This document shows positions 1-64,000 of a stretch of DNA of 64,000 nucleotides, one piece after another. The stretch is taken from the NCBI RefSeq assembly GCF_964204865.1, contig NC_135254.1, positions 8,623,001-8,687,000 of the forward strand, read 5' to 3'. The number at the start of each line of letters is the position of its first letter. Position 1 is the first letter of the stretch. Below the pieces are notes generated by a model, which made no database searches, was not told where the DNA came from, and was given only the letters and a program-made list of their open reading frames with translations. A program made the position numbers and the translations under genes. This DNA comes from Styela clava. Lineage: Eukaryota > Chordata > Ascidiacea > Stolidobranchia > Styelidae.

Positions 1-885
1 CGTAAATGTAGACTGGAATCTCAATTGGTAATCAATAACCATAATTAGTGGCTTAAAAATGTGCTACTAATTAGGCTACTGATGGCATCGGGTTCGGAAT
101 CGAAAAATTTTTTAACAGTTCATTCGATACCTTTTCAGAAACTCATTCAATGTCGCCTGTATTTCCACGCAAGGCAAAACGATGAGAAAGTAATCAAATA
201 TTTGCACGCTTGGTCTTTTTCAACGAATGTTCTGTTCTATATACAACTTTTTTTACGTGACTGAGAAGGCTGAAAAGTCAAAAATAGTCAAAAATATAAG
301 TCGCTCAGTGAGTGTAATCCCTTCCAAATGATTTTTAAGCCATGATATGTTTTGTCGTAGCTAGCGTTTCCAACTGCACTTCAATTCAGCGTATAGTCCC
401 AAAAATGAGCTTATCTTATCTGCAACTCAATGAAGTTGCAAAGGACGCACAGTTCGTACGTAATCTTTGGCAACGTTTTTACTATAAAATGTTGAGGAAA
501 AATACTTTACACGGGCCAGAGCACTATTGCTTATTTCAGCATCATATTGTCACAAGACTCACGACATGGCCAATTATTAAGGGCATAAAACGGCTTGGTT
601 AAATTTAGAAAACTGTCATTCCTAACAATAAACCATCAGTAGCCCAATTAGTAACACATTTTTAAACTGCCAATCATGGTTATTGTTTACCATTTGAGAT
701 TTCCAGCCTACATATACGAATGCCGTCAATCATGTTTTGTCGACGTACGATTGAATCATCTCATTGGCATACACGACCAGTATAACCTATGGAAGTTGGT
801 CGCAAGATAGTTAAGTTCAGTGTGGCGATCGGATCGTGAATAAAGCGCCGTTAGGTCAGGTACTGAATAATATAGCAGCGTAGGT
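1..885. other. No recognisable gene
   Basis: AT-rich sequence. Two short open frames here (61-264 and 342-602) have no recognisable motif, signal peptide or paralogue elsewhere in the window. I see nothing that supports a gene. Confidence 0.5.
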
Positions 886-1082
886 TAAAAATAGGTAAGT
901 TGTGGCAGATAGGGCGGTGGGTCGAGGATAGGTAAGTTGAGAGAGATAGGGCAGTAGGTCAAGAAGAGAACGGTTTAGGAAGGTAGAGCGGTGGTTCGAG
1001 GATGGGGAAATGGGTCAGTGGGTCGGAAATAGAAAAGTTGGGCAATAGGGAGGTTGGGGGAGATAGGGCAGTGGGTCGAGGA
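886..1082 (+). repeat. Purine-rich minisatellite, short array
   Basis: Degenerate tandem units on the theme 'gagatagggcagtgggtc' plus 'gaggataggaaggttgag', nearly free of C on the plus strand. The same unit builds the longer array at 43902-44602, so the two arrays share an origin. Confidence 0.8.
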
Positions 1083-1099
1083 CAGTTTTCAAGTAAACG

Positions 1100-1466
1100 A
1101 ATAGCTCGCGGAGGCCCTAAGCGCCTTTAAGGTGGTTGAAAGCTGGTCGAAAAATATCACTATTGGAGTGGAATTTTCTTCAAACATTTTGTAACCATAA
1201 AATAATTTGCCGCGTCATCATAAACGTAATTCATATGCGTGTTTTCGTACTCTACTTTCATAAAATCGAGTGCCATAAAAAGTACATGATAGAAGTGCTG
1301 CATAAGTGAAGCCCAAAACTGTACCAACACCAACAGAAACTTATCAAACTTGTTTCAGTTCCTTATAGATACAAACATTGATTAAATATCTGTGACCCAC
1401 TCTCCTCTCTTCCTCGAAAAAAATATAAATTTTGACCCATTCATTGAAAAAGGTTCGCCATCCCTG
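1100..1466. mobile_element. hAT-like element, right-terminal fragment
   Basis: The stretch ends in 'ttcgccatccctg', the typical hAT terminus (reverse complement begins CAGGGATGGCGAA). It matches the right half of the fuller element at 32064-32867, including 'gaccataaaataatttgc'-type and 'gaccc(a)ctctc' segments. No left end or target duplication is visible, so it is a truncated relic. Confidence 0.65.
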
Positions 1467-1890
1467 CCCTATAGCGTCATCCTCAACGTGTCAACATAAC
1501 TAGCAGAAAATTTGCGTTTATCAGTAAATGCGGACAGATTTTAGAAGGTAATGATCTAAGAAATATTTAGCGGCAACGATCATACTTATATTATTTTTAC
1601 GAGATGCGCCTTCAGAAATCACGCACACAATGCGCTATTTTTGGTTTGGGTTATCTTGAGGTAGTGTATAGGAGTGTGGAAGTTGAGTTCAAGTCTTGCC
1701 AAAAGGGAATAAATTTGGCAGAATACCCTCAGCCCCTAATATACCTTCTTGTTAGTTTCTAACTTATTGTCAACACAAAATTATGCCATTTGTTTCAAAA
1801 CTTTTAATTTATTCGTTTTCTAACGCGAGTAACATTGTAATGGGAAGATCAAAGCATATATACCTGACTCAATACGAACTTATTGACCTA
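1467..1890. other. Unassigned spacer
   Basis: AT-rich spacer between two hAT-derived fragments. I see no gene, RNA or clear repeat. Confidence 0.4.
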
Positions 1891-2010
1891 GATCAAGGAT
1901 GGCGAACCAAGGACACGTGGGTCATAAAGTGATCGATCCGTCATGTTTATTTTTCGATAACCCGCTAAGTTACGAATCTATTAAAAATATACCAACATTT
2001 GGCAGACTAA
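1891..2010. mobile_element. hAT-like element, left-terminal fragment
   Basis: Begins with 'aaggatggcgaaccaagg' and continues with a 'cgtgggtcataaagtgat' segment that matches the left end of the element at 32064 ('ggatggcggaccacgaac', 'cgcgggtcacaaagtgat'). No right end follows, so this is a solo terminal fragment. Confidence 0.6.
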
Positions 2011-2546
2011 AATTGTTGATTGCGCATATTGCCCTGTTTAAATCTATTTGCTTATAACCTCAAATTATCCATTTACTACATACCTTGACAAAACGAACAA
2101 CAAAATATTCCTAAACCTTCAGAAAGGCGAAGAATAGGATAAAATAACAAAACAATAGGTATATTTTGCGGAATTTATATTTGAAGCAATTGCTATTTAA
2201 TGAATGATATCTTAAAATACAACGCAAAGAATATCAATTGTGAATATCGGCAACGTTTATGCTTCTTTCATCTTTTAGTTTATAGAATAATATAGGAATA
2301 CCAATATAATATAATGTGTAATTTATTATTGAAGCAATTTCGGTTTATTAACATCAAACAAATATAAATCTTTTCAACATTTGAACCATGTATAATATTT
2401 TTTTAAATTCTAGTTTATAGAAATATTGATATAATAAAATGGCCATTGATCTTTGTCTGAAATAATAAAAAAAAACAAGTATGTAATTTTGTTACAGTTC
2501 AAATTTTGGAATAAACTTTTGAGGAATATTGCTATAGAAATTTAAT

Positions 2547-2730
2547 GGGTACTCCCGAAGTAGATGAACCCAAGATGGCGGATACCGGAGCGTAGTATGT
2601 GTACCAGGTTAGGGTGAAGCCATAATTTTATTCCAATTTTACTTATTTTAGTTCCATTACGAGTTCGGGGACTAGCAAAGTGACTCCCCTAGTATTCGTA
2701 CCTGAAATTATGGCCTAACCTGGTACACAT
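2547..2730. mobile_element. MITE fragment, 'gggtactcccgaag' family
   Basis: Starts 'gggtactcccgaagtagatg' followed by 'aagatggcgga', the terminal repeat of the complete element at 31131-31375, and continues through the shared interior ('ggcctaacctggtacaca'). Its right terminal repeat is missing; a hAT terminus begins immediately afterwards at 2731. Confidence 0.75.
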
Positions 2731-2920
2731 CAGGGCTGGGCATTTTCAAATACCTGATGATTTCAGAATCGAATCGAATATTTTTTTTGAATCGAATCGA
2801 ATAATTGGGAGATAAATAATATTATGTAACTATTTTATTGTATTGGGTCCTCCAGACACATACATTACTGGAAACGTAAAATACATCACCCAGGCAGATT
2901 GCTGAGCGTTCACAAACATT
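2731..2920. mobile_element. hAT terminal fragment
   Basis: Begins 'cagggctgggcattttcaaa' and carries a repeated 'gaatcgaatcga' motif, as many non-autonomous hAT elements do. Absent from block B at the corresponding place. The right end is not defined. Confidence 0.5.
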
Positions 2921-3028
2921 AAAAAACACGTTTTTAATAGCACTTTTCAAAATTAACACTTTGTGAAACATAAGAATGATTTTTGGACTAAAAATCACTT
3001 ACTGTTCGTCAAACTTGAATCATCATTC

Positions 3029-3572
3029 TTACTGGTCGTCAGGGTGGGGAAACTGAGCTGAAATAAGTTATGAGTTGAATTTGATTGAAATTGATGAGAT
3101 ATTAGAACCATTTGTAATGATTACAGCATATATCGTTGGGTTTTATTTAAATGCAGCATTTTTTTTGTGTAAGTGCGCTGAGTTTTTTACCTTGGTAATT
3201 TGGCGCCACACGAACAAAGTGTTTGTGAACCGCTGGCCTATATGTGATACTACAAGCTTATGCTTTTTGACGATTCGTTTTACTGAAACAAAATTTTTAT
3301 TGAAATAGTGTCGGTGTCGTATATCGCAAATATTCACACAATGTCATGTTCAGTCCCATTGGTGTAATGGAATTAAGTGTGAATAATATTTGCTCTGCAC
3401 GAAATGCATTCATTGCGAAGTGCTTATGATATATAACAATAAAAAGAAGAAGAATATCGTTTCAATATATTTACTCACGGGCTGGGAATCCTCCTTTTGG
3501 ATTGCCGTTGTTGTAAAAAAAAGCGAATACCATGAGTGCCATCACAATATAGAAGTAAATGTTCCTTTTCAT
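3029..3572 (-). CDS. Short signal-anchor/secreted peptide, copy A
   Basis: Predicted spliced gene of 40 residues; no known family recognised. Coding exons: 3479-3572 (start) and 3029-3057 (stop), within exons 3479-3599 and 3003-3057. The start exon follows a good acceptor (…ttcttgtcag) and ends at a GTGAGT donor in phase 1; the next exon follows ttatttcag and is read in phase 1 to a TAA. The peptide starts with MKRN, then a hydrophobic run of about 17 residues (I5-Y20) that can be a signal anchor or signal peptide, then a Gly/Pro-rich tail ending FPHPDDQ. The copy in block B keeps the same exon lengths, the hydrophobic core and the PQFPHP tail, which is the main support. The second exon aligns at DNA level with exon 2 of the peptide gene at 62009-62576 but is read in another frame, so an ancestral frame shift is likely. 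It could instead be a decayed gene. Confidence 0.45.
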
Positions 3573-4092
3573 TGTTGGATTAGGAAGCGAAGACTGTTTC
3601 TGACAAGAATTAATTTGACTTTTTGTTAAAATGAACACAAAACGAAAATCAGCAACTTCACGCGCAGCACTCTGCTCATCAAAATTGCCTGAATATCGAA
3701 ATAAGATGTAATTACCCTACGATATTGTAATCTTTTTTTTTGAAAATAAATACACACAATTTAAGAATATTTTGACTAAGTTCAATGTCTCATTCAAATC
3801 ATAATGGCATCCACGCATGATATATGTTACAGCCGTTTAATGCGGCGCCAGAAAGAGTTATCAAACATTTACTGAGACGCTGATATGCATTCGTTGCTGC
3901 CATACTGATAGCAAATAAATCTTCTATGTTTAGAGAAATTGTTAATTACTAAAAAATTGTTCTTACTAAATTTTCTGCCATAGACATTTTTTAAAAACTT
4001 TTCGATTTGATCATTACTAGTTGTAGAATTTCGACAGATACAATTATTTAAATCAAACAAATCTTTGGGCCAAAACTACAGACTCTACTCAC

Positions 4093-4200
4093 CTCAAAAT
4101 AGCTTCTGTTTCAAAAACCATTAATCGAAGAAAGATTCGAAGTTTATAGCACGACCTCTTCTTAAGATTGATTAGAACTCTTTTGTTATTTTTCTTTTAC
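4093..4200 (-). other. Probable 5' leader exon of peptide gene A
   Basis: On the minus strand an exon edge TTTTGAG is followed by a GTGAGT donor (4087-4092). The same edge and donor are conserved in block B at 33040. Placed upstream of the start exon (3479-3599), it fits a non-coding first exon. Its 5' end is a guess and no promoter element was recognised. Confidence 0.35.
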
Positions 4201-4513
4201 GTAGCCTTTCTATGTGCAGTTTCACATACAATGTGTTGGAAAAGCATGTAAATGTAGCTTGCTGAATTTAAATTATTGCAATGCTGTCATACTATTACCA
4301 TGTAACATACGAAGAAGATGTGGCAAAAGAAATAATCTATTATTATTACCAGTTCATTTCTCGCAACGCATGCTTTATCTAGTTTTTATGATTATTAACC
4401 ACACAGTATTTCCAGTAATACTTACTCGATTTTTCAGTATATGCCACTCATTTCGGCCTGAACGTGTCCTATTAATCACGATTGGGTGCATGGTTTGTTT
4501 TTGTTTTCTACGT

Positions 4514-4824
4514 CAGGGGCGGCCAATTACCTTTTCTGAGTGGGCTAATTACATATAATAGACTTATTACAGGACCAGAGGCTCAAAATTCGATATGAAA
4601 AACTATGAATAAAAAATAATTCTTATGCAACACCTAGTCCAGTAGCTAGACAAACGTTTATAAAATAATAAGCACGAAGTAACACTCGAGGACATTATGA
4701 CGTTTTTTTTTTATCGATATTTTCAACGGTAAATCATATCCATAAAAACTATAGTCGTAATTTTAGCACACACAAGTGGGCCGGATTAAACACCTAAGTG
4801 GGCAGGATGCGGCCCGCGGGCCTG
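4514..4824. mobile_element. Complete hAT-type MITE with 8-bp target duplication
   Basis: A 311-bp insertion starting 'caggggcggcc' and ending 'gcggcccgcgggcctg', flanked by the perfect 8-bp direct repeat ttctacgt (4506-4513 and 4825-4832). An 8-bp duplication and CAGG…CCTG ends are hAT hallmarks. Block B at about 33456-33466 keeps the uninterrupted target (ttctacctcgagctg), a natural empty site proving insertion after the duplication. Too short to encode a transposase. Confidence 0.9.
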
Positions 4825-5640
4825 TTCTACGTCGCGCTGTCTGAGTCGCAATGTCATCCACTTCAACTCAAAGTTAAGTATAGTAAAGATATAATCGAAG
4901 GAGCTGGGAACCACGCTGTATCGATCAGGGTGATTTTCCAACCTTCAGCTCAAGGACACAGAATTCATCGACAACATGAATATTAACGGTTGATATATAT
5001 GGCTATAGCGAAAAGTTTCAATTTTTGATTATAAATCAATAATTCAACAAACCAATGACAAAAATTACGTAGAAATATGACCCCCGAACATTATCGCTCG
5101 CTGTAATTTTGAAAATTTCGATGCGAAACTATGAAGTGTATTGCATGCCAATTTTTTTTTGTACAATGCCGTTAAGCATTGAGGTACTGCCAAACAGATA
5201 TAACAGTTACTCTTTTCAAAATCCATACAAAAACCAATAATATCCTGCATAAGAATTTATTCATGAATCGTTCCGCATACTTGGCATTCGAAGAAAAGGT
5301 AAACACTCAAACAGTGAGATAAAAATTTCCACATAATTTCTCTCAGCATTTGCTCAATAGCTCATCAATCATTGCTCTATGAATGCAATTGCGCTATAAA
5401 GGCTATAATAAATTACAGCATATTCAAAATGATTTAATCCCCAAATTTGTTGTAGCAATGGTTTGCGCGTACTAGCATGATTTGTATGCAATGGTGTCGT
5501 GTGTATGTCTAATGAATTGTCTGAGCTGGCTGTTGGAAAAACACAAATTCCAAAATATTCTTTCATTTATATTATATATTTATATAATCCGCACATAGAT
5601 ATCAATAAACTAATGAACCAACTTTAAGGAACTCAGGTTT

Positions 5641-6350
5641 TCCAAAATTATTTCTGAATGAGTAAATCAAAGAAAGAACAATGTCATATTATACAAAAAC
5701 AAATACAAATATATAATAGGGGGTCATCGTTGTGGTATTTCATAAATTTGAGAAACTATATCTTAGAGAATATTGAAAGCCACAACGATGAAGAGATATT
5801 GTAAATAGGACATGAAGATGTTTATTCAATATTATTTTTCGTGTATCAGTATGTACTTAGAGTTGTGTACGATATAATAATAAATATTGCAAATTAGAGT
5901 TTGTATGAGTTTCAAATGGAGATGAATAGACATTTTGATGGTGAGCCTTAGAGTTGAATGTATATGAGTTATTCGTAAAGAGTGGCCAGATGGCGAAAAT
6001 AATGGATACTGCCCTCATTATACACCTAACATAGGCAACCATCATTGAGCGAATAGTATATTTCCCAAGTGATAACTGGTATCTTACAACCTTCATATTT
6101 ACATAAAGAAACATAAAGAAAAGTAATTATGGAAAGTTTTCACTACGCGATTCAGGAACAGAGCCATGAATTGTGACACAAGCTATGCATTGAAAAGGGT
6201 GCGAAATCTAGTGAAAAAACGAGTTACGAAACGTGTACTTTGAACCCTTATCTAACTTTGAACTATCCCTTAGCTCCGAATCTGCATTAACCTATTATAC
6301 CTATTGTTAATTTTCACGGGTGTCTAAAATCTGGAAATCTATGCATACGT
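5641..6350. other. Unassigned spacer
   Basis: AT-rich spacer after block A. The open frame on the minus strand at 5857-6114 has no recognisable features. Nothing else seen. Confidence 0.4.
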
Positions 6351-6479
6351 GTTTTAGTCCACATCACCCCCGTATAAGAGTGAACAATGTTTCATGGTTA
6401 TTGCTATCTTAATTTGATAACAGATCAAACATTTCTGAAAAGAAAAATATATAGAGGGTGTTGTATTTTATTTTCCATT

Positions 6480-6700
6480 TTTTTTGCAGGTTACGCATCT
6501 CGGATTCAAATTCCATGTAAAATTTCCACCAATTCAGGGGGAAATTGGGTAACCAAATCCGAACCGTAGAAATTCCACAACTGGAAGTTCAGGGTCTTGT
6601 TCGAAGCAAAAGTCGTACATGGACATCGTATATATAATAACACGAATGAGTCCCAACAGGGAATTACGATTCCTTCACAAAAGCCAACAAAATTCAACTG
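6480..6700 (-). repeat. SINE-like repeat next to lectin gene L1
   Basis: On the minus strand this matches 16310-16600 (beside L2) and the reverse orientation of 57830-58060 (beside L4). The L4 copy retains a box-A-like TGGTCTGGCGGTC and a box-B-like AGTTCAAATTCC about 55 bases apart, suggesting a tRNA-derived SINE head. It sits at the 3' side of each lectin gene, so it was duplicated along with the gene. Open frames in it (for example 6506-6697) are read-through of repeat. Confidence 0.5.
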
Positions 6701-6948
6701 TTTATTCCCAATGAATTGAGTCGTTTAACATGATGCCGATATATAATGTACATGATAACACACGACAGAATTACGTTAAATTGTCAGTCATGAACCTTAA
6801 GAAAAACTGGATGCAGCAGATAATAGGCAATTTACATGAATATCAGAAAAAATTAAAAATCAATTCTTCCTAATTGCAGAATTTATAAACATTTAATAAT
6901 GGAAGTTCATATTGAAATTTTGAGATTCGGGCACAAGAGCCTATAGTG

Positions 6949-7370
6949 CAGCGGTTGCCCACCGGGCGGCCACAGAACAGTTGGAGGGGGCCACATTACT
7001 TTCCTTACTTTTGATTTTGGGAAAATTGATTTTACTTTTTTACTTGATAAGAAATATCCTCGTACTTCTAAGTTTCTTTGCTTAATAAGGTTATTTCACA
7101 TGGTGTTTTCACTTTGTTGAACATGAATTAATTGAAAATAATGGTATTTTAAAAACACCATTCAAAATAGAACTATAAATACCACTGCTTAATAAGGTTA
7201 TTCCACATGGTGTTTTCACTTTGTTGAACATGAATTAATTGAAAATAATGGTATTTTAAAAACACCATTCAAAATAGAACTATAAATACCACTGGAATGA
7301 TGAACGAGGTCCATGAGTGCTAAAAACTTACGGAAGGGGGACCTGAGTCATTAAAGGTTGAGAAACACTG
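6949..7370. mobile_element. hAT MITE with internal 107-bp tandem duplication
   Basis: Starts 'cagcggttgcccacc' and ends 'aaaggttgagaaacactg', the inverted ends of the family seen intact at 16805-17118. Flanking octamers ctatagtg and gtctagtg are a decayed target duplication (the L2 copy has gcctagtg/gcctagtt). Bases 7081-7187 are duplicated in tandem as 7188-7294 with one difference. The insertion lies inside a tRNA-like SINE head, whose remainder continues at 7371-7450. Confidence 0.8.
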
Positions 7371-7450
7371 GTCTAGTGGTTGCAATGATGAATCTGATTC
7401 TGTAGGCTTTGCAGGCTCAATCAAGACCCAAACACCTCTCAGATTGTAAA
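7371..7450 (+). repeat. tRNA-derived SINE remnant interrupted by MITE
   Basis: 'ctagtggttgcaatgatg' resembles box A and 'ggctcaatcaagaccc' a degenerate box B (the 36.96-kb copy reads 'gcaagagaccc'). Present 3' of all four lectin genes (17119-17200, 36955-37040 and, inverted, 57200-57282), always abutting a MITE. Confidence 0.5.
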
Positions 7451-7687
7451 TTTATGATGAAAATAAAATATCTATATGCACGAAGTTTTTTCCATTTCAT
7501 TATGGGATTTAGCACTGAAATTTATTCAATATTCCAATGCTTGTTTATGAGTTGTCAATGGTCTGAACTTTGATTTGGTGAACATGACATCAATTATACA
7601 TTTGACTGTTTTCGTCAATAAGTCGGTTGAATATAAGTTGAATTATGTCCATAAACGAGTTTAGAAAGAGTCCTAATTAGATGGAGA

Positions 7688-10600
7688 TCATTCCTTCTGG
7701 CACAGGACTCCATTGTTAGAATACGAACGTTCGGCGTTGAACATTCCTTGGCTACTACGTGACGGATTTGCTACAGCGATCGCTATTTGAGTGTAAGTCT
7801 CAGTTTTGGTGGGTTCCCCTGGGATGTAGTGAATGTATGGAGCAGCGGCGCCGTTTGACAGTAAAACTCTATTCGTCTGTTAAAAATACAGAAATCTTAT
7901 TAGAAACATTGGTGTGAATACGATATTGAAAGATATGCACGCTAAATATTAAACTTCAGCAAAATTGGCGTCACGATATTTATGTGAAACGTTGGTGAAC
8001 TGGTCAGATTAGACATATGTATTTGAATAAAATTAATTCATGGATAGGTCAAATACTTTTAGTGAATAAATAGTTCAAGTAAGCATATAAAATGGTATGG
8101 TATCAGTTATGTCCCTACACCTCCCATATAGGGAGTGAACACCCCCTCTAATTTCAACACCCCACTGGATTTTGCACATACATACTGGATGGTATTCTTT
8201 AGGTTAGAATAGAATAATTGAATTAAAAATGAGAGATTCATTTCAAAATTCGTGGTAAGCTCTCATAATATTTAATAACAGCAAATATAGCCACGATTTA
8301 TTTACATACCGAGTGGTCGATTGTCATAGCCAACCACAAGGTTGCGTATGTTGAAAACATCAGTGTTCGAATATACTTGAAGACCAGCTCATATTGTTGG
8401 GAATCGATTATGTCTGCTGGCTTAGCCGACATTTTTATACACATTGCAACAGCTTCGTAGTAGTTGACATCGGTTATTGTGTGTAAGGAAACTAGATAAC
8501 ATTTACCGAGATGCACGACACCGTCACAAGGTCCTGTAAAATAAACATAGACAGTTAGAATACAGATTGTTGTTGTATTGAAAAAAAAAGACACCACCTT
8601 TCTTCACCAATAACTGAAATAGTTTGGGTTATTGGGGATTAGTTTGGATTTTACAAGAATGCTTCCTAAATGCCAAATGTAAGTCTTACTATTAATGCGA
8701 TCCATCATTATTCACTTCATGATGTTAGAAAAATCAATGTCAATAAATTGCTTAGATTGGGTTTCATCCATACATACGGCGCATCGGACTATAAGACGCA
8801 ACGAGTACTGGTGATGGTTTTGACTGCAAGCAATGAAGCACTACCTGATCTATACATTAAGCCAGTTTATACCAGTTTATAAAGCGCACGATCGATATTT
8901 GAGATGAAAAAGTATTTTAAATGCGCCTTATGATCCGTAAAATATTCGTGCATTCGTTAATGCTGTGTATAAGTTTGTTGCTACGTATTTGTGGGTTTTG
9001 CTCGCACTTCGGATTGATTTACGTATTTTCTTATCTGTGTTCATTTATCTGTAATTCAGATAATTAGCAATTATTAAATCATATAGATTGCTTCGAGTGT
9101 GCTCTCATACAATTCCATATCTGGTTACGGTTTGCAGTTTATCAAAAATCTATGGGTTGTCAATGAAACGAGCCCTGGATGAGATGCGTGCAATGTCAGA
9201 ATATTGAGGCGATGATTTAAAATCACACCGTGTCATGCACATCACCCAGGGTGTAATTGGGTGGGCAATGCCAAATTGAAAACATTCCTGTCCTTTCCAG
9301 CAGTAGTATTTCTTTATCTAGCAGTGGGCGCTTTTACAGAGCCCTACGCGGAGTGGAAAGTGTAGAAATACGTTTTATTAAAAAACAACTATATATACAG
9401 TTTTCTCAATGTTCCATACACTCAGAAATCAAATCTGACAAATCGATAATTAAACATGAAGATTTATTTAACGCAACAGACCTGACCGAATTGTTTTGAC
9501 AGCTGGCTCAGGTGTAGTTTGGACGGATGGCTCAGATGTAGTTTGTGGAATCACAATATCTTCGGGAGTTGTCAAAGACATTCTTGAAGGACTAGTCGAA
9601 GCGGGGACTGTTGAAGTGTTTACGCTGTTCATAGTAGAAAAGAACTCTTCGCGAGTTGTCCAAAGAGACTTTGCAGGTGTAACCAGAGCGGTGGGTGACT
9701 GAAGAAGTCTTCACGCTGTCGATTTCTGTGTGAAAATGGAATTTATTTAAAAAACGAAGTTGTAAAACTGATATGCAATTTTGCCTAGCGTACGAAGACG
9801 GCAATATTGAATCCATAATTTTTCTGTTTTACACAATCATTAACGAACGACTCATTCATCGTCTCTAAATTTCATTTCTTATTAGGACTGAAAGAAATAT
9901 ATTTATAATAATCGACAGCTTTAAACAGGGTTGTGCAACGGGCGGCCCGCGAGCCACAACCCGGCCCGCGAAGCAATTCAGTGTGGCCCCTGTAAACATT
10001 CATATTTCCCCCATCTAGAATAAAATCCTGATCAGACAGTTTATGTTCACAAAGGAGCTCACATGATTAGAAATACATGTTCTTTCGTTCTTATCGGTGT
10101 GATAAATTTTTCGCTTTTTGCCTGGTTCCTTTATTATTGTAGGTTTAATTTTTTAATTTGTTTTATCATTCATTGTTGTGTACATGAAAAATCCAAATAG
10201 TTTGTGTGGCTCAGTTAGATGCCTTAAGTTGGTTATAGGGTACACGGAGATAAAAGGTTGCACACCCCTGTCCTAAAACAACCGAAATTGGAAGAGTTTG
10301 TTTACCTTGTGGCTTGGTCGTTTCTTTTACATCTGTGGCAAGGGTGTGTATTGCGTTGTTTTCTGTTGTCGTTGCTGTAGTGGTTTTCAGTTTTCCATTC
10401 AGTAGCGTTATCATGCTGGCCAACTGGTTGATTTGATCTATAAATAAATAAAAATTGTTTAATTATCCAACTATTCATCAGTTCGTTGTTTGTTGATCAA
10501 CCATTTTTTGCTCGTAATATTTCAGTTTCAAATTTTTTTTTAACATTAAAATTTTATTTCAAAGTGTCTATTGTCATCGTTTCCGATTCGACAAAGCCAA

Positions 10601-11188
10601 TATTTCGATTATATGAACAAATAAAATAAAAAATGTTACGATTTGAAATATTTTGTTATGAAAAGAATAAAATACCCAAAACTAGGAGACTACAACTCTG
10701 GGGAATATATTTCTTACTCAACAGCGGCTGAGCCTAGTATGATACATCAGGGAACATAATTTTTGATAGAGAAAATAAAATAACCAATTCCGATGGGGCT
10801 CACAGTTGAATCGTTAAAGTGTTCTTTATGTTACGAACCTTCCAAAGCTTTTTTTCTGTTTCTCAATTCTTCATTCTTAAAACAAAAGGGATTATATAGT
10901 GAGAAATGAAAATGACTTATCTGTAATCTCGTTAATTGGCGAAATATTTGAAACTTATGTGACAACATAATGCCGTTTTGTTGAGCGCATAATGTTTAAG
11001 GAATATTTGAATTTAAAAAAAAAATGTAACTGATTTTTCATATATTATGAATGTCGCCAGACATACTTATTTTGAAACAAATAAATCTGAGATATGAAGC
11101 TACTATGAATATCTTACCATTTCGCATTCCCGGAACACTTCCCACACAGGTATATTGTTACACAGCATCGGTGCCCAGCATTTCTCTC
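7688..11188 (-). CDS. Lectin-like protein L1 with coiled coil and Thr/Ser-rich stalk (5' incomplete)
   Basis: Secreted or surface C-type-lectin-like protein by similarity to L2/L3. Exons, in transcription order: 11118-11188, 10839-10875, 10306-10437, 9482-9607, 8310-8533, 7688-7876 (stop TGA). Phases chain correctly (1-0, 0-1, 1-1, 1-1, 1-0, 0-stop), giving about 259 residues after a missing first exon. Exon 1 found encodes a Cys-rich segment (KCWAPMLCNN…RECEM); the next two a probable coiled coil (NEELRNRKKALE, then DQINQLASM) running into a TTTATTT stalk; the fourth a Thr/Ser/Pro-rich stalk (likely O-glycosylated). The last two are the lectin module: GPCDGVVHLGKCY, a central AVAMC, WLAMT, and a final VLCQKE. 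There is no collagen region, unlike L2 and L3. The stalk exon may instead start at 9698, which would need an extra exon. Signal peptide exon was not found upstream of 11190. Confidence 0.7.
8742..8950 (+). mobile_element. Intronic MITE-like repeat ('cggactataagacgca')
   Basis: Contains 'gcgcatcggactataagacgca' core, a motif of a widespread non-autonomous DNA transposon type with 'taccgtatttt' ends. Homologous sequence is present in the same intron of L2 (about 18370-18625) and L3 (about 38375-38620), and a relative with clear ends lies at 55737-55884 in L4. Insertion therefore predates the lectin-gene duplications. Confidence 0.55.
9926..10270. mobile_element. hAT MITE in L1 intron
   Basis: 345-bp element with matching ends: 'cagggttgtgcaacgggcgg' at the left and 'ggttgcacacccctg' at the right (reverse complement caggggtgtgcaacc). 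Flanking octamers gctttaaa and tcctaaaa agree only partly, as expected for an old target duplication. No coding capacity. Confidence 0.8.
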
Positions 11189-13198
11189 CTGTTGAAGAAA
11201 GATATATAGTTAGATAAAACAACGTCAAATTAAGAACATTGTTCCAATGCATAAGATATAATCATAAATACACATTAAACTCCAGTGCAATTCAAGACAG
11301 CTAGTTGACTATTTTGATTGATTGATTTTGTTTAACCACAAACTGGAAACTAAATTTCAATGAGAAGCAGCTTGTCCAAAGCTTTGTTCGGAGCTGTTTT
11401 ATGAAATATTTTAACTGACAAAACTGTCAGTAGCCTATAGTACACATATTACTGTATTGAAGAGCCTGTTTGTGCTAGTGAACACACAAACTCATTGACA
11501 GCATATCGTAACTTATTCCGCAATGAATACTAAAATAAAATAACAATTTCAATAAACATGCTATCCTGTTCTTTTGTTCAATATAATTGACTCCCTGATA
11601 CCCCGATAAAATTGCAAAGAATTACGAAGCGATAAATACAGAAATATCATAAGATCTTTTCACAAAGTTGTAAGTATCTTATGAGCGTTCATTAGATAAT
11701 AGTTCAAATTTTTCTGTATACTGTAATCGAAAGCTTAACAATATACTTGATTATTTTGTTGAAAAAAAAAAATTATTTATTTTTATTTGAAACCTCAATA
11801 CCAATTCGTTAAATCATTTTAGTGACAAGGCTCACTTAAAAATCCGAAGTAAGAAGAAATCAAAAATCAAAGACTTGCAGTTCAATACACAATATTCTAG
11901 CAATCCAAAACAAAAGTCATTCACGTTATAATTGAAATATTGCTCTCTTGTGATTGAAATGTCACAAACCTTTCATCAATGAAAAAGCTTCGACAATCAG
12001 GAGAAGTCTGATTAAAAAGACTCGAAGAGGAATTCCCATTTTGAAATCTTTGAGGATTTTGTCTACTTTTCTTTGCTTAAAAGTAAATTCTTTTACGGTT
12101 TGCAATAGAGTGTCACTTAACACTGTTTGCATCACATTATATTCTATGCGAGTTACTCACAGCTCATAGCAAGTGAGGAGAATTTTTTCTCTCTCTTTTT
12201 AAAAATTGAAAGGAAAAAAAAATGCATTTGGTCACAAAACAAAAACGTGAATTTAGTGGCGCATCTCTCTTTCTACCTTTATGAAACCGCACGGTGATCG
12301 ATGCTTCAATTCATTCAATGCTTTAATTTACGGTTGGCACAATATATGGAGTATTTTGCTACCCTGCCTATTTTCACGATTTGTAACAGGTAACACATTG
12401 ATAATATATTGTTTAATTGAAGCAATGTAAAAGAAAATTAAAGTTGAGATATAAATACTGTATATTTAATTTTCTGAATTTAATCGCCTTCCCTCGTTAC
12501 AAAAAGCAGGTGTAACAATAACACCCACAAAATTTAACACAAAGCATTTTTACATTTTAATTCGGTAACACAGGGTGTTGAAGTATTAAAAACATGAATT
12601 AACATGAATAAAAATAAGCAAACCTGATTGAGATATATAAAGAACTGACTTCATGACAAATTGCAACGAGATCTCATGAACACTTTGTAAGTCCATTAAT
12701 CGGATCTTCTGGAGATTGAACTAGGCGTGAAAGGACATAACAACATATACCGGTATCCTCGTCTAAAGTCTTAACCAGGGAGGATTTCCATGAGAGAAGG
12801 CAACAGAAGAGAATGCGGCGATGCTTAGCCTTACAGTTATAGAAGCACCAGGCAAAACAGCGGGAGATTTGACGAAATCACAAGAGCAAAAGACAACGTG
12901 TTTTTTTGTCTATGTGAGCGCCTTTTAAAACATAAACTGTCAAATTAGAATTTATGCTCGATGGGGAAAAGTCTGTTTGTAGGCACGGGACACACTAAAT
13001 GGTATGATCGCGTTCTGTGGCTAGCACTAAAGTTATATTTGGCGTTTTGAAAGTTTTGTATTATATTTATGAAAAGCGTGTCATGTTAGTATAATTCACG
13101 TAGTGTCACGCGTACATTATTGAAATGAGGTAAAGACAAAAATTTCATCTCTTTCTTTCACCTTGACAGTTCTGAAACAGTTTCGCATAGCATTAGGT
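11189..13198. other. Spacer expected to hold the L1 first exon
   Basis: AT-rich. A minus-strand GTGAGT donor is visible at about 12154-12162, but its phase would create a stop with the next L1 exon, so I did not use it. No convincing signal-peptide exon was found. The open frame at 11954-12169 has no supported identity. Confidence 0.3.
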
Positions 13199-14230
13199 AT
13201 ACAGATCCTTGGTTTAAAATTCCATCCCTGCTACTGAACCCAGGATGTAAAAATGTTAGAAGTCTATATAAAATCAGAGATATATTGATTTATGCTGGTA
13301 CAACTCCACGTTCAGTGCGGACATTAAAAACATTTTATAAAACGTGAATCGAGTGTTTGTATTGGTGAAATATTACATTTTTAAGCACATATGGGACATA
13401 CAGTCATGGTGACTTCCTCTAAAATTCAAACTGCTGAGTTAATATGCACACTTTCGTTATATTGTTCACATATGATAGCGTACACGACTTATTGCATCAT
13501 TTTTCAAAACTGCGAACTTCCGAAAGATACTTATGATCACTAAACGACTTTACGGGAATTCGAAAACTGAACAAAGGTGCAAAACAATCACTGTATCGAA
13601 TAAGGACCGAACATGGCCGCGGTTGTTCACTCATTTTGGACGCTGTGAAATGAGTATCCAAACTTGATCTTTGATACAGTGTTTTCCAGACCAGTGTGGC
13701 ACGTCGTGACATACGATTCTTTTCCTTCTAATGAGTTATCGATGAAATGAGTTTCGTATTGTGTGTGAACGCTTAGAAAACAGTGCAAGTCAGAAGACCA
13801 AAAGACGAAGTATTGATGAGATTGATGCATAATGGCCATGTATGACAGTTTTGAAATTCAATACGACGGCCTTATCGCATTGGCTATATAGATCCTTGAT
13901 GTAAAATAACATCCCTGCCACTGAACCCAGGATGTAAAAATGTGAGAAGTCTATATTAACGAGATATAATAATGTATGCTTGGATATTTTCGCGTTCAGG
14001 AAGGACATACAAAACATTATATAAAACGTGAAACGAGTGTTTGTATGATTAAGATTGTACATTTTGATAGCACTGAATCTGAGAAAATCTGAATTGTTAC
14101 GCATACTTCCGTTATTTTGCTCACATATTATACGATACACGCCGCATTGTATCAATTTCAAAACTGCGAATTTTCGAAAGACATTCATTATCATTGAATG
14201 ATTTTACGAAAAATTCAAACATTGAACAAG
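13199..14230. repeat. Tandem duplication, unit about 0.69 kb
   Basis: 13199-13580 and 13886-14230 are diverged copies sharing 'actgaacccaggatgtaaaa', 'gaagtctata' and 'cgagtgtttgtat'. Minus-strand open frames here (13497-13712, 13790-14194) do not agree in frame between the two copies, so I do not call genes. Confidence 0.75.
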
Positions 14231-15229
14231 TTCATGCAAATAATAATTCAGGGCAATAATTTAATTTAGGCATACTCTGTCATATGGGCACAGTTTTCCC
14301 GACATTCGTAACTTCATAATTTTCTCGCTCATGATATATATATTGATACCTGAGACCAATATACAAACTTCAATTCAAACATAATGTGACATAAACGAGT
14401 TTTGTGTTTGGTTATTCAACCAGACAATTTCCAATCATAGATCATTGCTTTATAATCGTCCAGACACTCAGACCAATGGAGCAGTTCAATCACATAACAA
14501 CTAAGTCGTATGTACAGAGCAACTCAGCATAGGCAAATAAGTATCTAACAACATAGTTAATTATTCGTTAAACATATTAGTCGATGATTTATAAAAGATG
14601 CAACAAAAACATATTTGAGATTAAATGGTAGTGAGGAATGCGGATCCGAAGTCAGGAGTTGAAAATTTGAATTATCTGCAATCGATTGCTTTGTTGCTTG
14701 CTTCATTAGAGACAAAACGAAACATATCATAAACATGCCGATAGGCGCTCAGTATGGATCACCGCTAATCCTTCAGGCCCGCGTCATATCAGAGTTACTA
14801 ACAGAAAAAGAACTGCCATTCAATTTTGAGCGTTGTGCGCCTCGACGGTATACTTGCACAAACGATTTGCTGTAGCTAATTTTTAAAACATTGTCAATTA
14901 AAATTCCTTAGGCTTCCGCAGTTCATGGACTATCGACGTGGAAGGTTTGTTCGAAAGCGTATTTCGTTTGCGGACGGTACCGTTCTCGGAATTTTTTTAT
15001 TCGATTTGGTTGGCTAGAAAATGACGAAATATTATGAGAAAATTGAAAAAATTTTAATGATCGACGCGTTTTTTAGACGCTGTTATGGGACCGAAACATC
15101 AATTCGTACCTTTAATAAACATACTGGAGTGACTGGATATTGTATATTTTCTTCAGTTTCCTAGCCATGGAAGGCTGAGTAATTCTAACAAGAGTAAACG
15201 TAAGAATTTAGAATTAAGCAACAGAATTC
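14231..15229. other. Unassigned spacer
   Basis: No supported gene or repeat. Slightly more GC around 14700-15000, without a recognisable exon. Confidence 0.4.
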
Positions 15230-15444
15230 GGTGCTCCAGAAGTGTGTGTACCAATATGGAGGTAACTAAGTTTGTTCGTCCATTTTATATCAAGTTGTGT
15301 GAAGGGACTGAAACCCATGGTCAGGGGGTATATTCACTTGACTAACACAGACAGTCCCCGAACTCGTAACAGAACAAAAATAAGAAAAATCGAAAAGAAT
15401 TATGCCCTAGCTTTAACCTGGTACACATACTTCGGTAGTACTCC
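15230..15444. mobile_element. MITE, 'ggtgctccagaagtgtgtgt' family, uninterrupted copy
   Basis: Inverted ends: left 'ggtgctccagaagtgtgtgt', right 'acacatacttcggtagtact'. Interior 'cagtccccgaactcgtaac' is shared with elements at 2547-2730, 31131-31375 and 26160-27536. It is the uninterrupted version of the last of these, which carries a hAT element. Open frame 15272-15463 is incidental. Confidence 0.8.
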
Positions 15445-16309
15445 ATTTCACTCACAAAAATAGCGACAACCAAAACCTTTTATAAAACGCCAATAACTGT
15501 CGTATGTATAAAGCCATACTTGAGATAATCTTCATCATACATTCTCCTTTTCTGGTCATTTTGCGATACTTGGTAAATACAAACTGAATTTTACCTAAGA
15601 CTAAACGCAATAAACGTATGTTTTTTTTTGCGATTTAATGTATTTTCTGCCCAAACGTTTACATGACACACGTAAAATCTCAATTACCTGTTTACTTCAT
15701 CACTATTGGGCTATGCAAAAATCCATTTACTGTGTGTTGAAAATACACAACTATTACAGACTTCTTGGCTTGCTCAAATTTTCAAAGTTGATTTTGAGAG
15801 TTTTTTTAGAGAGTTAGCGCTTACAAAGTGACTCACATCATCAAAACTATAATTTTTATTCAAAGCATTAAATCCGCGTACCGCTTGTTGATAGCTAATT
15901 TCAGGCGAGTCTATCGCAGCATTTGCGGTATCAATTTTTTATTATTGCAAGTTATTTGATTTACTTACAACTATTATTTGGAAACATGACTGAAAACTGT
16001 CAAATAATACGCCAATACACGAAAACGAGGTTATGTTTGCAACCTTGCTTGAATATCTTTCCGAGAGACCCCACTGATTGCAATTGTTACGTCATTACGA
16101 CTTAATGCTGATTGGCTATTTTAACGGCATAGACAGAAAACATCCATGGACCATAACGTTATTTACCATAATAATAATTTTTAATAACGCGTGTTGTCAC
16201 TCATGCTGAACCTATGTCGTCAGCGTTTTTGTGACATTGTAAGAAAAAGGTCATTGTCAAAGCTTTTCACGCCTGCCAAGGGGGGCACGCCAGTTTAAGA
16301 ACCATTGCG
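15445..16309. other. Unassigned spacer
   Basis: AT-rich with no supported feature; the last 60 bases contain 'aaggggggcacgccagtttaagaaccattg', which looks like a hAT terminus fragment. Confidence 0.35.
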
Positions 16310-16600
16310 TTAGACTAATCTCTGTTGGCATCGCTGGTTACACATCTCGAGTGCAAATTTCATGTCCACATTTCCATGCAGCTAGAGGGAAATTGAGATA
16401 GCAAATCCGGGCCGTAGCCATCGCCGTGCTGGGTGTCCAGGCCCTTGTTAGAAGCTAATGTTTTAAATGAACACCGTATGTAAAATAACACGATTGAGCC
16501 ACAGCAAAAAACTCCGATTCCATCACAGAAACCAACAAATCCAACTAACTGTTCATTTCCAATAAATTGAATCGTTTTACATAATTCACCGTGATGAATA
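16310..16600 (-). repeat. SINE-like repeat next to lectin gene L2
   Basis: Minus-strand homologue of 6480-6700 and 57830-58060. Shares the 'ggcatcgctggttacacatc' segment with a degenerate box B. The minus open frame 16360-16614 is read-through of this repeat. Confidence 0.5.
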
Positions 16601-16804
16601 TATATATTGTACATGATAACAAACGACAGAATTGCGTCAAATTGTCAGTCATTAACCCCAAGAAAAACTAGATGCACTGATATAGGCAATTTACAAGATT
16701 ATCAGAGGAAATTAAAAATCATTCCCACCTATTGTGGAATTTATAAATATTTAATAATGAGGGTTGATATTGACATTTCGAGATTCGGACACCATAGCCT
16801 AGTG

Positions 16805-17118
16805 CAGCGGTTCTTCACTGGAGGCCCGGAAGGGGGGGGGGGGTCGCAGAACGGTTGGAGTGGGCACATTGCTCTGCGAAAAACTGATTTTACTTTTCAC
16901 TTTACAAGAAAACTCTGTTCTTTTTAGTTTCATTTCTTGGTAATGTTATTTCACACGGTGTTTTCACTTTGTTGGGTATGAATTATTTGAAAACAATGTA
17001 ATTTTGAATACACCCTCCAAAAAAAAACTATAAATACCACTGGAATGATGCACAAGGTTCATGAGTGCCAAAGCCTACGGAAGGGGGACACGAACCATGA
17101 AAGGTTGGGAACCACTGG
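16805..17118. mobile_element. hAT MITE, best-preserved copy, inside SINE
   Basis: 314-bp element from 'cagcggttcttcactgg' to 'aggttgggaaccactg', with octamers gcctagtg (16797-16804) and gcctagtt (17119-17126) as target duplication. Removing it rejoins the SINE text 'atagcctagttgcaacgatgg'. Related copies lie at 6949-7370, 36700-36955 and 57283-57573. Confidence 0.85.
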
Positions 17119-17359
17119 CCTAGTTGCAACGATGGATCTGATTATGTAGGCTTCACAGATAGAAACCCAAATACCTATCAGATTGTGAATTTCTGATTTG
17201 AATGAAATATCTATACCCGTGAAGTTCTTTCCATTTCATTAACGGATTTAGCACTGAAATGCATTCGATATTCGATTTTTTTTTTGTCAAAAAGACCAGT
17301 CGTTATATACATATAAGCTCGGATAACCGAGTCTAGAAAGAATTCTAATTTGATGGAAA

Positions 17360-19683
17360 TCATTCCCTCTGACACAAGACACCATCGGTAGAATACGACC
17401 GTGGAGCATTGAACATTCCTTGTTGACCACGTGACGGATTTCTTACAGAGATCGCTATTTGGGTGTTAGTTGCAGATGTGAGGGGTTTTCCGTGGTAGTG
17501 TTTAACGTATGGAGCAGCGGTGCCGTTTGACAACAGAACTCTATTCGTCTGTTAAAATACAGAAAAATCTAATTAGGAATATTGACGTGGATACGATCGA
17601 GTAGGAATGATTGAAGTATTTTCCGATATTTGGGAAACATTCAACTTTATAAAAATTGGCAAGGCGACATTTGTATAAAACTTGAGTGAAATGGTAAGAG
17701 TAAGCATATGAAAGGGGATAGTATTTTTCCTGGATAGTTAGAAGGCATCTAGTAAATAGTTCAAGTAAACATATAAAATGGGATGGTATCAGTTATTTTC
17801 CTTCCCCTCCCTCAAAGGGTTGGTCCATGGTAAGCTCTCACAATAATCAATAACAGCAAATATTGCCGCGATTTATTTACATACCGAGTGGTCGAATGTC
17901 ATAGCCAACCAGAACTCGTCGTATGATGAAGACATCACTGTTCGAATATACTTGAAGACCAAATCATAATGTTGAGACCCGATTATGTCTGCTGGTTTGG
18001 CCGACAATTTTGTACACATTGCAACAGCTTCGTTGTAGTTGATATCTCTCGCGGTGTGTAAAGAAGCTTGATAACATTTCCCGAGATGCAATAAACCGTC
18101 ACAGGGTTCTGTAAAAGAAACATAGACAGTTAGAATATAGATTGATGTCGTATTTGTAAAATAAAAAGAAAAGGCCCCAGCCTCACCAATAACTAAGTTT
18201 GGGTTATTGGAGATTGCGTTGTAATTTTCAATAATGCAGCTCTAATGCTAGATGGTGGTCTTAGTATCAATGCGAGTCATAATTATTAATTTCATGTTGT
18301 TTGGGAAATCAAGTATAACTTGAATGACTTGCAACTCGGGTCCGAGAGACTTCTATCCAGCACTAGTGCCTCATTTTGCGGACCGTGAGGAGCAACGGTT
18401 ATGACGCACTACCAATAAATTGCTTAGATTGTGTTTTATTCATAAATACGGCACATCGGACTATAAGACGCAAAGGATACTCATGCGGGTTTTGACTGCA
18501 GGCAATAAAGCACTACCTGGTCTATACATTAGGCGCGCCAGCGTATACGACGCACGATCGAATTTTCAGATGAAAAAGAATTTTAAATGCGCCCTATGGT
18601 CCGTAATAAATTCCTGCATTCGTTAACGCTGTGTATAAGTTTGTTTCTACGTATTTGTAGGTTATGCTCGCATTTCGGATTGATTAGCGTATTTTTTATC
18701 TGCGTTCACTTATTGAATTAGAGAAGCCAAACATTTATTATTTTATACTATATTGCATGTTCAATTTATTTTTTTCGTTTATATTAATCTTTGTACTTAT
18801 TTTAATAAAAATTGTTATTGCGCTTCTATGATTGGGAGTCAAGTTTACGATAAACGAACCGAAATACCTGATTCAATCTTCTCGTCCAATTCACCAAGTT
18901 TTGCCAGCATTCGTTCTTCTAATTCTTCAATTCTTGAAATCACTGACTTCTCAACTGTAGAAACAATTTTTGTTAATTAATTAAGCATTTTGCTACATTT
19001 TTGTTTTATTAACGAGAAGTTTCGCTCCGGACAGGGCCATGGACAAGCAACTACTATTGGTGAGCAATTGCGAAACTATCTAATTCCATTGTCGAATTTA
19101 AGCGGTAATTAACGTTTAAAAGTTATGTAAAACAAAAGAGTATATTTTCCAGAAATCCAGACTTACTGCTTTACATGGGAAATACGTTATCCCTTTTAAG
19201 TGTTTGAATAACAGAAGCCAATGCGACCAAATCCGCGCGACAAAAAATAATTTCCGGTCGAATAGTTGAATATAATAAATATCTAAACTTAATTTTAAAC
19301 ATTTGAATAAAAGACTACATGTAATTTATACAAAAGCAAAACAAGGACCGCGATCTAAACTTGAAAAACCTACCTAATTTCTCAAATAGTTGTTCAACGG
19401 TGGCATTGACTTTTTGATAATCGACAATTCCTGGGTCGCCTTGTTGACCTTTGACCCCAGGCATCCCTATTCCACCCATTTCTCCCTTTAAACCTCTTTT
19501 TCCAGGTGGGCCAGGAGAACGATGAGAGTGGGTTGAACCACGACTGGGAATCGAATCGTTTTCGTCTTCAGCAAACACGTCGTCCACATTCTTGCATATC
19601 ATATGCTGACTTTGTGATGTCACAAGAGTAGTAAAGAAGAAGTGACAAAGACAGACAAGAAGTAATAAACGTCTCGTTATCAT
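17360..19683 (-). CDS. Secreted collagen/coiled-coil/C-type-lectin-like protein L2
   Basis: Complete four-exon gene: 19374-19683, 18868-18954, 17885-18108, 17360-17548 (stop TGA); phases 1, 1, 0; 269 residues. Residues 1-23 form a signal peptide with a strongly hydrophobic core. A lone Cys30 could link chains. Ten Gly-X-Y triplets run from Gly58 to about residue 87, then an NAT glycosylation site at Asn93. Exon 2 (residues 104-132) is a short Glu/Lys/Leu-rich coiled coil. Exons 3 and 4 form a divergent C-type-lectin-like module: C135 and C144 (CDGLLHLGKCY), C164 (AVAMC), WLAMTFDHS, and C266 near the end. The pair of cysteines usual in the long loop and any EPN/QPD/WND calcium-sugar motif are absent, so sugar binding cannot be assumed. 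The layout parallels collectins: trimerising collagen and neck, then lectin head. An acceptor lies 18 nt before the ATG. L3 is its closest relative. Confidence 0.85.
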
Positions 19684-19712
19684 GCTTAGATTGTATAATC
19701 ACTGGAAAGAAA
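19684..19712 (-). promoter_or_regulatory. Splice acceptor 18 nt before L2 ATG
   Basis: Minus strand: attatttctttccag then an 18-nt leader (19684-19701) before the ATG. The same arrangement is kept in L3 (39635-39652) and L4 (54725-54745, 21 nt). Either a 5' UTR intron or a spliced-leader trans-splice site. Confidence 0.6.
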
Positions 19713-19734
19713 TAATATAATGAGTATCTAGATA

Positions 19735-20925
19735 TGTTATAACGAAAGGAGGTAAAAAGTCCAGGAATCGGCATTGACCAGTTTGAATTTTTATTCTGGG
19801 AATCAAGCCGATGAGACGGTTTGCTTTTGAGTCGGACATCAGTCTATCGTCCTATTTTTTTATGTTTCGGAGTTATTATAGAAATACTGCAGAAATTAAA
19901 CCTACGAAAGGTTCTGGATACAAAAAAAATCAGCTTACGAAAAGTATTTTCGTGAAAATATTGTTCCGACTAACGTAAGATTTTCTACATACGAAAGGCC
20001 GAAAACAGGAAACAAAAAACGCGTGTAGAGATATTTGTTTATTTTAGGTTAATTTAATTCAGTGCTTGAAGTCGGAGTGTCTAATTCGAATGTATTATTC
20101 GAATATCGGGACCTTCGTTTTTCGTGTTTATAGGTAAATTCAAAACCAGGTTACTATGACCCAACATTTCAGGGCTGTGCTGACCCAAATTACGTCTCTT
20201 CGAACTCTAAAAACGTCCAAAAACGTCTTCTGACCCCGAAAGCCGGTTTACCGGCTGTCCCGTATGAATTATGCAACTTTGAATTTCGCGAACCTTATAT
20301 TAAATTTAGAAAAGTTTATAATTTTTGAAAGAAAACCTCGGAGACTAATTATAATTCCTAAATAAAGATAAAATGTCGCGATTATCCAACAAAAATCGGC
20401 AAAACTGAAGAGTGAATTTTTTTATTAAAGAGTTTAAATTAAATAACAAAAACTTGAATTCGTTATCATTTTAACCTAATACAATATCGACGCATTTGTT
20501 GAGGTTAAAGATAATTTTAAAATTGAAATCTCATTGAATTTTATCGAAGCAATTTTATTGAATGTTCTTCAATTCGACACATGCCCGCTGCGCCAACTTA
20601 AAACGTAAACAAAGACGTTACTCAATTACTTCGTAACGCATCGACGTTACGTAATTACGTCGCCACGCAGCAGCTCTGAGGGGTCATATCGCTTTCCTTC
20701 GCATGTGGGTGACGTCATTAACGTAAAGTCATACAGTTAAAGTGGGTATTATTTGAACTGGTATTATGCCGATATTTTAAATCCTGCCTTTTACATTATT
20801 CATTCCAGGAGATGACGAAATGATCGAATTTTTTCGGGAAAAATTTGCATGATCCAGTGATCTGTTACAACAATTGCTCCAAAATTAATATAAACGGTCT
20901 CTTGGCTAGCACATTCTGCGACCTT
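19735..20925. other. 5' flank of L2, duplicated in L3
   Basis: Collinear with 39685-40640 upstream of L3: shared 'taacgtaagattttctacatacga', 'gaccccgaaagccggtttaccgg' and 'gcaactttgaatttcgcgaacc' segments. The promoter of L2 should lie here, but I recognise no core element. Several 'acgtaattacg'-type palindromic bits around 20600-20700 are of unknown meaning. Confidence 0.5.
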
Positions 20926-20929
20926 ATGA

Positions 20930-22553
20930 ACTTTTTGATTTTGATTCGCCCATTTAGTTGCGCTCCATAATCAGATAGCAAACCTATATATCATGACCTT
21001 TTTAGGCATTAATAACCATGTACAATCAAGATTCGTTGGAATATATAGCTCTTAACCGCAGTCGATGCTGTGATACTGGCAAAATCGGGATCCCATCGGC
21101 TTGTCCATAGGACAAATTTTTCTGTCCCATTCCCATACCATTACAATTCAATAAAAATTATTGAATTCAGGTTTAGCGTGTACTAAATAGAACTACATGT
21201 ACGAAGAGACATGCAAAACAACGAAATTTACGAACTTCGTTAACTCTATATTTATAAATATTATACATGTGTCCATTAGCCCCTTTACGAGGTATATTGT
21301 TAATGCTGAATATATTTTGCTCTTTATAACTAACAAAAAGCTATGCGCTTAAATACATGGACATGAAATCCATAATGAAATATTTTACCATCACCCCCCC
21401 CCCCCATCATAAGTTTTCGTGTATCATGGGAAGTACAAATGTGTGCCGTCCCATCCCATGGGAATCCCATTCTCATGAACAACTGGAACTGCAAAACGAC
21501 AAAATGCACGATTGCATAGGCATAACGTAAATTACGTAAAGCCTTACACAACGTCGCGTTACGTCAATGCATAATTGGACTTTTGGTCCTTACGCGAACT
21601 TGGCTTCTAATCGTTCACCGATTTTGTATCATTTTTAAAATCTTATGACATATAACAAACTAAGATGAAAAAGCCATAAAAAAATTGTCAAAATTTAATG
21701 AAACAAAACATTAGTAATGAGACTAAAAATAAGCTTACACATCTCATCAAAATTTCTCGTATAAAATAATGTCAGTTATGAATAAAAGACTAAATAAGCT
21801 TTCAAATTAAATATTTTAGATCATCCGATAAATATTGTTTTAGAAGTTACATTGATTTAATATGACGGATATTACGAATTTTCAAACCGACGAATTCATG
21901 CGACACCGTGGGAGTTCAGGGTGAGAGAGTAGCGTCGTTCTGGGAATTCAGATTTCAAAGAGTATAGTTTGCATACAAAGTTAGTTCTTAAGTATAACTA
22001 GCTATCTATCTTACGATTAATTTTGCACGACTGAAAGCGCCATGCGTGTTCACCTGTTTCACAGAAAAGCAACTGAATAACAAAATGGGAGTGAACTAGG
22101 AATGTCTATAAATTAGTTATATTCGATTGAATTCTCGATTGCAGCCATCATTCACAATATTGATATTAGATATATTCAAAATATTACTTTATATTATGAT
22201 AACATAATAGAGTTTAACAATGCTCTCGCTCATTAGTTTGATGTTGTTGCAGACAACGCGATGTCAGTTTGCAATTGCAACCGATTGTTATTGAAATATT
22301 TGGCAAGGTTTAAGGGTTAAAAGTTAAAAACGTAAAAGTTTGAAGAATGTGCAGGTGAGCGATAAATCAATATTATTTAGTCATTTTGCTGAGTTGCGCA
22401 AATATGGTAATCGCGGTGGCGCACATCCGTGCCACTGCTTCAGCAGATAATAATGGGATATCATTCAGATGACACCTGTTTCAAATTTAAATTTTATGAC
22501 AACAATTTTATGAGAGGGCAGATTACAAAAGTATAAAATGGTTTACTTTAAAA
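20930..22553. repeat. Region R, tandem copy D1
   Basis: Begins 'actttttgattttgattcgc' and matches D2 (22919-25018) nearly base for base through 22553. Contains a C11-14 tract (about 21393), 'cccatgggaatcccattctc' and 'gacaccgtgggagttcaggg'. Compared with D2 it lacks about 490 bp (24150-24640 of D2); because that segment also occurs at 41310-41830 and inverted at 46650-47150, D1 has lost it. Open frames in it are not conserved as proteins. Confidence 0.85.
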
Positions 22554-22777
22554 AGAAGCTACATGTATATTTTCACTTTTTCCTTTTCCGCAGTAGAATT
22601 TCTACGGCTTCCACGTTTCACGTTAGTGGGGAAACGGGATTTATTTTGTAGTGATCAGTGCTTTTAAAATAACTTTTTAGCCTGAAGAAATTAGAATCAC
22701 TCAACAAAAACTCTATTTGAATGAGATAACTTACAAAATTCAAAGATCAGTCGTCGCGACTGGTGTTACAGCCCTTA

Positions 22778-22972
22778 TTAACTTATCGACATTATCGTGG
22801 CGACGTCATCATGTCTTCCACATTCTCGTTGATAAAACTCGTTTGTAATTTTAATGATATCCAACAGTGATAAATTAGCCTTGATGTTTACGGGGGAACC
22901 CCTACACAAGCGGGGTCGAAACTTTTTGATTTTGATTCGCCCATTTAGTTGCGCCCCATAATCAGATAGCAA
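22778..22972 (-). other. Possible exon in region R
   Basis: A minus-strand open frame whose second half (ANLSLLDIIKITNEFYQREC, then GRHDDVATIMS) reads like protein. The same DNA near 40800-40900 carries a one-base length change that breaks the frame, so at best one copy could be functional. Family not recognised; may be non-coding. Confidence 0.2.
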
Positions 22973-25018
22973 ACCTATATATCATGACCTTTTTAGGCAT
23001 TTTCAACTATGTTTAATCAAGATTGGTTCGAATATAAAGCTCTTAACCGCAGTCGATGCTGTGATACTGGCAAAATCGGCAACCCACCCGGTTGTCAATA
23101 GGACATATTTTTCTGTCCCATTCCCATACCTCAATAAAAATTGTTAAATTTAGGTTTAGCTTTTACTAAATTAACTACATGTACGAACAGACATGTAAAA
23201 CCACAACATTTACGAACTTCGTTAACTTTATATTCATAAATTTTATACATGTGTCTATCAGCCCCTTCACGAAGTGTATTGTTAATGCTGAATATATTTT
23301 GCTTATTATAACTAACAAAGAGATATGCTCAAATATATGGGCATGAAATCCATAACGAAATATTTTACCATCACCCCCCCCCCCCAAATCATACGGTTTT
23401 CGTGTCCCATGGGAAATACAAATGTGTGCTGTCCCGTCCCATCCCACGGGAATCCCATTCTCATGAATAACTGGAGCTGCAGAACGACAAAATGCGCGAT
23501 TGCGTAGGCCTAACGTAACTCGCGTAAAGTCATACACAATGTCGCGTTGCGTCAATGCATAATTGGACTTCTGGTCGTTACGCGAACTTGGCTTCTAATC
23601 GTTCACCGATTTTGTATCATTTTTAAAATCTTATGACATATAACAAATTAAGAAAAAGAATCCATAAAAAAAATTGTCAAAATTTACTGAAACAAAACAT
23701 TAGTAATGAGACTAAAAATAAGCTTACACAACTCATCAAAATTATAAAATAATGTCAATTATGAATGAAAGACTAAATAAGCTTCCAAATTAGATATTTC
23801 AGATCATCCGATAAATAATGGTTTAGAAGTTACATTGATTTAATATGACGGATATTACGAATTTTCAAACCGACGAATTCATGCGACACCGTGGGAGTTC
23901 AGGGTGAGAGAGTAGCGTCGTTCTGAGGATTCAGACTTCAAAGAGTATAGTTTGCATACAAAGTTAGTTCTTAAGTATAACTAGCTATCTATCTTACGAT
24001 TAATATTGGACGACTGAAAGCGCCATGCGTGTTCACTCGTTTCACAGAAAAGCATCTGAATAACAAAATGGGAGTGAACTAGGAATGTCTATAAATTAGT
24101 TATATTCGATTGAATTCTTGATTGCAGCCATCATTCACAATATTGATGGTTTAATAACCTATTTATAGATACTGACACATTACGACCAGACCAAAAATAT
24201 AAACTCCACTTAACATGTACCAACTGGTCACTGGGTAAATGCTTCCTCACTTTTTCTTTCATTTTGCTCTCTTTTGAAAAGCTTGTCATCCTCCCTTAAT
24301 TTCAAAAATTCTGTTTCATTCGTTTGCTAGTGATACGCGCAACTCGCTCTCTGGCTTCCATAAAGTTTGTAATTTCAAAATACCTTCATAAGCAACCATT
24401 GCAATACAACAATATTGATGAAAAATACGGGATATTAGTGATAGCACACACACGCAAACAATCCAAAAAATTTCCTTCTCGAAAACAATAAAATTCCTCG
24501 CTGGAAAAGATTTTCTTTCCTATTTGGGAAACACTGAACTGATTGAGAACAATGTTTACCTTAACCATTTCGCATTATCAAATTGAATCTCAAGAATATA
24601 TACACATATATGTCCGCTGATGGGTTTGATAATACATATTCAAAATATTACTTTATATTATGATAACATAATAGAGTTTAACAATGCTCTCGCTCATTAG
24701 TTTGATGTTGTTGCAGACAACGCGATGTAAGTTTGCAATTGCAACCGATTGTTATTAAAATATTTGCCAAGGTTTAAGGGTTAAAAGTTAAAAACGTAAA
24801 TGTTTGAAGAATGTGCAGGTGAGCGATAAATCAATATTATTTAGTCATTTTGCTGAGTTGCGCAAATATGGTAATCGCGGTGGCGCACATCCGTGCCACT
24901 GCTTCAGTAGATAATAATGAGATGATGGCATTCAGATGACACCTGTTTCAAATTTAAATTTTATGACAACAATTTTATGAGAGGGCCGATTACAAAAGGA
25001 TAAAATGGTTTACTTTAA
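22919..25018. repeat. Region R, tandem copy D2
   Basis: Longer copy of D1, including 'gacaccgtgggagttcaggg' (about 23884) and 'gcaaatatggtaatcgcggtgg' segment (about 24862). It retains the 24150-24640 segment lost from D1. Homologous DNA recurs at 40900-41900 and, inverted, at 46130-47310. Confidence 0.85.
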
Positions 25019-25455
25019 AAATAAACGTTCTTGCAATTTGGTGCGGCGCCACAACGAGGTTAGTACTTTTTGAATAAGAAGAGAATCCATGGAATTTTTT
25101 TTTAAATTGTTGTTGTTTCATAAAACGCTATTTATTTTAATTGGGACAATCGATTTCATTACTCAAAAAATCTCGTTACTAAGGGCTTTGTAATGCTTTA
25201 TCCAATTATTTTTCAACATATCCTCAACTTATGAGAAACATAGTAAATTGAGTCTCACCAAGTATGTTTTGCAAAATGGCACAAACTTATATTATGGTAA
25301 ATTTTTTTATATTTATTTTTGCATTTCTTCCTTTAGTAATAGAGTTATTTAGTTTCAATTATTGAGTGGAATCAAATTATAGGTTTGCAAACGAATTATA
25401 TGTCTCTCTCAATTTGATGAAATATATATATCAACATGGAAAAAGCAATAAAATT

Positions 25456-25614
25456 CGCGACATGCGACAGACTGTTGCTGTTGGAGTCATCAAGGAAACT
25501 ACCAAAAAGGCCGGGAATGTGAAAGAAACCAAGGCAGCAGCTAAGGCCAATAAAAAACAGGAGCAAAGAAGTGACTGGAAGCATCTGGCGCCCATCAACA
25601 GCTTGAATCCCTAA
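25456..25614 (+). pseudogene. eEF1A C-terminal fragment
   Basis: The frame reads RDMRQTVAVGVIK followed by a Lys/Ala-rich tail (KETKAAAKANKK). This is the conserved extreme C-terminus of translation elongation factor 1-alpha, normally preceded by FAV. Upstream of 25456 the similarity stops abruptly (KI instead of FAV) and no splice acceptor sits at the junction. Downstream the frame continues beyond the usual end for about 20 residues to a stop at 25612-25614. A 5'-truncated retrocopy or captured fragment is most likely. The open frame starts at 25366, but the first 30 residues are unrelated. No other eEF1A sequence is present nearby. Confidence 0.75.
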
Positions 25615-26159
25615 ATTAGAAATTTTTCCATCTATATCTTTGAACATATTTTGTGAGCTCTATCGTCATTTTCCTTTAGGACAACCATACCGGAATATGA
25701 TAGCGCCATTCATTATCGCTAAATCGAATCTCTTACATATATAATGCTTTTATGATTCTTGAATTGCATCCTGCCAAAGATTGTTGTCGCTCGATTTTTT
25801 GCAGTTTCCTTATATTGTACATCTACGTTAATCTAAAATGTTAAGCCAAGCGGTTCCCAACCTTTGTCGTTAAATTTCCCCCTTCGCCTATTTTGGAACA
25901 CTATTTCTCATTTGCTATGCATAAAAAATACGTTATTATCCAATCTTTAACGGGCGTTTAGCTAGTACTATGCACAAGTCGCTCTCCCGCTTTTGTACAG
26001 TTCAAGTAGTTTATACTCTTTGCATAATACATCAAGTTGAATGTCCGTAATAACTTTATACAACATTTATATTAATATAATTATGAAAAGCTGATCAAAA
26101 ATATGAAGTATTGTTTCGTTATTAAGTTCTCACGATATAACTGAAATGAGTAACTTTTT
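25615..26159. other. Unassigned spacer with hAT-end-like sequence
   Basis: 'caagcggttcccaacctttg' at about 25849-25869 resembles a hAT MITE terminus of the 16805 family. Nothing else supported. Confidence 0.4.
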
Positions 26160-27536
26160 TCGGCGCTCCAGAAGTGTGTGTACCAATATGGATGTAACTA
26201 ATTCTGTTCGTCTATTTTACATCAAGTTGTGTAAAGTAAAGATGTACCGATGTATCGGTATCGGCCATTTATCGGTATCGGTTAGATTAAGGCCGATATT
26301 TCCGATATATTTACCTTTTTGATATGGCCCAGAATGTTTTAAAAGATAAGTTGGAATACTACTTTTCAATTTATTTTTTATCTGGAGAGATCGTGAGCTA
26401 TGAGCCATACATGTCCCCACCCCCACGAGAGAATAGGATTCACGTGTTTTTAGCTATTTATCAGCCAAATTAGCTCAACTAATTTGGCTTTTTTCGCTGT
26501 CAAATTTTTACATTGACATTTTTAATATTACATAGTATTTATGAAGAAATATATCAACACGGCACATAACAAAATGCAACTAGGCGCCCAGTTTTAAATC
26601 ATACAGAGGAATTGGGGTCCTTATTAACGGCACATGGACTTTTGGCACGGGTATAAATTCTGACTGTTTGTCGTTAAGTACGAGCGTCATTTAGTCCGTC
26701 GACATCTATAAACTAAATTCCGACACAAATATCCATCTACGAAGGTATTAATTTTAATTTTGTTTAACTACACAATTTCTTTATAGATATATTGACCTGA
26801 CCGCCTAACCCTAGGGCCTAGACTGTCTCAAAAATATATGATAGCAATTGTATAATAATATAAAATAGTAAAGTAAAATAACATCCTCGACGGTTATAGG
26901 TAGGCTTTCTTTTGGTCGGTGCTGATTGATATTCTTTCATGTTGGCTTTGACTTATTGCGTCGACGATTACGATTAGCCGCGAAATAAAATATTTGTAAA
27001 ATGCTTTTAATTTGAACGTAGGACGGCGGCGCTAGAATGTGTGGGTGATATTCGATATTCTTTTAAACACGAATAACGGTATTCGAAGGTCGCGATATTA
27101 ACATTAAATTCAAATTGGACATCCCGGCTTTATGCGTTTCAATTGAACACCGAGATTACTAGCGTTACTGTACAATGTATCTTAATCAGTTAAAGCATAT
27201 GGATACCAAATATTAATTTCATATTATGTGATATATCTTTTTTTCGATCTGAAATAATGTGTACTATGAACAACGCTCAAAGACCATTGTTTTAAACCCG
27301 TCTGCCTTACACAACACACCTAATTAGGTAATAATTACATAGTATCGGTATCGGAGTATTGGTAATATCGGCCTTTTTGTAGTATCGGCGTATCGGTATC
27401 GGCGTTTCTAGGTGGTGTCGGCATCGGCGACAAAAGTGGTATCGTTACATCTCTAGTGTAAAAGGACTGAAGCCTATGGGCAGGGGGATATTCACTTGGC
27501 TAACACAGGCAGTCCCCGAACTCGTTATAGTATAGG
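26160..27536. mobile_element. MITE of the 15230 family split by a hAT element
   Basis: The left part (26160-26236, 'tcggcgctccagaagtgtgt') and right part (27456-27536, ending 'cagtccccgaactcgtta') together match the uninterrupted element at 15230-15370. The middle is the hAT insertion at 26237-27455. The right end of the MITE is truncated. Confidence 0.85.
26237..27455. mobile_element. hAT element, 'tatcggtatcgg' type, with 8-bp target duplication
   Basis: 1219-bp insertion. Left end 'taaagatgtaccgatgtatc', right end 'gtatcgttacatctcta' (reverse complement tagagatgtaacgatac). Both subterminal regions carry many TATCGG/CCGATA repeats, probable transposase-binding sites. Flanking octamers gtgtaaag (26229-26236) and gtgtaaaa (27456-27463) are the target duplication. 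The copy at 15230 shows the empty site. No transposase frame survives. Confidence 0.9.
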
Positions 27537-27719
27537 GTTCTTGCTGTTGTTCCCTAAACTCCGCGTGCCGAGACCTCGCTTCCTTATTTATGTTGTGTAA
27601 TGTATTAAAATCCAATAGCAATAAAACAGTATAAAATAGATAAAACACTAAAAGAACTTAACTTGATTGAGTAATAATGCTGGAAGCGGCTGAATTGAGT
27701 GAGGGTTGAGCGTTGGAAG

Positions 27720-28305
27720 CAGTGGCGTAGCCAGCCCAAAATTTTAGGAGAGGGCAAAATTTGAAAATTTAAGAAATTATATTGGGTTTAAAACACCGTT
27801 CTTCAAGCGCCCGTTCTTCAAGCGCAAAACAACAACAGTTGGTCACCAAGCAAACTGATTCAATTACTCAGCTGGATTTTTGTGAATACAAAATCCATTA
27901 ATAAACAATTTTTCATTTGAAACAACAAATATTAACAACGCAATTTGAATAAGTAAAATACATCGCCCCAATTAAAAGTCCATCCTTCGCTTCCCGCCAA
28001 CTATGCTCGACACAACTCGATTAATTTTCTCCTCGGTGACCATTTCACGGTGACAGTGAAGCACACACAAAACAGAAAGGCGATTGGACGTCATTGATGA
28101 GCGCAGCCATGTCTTTACCCGTTTCATGCATGAGAAAGACCGCTCAGCCTCAACGGTGGTTGCTAGTAGCGTCATACCGATCTGTATTGCGGTGTACACG
28201 CTTGACGAGACAAGATGCCACAAAACTGGTGGATTAGGAATGGAATTCTTGAAAATTTTGGGGGGGGGGGCATGGCCCCTCTGCCATGGCCCCTCTGTTT
28301 TCCTT
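27720..28305. mobile_element. Deleted hAT element with transposase C-terminus
   Basis: Left end 'cagtggcgtagccagcc' is a common hAT terminus; on the right 'ggggggggggcatggcccct' corresponds to the usual inner right end, but the final terminal repeat is missing. The interior retains only the end of a transposase gene on the minus strand (27972-28223). Confidence 0.8.
27972..28223 (-). pseudogene. hAT transposase, C-terminal dimerisation region remnant
   Basis: The minus-strand frame contains EAERSFSCMKRVKTWLRSSM followed by TSNRLSVLCVLHCHREM. This is the diagnostic hAT C-terminal (hATC) dimerisation motif, of the ZMYM/P52rIPK-like transposase group. The DDE catalytic domain and zinc finger are missing, so it cannot act as a transposase. 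The frame is open for 83 residues and ends at TGA near 27972. Confidence 0.85.
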
Positions 28306-28560
28306 GTGATCTATCTTTACTATGTATTGTTCATTATTACTTATCGATCTCGATCGGTAAGTATGTTGATATACATTTGTCTGTTTGTTTGTTTGTTTTT
28401 TAGACACTTTCGTATATGTTATTATGCGATATCAAACGAAAGCGAGGTTAAATCTGCTCCAAATGTTGCAAGTTCATTCATCATATTTCCTCCCATTGGA
28501 TTTTGGATGAATTATGTCGTTTAATTAGCGAGTTATTAATCAAGTAGTGATGGGACACGC
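28306..28560. repeat. Dispersed repeat with TTTG microsatellite
   Basis: 'ttacttatcgatctcgatcg', 'tctgtttgtttgtttg' and 'ggatgaattatgtcgtttaa' recur in inverted orientation at 35776-36010 ('cgatcaagatcgatgagtaa', 'aacataattcatcc'). Probably a non-autonomous DNA transposon with an internal tetranucleotide tract; ends not defined. Confidence 0.6.
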
Positions 28561-30419
28561 GGTGTCGCTATTGAGTCAGAGCGAAGGAATCGAAACCGCT
28601 GATCGACAAGTCGGCGTTCTCCGATCGCTATCTAGATCGCTTGGTATTTATGCATGCTTTTTGTTTCATTTCAGTTTTGAAAACTTTTTATTGTTCAGCT
28701 CAATAATAATAACATGTTAATTAAAAATATAGAAATATGTGATCGTCTGTCTGATCTATCAAGTCTATATTTCTCAAAATCCCGCATCACGCTGGCCAAA
28801 AAAAAAAATCATTTCAAAACGAGACTGTTAGAGAACGTTTGCATTGTTCAATTTCCGTTCGGTAATACTTTAGTGCTCCAAGATGGAGCTATTTATTCAA
28901 CATTGATTTCTTCACTTTAAATTTTGTTTCCTATTTATTTTTCAGATGAAAATCATGTGTCTTCCTGTTACTCAAATGTTATCATCTTGTGTTTTCAAAC
29001 TAATAAAATAAACATTCGAGTTTCGTACATCTTGTGTGGATGTCTTGGTTAGTTGAGATATATTGGGTGGTATATGACACTTAGAACCGATATTATGTTC
29101 TCCTTTTCGACCAATCCACCAGTTCAAATCTCTTTTCTTGATATATTATTAGATATATCACGTATAGGGTAAGTGAGTATTCCCAATTAAAAATTTTCCA
29201 ACTCATTTGTTTTGTACACACTGCTTTTACTCGATCAACTTTTGTGTAGCGGTTCACTGGCCAATGTAAGCTTATAAAATGGGATTGGTATACAATTTTT
29301 CGATGATTCATGAAGTTTTTTATGGGAATGCTCCTCGTTCACTTGATGCTCGTGCTTCTTAAAGTTTGGACGCTTTCACAAACGTTATTACTTTTTTCTC
29401 TTCCAAGAGAATTCCGAAGAAGACTGAAAATTCTCTGTGAATCAGAAATTTTTGTTCGTTGCGCTTCTTGTATGTTTTAATTCAGAAATCACAAACTCAT
29501 TGTACGTCTGCATAATAGCCAGCTATGTACGATGATGTTAATCAAGTTTTCTCAAAACTGAGCAGAGTATCAATTGGTCGACTAGGTAAATACAAACAAA
29601 ACAAAAAACATTGTTGCCCGTTGGCTATTTGAATCTGGCCCGGCTGATACTGCCACAGCTAAACTAAAATCTAATTTGTTGTTTTAGCTAGAAAATAGCT
29701 CATGAAATTTGTTAAGATTGCGATTGCATTTAGATTTGGCACGAGGCTCACTGTTTTCCACTTCTATTCATAAAATGTAACTTTTTACATCACCCTTACA
29801 TGGCCAGCCGGTCTAGGCGGGCAAAATTTTGGCCCCTGGTATAAAAATCTTCCAACCGCTGATCTAGTGGGTTGAAAACAGACACTCTTTGATCTAAAAA
29901 CCATCTGCTGGTCGTCGGTTTTCAAATAAATGTTTCGCTCGTACCCAATCTTTCAATTTAATATAGCAAGTATATTTCTGTATAAAAAGATTGCGTTGAA
30001 ACAAATTTCGCAGTGTCACTGGCATTTCCACAATTATTACACACAGAAGTTTTTATAATGGCCAATTGTTGCGTAAAATCTGAATAAAACTTCAAAACCA
30101 GATTATTCTATCGATTCTGTTACTATTATTCTCACGTCACACATTATGATTTTCACATAGCATCAGAAGCGAGTCCATTACATATACCAAACGAACACAT
30201 ATCGCTCATGCGCACACCTCATGTTTGATAAAACGCGCAAAATACGGATATCCGTTTTCTAGAATAATCTAAATCACGGGCCACATAACATTGAAACCAC
30301 GTTTGCCCAATTTTTCTTTGTTTTCATAGTTATCATTTATTTATATTCCATATAGTTAATTATTCGGTTACACTAGCATTTGTTGATTGCCGCATTACAG
30401 TACTGCTTAATTCTTTTTG
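28561..30419. other. Unassigned spacer
   Basis: AT-rich; open frames at 28714-28920 and 29093-29311 have no supported identity. 'ggccagccggtctaggcgggcaaa' segment near 29801 resembles a hAT MITE end. Nothing else seen. Confidence 0.4.
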
Positions 30420-30911
30420 TTTGAAATTATCCACTTACTAAATAACTTGACGAAACGAACAACAAAATATTCTTGAACCTACAGAAAGGCGAAGAATAGG
30501 ATAAAATAATAGGTATAGGTTGTGGAATTTATTTTTGAAGCAATTGCTGTTTAATAATGATGAATCAAATTAAAAATACAACGCAAACAATACGAATTAT
30601 AAATATCGTCAATGTTTGTGATTCTTTCATCTTCTAGTTTATAGAATAATGTAAAAATATCGATATAATAAAATGGCCATCGAGTTTTTTCTGAAATGAA
30701 AAATATGTAAGTAAGTTGATGGCCACCTCATCCGTCAGTATTCAGAGAAAAATGAATCTTAAAGTTCTTTTATAATATTCTTTTCAACTAAAATGTTCAA
30801 TTCGCAATAACACAATGCGGTATTTTTTTAAATTAACAATTTGTAAAACATAAAAATGATTTTTATACTAAAAAGTACTTACTGTTCGTAAAACTTGTGT
30901 CAACATTCCCA

Positions 30912-31711
30912 CTATTCTTGAGGGTGGGGAAACTGAGCTGAAATATGTTATGAGTTGAATTTAATTAAAATTGATGCGATATTAGAATGATTATATAGCC
31001 TACATGTGAAGCTTGCAAGCTTATGCTTTTTGACTGTTCGTGTTACTGAAGCATTTACTGAAATAGTGTCGATGTTGTATAACGCAAAAATTCACACAAT
31101 GTCTTGCTCAGCCTCATTAGTGTAATAAAAGGGGTACTCCCGAAGTATGTAAACCAAGATGGCGGACACCTCAACGTAGTATGTGTACCGGTTAGGGTTA
31201 GGCCATAGTTTCAGGTACAAAATACAAATACCACGGGAGTCACTTGGCTAGTCACCGAACTCGTAATGGACCTAAAAATGAGGAAAATTGGAATAAAATT
31301 ATGGCCTAACCCTAACCTGGTACACATACTACGCCCCAGTGTCAGCCATCTTGGTTCACATTCTTTGGGAGCACCATAAAAAATAATATAACGCCATAGT
31401 CACACATAAAAAATGTATAGTTTTGATATTGAATGAGACAAGTAGCCATAGGCCGCACCACTCTCACTTCATTTGAAAATTCGATCAAATAATACATTAG
31501 TCGGGGAATGCGTTGCTTTTGCTGTGTGGAATTTAAAAAGATCCTTTTAATGTATTTGTATTGTAATGACATTTGATTTTCAGATTTAGTTCTACAATTT
31601 TTTCCCGCTTTACTCACGGCCTGAGAATCCTACTTTTATGATCTTCTGACCGAAAATAAAAGCATATAGCATTAGTGCCATCACAGCATAATAGTAAATT
31701 GTCTTTTTCAT
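30912..31711 (-). CDS. Short signal-anchor/secreted peptide, copy B
   Basis: Paralogue of the gene at 3029-3572; 39 residues. Coding exons 31618-31711 (within exon 31618-31738, preceded by acceptor aaatcttttcag) and 30912-30937 (within exon 30883-30937, acceptor acatatttcag), joined in phase 1. MKKT is followed by a Tyr/Met/Leu-rich hydrophobic segment (I5-F20), a short basic linker and a tail PQFPHPQE before TAG. Exon lengths, splice sites and the PQFPHP tail match copy A, while the linker differs (GQKIIKV against NNGNPKG). A MITE (31131-31375) has inserted in the intron. Product is likely cleaved or membrane-anchored; no function is assigned. Confidence 0.45.
31131..31375. mobile_element. 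Complete MITE in block B intron
   Basis: 245 bp with long imperfect inverted ends: left 'gtactcccgaagtatgtaaa' then 'ccaagatggcgga', right 'cagccatcttggttcacatt' then 'ctttgggagcacc'. Flanked by the direct repeat ataaaa. Block A at about 3365-3372 ('gtgtaatggaatt') shows the site without insertion. Interior shared with 2547-2730 and 15230-15444. Confidence 0.85.
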
Positions 31712-32063
31712 TGTTGAATTCTGAAGCGAAAGCTGTTTCTGAAAAGATTTAATATGCCTTTTTTGTTAAAATGAAAACGAAACGAAAATCAGCAATTTTA
31801 CATCCAAGACTTGACCTGCTTAATTTCGTTTCGGGATATATAAATAACAGGTAATTAGATTTTATTATTGTAATATTTTTTGAAAATAAAATACACAAAA
31901 TTTGAAAACATTTTTATTAAGTGGAGTGTCTCATTTAAACAAAGAAACCTACAATTAATGTTACAGCCGTTCACTGCGGCGCCATAAAGAGTTATCAAAC
32001 ATTTATTGAGCCGCTAGCATGCATTCGTTGCTGCGTTACTGATATCAAATACTACCTCTATGT

Positions 32064-32867
32064 CATGGATGGCGGACCACGAACCCGCGGGTCACAAAGT
32101 GATTCATCGCGTTCTATTCGTGACCCGCCAAAGCATGAATAAAATGAAAAAATACTAACATATCAGTGATAAAAATTGATAAAACCGGCCTTAAATTAAT
32201 CTAACATTAACTAAACTACCGTCAGTTGGGAAGTCAGGGCTACGATAGCTTATATTCAAATTGTTAATTTCCGGTATGGTAATCGTCAAAATCCCTAATC
32301 TTTGACGCATGTCTGCACCGTTGTGTGCCATTATTCAGCTATTGGCTCTGACATCGTTTATGACATAACAATGTAATTGATGTTCATTTCTCGCAACGTC
32401 TTGTATTTTTCGGAAGTTCATCTGCAGACTGTTTTAGGGGTTATACGAGAACTAGATGCTACTTTGCATTTTATTAGTTTCTCGCCTACAATGCCGTTGA
32501 GAATACAAAATCTTTCAGACTTGAAATAAAAACCTAGAAATCTGAAATTACAATGGGGCAGTGTAAAAGTGCTTTAATGTGATTGGAAGCTGATCGAAAA
32601 ATATGAGACTATTAGAGTGGAATCCCTCCAAACTATTTGGAACCATAAAATAATTTGCGCAAAAATAATTTCGTACTCTAATTTCATAAAATCGAGTGCC
32701 ATAAAAAGTCCCTGATAGAAGAGCTGTATAAGTTTCTGTGTTTGTATTTGTTTCAGGAGTTTCCTATAGATACAAACATTGATTAAATATCTGTGACCCA
32801 CTCTCTTCTGTTCCGCGATAAAAATATAATTTTTGACCCATTCATTGAAAAAAGTTCGCCATCCCTG
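32064..32867. mobile_element. hAT element, 804 bp, non-autonomous
   Basis: Left end 'catggatggcggacc', right end 'agttcgccatccctg' (reverse complement cagggatggcgaact). Flanks ctctatgt (32056-32063) and ctttatat (32868-32875) agree at six of eight positions. Block A shows the pre-insertion sequence 'cttctatgtttagagaaa' at about 3910-3927. No transposase frame. Fragments of the same family lie at 1100-1466 and 1891-2010. Confidence 0.85.
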
Positions 32868-33039
32868 CTTTATATTTAGAGAAACTTCTGAGAAGTTCTT
32901 GCTAAATTTTCTGCCATAGAAATTATTTAAATAAATTTCGATTTGAACAAAGAAAAGCTCTATCTACTAATTGTAGAGCTTTGACAGACATTTTTCAAAG
33001 CATACAAATCTTTTGGCCAAAACTACAGACTACACTCAC

Positions 33040-33160
33040 CTCAAAACAGCTTATGTTTCGAAAACCATTAATCGAAGAAAGATTCGAAGTTTATTGCAAG
33101 ACCTCTTCCTCAGACTGATGAGAATTGTGTTGTTGTCTCTGTATTATGTAGCCTTGCTAT
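33040..33160 (-). other. Probable 5' leader exon of peptide gene B
   Basis: Minus-strand exon edge TTTTGAG with a GTGAGT donor at 33034-33039, conserved with 4093 in block A. Consistent with a non-coding first exon; 5' limit unknown. Confidence 0.35.
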
Positions 33161-34303
33161 GTGCGGTTTCACATACAATGTAATGGAAAAGCATGTAAAA
33201 GAGTTTGCTGTATTCAAATTATTGTAATGTCATCATACCATTGTAATATATCAAAGAAGAAGTGGTCAAAGATATATTCTATTATTATGACTAGTTCATT
33301 CTTCACAACGCATGCTTTATCTAGTTTTTATGATTATGAACCACATAGTATTTCCAGCATTACTTTCTCGTTTTTTTTTCTTCATACAACTCATTTCGGC
33401 CTGAACGTGTCGTCTCAATCACGATGGGATGGATGTCTGCCTGGCATGTTTTTGTTTTTTCTACCTCGAGCTGTCTGAGTCCCAAAGTCATGCACTTCAT
33501 GTCGAAGTTAAGTATGGCAAGGATATAATTGTAGGAGCTGGGAACCATGCTATATCGATCAAGGGTGATTTTCCAATCTTCCCCTCAAGGACACAATATT
33601 CATCGACAACATAAATATCGACGGTTGTTATATATGGCTCTTACGGAAAGGTTGATGGATCAATAGTTCAACAAACCAATCACGCAAATTATGCAGAATT
33701 ACGACCCCCATCGCTCTCTGTAATTTTGGGAATTTCAAGTTAATTTGGTGACTACGACACATAATTATTGTCGTAATAAGACAACAAAATAAGCATTCAA
33801 ACAAACAATATGCAAAAATATAAAGTGTATTGCATGTCGATTTAAATTGTACACTACCGTTAAGCATTGAAGTACTGACTAACATATATCACAATTACTA
33901 TTTTCAAAATTTATGCAAAAACTAATAATACCTTGTATTTCAACTACAAAGATTTAGGAGACAAAAATTGTTAGTTAAAGCGACCCTCATTCAGTGCACT
34001 CTTTTGTACACGGAACATATAGTTATTAACTCTTTCATTATATAAGGTTTGCCATCTCAGCAGCATATAGCTATTAGCTACATGATCTATGAAAGCGATT
34101 TCGTTATACACGCTATAATACATGGCAGCATGTTTAAAATGAATCACTGCCCAAATTACAAATTTGTTAATGCTTTGCGCGTACTTGCATGATATGTATC
34201 CGTTGATGTTGTGTGTATGACTTTCGGATAGACATTCTCCAACATGAATTGCTAAATAATTGTCTTGTTTATATTGTTTATTTATATAATCCGTGTATAA
34301 ATT

Positions 34304-34365
34304 TCAATAAAGTAATAAGATAAGATGTTCCATAAGAAATAACATTTCTTGATTACTGACGCTAT
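34304..34365 (-). pseudogene. Stray terminal exon homologous to peptide gene G5
   Basis: After an acceptor (attgcctatgcag) the phase-1 frame reads SVSNQEMLFLMEHLILLLY then TGA. It aligns at DNA and protein level with the last exon of the gene at 62009-62576 (NADNLHDQEILFHGKS), sharing 'atcaagaaat(t/g)ttatttc'. No matching upstream exons were found between 34366 and 34660, so it is a partial copy or the end of a gene I cannot resolve. Downstream flank 34270-34300 also matches the G5 3' flank at about 61960. Confidence 0.45.
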
Positions 34366-34666
34366 CTGCATAGGCAATGGAATTCGTAAAAGAAATCATG
34401 AGAAAATCAGAATTTGAACACGTACATTGCCGTTCACAACAAACTCAACCGTTGAGAGATTTTTTCTAACTCGTAAATCATATTTTTATTCAAAGCTTCA
34501 TTCGTTAAAAGCTCACAACTAGTTATTGTTTGGTCGCGGTTGACTAATATGAAAATCACAGTAATTAAATAACAAAATATTTCCCTCGATGTCAATAAAA
34601 CATATAAAATGTGATTACATGAATTAAACAAAGACAATATTTTTTCAAATAAAGTTGAAAACAGAG

Positions 34667-35298
34667 TCAAATTATATCATCATAAATGGATGGGATTTGA
34701 TATTTCCCGGAGGCATAATCGGGTTCATCATAAACGCGTTCGATGTTTGGCATCTGACGAGAAGTGCTGGGCTTTGAGGAGACAGTAGGATCCGTAGGCA
34801 GATTCAGGTTGGCGGGAGGTTGCAATTCGACGTTGTCGTACATGGGAGGGGGTACAGGTGGGGGATGAATATTCCCTTGGACATTATAATTGAGCGCTTG
34901 GAGATTAGCGTGAGCCTCCTCCACAATTGGTATTTGAACAGATACGTTGGGGTTTGGCATTGGTGAGAGATATCCTTCCTCACCTTCCGGTACGGGAATC
35001 TCTTCGTACTCAGGGGCTAAAGCCGAGTTTGCGATATTTTCTTCGTGGCCTTGTTGTCTGTAACAAAGGCACATCGTTGGGAAATGGCTGGAAACGGGGA
35101 AATGGTGGATTGGTTAATAAAATAATTTATTTCATCTATTTTTCAAATAAATCACGACCCCAATCTCCACGTTTTTAAATAACAAATTAGTAATAATCTG
35201 CTCAGGGTTCGGATTAAAAATGAATATCAATTTCAATTCACAATTTAATTTTGTCATACTGACCTTAAATTGAGTATTTCTGCTATCGATGTTTTTTG
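34667..35298 (-). CDS. Cytoplasmic tail of a receptor-like protein (last two exons)
   Basis: The last exon (34667-35057) follows acceptor ttgttacag, starts in phase 2 and encodes 129 residues to TGA. A 35-bp exon at 35264-35298 (QKTSIAEILNL) between acceptor ctattagacag and donor GTCAGT joins it in phase. The sequence is acidic and Pro-rich, without Cys or hydrophobic segments after the splice, and is full of tyrosines in SH2-ligand contexts: YEEI (Src-family type), YLSP, YDNV (Grb2-type YxN), YDEP (Crk/Nck type) and YDDII at the end, plus a PPPVPPP SH3-type run. This looks like the intracellular tail of a phosphotyrosine-signalling membrane receptor or an adaptor. Upstream membrane and extracellular exons were not found; the next 1 kb upstream is occupied by repeats. 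The 35-bp exon is the less certain part. Confidence 0.6.
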
Positions 35299-36690
35299 CT
35301 GTCTAATAGGTCTAACCACCTATCCTTCGTCTCTATACTATTGCGCTGATGAATCCGTAAGGATGCTGTATTATAAGTGAAGATAACTATTCTAAGTGAT
35401 ACAAGTCAAACTCCAACACAAATATATTTCTGTAACGTTTTGTATGACCAAAGTCAGACTTTCTCAAACATACATGATTCAACTGCAATCTCTTTCCTCG
35501 TTACATTCGAAATATGTATGTCAGACAAAACCTTACAGATGTCTGTTTCCGTTAGTTTCTGATTTTGTAACCAGCATCAGTTTGAAAAACTTATCGTTCT
35601 GGCAAACTGGCATCGATCACAGGAACCCATATTTTGTTGTCGCACAGGATTCCGTCTCACGTTTCTACATTTTTTTAAATCAACAAACAAAATGTGAATA
35701 ACCGTCAAGACGAGAATATCGGTCGGAGACCGAAGACTTATCGATCGACCACAAAAAAAAAACGAAAAAAAAAAACTATTGATCAATTAATTAATAACTC
35801 GCTAATTATACAACATAATTCATCCAAAATCAATAGACTTCTGGTCCGATATGATAAATGTACATGCAAAATTTTGAGCAGATTCAACATTGCGTTCGTG
35901 AGTTCTCGCGTAACATAGAAAGTGACTAACAGACAAACAGACAAATACCTATCAACATACTTACCGATCAAGATCGATGAGTAACAAGATCGATAAGTAA
36001 TAATCAATGATGGATGGGATTGAACTGTACGGAAGCGTATTCCTGCTGTAGCGGAAACACAAATGGAATGCTAAGAATTGAGAATTTTTTTCGATCAACC
36101 TCGAAAACGTAACAGTCTAATGTTGTTAGATATCTGTTCCTATTTAAACGACAGGGCTCTAGCGAGTTTTTTCCAATATTCTTATTCGTATCTTTATCTA
36201 ACATTAAATAGCCGATGTGCAAAGCGTAACATTTAAGGTTTAAACCCATGCAAATTTGGTGAACATTTCTAACAACAACAACAAGAAGAACAACATTATA
36301 ATATCAAAACGATCCATAAGTCTACTACGTATCCAATAATGAATGCAAAAAGACAATATTGTATAATCTGCAGCTCGATTATTACTATAAAAACTTTCAG
36401 AAATTATTCAATTCATGAATAAAAAAAATACTTTTGTTTTGTTTTATTTCAGAATACACAAACAGTATTTTCAAATCTTCCTTCTCATGTTCTCATGTTC
36501 TCCGGTTAGAAAATAGATCTGATGTTTAGATAATGGCAGATCGTAATTAAAGAAATCTGTAACTTAATTGCTGTTATCGTTAATCAACTGCAATTGCATC
36601 GAATATATCAATTCGTTGATTAATACTTTAACACATGCTCATTTGAAATTCCGGTATGCGAGGACATTTTATTCGATATTACCGGTCTTT
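35299..36690. repeat. Repeat-rich spacer
   Basis: 35776-36010 is an inverted relative of 28306-28560, including 'gataagtaataatcaatga'. 36007-36060 ('gggattgaactgtacggaag') recurs inverted near 59670-59710, and the (AAC)n-containing stretch 36262-36340 recurs at 59470-59560 with the same following sequence ('ctactacgt'). No gene supported, although exons of the receptor-like gene are expected here. Confidence 0.5.
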
Positions 36691-36699
36691 CGGGGTAGG

Positions 36700-36955
36700 G
36701 AGAATGGGAACCACAGGTCTAAAGCACAATATAATTTTTCCCTCAACAAGAAAACTCTCCGTTTTTCCTAGTTTCATTGCTTGATAAGAATATTTGACAT
36801 GGTGTTTTCAATTTTATATGTATAAATTATTTGAAAATATTGCAATTTTGAAAATTCAACATTTAACTATAAATAACACTGGAATGATGAACAAGGTCCG
36901 TGAGTGCTGATAGCCTACAGAATAGGGACACGAACCATGAAAGGTTGGGAACCAC
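36700..36955. mobile_element. hAT MITE relic beside L3
   Basis: Diverged copy of 16805-17118: 'gacatggtgttttcaa', 'ataacactggaatgatga' and the right end 'aaaggttgggaaccactg' are retained. Followed by the same SINE remnant ('cctactggttgcaacgatg'). Confidence 0.7.
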
Positions 36956-37270
36956 TGGCCTACTGGTTGCAACGATGTATCTGATCATGTTGGCTTCGCA
37001 AGCAAGAGACCCAGGCACCTCTCACAATTGTAAATTTTTGAGGAAATTAAATATCTATGTGTGTGAGGTCTTTTCCATTTCATTAACGGTTTTAGCACTG
37101 AAATTTATTCGATATTCCAATTTAATGTTTGTTTATGAGTTGTCTGAAATTCGATTCGGTAAACATGACATCAGTTATGCATGACATCAGTTTTTTTTGT
37201 TTGTCAAAAAGACCAGTCGGTATATACATATAAGCTCGGATTTTGTCCATAACCGAGTTTAAAAAGAATC

Positions 37271-39634
37271 CTAGTTTGATGGAGATCGTTCCTTCTGGCA
37301 CAACACCCCATTGGTATAATACGAACGTGGGACGTTGAACATTCCTTGTGTGACGATACCATCACGTGACGGATTTCTTGCAACGATCGCCATTTGGGTG
37401 TTGATTGCAGATGCGATGGGTTTCCCGTGGTAGTATTTAACGTATGGAGCAGTGACGCCGATTGACAGTAAAACTCTATTCGTCTGTTAAAAATACAGAA
37501 ATCTAATTAGGAATGCGATCGATAAGAAATGATTGGGGTAATTAGCAATATTCGAAGATACCCAGGATAAATATTAAACGCAATGAAAATTGGCGTGTAA
37601 GTAGAACTTTGGTGAAATGGTAAGAATTAGTATACGGGGTGGTATTAGTATTATTTCCTGGACAGGTAGAAAGCATATAGTAAATAAATAGTTCAATTAG
37701 GCATATAAAATGGGATGGTGACAGTGATTTCCCTACAACTCCCTCACAGGGAGTGAACACCCCTAAAATTTTGACTCCATGACTTTGAACGTACATTAGA
37801 TTAATCAGAAACGGGAAATTCATTTCAAAATTCATGGTGATTTCTCACAAAACTCAATAACAGCAAATATTGCCACGATTTATTTACATACCGAGTGGTC
37901 GAATGTCATAGCCAACCACAACTCTTCGTATGATGAAGACATTATTGTTCGAATATAATTGAAGATCAAATCATAATGTTGAGAATCGATTATGTCTGCT
38001 GGTTTTGCCGACATTTTTGTACACATTGCAACAGCTTCGTCGTAAGTGACATCTCTTGCGGTGTGTAAAGAAGCTTGATAACATTTCCCGAGATGCACTA
38101 CACCGTCACAGGGTCCTGTAAAATAAACATAGACAGTTGGAATATAGATTGATGTCGTATTTGTAAAATAAAAATGAAAGGCCCAGCCTGCCTCACCAAT
38201 AACTAAGTTTGGGTTATTGGAGATTGCGTTGTATTTTCCAATAATGCAGGTTTAGTGCTAGATGGTGGTCTTAGTATCAATGCGAGTCATAATTATTCAT
38301 TTCATGTTGTTTGAGAAATCAAGTATAACTTGAATGACTTGCGACTCGGGTCCGAGAGACTTCTATCGAGCACTAGTGCCTTATTTTACGGACCGCGAGG
38401 AGCAACGGTTATGACGCACTGCCAATAAATTGCTTAGATTGTGTTTTATTCATAAATACGGCACATCGGACTATAAGACGCAAAGGGTACTTGGTTTTGA
38501 CTGCAGGCAATAAAGCACTACCTGGTCTATACATTAGGCGCGCCAGCGTATACGACGCACGATCGAATTTTCAGATGAAAAAGAATTTTAAATGCGCCTT
38601 ATGGTTCGTAATAAATTCCTGCATTCGTTAACGCTGTGTATAAGTTTGTTTCTACGTATTTGTAGGTTATGCTCGCATTTCGGATTGATTAGCGTATTTT
38701 TTATCTGCGTTCACTTATTGAAATAGAGGAGCCAAACATTTATTATTTTATACTATATTGCATGTTCAATTTATTTCTTTCGTTTACATTAATCTTTGTA
38801 TTTATTTTAATAAAAAATGTTATTGCGCTTCTATGATTGGGAGTCAAGTTTACGTTAAAGGAACCGAAATACCTGATTCAATCTTCTCTTCCAATTCACC
38901 AAGTTTTGCCAGCATTCGTTCTTCTAATTCTTCAATTCTTGAAATCACTGACTTCTCAACTGTAGAAACAATTTTTGTTAATTAATTAAGCATTTCGCTA
39001 CATTTTTGTTTTATCAACGAGAAGTTTCGCTCCATACAGGGCCGTAGACAAGCAACTACTATTGTTGAGCAATTGCGAAACTATCTAATTCCATTGTCAA
39101 ATTTAAGCGGTAATTACCGTTTAAATGTTATGTAAAACAAAAGAGTATATTTTCCAGAAATCCAGACTTACTGCTTTACATGGAAAATACGATATCCCTT
39201 TTAAGTGTTTGAATAACAGAAGCTAATGCGCCCAAATCTGCGCGACAAAAAATAATTTCAGGTCGAATAGTTGTATATAATAAATATCTAAACTTGATTT
39301 TAAACATTTGAATAAGAGACTACATGTAATTTATACAAAAGCAAAACAAGGACCGCAATCTAAACTTGAAAAATCTACCTAATTTCTTAAATAGCTCTTC
39401 AACGGTGGCATTGACTTTTTGATAATCGACAATTCCTGGGTCGCCTTGTTGACCTTTGACCCCAGGCATCCTTATTCCACCCATTTCTCCCTTTAAACCT
39501 CTTTTTCCAGGTGGGCCAGGAGAACGATGAGAGTGGGTTGAACCGCGACTGGAAATCGAATCGTTTTCACCAAACACGTCGTCAAAGACGAGGTGACAAA
39601 GGCAGACTAGAAGTAACGTACGTTTCGTAATCAT
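37271..39634 (-). CDS. Secreted collagen/coiled-coil/C-type-lectin-like protein L3
   Basis: Four exons: 39379-39634, 38873-38959, 37892-38115, 37271-37483 (stop TAG), phases 1, 1, 0; 259 residues. Very close to L2 across exons and introns, so a recent duplicate. Differences are informative. About 18 residues spanning the end of the signal peptide and the N-terminal Cys of L2 are deleted, leaving MITKRTLLLVCLCHLVFDDV; secretion signal strength is reduced but a hydrophobic core remains. One collagen Gly is replaced by Arg (GGIRMPG), interrupting the Gly-X-Y run. The last exon carries an insertion (RDGIVTQG against RGQQG) and the TGA of L2 has become CGA, adding five residues (RSPSN). Coiled coil, lectin cysteines (CDG, GKC, AMC, VLC) and WLAMTFDHS are intact. 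An acceptor lies 18 nt before the ATG. Confidence 0.8.
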
Positions 39635-39684
39635 GCTTAGATTGTATAATCACTGGAAAGAAATAATATAATGAGTATCTAGAT

Positions 39685-41900
39685 ATGTTATAACGAAAGG
39701 AGGTAAAAAGTCCAGGAATTGGCATTGACCAGATTGAATATTTATTATGAGAATCAAGTTGATGAGACGGTTTGCTTTTGAGCCGGACATCAGTCTATCG
39801 TCCTATTTTTAATGTTTCGAAGTTATTATAGAAATACTGCAGAAACTAAACCTACGAAAGGATCTGGATACGAAAAATCCACCTTACGAAAATTATTTTC
39901 GTAAAAATATTGTTCCGACTAACGTAAGATTTTCTACATACGAAAGGCCGAAAACAGAAAACAAAAAACGCGTGTAGAGATATTTGTTTATTTTAGGTTA
40001 ATTTAAATCGGGAACTTCGTTTTTATAGGTAAATCAAAACCAGGTTACTATGACCCAACATTTCAGGGCTGAGTTGACCCAAATTACGTCCCTTTGAACT
40101 CTAAAAGCCGGTATTACGGCTTACCCAAACACGTCTTCTGACCCCGAGAGCCGGTTCACCGGCTGTCCCGTATGAATTATGCAACTTTGAATTTCGCGAA
40201 CCTTATATTAAATTTAGAAAAGTTTATAATTTTTGAAAGAAAACCTCGGAGACTGATTATAATTCCTAAATAAAGTAAAACTGAAATCTCATTGAATTTT
40301 ATCGAAGCAGTTTTTTTGAATGTTCTTCAATGCTGCGCCAACTTGACGTAAACAAAGACGTTACTTGATTACTTCGTAACGCATCGCCGTTACGCAATTA
40401 CGTCGCCACGCAGCAGCTTCGAGTTCCCACATCGCTTTCCTTCGCAAGTGTGTGACGTCATTAACGTATAGTCATACAGTTAAAGTGGGTATTATTTGAA
40501 CTGGTGTTAAGCCGATTTTTGCTAATCCTGCGTTTTACATTATTCATTCCAGGAGATGATTTAAAAATTTGCTTGATCCAGCGAGCTGTTACAACAGTTG
40601 CTCAAAAATTAAATTAAACGTTCTCTTGGCTAGCACATTCTGCGGCCTTATGAATTTCATCGAAGCGTACAAATTTTACGTTATAACTTACAAAGTTCAA
40701 AGATCAGTCGTCGCGACTGGTGTTACAGCTTTTATCAACTTATCGGCATAATAATTCGATTCTTTCGCGTCGAAAAATATGAAATATTTAGCGGGTGATC
40801 TGCCAACGCCATCATGTCTTCCACGTTCTCGTTGATAAAAATTTGTTTGTAATTTGAATGATATTTAACAGTGATAAATTAGCATTGATGTTTCCGAGGA
40901 AATGATTCGGCCATTTAGTTGCGCCCCATAATCAGATAAAAAACGTATATAACATGATCTTTTTTCGGCAATATTAACTATGTTCAATCAAGATTTGTTC
41001 GAATATTCAGTATTTGACCGCTTCCTATGCTGTAATACAGGCACGATCGAAAATCTAGCCGTGAACGATAAAATGCGCGATTGCATATGCGTAATCTAAT
41101 TCATGTAAAGCTTTACACAACGTCAATGCCTAATCGTACTTGTGCGTTTATACACAGACGTGGCTTCTAAACCGACGAATTCATGCGACACTGCGTATCG
41201 CACGACTGAAAGCGCCTTGCGTGTCCACCTTCTTCACAGAAAAGCATCTGAATAACAAAATGGGAGTGGACCAGGAATAGTATATTCGATCCCATTCTTG
41301 ATTGTAGCAGCATTATTGATGACTTAATGCCATATTTATGGAAACTGACACCTTACGATCAGACCAAAAATATAAGCTTTACTTAACATGTACTAACTGG
41401 TTACAGACTGACTGATGCTTTCCCGCTCTTGTCATACTTTCCTCTCCTTATTTTAAACTCTTCATGCTCCTTTACTCTCAAGAGTCTTATTTTGTTCGTT
41501 AGCTATAGCGATACGCATAACTCGCACTCTGGCTATTAAACAGTTTGAAAATTTCCCATTGCTTGCATGGGTAGGTTATGTATTACAAAAATATTAAAAA
41601 AGTATGGAGTATTTGCTAATAAACACGCTAATAATTTTTTTCTTAATTAATAACAATAAAATTCCTGGCAAAAATTTCCCCCTTTTTTTGGGAAACGCTG
41701 GACTAATTAAGACAATGTTTACCTAAACCATTCTGCATTATCAAATTGAATCTCATGAATATACTAAGACCTATGTATGGCCGCTGATGGATTTTATATT
41801 CCAAAATATGACCTTATATTGAAAAAATTATTAGATCAAGTTATTTGGTTTTGAGCATTCCTTGAATGAATCTACCTTCAACTTGTTATACTACATAATA
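39685..41900. repeat. L3 5' flank and region R, third copy
   Basis: 39685-40640 matches the L2 5' flank; about 40680-41900 matches parts of D1/D2 ('gatcagtcgtcgcgactggtgttaca' segment at about 40699 and 22746; 'ccccataatcagata' at about 40924; 'ccgctgatggattttat' near 41778). Shorter than the L2 side through several deletions. No conserved reading frame. Confidence 0.8.
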
Positions 41901-42109
41901 GGCTGTTGCAGGCATCATTAAAACGTAACCATATGCTAATATCGAAGGTTTTACTTACAAAAAAAGTGAAAATAACTCGGACACCCATATTCAAAACTTG
42001 TAGATTGTCTAACTAACTGATTAGAGTCACCACGCAATCTTCAATTTATTCAACTTCCAAGTGAATTGCTACGTATTGACGCCATATAAGGAATGTATAA
42101 AAATTACCT

Positions 42110-43240
42110 CATGTGTTGATTTCTTTGGCCCGATCGTCAGGAAATTGTCAATTCAAACTTAGCCAACTTTTTTGATTGTTTCCTGGTTCGTTGTTTTAGT
42201 GAGCACAGCAATTTTAAATTGCAAAACTGTGTCCAAAGACAACTTAAAAAAAAGAAAAACGATGGGAAAGAAATATTTATTAAGCAATGGCCTAATGGCC
42301 TAACAAGAACCTCTTAGCAGCAATATTCTAACTGAAAAATTTAATGAGATTGTTGGGAAGGCACAACATTCTGATATTTTGTTGAATTCAAGATTAATAA
42401 TCTCATTCAGCCATCCAGGATTACATTAAATGTACATTAAGTTACTTGCTGCAATTATCTATCAAGTTCACAACCAAAATATTTTTCAAACTTAAAACAA
42501 TCAAACTGGTAGGACCAATCATTGCAATAAATTTAATAGGCCAGTGGTTCCCAATCTTGTTTGTCGTGCGGCGCCACATTATCATGAAAAAAAAAACACG
42601 GCGCACTTACACGAAAAAAGTTCTGCTTTTAAATAAAACTCACTTTTGTAATCGCTAATGTGTATTATAAAATTTGTAAACATGTGAGCTTAAGGAAAAT
42701 AGGCCATGTCACGTCATGTCTGAATTCTCTGGTTCTTTGGCCCGATCGTCAGCAAATTGTCAAGTTAATCTTGGCCAACTTTCTCGATGGTTTCTTGGTT
42801 CGTTGTTTCAGTGGGCACATCAATTTTAAATTGAGAAATTGTGTCCAAAACAAATAGAAAAAACCGATGGGGCAGAAATATTTATCAAGCAATGGCCTAA
42901 TAGATAACACGTTTGGCCTAACGATGTTGGAGTTCGAAATACTCGTGTTGAGACCCCATGCCCAGAACGCAGACTGTAATAAATTTACTCAGTCAGTGCT
43001 TTAGAAATTATTTGTGTAGGTTACACAATTTTAAACAGCAGAATTCGGGAAACTTTTTTTTTTAATTAAAAGTTTACCAATAAAATTTCAACTGAAAAAT
43101 TGAATGAAATTGTTGGTATGGGCATTTTGTTGAATGCAAAATGAAGACTCTTATTTGGTCATCTAGTATCACATTGAATGCACATTTATTTACCTGCTTG
43201 CAATTGTCTATCAAGTTCACCACTAAATTCTTTCTTAAAC
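42110..43240. repeat. Tandem duplication, unit about 0.6 kb
   Basis: 42110-42300 matches 42712-42903 ('ctttggcccgatcgtcag', 'ttcgttgttt(t/c)agtg'), and 42320-42480 matches 43080-43235 ('tctatcaagttcac'). A hAT-like terminus 'ccagtggttcccaatctt' lies at 42541 and a tRNA-like stretch at 42889-42960 interrupts the second unit. No gene. Confidence 0.75.
42889..42965 (+). repeat. Degenerate tRNA-Arg-like SINE head
   Basis: 'ctaatagataacacgtttgg' resembles the box A and D-arm of an animal arginine tRNA (…ATGGATAACGCGT…), and 'gagttcgaaatactcg' about 35 bases later resembles box B with a T stem. No acceptor stem pairs, so this is not a functional tRNA; a tRNA-derived SINE or tRNA pseudogene is likelier. 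Confidence 0.4.
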
Positions 43241-43901
43241 TTACTACAGAACGATAACAAACTGGTATGAACTAGGAAGTCATCTCACTCATTGCAATAA
43301 ATTTAATGCCGAACCGGAAACCTGTTGCGGTTCTTCCAAAATAGTTGATCGTCACATAATGGTGGCTGGCTGCCTTGTTTGCTACGAAAGTCGTGATACT
43401 CCGAATTTAAATACTCCGAATTACTCGCAATATGCTACTTAATTGCGAACTATCTTTAAAAGAAAAAACATATTTGAGGGTGTTTGATGTCATATTAGCA
43501 CCTGCCATGTTTATCTTTGATTAGCATAGAAACGAAACTCCTGGCGAACAAGGTAAAGGAGGCTGTCGTTCAGATATTTATTGACAGAAAAGTAGCGATT
43601 TGAGCGATAGTAATAAATGACTTGTTTTTTGTTGATAAATGAGTTTGATCTTATACATGTAAGTTTGTTAATTAGTTTGATGATTTAATTAACAATGCAA
43701 ACGTTTTACTCTTACTTGAACTTTAATTTATTCATTCTCATGTATAACAACATTCAGAATTTGTTTTTTTTTGTACTGAATTATATTTGAAGTCAGGCAT
43801 AAGGGGCGTCATTATCAGACACTCGCCCTGGGCAGCAGAAATGTTTGACACGTCTGAGTAGTGAGGGAGTAGTGCTCAGTAGGTACTGAGTAGCATAGTT
43901 A
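43241..43901. other. Unassigned spacer
   Basis: No gene, RNA or repeat recognised before the minisatellite. Confidence 0.4.
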
Positions 43902-44602
43902 TGGGGGTCGAAGATAAGGAAGTTGAGAGAGGTAGGACAGCGGACCGGGGCAATTGATGTTGGGTAAGGCAAGGGAGTGGTCAAGGATATAAGGGTTAAG
44001 ATGGGTAGGAGAGAGGGTGGAGGATAGGGAGTTTGAGCGATATAGGGCAGTGGGTCTCGGGTGGGAAGGTTGAGGGAGATAGGGAAGTGGCTAAGGAAAG
44101 GGGAGCGTTGGGGACGATAGGAGGGAGATTGGGGCAGTGGGTCTAGGGTGGGAAGGTTGAGGGAGATAGAGAAGTGGAGCGTTGGGGGAAATTGGAAGGT
44201 TAAGAGAGATAGGGCAGTTGGTCTAGGGTGGGAAGGTTGAGGGAGATAGGGCAGTGACTAGAGAAGGGAAGCGTTGGGAAGATAGGAAGGTTGAGAGAGA
44301 TAAGGCAGTTGGTCTAGGTTGGGGAAGATAGGACAGTGGCTAAAGAAGGGGAACGCTGAGGGAGATAGGGCAGTAGGTATAGGAAGATTGAGGAAGCAAT
44401 GCGTCAATGATAGGAGTGTTGAGAAAGATAGGACAGTGGGTCAAGAATAGGAAGGTAGGGCAGCGGGTCGAGTGATATAGGACGGTGGGTCGAAAATTGG
44501 AAGGTTGATGGAGCAATGCGTCAAGGATAGGAGGGTTGAGGGAGATAAGACAGTGGGTCGGGAATAAGAAGGTTTAGGAAGGTGGGGCAGTGGGTCGAGG
44601 AT
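43902..44602 (+). repeat. Purine-rich minisatellite, long array
   Basis: About 700 bp of irregular units built from 'gggagatagggcagtgggtc' and '(a/g)aggataggaaggttga', with higher-order variants carrying 'ggagcgttgggg'. The plus strand is strongly G/A with almost no C, so the strands are very asymmetric. Same unit as 886-1082. Confidence 0.9.
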
Positions 44603-45458
44603 TTGAGTTGGAATGAATTTATAACGCCAGTAGCAAAGTCTAAATAAACCCTTCAGTGAAAGTTGGATCATTTTACCGTGTCCGTCGATATTTGTCCCGT
44701 GACTTATAAATATTCTAGCTAGACCGAATTCAATACAAAGATATCAAATATATTTGACTTCCAATTGGCGTCATAGCTGCAAACTCTTCATTATTGACGA
44801 AACATTGCGATAATCTTAAGTTTTGAAAGAGCATCTCAAAAACACGATTTCAAGCTAGTAGACGGTATAGCACGTATTTCATGTCCGAAGATTGCCGTAG
44901 TATTTCAGTCGACTCAAGAGCAAGTAACGATGAACACAATTAAATTGATATGACAAGACATTTTAAATTCACGGAACGGCCATGGATAGAATATTTTACG
45001 CAACAGAAATCTCGTTACCCGCTGAAAAAGAAAAAGAAGTTTATTAGAAAGTGGTCTAATCGCGAAGACTGTTGGGCGGGAATTTCCTATTCTGAACCCC
45101 CTGCCTTTTAGAAAATCATCGCTGCGCCCCTGGTTATAGATAATGTTATATTTGAATCACTGCCATATTTCGACGCTACCGTTGTCAAATTTTAATAACG
45201 CCGGTAATGCTTCTTTACGGATACAAAATTAACCAAGTCAGTTTTTGATAAATAATCGAATAGCTCGCTAAGCCCCTAAGTGTCTTTCTCGGAGCCTTGA
45301 GGCTCCGTACGGAGCACTTTGAGAACCTATGAACCTTTTTTATAAGTAAAGTTTTGATGTGAACATAGTTACGTTTTGATGATTCCCACAACGGCTTATT
45401 CGAGAGGGGTTGGTAGCATAAAAGTCAATTAATTATAGATCGTTGCCTCAATCTTTAA
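44603..45458. other. Spacer with hAT-end-like fragments
   Basis: 'atcgctgcgcccctgg' at about 45118 and 'tttgagaacctatgaacc' at about 45318 look like hAT termini; 'cgaatagctcgctaagcccc' at about 45257 matches 1099-1116. No gene supported. Confidence 0.4.
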
Positions 45459-45872
45459 CAAATTTGTCTCCAGTCGAACTCGTGATTGGGAGAACGTTGC
45501 TGCTTTCATTTGCTTTTTTGAAACCACGAAAGAAGGGGAGATTGATGATTTGAGCAAAGGAGTATTGCGAATGCGAATTAAAACAAGAATTAATATGATC
45601 GCAAATAAACAACCAGGTGAACATGTTTGCGTCCAGGAACCTAGTCGATCTCACAATTTGAAATCTCGTCCTTCTGATCCCGCACGAGTGATAAGCAGAG
45701 TATTATACCAAACCTGAAGAAAAGTAAAAACGGAAGAGACGGCGATGAATGTGAACCTGAGAAGATGTTCCAGTATGTAGAAGAAAAGGTTTCAGGAGAA
45801 ATTCTACGATCTTCTGTTTGTCCAAGACCTCAACCAGTACCGACTTATTTGAATAACTATGTTTTTGATTGA
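45459..45872 (+). pseudogene. Gypsy-like retrotransposon pol 3' remnant
   Basis: Reading across frames gives SPVELVIGRTLLLSFAFLKP, then PGEHVCVQEPSRSHNLKSRP…DPARVISRV, then EILRSSVCPRPQPVPTYLN and a stop. These match the order of motifs at the integrase C-terminus of Ty3/gypsy elements (SPAELLxGR…LKP; GDxVxVQ…; xRxSxRxxxPP at the end). At least two frame changes and a stop separate them. No LTRs, reverse transcriptase or gag seen nearby; this is an old fragment. Identification rests on motif pattern only. Confidence 0.5.
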
Positions 45873-46129
45873 GAAAGGAAAAAGTTTGTGTTGGTGGATT
45901 ACCGCTAAATGTTGATCAAGAGCTATGACGGTATTGTCAAGCATGTTGCGTAGCGGACATTCTTAAAGTACATTCGAATTGTGAAGCTGGTCTCGCTAAC
46001 ATGTCTCTCGCTGCATTTACTTTAGTAGACTTTTCAGTTAACTTGTATAATTTGCGTGCCTGCTTTATTCGTGCATTATAAATAAACACCAAACTAAGGC
46101 CTTACTCGGATTTCTTTCAGATAAAAAGT

Positions 46130-47310
46130 TATTTTAAAAGCACCGAATAAGTCCCCCTTTCCCCACTAACGTGAAACGTCTACGCCGCAGAAATTTTACT
46201 GTCGAAAAAGAAAAAGTCCAAATATTATACATGCAGCTTCTTTTTAAAGGAGATCATTAATAAATTTTTGTAATCGGGTACTTCCCATACTTGTTATGAA
46301 ATTTGAAGCAGGTGTGAAAGTTAACATCGACACATGTCTGAATGTTCACATCAACACATCGATCAATCAACACAACTGGAGCAGGGGTACGGATGTGCGC
46401 CACCGTGATTAACATATTTGCGCAACTCAGCAACATCACTAAATAATATTGAGTTGTCGCTCACGCGCACATTCCTCAAATATTTAAGTTGTCAGCAACA
46501 TCTGGCATAAGTATTTCAAACGGCTGCAAATATTTTAAAAACAATCTGTTGCAAATGCAAACCGTCATCGCGTTGTCTGCACCAACGTCAAACTAATGAT
46601 TTTAAGCCAGAGAATTGTTAAACTCTATTATGTTATTCTAATATAAAGTGAGATTTTGAATATAAAATATCAAATCCATCAGCGGACATATATAGGTATT
46701 GATATATTCTTGATGTTCAATTTGATAATGCAGATTGGTTAGAATAAACGTTGTTCTCAATTACTCCAGCATTTCCCAAAAAAGAGGAAATCCTTTCGAG
46801 GGAAGAATTTAATTGTTTTTGAGAAGGAAATTTGTTCGATGTATTAGCGTGTGGTATTACTGATATTCCTTACTTTTTTAATATTTTTGTAACACTTAGC
46901 CTACTTAGGTACGCATTATGGAATTTTCAAACTGTATAAGAGCAAGAGTGCGAGTTACGCGTATCACTAGCTAAAGAATGAACAACAGAATTTTTGAGAG
47001 TGAGGGGAGATGAAGAGTTTAAAATAGGGGGTGGAATGTATGATAAGAGCGGGAAAGCATTCAGTGAGTCTGTAACTAGTTAGTACATGTTAAGTAAAGC
47101 TTATATTTTTGGTTTGATCGTGAGGTGTCAGTAATTCTAAAAGCTGTAATAAAATCAGCAATATTGTAAATGATTGCTACATTGCTTTTCTGTGAAGCAG
47201 GCGGGCAGGCATGGTACTTTCAATCGTGCGATATAATTCGTAAATTAAGTGGCAAGTTATACTTGTATGCAAACAATATAAGAGCGCGTAATTTAGATCA
47301 ACACAGCTCA
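46130..47310. repeat. Region R, inverted copy
   Basis: Reverse complement of parts of 22550-24760: 'ccccactaacgtgaaacgtc' at about 46158 against 22610-22632, and 'atccatcagcggacatata' at about 46675 against 24610-24630. With L4 it forms an inverted copy of the L2-plus-R block. Confidence 0.8.
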
Positions 47311-47472
47311 CATGGTATAGTAACCTGATTTTGAATCACTCAACAGTTGACAGTGTAAACGGTACTTATACATATTTACATATTAATATTAAGTGATAAA
47401 CATAGACATTTAAGGGTTCAGAAAATATTTTATGGCCAGTGAAAACACTCGTGAAATACCGTAACCATAGCG

Positions 47473-47811
47473 TACCGTATTTCCCCAAAAATAAGACCTA
47501 GCCTGAATTTTTTAAAATGATTTCATTATAATTCATCATCTTAAAGTAAGATTCAGTCGATAGAGTGAAACTTTTTTTTGACATAGTCAATAGCAATAAA
47601 TCTCTTGTTTACAATCTATGTTTGGCAGTTATTTTGAATGAAAACGTATTTTTTATAAGTAAAAGGATATCGGTTTCACATTTTGTATATTTGAAAATCT
47701 CGTGATTCCCTACTTTGTAATTTTGTATTTGATAAATGAAATTAAAATACATCCCTTGGAATAAAAGGAAAACAAAATAAGACCGTGTCTTATTTTCGGT
47801 GAAATACGGTA
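47473..47811. mobile_element. MITE with 'taccgtatttcccc' terminal inverted repeats
   Basis: Left end 'taccgtatttccccaaaaat' plus 'aagac', right end 'gtcttattttcggtgaaata' plus 'cggta': 25-bp imperfect inverted repeats. The outermost TA may be the target duplication. Minus open frame 47609-47875 runs across it and is incidental. Confidence 0.8.
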
Positions 47812-48074
47812 GGCCAGGGTGGTCCAAAGGTCTGTTTTGATTAAGGTAAGCTTGTCTCGGCGCACTTACCTTCAACAGCAGACAGCTGGAGTCGTTTGGG
47901 CCTCAAAACCCCGCTCCAGTCAGTCTAGTTTGGGGGAGGCCCTCCCGCCGCGTTATCGCATAGGGCCTCTTCGTCAGCTTATAACAGATTTTTGAGAGTC
48001 ATTTTGAGTGTTTTCGGACTATAAATCAGGAAAGGAAAGCTTCTTTATTAGCACATTTCGGACTATATAGAAGC

Positions 48075-49535
48075 ATGGCATACTCTGCAGCTGCGTCCAC
48101 AATACCTCGGAGTACAATCAATACACCAACCACTACAAGACCAAGGACCTTATTTCTAAAATCAGAGCAAGAATTGGATTTTCCCAGACTGATGGACATA
48201 TTAAAGAAGGACACTACCACTCAGAAATATTGCGAGCATATCAGGGCATTATACGAAGAAAGGAAAGGGTTGTGGATCTTATCTTTTGCAGCTTTGGAAG
48301 ACCCGGAGTCAAGTGTGCGAGGTGATTTCCTGCATGAAACAGGCGGAATCATTCGTGCGGAGAACATCACGATAGAGGTCTCGCTGCCAACCAAAGCACC
48401 GATCCGAATTTCGATCAGAAGCATACCGCCCGAGACGAGTTTTGCAAAAGCCTCAGCCATAATACACAATCTGGGCTGCGGAAAGATAAAGAGTGCCAGT
48501 AGGAACTATCATCGAGGCACGGATGTATATAACGGCTACACTTCTTTTCTCATGGAAGAATTTAAGAAGGATCGGTTGCCCGACTTTGTCATCATGGAGG
48601 GCATTCGATGCAAAACATTTTTACCGAGAGAATTATATATCCCTACTTGTGGCCGATGCCTGCAGACCGGTCACGTTTTCACCAATTGTGAGAATGAGCC
48701 GGTGTGTAGGCACTGTAAGAAACCTGGACACATTCGAAAGCACTGCGATAAAGTAGAAAAGGACTTCCCGAACCTACAAGGTGCGGCAACATGGGCGATC
48801 CCAAAACATATGAGAAGAGCTCAACAAGAACGAGCGTTTCAGCATCTCGTTTCGGACGCAACCCAAAGCGAGACAAACACGCCAACAAGCAACAACATGG
48901 CAGAAAAATTGGCCAATACACCGAAAGACACAATACAAAACGCAAACAAATCAGATACTGAAAATTTGGAAGACTCTCTTAACACAATGACACAAAAAGA
49001 AACAACCATACAACTCGCTGACGACCGAAACAGGACAAATGTGGACACACAGGGATTTTCATCCTCGGGCACTGACTCAATTGAAATCAATAATTGGTCG
49101 GAATGTGAAGACACGGGCAACCCAATCAGTCCGATAATAACTCCACCACAAATTCCGAAATCAAAGCCGAAAACATCCACGCGTCTAAAGCCCACATCAA
49201 CAATTGGAAACACGCCCTTTCATGCGCCCCCTAGGGGAAATGAGTACGTGAAGGTCCTTGTCCAAAATTTTGAATCTAGAGAGACAACACTCTGCTCAGT
49301 GTTCAGCGACTCGCCACTGGAGACTACATCAGCGCCGGCAGATCTGGGAAACAACATGCCCCTGCCAAGTAGGCTAAATTTGGACATATCTAGAAGCGAC
49401 ATGGAAAATGATGACCATAACAATAAGAGAAATAGAGAAGACACATCGTCATCAGGTTCATCGTTATCAGCTACTCGCACCATAAAAGAGAAATCTACCG
49501 GGAAAAAGAAAAAGGGATCGACAACAAAACTGTGA
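48075..49535 (+). CDS. LINE ORF1 protein, RRM-like plus two CCHC zinc knuckles
   Basis: 486-residue nucleic-acid-binding protein expected to coat the LINE RNA and act as chaperone during retrotransposition. Residues about 100-190 (IEVSLPTKAPIRISIRSIPP onward) look like the RRM-type fold seen in Tx1-like ORF1 and ZCCHC3-like proteins. Two perfect C-x2-C-x4-H-x4-C knuckles follow: C192-C205 (CGRCLQTGHVFTNC) and C211-C224 (CRHCKKPGHIRKHC). The rest is polar, Thr/Ser/Asn-rich and probably disordered, with a basic end (GKKKKGSTTKL). The frame is uninterrupted, which is unusual for a genomic LINE copy. ORF1 and ORF2 are in different frames. The several minus-strand open frames here are shadows. Confidence 0.9.
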   Translation: MAYSAAASTIPRSTINTPTTTRPRTLFLKSEQELDFPRLMDILKKDTTTQKYCEHIRALYEERKGLWILSFAALEDPESSVRGDFLHETGGIIRAENITIEVSLPTKAPIRISIRSIPPETSFAKASAIIHNLGCGKIKSASRNYHRGTDVYNGYTSFLMEEFKKDRLPDFVIMEGIRCKTFLPRELYIPTCGRCLQTGHVFTNCENEPVCRHCKKPGHIRKHCDKVEKDFPNLQGAATWAIPKHMRRAQQERAFQHLVSDATQSETNTPTSNNMAEKLANTPKDTIQNANKSDTENLEDSLNTMTQKETTIQLADDRNRTNVDTQGFSSSGTDSIEINNWSECEDTGNPISPIITPPQIPKSKPKTSTRLKPTSTIGNTPFHAPPRGNEYVKVLVQNFESRETTLCSVFSDSPLETTSAPADLGNNMPLPSRLNLDISRSDMENDDHNNKRNREDTSSSGSSLSATRTIKEKSTGKKKKGSTTKL

Positions 49536-49798
49536 GTTATAAAAATCAGTTATAACAAAAAGTAAGAAACATCTGGAAAAAATACTCTGATAAAATCTAT
49601 AAATAGTGTTTTATATTTATTTACCACAAAGCTTAGGCTACAGCATACTGTACACCTCTCCCAAAATACGTGCCATGTTTGAACCGAAGCTGGTATGGTG
49701 CAATGCCAATCATTCAGGGCGTGCCTGTCCGTTGGTATTAAACGTTGGTATCAACGTACCATATAACTACATACTCCTTCTTACTTACCTGATCCTAT

Positions 49799-52700
49799 AT
49801 GCATGAAATGGCGGGAATAAAGATAATATCCTTGAATTCAAACGGTGTCCAACACCGATTGAATGATCTAAGAAATTATATCGGTCACGAGAGACCAAAT
49901 GTTCTGTGCGTGCAAGAGGTGCACAAGATAGACAAATTATTGGTCACACAATGGGCGGAAGCACTAGGATATAACATTTTTATGAATACGCTGGATAAAT
50001 TGGACAAATACCATACGACTTTCAAGCAAGGAACTTTGATTATGATTAAATTTGAAAACACTAATTTGCCAACCACCTACGCCATACATATCCAACACCG
50101 CTTGGATAGCGTAGAAATTAATATCGACCGCCAAACAATAAAAATATTCAACGTATATGCCCCAGCCCAAAACGGACCTGAAAAAACGAAATTTTGTGAA
50201 AAACTGGTAGTAACGTTAAAGAATTACATAGACACATATGACATAATAATGGTAGGCGATTTTAACTTTGTGCTTGAGCCAATTGATGTCCTAATCCCCA
50301 GAAATTTTAAACTTCGGCCGCCGGAAAAAATTCTAAAAAAATTCATCCAGGAAAACAACATTGTCGACACATATAGAAGAAAATACCCCCAAAAACAAAT
50401 TTTTACGCACCTTACCGGATCGCAGGGAAGACGTATTGACAACATCTATAGCTCGAAAAACTTGGATCATATGGTCTCAGAAATATCCCATGCAATAAAC
50501 ACAGTGTCAGATCACCTGTTGTGCCCCCAGATAGTACTCAAACAAGCTCAAAAAATCCGATGGGGAAAAAGCGTGTGGCGAAATAACGTTCTGTTATATG
50601 ACGATCCAACCTACGTTAGAGTGATTAAAAACACCTATGCATCCGCTCTAAACGAAATACAAAACTTTGAATCGCTACAATTATGGTGGGATTATGTAAA
50701 AAACAGAATCAAAAAAGTGACAATGGCTTACTCAAAAAACGTTGCAAATAATAAACGAAACAATTTGGCTCAATTACGGAAAAACCTGGATAAATTGATA
50801 AATGAAGGGAAAAGGGAGAATACTTTAAAAATAGAAAACCTAAAATCGCAACTAAAATCACTGTATGAAGAACGAAACAAATTGGATATCTTGATGGCAA
50901 ATATTCAAACCCTTGAGGAGAACGAAAAGCCAACAAAAACTTTTTTTGCACGAATAAAAAAAAGAGCCAAAGAAACTACCATAACTGAACTGAGAGCATC
51001 AAACAACAGGTCAACCACCAAAGAGGAGGAGATCATAAAGCTGGTAGAAAAATTCTACGCAAATTTATGGGGTGAAGAACACCAAACATCCGAGTACTAC
51101 CAACAATATTATCTCTCACTCATGGAAACAACTCAAATTTCAAAACAAGATAACGACGGCCTAGAACAATACGTGACCAGCGCTGAGATTCTGCATACAA
51201 TCAAGCAGATGTTCAACAACCGATCGCCGGGGATGGACGGACTAGGAAAAGAGTTTTACGTTACTTTCTGGGACACCATACAAATTCAATTTACGCAACT
51301 TATAAACAATATTTTCTCTTTCGGCCCCCTACCCAAATCTGCCTCAATTGCCAAAGTAAAACTGTTGTATAAAAATAACGACCAATTAAACCTCAAAAAC
51401 TGGCGCCCAATCACAACTTTGAATACAGACTATAAGATTATATCGAAAATTATCGTAAATCGTCTGGAACCCATTATGGACCCAATTATAAGCCCCTCTC
51501 AAAAATGTTCAATCAAATCAAGGAATATGGTCGACATTCATTATAACATAGATGCTATCTTCCGACACTGTCAGAATAATAACATCCCTGGCTCTCTGGT
51601 AATGATCGATAACTTAAAAGCCTTCGATAATGTAAGTCACAGCTTCGTATTTAAGGTCTTGCAACACATAGGTTTGGGATGCAAGACATTAAACATCATA
51701 AAAAGCATGTATACGGACATATATAGCCGTATAGATGTGAATGGTCGTCTAACCAACCCAATAACTATACGGCGCGGCATACGACAGGGATGCCCGTTAA
51801 GTATGATGTTATATTGCTTGACGGTCGAACCACTCGCAAGATCAATCCAGACAAACTCGCAAATAAAAGGAATAAAACTCGGCGCATATGAGCATAAATT
51901 AGACCAATATGCTGACGACATTACTTTTGCGGTTAGAGATCAAATATCCATATCAAAAATCTTTGAAGAATTAGAAAATTTTAAACAAGCAGCCGGACAA
52001 CAAATCAATAAAGAAAAAACGGAAATACTATGTATCACCAAAATAGCGCTCAACTCGATATCAAAATCTCCATACCACCAATATATTAAACCGGACTGCA
52101 AAATACTTGGCATCCATTTTGGACTTAAACCATTGGAAAAAATGTGGGACGAGATGATTGGATTACTAACCCGGACCCTAAATTCATTGAAACCAAGAAA
52201 CCTGACTTGGTATGGCAAACTAACTGCAATCAACTCCTTAATAATGTCGATCATCACATTTCATGCGCGGGTCAAGACCATCTCCTCAAGGAATATCAAA
52301 TCAATCGAGAGCGTACTCCATAAATTTATATGGTACCCCGCAAAAATAGAGGCAATAAAGAGAAAACACCTCCAACTGTCAGTGGCGAGTGGGGGTATCG
52401 GAATGGTTGATGTAAAGTCAAAAGTGGAAGCCTGTAAGATCGAACGATTAAAAGCCTTTGTGAGAGGTGAAAACCTCAATCAATTTTGGCATATCGAAGG
52501 CCTATACTCACTTGAGTCAAAAATTAAAGAAATAAATCCAAGCCTTTACAACAACTCGATGCCGCACAGTAACACAACCCCCACAACATGGAGGGAAATG
52601 CTGGACCTCTACCGTAAAATAGATCTCACACGGGATGTCTGGGAAACAGCAAGACACAAACACCTCTATCAGGAGCTTAAGAGCAAGGCACCTGAACAAG

Positions 52701-53287
52701 GCCAACGGATACCAACCATAAACTGGGAAGAAGTTCAGCTCATAAGTAATACCTTGAGAAACAAGTTCACAAATGCGGAACGAATACTATCCTACCGCAT
52801 AGTCCGTGAGGGATACATCTTCGGCGACCGCATGCGGGGAATGTCCCTAAGATTCGACCAAAACGGAGTGCTGAAGATATTAAACTGTAAATTCTGCAAA
52901 ACCCCTTCCGACAACACGAAGCATCTTATCCAACACTGCAATAAAACTGACTATTATATTGGAAAAACTGTAAACTTTATTAGCGACATATTACGTACCC
53001 CCATAAAAATCAACAGAGAGCAAATATTTTACAACAGTTATGATGGCCCACACCAGATAGCAGTAACTAAATGCTTCGTCCTTTTAAAGAAGAATATAAT
53101 TGGAACAAAAATCAAACTGGACATACAAAACAAATACCTGGCCCCAACCGATGATAAAATAATCCAAAAAACAATAGACAAATTTGCAGAATTTCTAATT
53201 ACAATGGAATACAAACATACGGACATACAGTTTCTTGGCTTTCCAGCAAACTGGAAAGCAATCTTAAGTGGGTATTTAAATATGTGA
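49799..53287 (+). CDS. LINE ORF2 protein, AP-like endonuclease and reverse transcriptase
   Basis: 1162 residues, uninterrupted. It nicks target DNA and copies the LINE RNA at the nick (target-primed reverse transcription). The endonuclease occupies about residues 1-245: SLNSNG, CVQEVH, GDFN at 153-156 and SDH at 237-239 are the catalytic signature residues of the APE family. The reverse transcriptase follows: WRPITTLNTDYKIISKIIVN, MIDNLKAFDNVSH, RRGIRQGCPLS and the active-site YADD at 704-707 (many L1 relatives have FADD). Near the C-terminus a C-x2-C…H-x4-C cluster starting at C1030 (CKFCKTPSDNTKHLIQHC) is the zinc-finger-like motif typical of L1/Tx1 ORF2. The first ATG (49799) is used; an ATG three codons later is an alternative. 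All catalytic motifs are present, so the element may be active or only recently silenced. Confidence 0.95.
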   Translation: MHEMAGIKIISLNSNGVQHRLNDLRNYIGHERPNVLCVQEVHKIDKLLVTQWAEALGYNIFMNTLDKLDKYHTTFKQGTLIMIKFENTNLPTTYAIHIQHRLDSVEINIDRQTIKIFNVYAPAQNGPEKTKFCEKLVVTLKNYIDTYDIIMVGDFNFVLEPIDVLIPRNFKLRPPEKILKKFIQENNIVDTYRRKYPQKQIFTHLTGSQGRRIDNIYSSKNLDHMVSEISHAINTVSDHLLCPQIVLKQAQKIRWGKSVWRNNVLLYDDPTYVRVIKNTYASALNEIQNFESLQLWWDYVKNRIKKVTMAYSKNVANNKRNNLAQLRKNLDKLINEGKRENTLKIENLKSQLKSLYEERNKLDILMANIQTLEENEKPTKTFFARIKKRAKETTITELRASNNRSTTKEEEIIKLVEKFYANLWGEEHQTSEYYQQYYLSLMETTQISKQDNDGLEQYVTSAEILHTIKQMFNNRSPGMDGLGKEFYVTFWDTIQIQFTQLINNIFSFGPLPKSASIAKVKLLYKNNDQLNLKNWRPITTLNTDYKIISKIIVNRLEPIMDPIISPSQKCSIKSRNMVDIHYNIDAIFRHCQNNNIPGSLVMIDNLKAFDNVSHSFVFKVLQHIGLGCKTLNIIKSMYTDIYSRIDVNGRLTNPITIRRGIRQGCPLSMMLYCLTVEPLARSIQTNSQIKGIKLGAYEHKLDQYADDITFAVRDQISISKIFEELENFKQAAGQQINKEKTEILCITKIALNSISKSPYHQYIKPDCKILGIHFGLKPLEKMWDEMIGLLTRTLNSLKPRNLTWYGKLTAINSLIMSIITFHARVKTISSRNIKSIESVLHKFIWYPAKIEAIKRKHLQLSVASGGIGMVDVKSKVEACKIERLKAFVRGENLNQFWHIEGLYSLESKIKEINPSLYNNSMPHSNTTPTTWREMLDLYRKIDLTRDVWETARHKHLYQELKSKAPEQGQRIPTINWEEVQLISNTLRNKFTNAERILSYRIVREGYIFGDRMRGMSLRFDQNGVLKILNCKFCKTPSDNTKHLIQHCNKTDYYIGKTVNFISDILRTPIKINREQIFYNSYDGPHQIAVTKCFVLLKKNIIGTKIKLDIQNKYLAPTDDKIIQKTIDKFAEFLITMEYKHTDIQFLGFPANWKAILSGYLNM

Positions 53288-53755
53288 CACGATGCGTGAA
53301 AAGAACTTTACCACCCAAAGAGGTCGCCCTACCTACATTCACCATAAAAGGGAGCTTAAACCTGGTAATACCATCCTCAAATTTTCGCGGAAATGATGAA
53401 TCGGAAGCTTCACGGTGGATGTCATGCTGTGTACGTGTTACACGCTTCGCAGTATGTACGGAAGCCGGGGGTGGCGGAAATTGAGCTGTGCTAAGCATGG
53501 CATTGACGGAAGCCCTGGACAGACGTCCTGCTATTTGGCACATAGCATGTACTGATGCCCGGGGCCGAAGTCTTTGCCTCGCAATGCATAGTGAATACGG
53601 AAGCCGCCTTATCGATATGACCGCTGCTTACGCAGTGGCATGCTTATGGAGCGTAATACCGATATGACTCGGATATGACGTGTCTTTATGACACTGATCC
53701 GAGACTGGAAAAACTCTGATCCGTAATAAAAAAAAAAAAAAAAAAAAAAAGGTCT

Positions 53756-54700
53756 AAACCTTAGCACGCGGATTCCATTCGTGAGGCCCCCGGAACAATT
53801 TTAGCATGAAGATATTTGTATTTATTGGCAGAACATTTTTGAGTTTTTCAGCTCTTCCAAAATTCTTAGATTTAAACTTTTTGCTAGAACCGATGTCGAG
53901 AAAGATGTTTCTTAAAATCACTCAATATCAAAAGCTTGTATCTACAACCGTCACGGAGGTGCGCCATGTGCTCGGTTCAAGACGCCGTAGTAGTGTCAAG
54001 ACGGACTTACGTGCCTTTCGTTTCCTAGAAATAATGGAGCGATAATAGAAAGAGTGGGGACTGGCAAGGACAATAAATTGTCTCGTGCATACAGAGCCCG
54101 GCCGATGATATCAGTCGCGCTTTTTATCTAAATTTTGCACCGTAAACTCTCTTCGCGCCACTCCTTTTCTGAAGAGATGCTTTTACTTTAATAAATACAC
54201 GCCTCTATTTGTAATCGTGGGCCATGTAACAACGCAGATCTGAAACAGCAACCAAAAGCAAGAAACAATAAATTGTTTTGTTATTGGGTTTGTGATTTAT
54301 ATATCTTTCTTAAAATAAAGAAACTGCACCTTGCAACATAACAATAGCATGCTCAGAACATTAAACTCTCATTCTTTAACAAATATTTTAAGTAACTTTT
54401 CTCGCAAATAACAAATAACTGGCTTACTAATCCCATACCCGACATGGGCTGATAATCGGACAAAAGTCCGTGGTTCGCCAGATGATTGAGTCATGTTATC
54501 GGTTTTCCTCCCGAATAAATATGACAATCCTCTCCTAAAATCCTGACTATTTCTGTAATAAATTTGGAACATATGAAACCGGACAAGGAAATAGTCCGAT
54601 ATAAATTAAACCGTTTTATCGGCTTACCTGTCATAATAAACATCGAATCTAGTCAATGCCGATTCATGGATTCTTCACCTCATTTCGACCATACATATAC
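53756..54700. other. hAT-like flank of the LINE and L4 5' flank
   Basis: 53751-53810 continues the hAT-like terminus interrupted by the LINE ('cacgcggattccattcgtga', then 'ggcccccggaac'). Its other end is not evident. No gene supported; the open frame 53806-54045 lacks recognisable features. The L4 promoter should lie in this interval. Confidence 0.4.
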
Positions 54701-54745
54701 TCTCATTCTATTCTTTTTTTCCAGTGATTATAAAATCCAAGTATC

Positions 54746-56966
54746 ATGAGTCGTTCGTTATTTCTTGTCTGCCTTTGCCACTTGTTTACCACTATTGTGA
54801 TGTCGCAAAGTCAGCATATGATATGCAGGAATGTGGACGACGTGTTTGGTGAAAACGATTCGATTTCAAGTCGCGAATCAACCCACTCCCGTAGTTTTCA
54901 GGGCCCGCCTGGTGAAAGAGGATTAACGGAGAGAAATAGGTGTACTAGGGATGCATGGGGTCAAAGGTCAACAAGGCGACCCAGGAAATGTCGACTATCA
55001 AAAAGTCAATGCCACCGTTGAACAGCTATTTGAGAAATTAGGTGAGTTTATTAAGTTTAGATTGTGGTCCTTGTTTTGCCTCTGTATAAATTACATGTAG
55101 TATATTATTCCAATGTTTAAAATCAAATTTAGATATTTATTATATTTAATTATTTTCCGGAAATTATTGTCGCGCGGATTTGAGCGCTTTGGCTTTTGTT
55201 ATTCAAAAACCTAAAAAGGGATATCGTATTTCCCCTGGATTCTGGATTGCTGGAAAAAGACTCTTTTGTTTTAGATTACATTCAAACGATAATATCCGCT
55301 TGTAGCCGTGGAAAAATTTAGTTACGCAAATACTCACCAACAGTAGTTGCGAATGAATGCTGGCCAAACTTGACGAATTGAACAAGAAGATTTGGTTAGG
55401 TAATATCAATGAATCAGTTATTTCGGCTCCTTTGACATGAAACTGACTTTATGCAGTTTTATTGGACATTTGGTACACTCTGCAGTAAATTGCACTCTTA
55501 AACAAAGAAGCGCAATAACAGTTTTTATTAAAATAAATTCAAAGTTGATTTGACCCAAACAAAAGAAATAAAATGAACATGCAATAAAGTATATACACAA
55601 TTCTATATAAAAGGAATGTCTTGGCTTTTCTAATGCAATAAGTGAACACAGATAATAAAAAACGCAAATCAAACCAAAGTGCGACCATAACCTACGAATA
55701 CGTAGCAACAAAACTTATACACAATATTGAAGAATGTACCGTATTTCAGGGCTAAAGGCTCATTTAAAATAGTTTTTATTCCAAAAATCGATCCTGCGCC
55801 TTATATATTGGCGCGCCTAATGTATAGATCAGGTAGTCAAAAACCAGTATAAGCACCCTTCTCGCGCTCCGTAAAATACGGTACTAGTGATTCGGTACCA
55901 ATGAATAATTATGACTCGCATTAATAATAAGACTTCCATCTGGCATTAAACCATCATTGAAACTCCAAATTAGGTTTTAATCTCCAATAACCCAAGCATT
56001 TTCAGTTATTGGTGAAGCAAGCTGGTGCCTCTTCCTTTTTTTTCTATACGATAGCAATCTATATTTTGTCTATGTTTATTTTACAGGACCCTATGACGGT
56101 GTAGTGCATCTCGGGAAATGTTACATAGCTTCTTTACACACCACAAGAGATGTCAACTACGAAGAAGCTGTTGCAATGTGCACAAAATTGTCGGCAAAAC
56201 CAGCAGACATAATCGGTTCTCAACATTATGATATGGTCTTAAAGTATATTCGAACAATGATGTCTTCATCATACGAAGAAGTCTGGTTGGCTATGACATT
56301 CGACCACTCGGTATGTAAATAAATCGTGACTATATTTGCTGTTAATGAATTTTATGAGAGATTATCATGGATTTTAAAATGAATCTCCCCCTTGTGTTTA
56401 ATCTTGTCATTTTAATCTAACCTGAGGAATTACATCCGGTATGGATGTTCAAAATTAGGGGAATGTTTGAAATTTTAGGCGGATGTTTGTTTCGTATAGA
56501 GGAAGTTGTAGGGAAATCACTGATTCCAAACCATTTTATATGCTTACTTGACCTATTTATTCACTATATTCTATCTACCTATGCAGGAAATAATAATAAT
56601 CCCACTCCGTATGCTTATTCTCAACAGATCACCAAAGTTTTACATAAATATCGTCACGCCAATTCTCTTAAAATTGATTATTTATCCTGAACCTCAGCGT
56701 ATCTTCAAATATCGGAAATAACCTCAATCAACGCATTACCACCAATTTACCTGATAAGATTTCTGTATTTTTAACAGACGAATAGAGCTTTACTGTCAAA
56801 CGGCACCACTGCTCCATACATTACTTACTTCTCAGGGCAACCCAACAAACCTGCAACTCACACTCTAATGGCATTCGGTGCACGAAATCCGTCACGTGGT
56901 CAGCAAGGAATGTTCAATGCTCCACGGTCGTATACTACCAATGGTGCCTTGTGCCAGAGGGAATGA
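54746..56966 (+). pseudogene. Collagen/C-type-lectin-like gene L4, degraded inverted copy
   Basis: Exons correspond one to one with L2: 54746-55041, 55322-55399, 56087-56310 and 56778-56966. Three lesions stand out. Exon 1 has one extra base within 'ttaacggagagaaata' (about 54928-54938) that shifts the collagen frame; omitting it restores both the Gly-X-Y series and phase 1 at the donor. Exon 2 is 78 rather than 87 bp and has an in-frame TGA (about 55350) in the coiled coil. In exon 3 the first lectin Cys is Tyr (PYDG for PCDG) while its partner GKC remains. Exons 3 and 4 are otherwise open to the TGA at 56964-56966 with WLAMTFDHS and ALCQRE. An acceptor lies 21 nt before the ATG (ttttttccag). 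Lies in inverted orientation to L1-L3. A sequencing error could explain the frameshift but not the stop. Confidence 0.8.
55737..55884. mobile_element. MITE in L4 intron, 'taccgtattt' ends
   Basis: Short element bounded by 'gtaccgtatttcagggc' and 'ctccgtaaaatacggtac', a near-perfect inverted pair. Corresponds in position and core to the intronic repeats of L1 (8742-8950), L2 (18370-18625) and L3 (38375-38620). Confidence 0.7.
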
Positions 56967-57282
56967 TTTCCATCAAATTAAGACACGTTCATGGACATAA
57001 TTCATACTTATATATATACACAGACTGATATTTTAGACATAAAACAGTTCAATGCATAATTGATGCCATGTTTACCGAGTCGAATTTCAGACCAGTGACA
57101 TGACAAGTTATGAACGAACATTAAGTTCTAATATCAAACAAATTTAGTGCTAAATCCTTCGATAAAATAAAATAAAAAAAACTTATGCAACTTATTCCTT
57201 CAAAAATTTACAACCTGCGAAGTGCTTGGGTCTCTAGCCTGCAAAACCTTCATAATCAGATCCATTGTTGCAACCACTAGGC

Positions 57283-57573
57283 CAGTGGTTTCCAACCTTT
57301 CATGGTTCGTGTCCCCCTTCCGTTGGTTTTTAGCACTCATAGACCTTGTTTATCAGTCTAGTTGTTTTTATAGTTCTATTTGGAATGGAGTATTCAAAAT
57401 TACATTATTTTCAAATAATTCATGCTTAACAAAGTGAAAACAGCATATGAAATATCCTTATCAAGCAATGAAACTAGAAATGACGGAGAGTTTAATGGTT
57501 GAGGGAAAACTAATATCAGTTTTCTGCCGATCATTTCTTCTTCCCCTCTAAACCGCTCTGTTGGTAACCGCTG
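57283..57573. mobile_element. hAT MITE beside L4, inverted
   Basis: Begins 'cagtggtttccaaccttt' and ends 'ttggtaaccgctg'. Reverse orientation of the 16805-17118 element. Left flank cactaggc is the complement of that element's target octamer gcctagtg; the right flank has decayed. The interrupted SINE precedes it at 57200-57282. Confidence 0.75.
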
Positions 57574-57829
57574 CCATAGATCTTTATGCCTAAATCTCAA
57601 AATTTTAATATGAACTTCAATTATTAAATAATCTATAAAACTTTCTCATCCGATGGATCGATTTTTAATTTCTTCTGATTTTCATGCAGATTACCTGTAT
57701 ATGCTGCATCTAGTTTTCCTTAAGGTTCATATTTCAAATTTTAGAGTAGTTTTGCCGTGTGTTGTTAATTATATATCTTCATCACGGTGAATCATTTTCA
57801 ACGACTCAATTTTCATGGGAATGAACAAT

Positions 57830-58070
57830 TAGTTGTATTTTGTTGGTTTTAGAGAAGAAATCGGAATTGCCTGCTGAGACTCATTTGTGCTATTTTATAA
57901 ACAATGTTTATGTACGACTTTCGCTGCGATAGAGGCTTTGAACAGCTATTACCAGAATGGTTACGATTCGAATTTGGGTGGAATGTGGGGCATGGAATTT
58001 GAACTTGAGATGTGTAACCTGCGATGCCAACAGAGGTTTGTTCAACACTTTGACCGCCAGACCATCTGGC
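57830..58070 (-). repeat. tRNA-derived SINE-like repeat beside L4
   Basis: On the minus strand TGGTCTGGCGGTC (box-A-like) is followed about 55 bases later by AGTTCAAATTCC (box-B-like). The downstream body matches 6480-6700 and 16310-16600. Best-preserved copy of the three. Confidence 0.55.
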
Positions 58071-61000
58071 CCACAAAACTGAGAAAAGGTTCTCGATTTA
58101 AAAGGTTCACATTTCCTACACCATCCAAGACTAGTATTTCGGGACATGTGCTTTTGACGTGGGATGCCCAACCGTCTTAACCCGTCGCACCGGTGATATC
58201 GAATAAAATGACCTCGCGAACAGGTAACAAAATATTGAAATGAATAAAACGAAAATATTAGCCTCTGTTCGAGTAATATACTCAAATCACAAAACAGTTC
58301 AATCAACAAACGGCTTATCAGACTCAAATAGACACTTTTACATTAACGTGGAAGGTGAGCATTGGTCCAAGATTTGGGAATGAATGATTGCAAGCGACAG
58401 GATTTTCACAAGAATGATCCGCTTATGCGCAGAGCGTTGCAAAACTTCCATACGAGTTTTCTTTCTTTTCTGAGTCATCTGGCAGAATTCCGGTAGACTC
58501 AGAATCAAAGTTCAGTCGTTCTAAAAGTTGTACGCTTTGGCACCTAGCCATGTTAACAATTCACTGAAGCATATTTATCTACGACGTTATCTGAATTGTA
58601 TGCAAAACTTTCCCTGTTTATGTTTCCACGTGAAAATATAAAAATTGCAAGTCACCATTCACCCCTACGTGGAAATATTCAATTTGGCAATAATATGTGC
58701 CTTCGTTTGGTGTACAAAAGCGCTGTCTCCTCTCTTTTCGTCATTTGGCCATCTGACATACTTTATTGAATATTTGTAAGTAAATGCGATCCACTGTTCG
58801 GAAATTTATCGAATAGGTGAGAAGGAGATTTGCATAGAGTGAAAAATAATGAACTCCTAAACGATGAACGATCTTAACTTTAATCATGGTTATGTGTCTG
58901 AGATGAAATGTTTTATATAGCACATGTGGTAGTTGTATTTACAATATATTTGCTGCTGGTCAGGGGCATTCGTAAATGAAGAAGGCATGGTACTTACATA
59001 AATATAAATAATGTCAGATTCCAATGCCAATCCTGTACCTTGCCTTAGCTTTTTCTACATTGCATGCACTAATGATTGAAGCTTTGTAAATATGTGAAAG
59101 ATAGTGAGTAAAACGAAAGACTGTAACTGTTTTGTTTGTAGATTGCTAGAAAAATTTCATATTTATATTAAATCAGTTTGCATTGTTACGTTTGAGCTTG
59201 CATATTTGACATCAAAGCATGTGTGCCTCTTTATTGGAATTTAATCTTGACTGTCGACATCTGTATTGGGAATCATAATTTCAAACATGAGAGCTATGCT
59301 CAAATATATGGACACGTAGCGCCACCTAATGGCAATAATTTTGATGATGTCATAGCAAAAAAAAGGAATAGCCTTCTGAAGAAAATTTTTATCTTTAACC
59401 ACAGAAAATTTCAAAGCAATTGGTCCAGTAATCAAAGAGAAAAGCGACTTTTTAAAAATGTGTCAAAGAACAAGAACAACAACAACAACAACAACAACAT
59501 AATATTGAAACGATCGCTATGTCCACTACGTGTCTAATAAGCATGTGTTACATCAGTATTAATCAACGAATTGATGAAATTGACTGATATACAACAGACT
59601 GATACGTTTTAGAGTTGATCGAACAAAACTCCCAATTTTTAGCATTGCATTAGTGTTTCCGCTGCAGAATGACGACGCTTTCCGTACAGTTTAATCCCAT
59701 TCATAATTGATCATTACGACGGATATTCACATTTTGCCTAAGCGAATGTGCATCGATCGATTTAATTCCAGGTATTATCAAAATAATACGATATTTTTCA
59801 TCCTCAAGTAGGACATGGTAAAATTTAAATTTTTTACCAGTCATTTTCTACTACCTACATATTCCATACATTTTTGATTCAAATGTTGATCCCATTAGTA
59901 ATAGCGAAAAAACTTGTTTCTACTTTTCATTTCCCCTTCATTTTTGGTAAGTAGTAACGGTTCATAGTAAATTTATACGCAAAATACCGAATATCATTAT
60001 TTTTTATTTTATTGAAAATTACATTTGAAATGAATTTTTCCCAAAATAATAAGATAATTTGGGCTCTTCATACTATTCTTCAGATGACTTTGAATCGAAA
60101 GAATTGTTTCAATGAAAGGAAACACACAACGTCAAATATAAAGATCATCACAAATAAGCAGTTTTCTATATTCAAGAATTTTTCTGTGTAGTGTCGTATA
60201 GCAATTATTAGTTTGTCTATCTGTACAGTAACTTGATGTGATACAGTATATTGTATTATGACAGTATTCCATTGATGACAATTTTTTTGCATCTAACAGC
60301 TATATATTGCTTGTCAGAAAACAAATAATCGAAATATTTTAAATTTTGATTTGGCATGGAATGTAATCATAAACATCGTATTAATGTTATCAATATCAAA
60401 ATAAATATCAATGTAACTAAAGCACTACGAAGTGAAAGTTTAGGGATGAATGGAGAAAAAGGAACAAGTTCAGGAAAAATGAAATATTAAAAAAAAAAAT
60501 CATTACAGCAAGCGTCGTCTGGGAGAGGGTTCGCAGCTCGTAGTCAGATCTTTTCATAATTCTGTATATTTTGTGGTAAGAGCAATAATTGAAAGATGTT
60601 TTGAGCTAAAAATGGCAAATATGAGCATATCTGATTGAAATGTTGTCCGAATATCATGAAAAAAGGTGGGCGCCCCAACACAGTATATTTCCATGTACCG
60701 TAAATAACGTATTCGCCATAAAGAATATGTATTGTATGCTTAGCAGTTGGTATCATAAGAACACATACTGGGTTAGGTAGTCCTTTCTCTGTTTCATGTG
60801 ACGCATTCGCCAATGTTTAGTTTCGGAACTTAACTGCAGTTGAACACGATTTGTTCGAGTACTGAAACTTGTCTTGCCATAAGAAACAATGGTAATTATT
60901 TTAATTCGTTCTTACGCATCCAAAATACCCAAAATATTAACAAAAGGTGTACCTGAACAGCAATAATTACTTAAATATTTATATATTAAAGATTAAACAT

Positions 61001-61950
61001 AATAACGTTTCAAATATATAAAAAAAATTGTATCAATCAGGCTACTGCATGTACGTTTGAGCAAATATCTGAGGATTCTACGGGACTCGTTTTTGTGCGC
61101 GATGACGTCATTGAAGTTGCGCACTTTGAGACGGTCTCGCTTACGCGTTAGTCTTGAAGATTGCCGTACCGGTAGTCTACTGTGACAGAGTGCATACTCG
61201 CACCAGTACCTGTTAGTTTTGGACTTTGTGTCCATATATTTGAGCATCGCTCTCTTGATGAATGGTCAAGAGGCAGCCGAGACGCACGGTTCGTGTGACG
61301 TCATCTCCCTCAGTGGCGCACCGAATTTCCGTAGTACCGCGGCATTTTTGACTAGAATTTTTTGATCGACTACCGATTTGTTCAAGTATCATCAGGTCGT
61401 TCGACTACCGAAGTACCACTGTTATTCTATTCATTTTGTCTTTTAAACAGAGAGGCTGTTAAGTAATAAATTTAATCATTTTATCTAAAATATACTGCCA
61501 TCAACTCATATGCGCATTCAATATTCGCTGAGTTATTTTGCATTGCAATATCTTGAATAACAAAATTCTTAATCAAAGAGATGAGATTTGATAATCTTCT
61601 GATGTAGGCGAGCAATCGGGCCCAATTTTGTATACCTATTTTTATTCATGTCATACGACCCCCAAAATTTACAACAATAAATCTGGGTGGTAGTGACTTT
61701 AATGCAATTGAAAGCCGAATGAATGATATCGTCATTTAAAAGTGTACTACTACACTCACAAATTTTTTTTAAATCATGGATAGAATAGAATATTTGCCTT
61801 AGTAATATTAACGACAAATTCTAATCATTCTAAACCGTTTTCTTTCCTGAATTGCATCAATAAAGCGCCAGAAATCGCCCCAGTCCTCATGATTTGTGTT
61901 TGATGACTTTGTGTATATTACTCTTGCCCGTCGGTATAAATTAATTCTCC
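58071..61950. other. Spacer with scattered repeats
   Basis: Contains an (AAC)n microsatellite at 59474-59500 inside a repeat shared with 36262-36340, and two stretches with 'gctcaaatatatgga' (59297 on plus; 61231-61245 on the other strand) that look like members of one repeat. 'cagtggcgcaccgaatttcc' at 61311 resembles a hAT end. Open frames at 58741, 59223, 60544 and 60993 have no supported identity. Confidence 0.4.
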
Positions 61951-62008
61951 TGTTTACAATATATATTTAAACATAATCCGAATATACATTTCAATGAACA
62001 AAGATGAA

Positions 62009-62576
62009 CTAAGATTTTCCATGAAATAAAATTTCTTGATCGTGGAGGTTGTCTGCATTTTCTGCAAAAAAATTAGTAAAACAAATCAGATGCATATTAA
62101 AGTATTGTTGTTGTTAATGTATCATAGCCATTCAGAGGTTTATCACGGTATTCTGCGTCGCAATTTATCTGCAACTTGGTTGATACAGTTTTAAAAAGCC
62201 ATATACAAAATTTACCTCGGAATGTCTGCGCAGATTCTGGGCTGTCACCTTCAGGGACGAAACCACCAACTGACAAAATTTGATAAACATTAGAAGAGTT
62301 CACTATTTCATAGCCTTTTTTTATTTTGTAATTTATTATTGTACTACTTGTAAAGTTTATTTTCATCTGTGTACGACGACTTCAGATCTTTATTTTATTC
62401 TGAATCTACAAAACTTGAAACAAAAATTGAAGTACAATTTCCTGAATCTTTACAACGGGATGTTATAATAGGTGATGAAGACAAAACTTACGAACTCCGG
62501 AGATGAACGATGCAGTTATTGAAACCATGAAGACGATCATAGAGATCCTGCTAAGAATTGATGGAGTGATGCTCAT
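62009..62576 (-). CDS. Small secreted peptide precursor G5
   Basis: Predicted three-exon gene of 63 residues: 62492-62576 (start), 62216-62269, 62009-62061 (stop TAG). All junctions are phase 1 with good signals (donors GTAAGTTTT and GTAAAT; acceptors aattttgtcag and tttttttgcag). Residues 1 to about 27 (MSITPSILSRISMIVFMVSI then TASFISG) form a signal peptide, leaving a mature peptide of about 36 residues that is acidic, Cys-free and rich in Glu/Asp/Ser (GGFVPEGDSPESAQTFR, then NADNLHDQEILFHGKS). Exon 2 aligns with exon 3 of genes A and B and the last exon with 34304-34365, so it belongs to the same small family. A splice-acceptor-like tttctag lies 13 nt before the ATG. No known family recognised; bioactive peptide, secreted effector or relic are all possible. 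Confidence 0.5.
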
Positions 62577-62589
62577 TTTAAAAATTGTT

Positions 62590-64000
62590 CTAGAAAATAC
62601 GAAGAAATCGAAAACATTAAATAGAGATATTAGAGTTTAAAGAAACAAATGTAAACGATTTCAACAAATTTGCGAAAAATATTTCTGCACGTGTTTGTAG
62701 CTGGATCATTCGTTCTTTGTAAGATCAGAATTCTTCATGCCTTATTCTTCGCAGTTTCGTGGGATAATCAATGTCTAATAAATCTATGAAAACTACTATT
62801 ATGTCTGCATAGACGTCAAGATTGCCGAAATGCTACAGAGTATTTTAATCATGTTCTAAAACATATTAGTTTCGGGAACCACGGAAACGGTATACGGTAA
62901 ATTTTTCTGTCTACATTTCAATCACTCGATCAAAATTATTTCGAGTGTCTCTCTGCCAAGTTCGGGCCATTTAGATTGGGTAACTTGCATTACTTCGAGT
63001 CTTTGAATCAAAAAAAGCAACTTTACCTTGCAATGGCTTTTTTGAACTGTTGGGTTGCAAACTGACACCTCTAGACCTCAAAACTTCTTGCAGGTTGCCG
63101 GGTTGAAAATGGGATGTTTCACTCCAACATTCCAGTTTTATATAGCAAATCTGTTTCCGGATGAATACAATCCATTGAAAAAAATGGCTCATCTCTCTGG
63201 CATTTTACCGCTCGGGAGCAAAATCAGTTATTCGACTTATAATAATTGGGTATAAATTAGGATACCAACTTCAAAACTGGATTATCAAGTTTTCGATCAC
63301 CGTTGTACTCTTCACAGAGTGTCATACATACATGGCATTAGGAGATCACACGAAGGCATATATTCTTGCCGTTTATTCTGTTACATCAGGTCTAGACAAT
63401 CTGCATTGAGATCAACATACAAAAAAAGTATTGCAGGCAATACTCATATATTTATATCAGAACATAAGAAGTGGCTTGTAACAGATTTGACCTAAAATTA
63501 TGTAGAAATTGAAACATATGATATGAGTCGAAACTCAACTGCACATTTCATGCGGCGAACCACTTGACTTGATGAAGCAAATACGTGATTAGGTAATGCA
63601 AATTTATCTGTAGTGAGGATTAAACATAGAGGTGATTTTCCCAGCAACGAATATCGGCCTTTTCTCGTTCTATCGTCGTTAATCTTACAATGATTTCAAA
63701 TTTGAACGCTTTTCAACATTTTTTTCATTTTGTTCACTGCATAAATAACAATTCTTCGATATTAATCATGACCCTATTGTTTTATTTTGTCACGTTTATA
63801 CATTTGTGTTGTCTTCCAAGATCACGTAAAAGACAAAAAATATCTTTCCGATTGTCTAGACTCAAGAATGATTGTCTCAAGAATGACTGGAGCGTGCTAA
63901 TTGCTACATTTGCAACAACGTAGAATTTTTGCATTTTTAACGCATAGAAATTTGCACCCATGTCGTCGCACCTGCTCGCAAATACTTGTCTATTAAAATA
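62590..64000. other. Unassigned spacer
   Basis: AT-rich sequence to the window end. Any upstream exon or promoter of G5 would lie here, but I cannot identify one. Open frames 62971-63192, 63055-63255 and 63690-63923 are unsupported. Confidence 0.4.

Follow-up and report, generated by a model that had tools for sequence, protein, structure and literature searches.

The question raised by this locus, a stretch of 64 kb that was analysed as one window, is whether the four related lectin-like genes on it (L1 to L4) make up a new system of secreted recognition proteins or an ordinary gene family in which members are gained and lost. Spliced genes with collagen and C-type-lectin-like parts suggest that the DNA is of animal origin. 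The gene models place the same two lectin exons, A and B, in all four copies. Exon A is 224 bp in L1, L2, L3 and L4; exon B measures 213 bp in L3 and 189 bp in the other three. The junctions of the lectin exons agree in 4/4 copies, both in phase (1 to 0) and in their GT/AG sites, and both exons are open frames throughout, confirming an earlier sequence-only reading in which two lectin exons of fixed length are common to the four genes. The heads of L1 (7688-8533), L2 (17360-18108) and L3 (37271-38115) are on the minus strand and the head of L4 (56087-56966) is on the plus strand.

Duplication among the copies is far above chance level. Self-alignment of the window gives a block shared by L2 and L3 with 90% identity over 2565 aligned columns, and blocks of about 1.6 kb each with 75-77% identity for L1/L3, L1/L4 and L3/L4, all four pairs with E = 0.0. 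The remaining matches between pieces of the lectin block have identities as low as 71%, giving an overall range of 71-90%. The proposal that the cluster has grown through segmental duplication is borne out by these blocks, and copies L2, L1, L3 and L4 are linked in this way, with 5' modules lost or changed. Identity between L2 and L3 is uneven along the block. It is 90-99% per 150-column bin, with indels excluded, between approximate L2 positions 20,350 and 17,820, and 81, 73, 85, 83, 93, 77, 83 and 64% in the next eight bins, which cover the last intron, exon B and the downstream sequence. Identity is 95.6% in the 500 bp that precede exon A and 75.6% in the intron that follows it. A step of this kind fits gene conversion or, alternatively, a subsequent duplication restricted to the 5' half. 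Scans of the window for tRNA and Rfam families found none. Pfam searches with ten other ORFs or gene pieces gave a hAT transposase fragment just below the cutoff (E 0.0023), DUF6259 far below it (E 0.008) and otherwise weaker matches.

L2 is the only one of the four copies that encodes a full collectin-like layout. By gene model and triplet count, exon 1 (19374..19683, minus strand, as are all L2 exons) encodes a hydrophobic leader, Cys30, which is the single N-terminal cysteine outside the leader, and ten uninterrupted Gly-X-Y triplets. The Pfam collagen family matches this exon with E 1.1e-4 and 22.3 bits, where the curated cutoff is 27.2. Exon 2 (18868..18954) encodes a neck and is followed by exon A (17885..18108), supported by the gene model and by alignment with C-type-lectin-like domains (CTLDs), and by the terminal exon B (17360..17548), whose 189 bp include the stop codon. 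The spliced model gives 269 amino acids and is open over 810 bp. The suggestion that the neck forms a coiled coil is weakly supported: the 29-residue neck exon is borderline in a heptad test, with 0.043 of shuffles reaching its score, whereas a 46-residue stretch fails both in the heptad test (0.92) and in a periodicity test (0.25).

The L3 model, also on the minus strand, consists of exon 1 (39379..39634), a neck exon (38873..38959) that differs from that of L2 in 1 of 87 bases, exon A (37892..38115) and exon B (37271..37483), where three extra internal codons and a C-terminal extension of five codons account for the 213 bp. It encodes 259 amino acids and is open over 780 bp. The collectin layout had been ascribed to both L2 and L3; this holds fully for L2, but in L3 the sixth triplet has Arg instead of Gly, splitting the ten triplets into 5 + 4, and a segment of 16 residues with the sole N-terminal cysteine outside the leader is absent. 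Changes from Gly to Asp or Glu in human MBL are reported to disrupt both its collagen helix and its oligomers (PMC2592599), and we infer by analogy that the change to Arg in L3 may disrupt its collagen likewise.

L4 retains a remnant of exon 1 (54746..55041, plus strand) that comprises the leader as well as collagen in which the frame is shifted by +1. Where the neck exon would be expected, a fragment of it containing a stop (55351..55392) matches weakly (E 1.0). Exon A (56087..56310), in which the first head cysteine is replaced by Tyr, and exon B (56778..56966) are both open. L4 was absent from the list of collectin-layout copies in the sequence-only reading.

In L1, exons A (8310..8533) and B (7688..7876) are on the minus strand and the duplicated block reaches only to about 9048. 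A search upstream of the L1 head for a match to the collagen exon found none. Candidate exons further upstream on the same strand are a Thr/Ser/Pro-rich stalk exon that would replace collagen (9482..9698), a Thr-rich exon with an uncertain 3' end (10306..10437), a short exon (10839..10875), an exon with a cysteine (11118..11188) and a leader exon (11970..12039); L1 may carry a Thr/Ser-rich stalk. The entry phase of the stalk exon mismatches the donor at 10306, and a model that uses this position as the donor of exon 4 was rejected because the reading frame shifts. Alternative choices of donor and acceptor give nine open models of 294-333 amino acids, the donors of which are weak as judged by eye, without splice scoring.

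The head common to the four copies is probably a very divergent CTLD, as judged from profile comparisons and exon structure. Of the Pfam families, Lectin_C alone matches all four heads, with a best E of 0.016 that is below the curated cutoff; the L3 head, for instance, scores 15.4 bits where the cutoff is 22.6. Against a CTLD profile of 13 sequences, 11 of them provisional, the four heads score 16.7-22.5 bits and the best of 4000 shuffles 11.9. When all 2172 stop-to-stop ORFs in the window are ranked with this profile, the four exon A ORFs take places 1-4. Taken by themselves, the exon B ORFs score no better than chance, with one of the four among the top 20 (3.4 bits). An hhalign comparison with the profile gives a probability of 89.1% over 79 columns or 81.1% over 88, depending on the column setting, in alignments that stop short of the C-terminal third of the head, and the profile covers this third in L1 only.

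The alignment puts GKCY, AMC, WLAM and the final LCQ of the heads on the CTLD hairpin, C1, WIGL and C4, respectively. The WLAM strand and the cysteines of AMC and LCQ are invariant in 4/4 heads. When the Protein Data Bank was searched with a profile, 16 sequences were returned; there was no CTLD among them, and the best was REV1 (E 0.043). The likeness to REV1 and Toll-like receptor 4 in that search (E 0.04-0.18 over a short stretch) was rejected, as were DUF6233 and other single weak Pfam matches. A NCBIfam scan of the heads rendered a single match (E 0.16) in one of the four. UL45 in Pfam, itself annotated as C-type-lectin-like, is matched by two of the four heads.

Exon A starts shortly ahead of the head and stops after WLAMTFDHS. 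In vertebrate collectins a single exon encodes the head, and the division over two exons here counts against a collectin-like reading. The two intron sites, one before C1 and one directly behind the WIGL-like strand, agree with those described for fish antifreeze-like and salmon serum lectin genes (PMC514892).

The lack of a second disulfide and of calcium-sugar motifs, as stated in the sequence-only reading, is confirmed. The cysteines C2 and C3 are absent at both places in 4/4 heads. The C2-C3 disulfide is usual in CTLDs, and its absence was not treated as excluding a CTLD. In the alignment, where motifs alone were considered, a full EPN (or QPD) together with WND was looked for and is incomplete in all four heads. 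The EPN position reads KPL in L2, KPI in L3, EPT in L1 and QPN in L4, so that the proline is kept throughout and L1 and L4 are one residue short of EPN. The WND position reads FNA or FNV across the heads, and because WND is absent a calcium site is not expected in L1 and L4 either. Judging by these motifs, the head probably binds without calcium. The MASP-binding motif of MBL and ficolins is given as Hyp-Gly-Lys-aliphatic-Gly-Pro (PMC2592599), and L2 departs from it with Pro-Gly-Lys-Arg-Gly-Leu, in which the lysine is kept and the aliphatic residue and Pro are lost. L2 is kept out of the collectins because the calcium-sugar motifs are incomplete in 4/4 heads and the MASP motif is not matched.

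The two lectin exons differ in how fast they change. Nonsynonymous divergence in exon A is 0.26-0.56 of the intron divergence and lower in 6/6 pairs (Fisher p 1.4e-6 to 0.018, the pairs being non-independent). For the three pairs that do not include L1, dS in exon A is 0.09-0.14 while intron divergence is 0.25-0.30, and therefore gene conversion may partly explain the low dN. In the three L1 pairs dS is 0.28-0.29, equal to that of the intron, and dN is about half of it; constraint on exon A is thus supported, and most cleanly so in these pairs. When exons A and B are taken together, the comparison of nonsynonymous with synonymous changes gives p < 0.05 in 1/6 pairs. Exon B changes near the intron rate in most pairs. 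This would suit a diversifying recognition family, for defence or self-recognition, in which the second lectin exon provides the ligand face and selection on that face drives both copy number and divergence: nonsynonymous divergence in exon B is 0.50-0.93 of the intron's and significantly lower (p < 0.05) in only 1/6 pairs, and dN/dS reaches 1.24 in L1-L3 and 1.12 in L1-L4. However, those are the only two of six pairs with a value above 1, and positive selection on exon B is not claimed because the changes are too few. Moreover, exon B is faster than the intron in 0/6 pairs and relaxed constraint would explain its rate equally well. Diversification is for these reasons a rather improbable explanation, and the earlier mention of self-recognition finds no support within the window.

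Decay has to be weighed as well. Most of the cluster could consist of pseudogenes, relics whose working members are elsewhere, as suggested by the frameshift and neck remnant of L4, the collagen break of L3 and the exon loss and phase problem of L1. Yet the frames of L2 and L3 are open over 810 and 780 bp, both lectin exons are open in 4/4 copies, and in the three L1 pairs the nonsynonymous divergence of exon A is below that of the intron in a manner that conversion does not explain, so this possibility is very small. A structural or matrix protein of the tunic, mucus, cuticle or capsule, made of a short collagen and a CTLD-like module, is unlikely but deserves somewhat more credit: the short collagen, the absent sugar site and the possible Thr/Ser-rich stalk in L1 would fit, although the order of parts in L2 is that of a plain collectin. 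A far-reaching reading, for which we see scant probability, combines several of these features into a lineage-specific humoral recognition family. It would have a collagen-multimerised CTLD without the long-loop disulfide and calcium site, a diversifying exon B and swapped 5' modules (collagen or mucin-like stalk) that let one head exist in both a soluble and a matrix-bound form.

The reading that we prefer, and consider slightly better than evenly balanced, is that L1-L4 form a local family that evolves by birth and death and encodes secreted collectin-like proteins with a CTLD-like head, the 5' module having been lost or changed. Because only one copy of the four is fully intact, the cluster resembles a known immune-style gene type undergoing ordinary gain and loss and not a new system. 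The sequence-only reading had seen a set of secreted recognition-type proteins in local expansion; this does not hold for one complete copy, one with broken collagen, one that is frameshifted and one without a collagen exon.

If the family works in this way, L2 would be secreted and would trimerise via its collagen and neck, and Cys30 would cross-link it. It would thereby present three heads for calcium-free binding of a ligand, the probable contact surface being the one that exon B encodes, and the clustered heads might tag or agglutinate their target. In L1, if it is expressed, a mucin-like stalk would bear the same head; L3 would be expected to form weak oligomers at best. The cluster shows that the module beneath one head can be lost or swapped within a few duplications. 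At present the result for L1-L4 is a modest annotation advance.

Among known systems, CD69 and NKG2D are CTLDs without EPN and WND that have protein-type ligands; they are membrane receptors and keep the C2-C3 disulfide. The heads described here are similar in being CTLDs that lack EPN and WND, but unlike these receptors L2 is predicted to be secreted, is collagenous and has no C2-C3. No paper on this cluster was recognised in a literature search, a weak result in that neither species nor gene name was used and few subscription journals were covered. Searches for relatives gave 43 pattern matches in microbial genome contigs and 26 in viral contigs, with none confirmed in either set, and they say little about animals because these collections hold microbes or viruses. 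The closest comparison is with the collectins, the group III CTLD proteins such as MBL, CL-10, CL-11 and SP-D. Their layout, as outlined in one paper, is a leader, an N-terminal Cys, Gly-X-Y collagen, a short neck and a C-terminal CTLD (PMC5794833), which is the same order of parts as in L2. In contrast to collectins, L2 has ten triplets only, lacks C2/C3 and a full EPN/WND, and has a two-exon head. If L2 is a collectin-like oligomer with a calcium-free head, the collagen-plus-CTLD plan has been kept and the sugar site lost. In earlier work, Ciona intestinalis is reported to have nine collectin genes (PMC514892) and Styela plicata to have collectin-like proteins (PMC5465252); collagen with a CTLD is reported for two cnidarians, C. 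xamachana and C. hemisphaerica, most of the cnidarians surveyed being without it (PMC8260672). These collagenous CTLD proteins of tunicates and cnidarians, compared here by description only, have an invertebrate collagen-and-CTLD plan like that of L2, and as a general kind the combination of collagen and CTLD is, on the same reports, already known in both groups.

Besides the block that carries the lectin exons, self-alignment of the window shows another duplicated stretch (2013-5614 and 30380-34316), with 70-86% identity between pieces. Its two copies are located 3' of L1 and 3' of L3, respectively, two of the four copies of the collectin-like gene, and may be part of the same duplication unit as these genes. 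Directly downstream of L1, a 107 bp unit is present twice in tandem (7079-7294), the copies being 99% alike.

On the upstream side, the shared L1 block is adjoined by an open, cysteine-rich stretch (9150-9317, minus strand). By eye it resembles the first half of a C-type-lectin-like domain (CTLD); it was absent from the best 20 of 2172 stop-to-stop window ORFs in the CTLD profile screen. Farther upstream, the L1 intron separating candidate exons 4 and 5 appears by eye to hold a MITE-like inverted-repeat insertion (about 9926-10270, minus strand).

An apparent last exon at 34667-35087 (minus strand), followed by a possible poly(A) signal, encodes a peptide resembling a cytoplasmic tail with several tyrosine motifs, YEEI, YLSPM, YDNV and YDEPDY. 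The peptide had no matches in Pfam, the exon has no other copy within the 64-kb window, and no exons were found upstream of it.

Sequences resembling mobile elements also occur away from L1. A fragment at 27975-28310 (minus strand) resembles a hAT transposase dimerisation region in Pfam (E 0.0023), its score of 18.1 bits falling short of the 21.4-bit cutoff. Between L3 and L4 sits a LINE-like element (47985-53287, plus strand) with two long open frames, one of 516 aa whose zinc-knuckle match is no better than E 0.71 and one of 1164 aa matching reverse transcriptase (E 3.2e-32) and endonuclease (E 3.7e-11).
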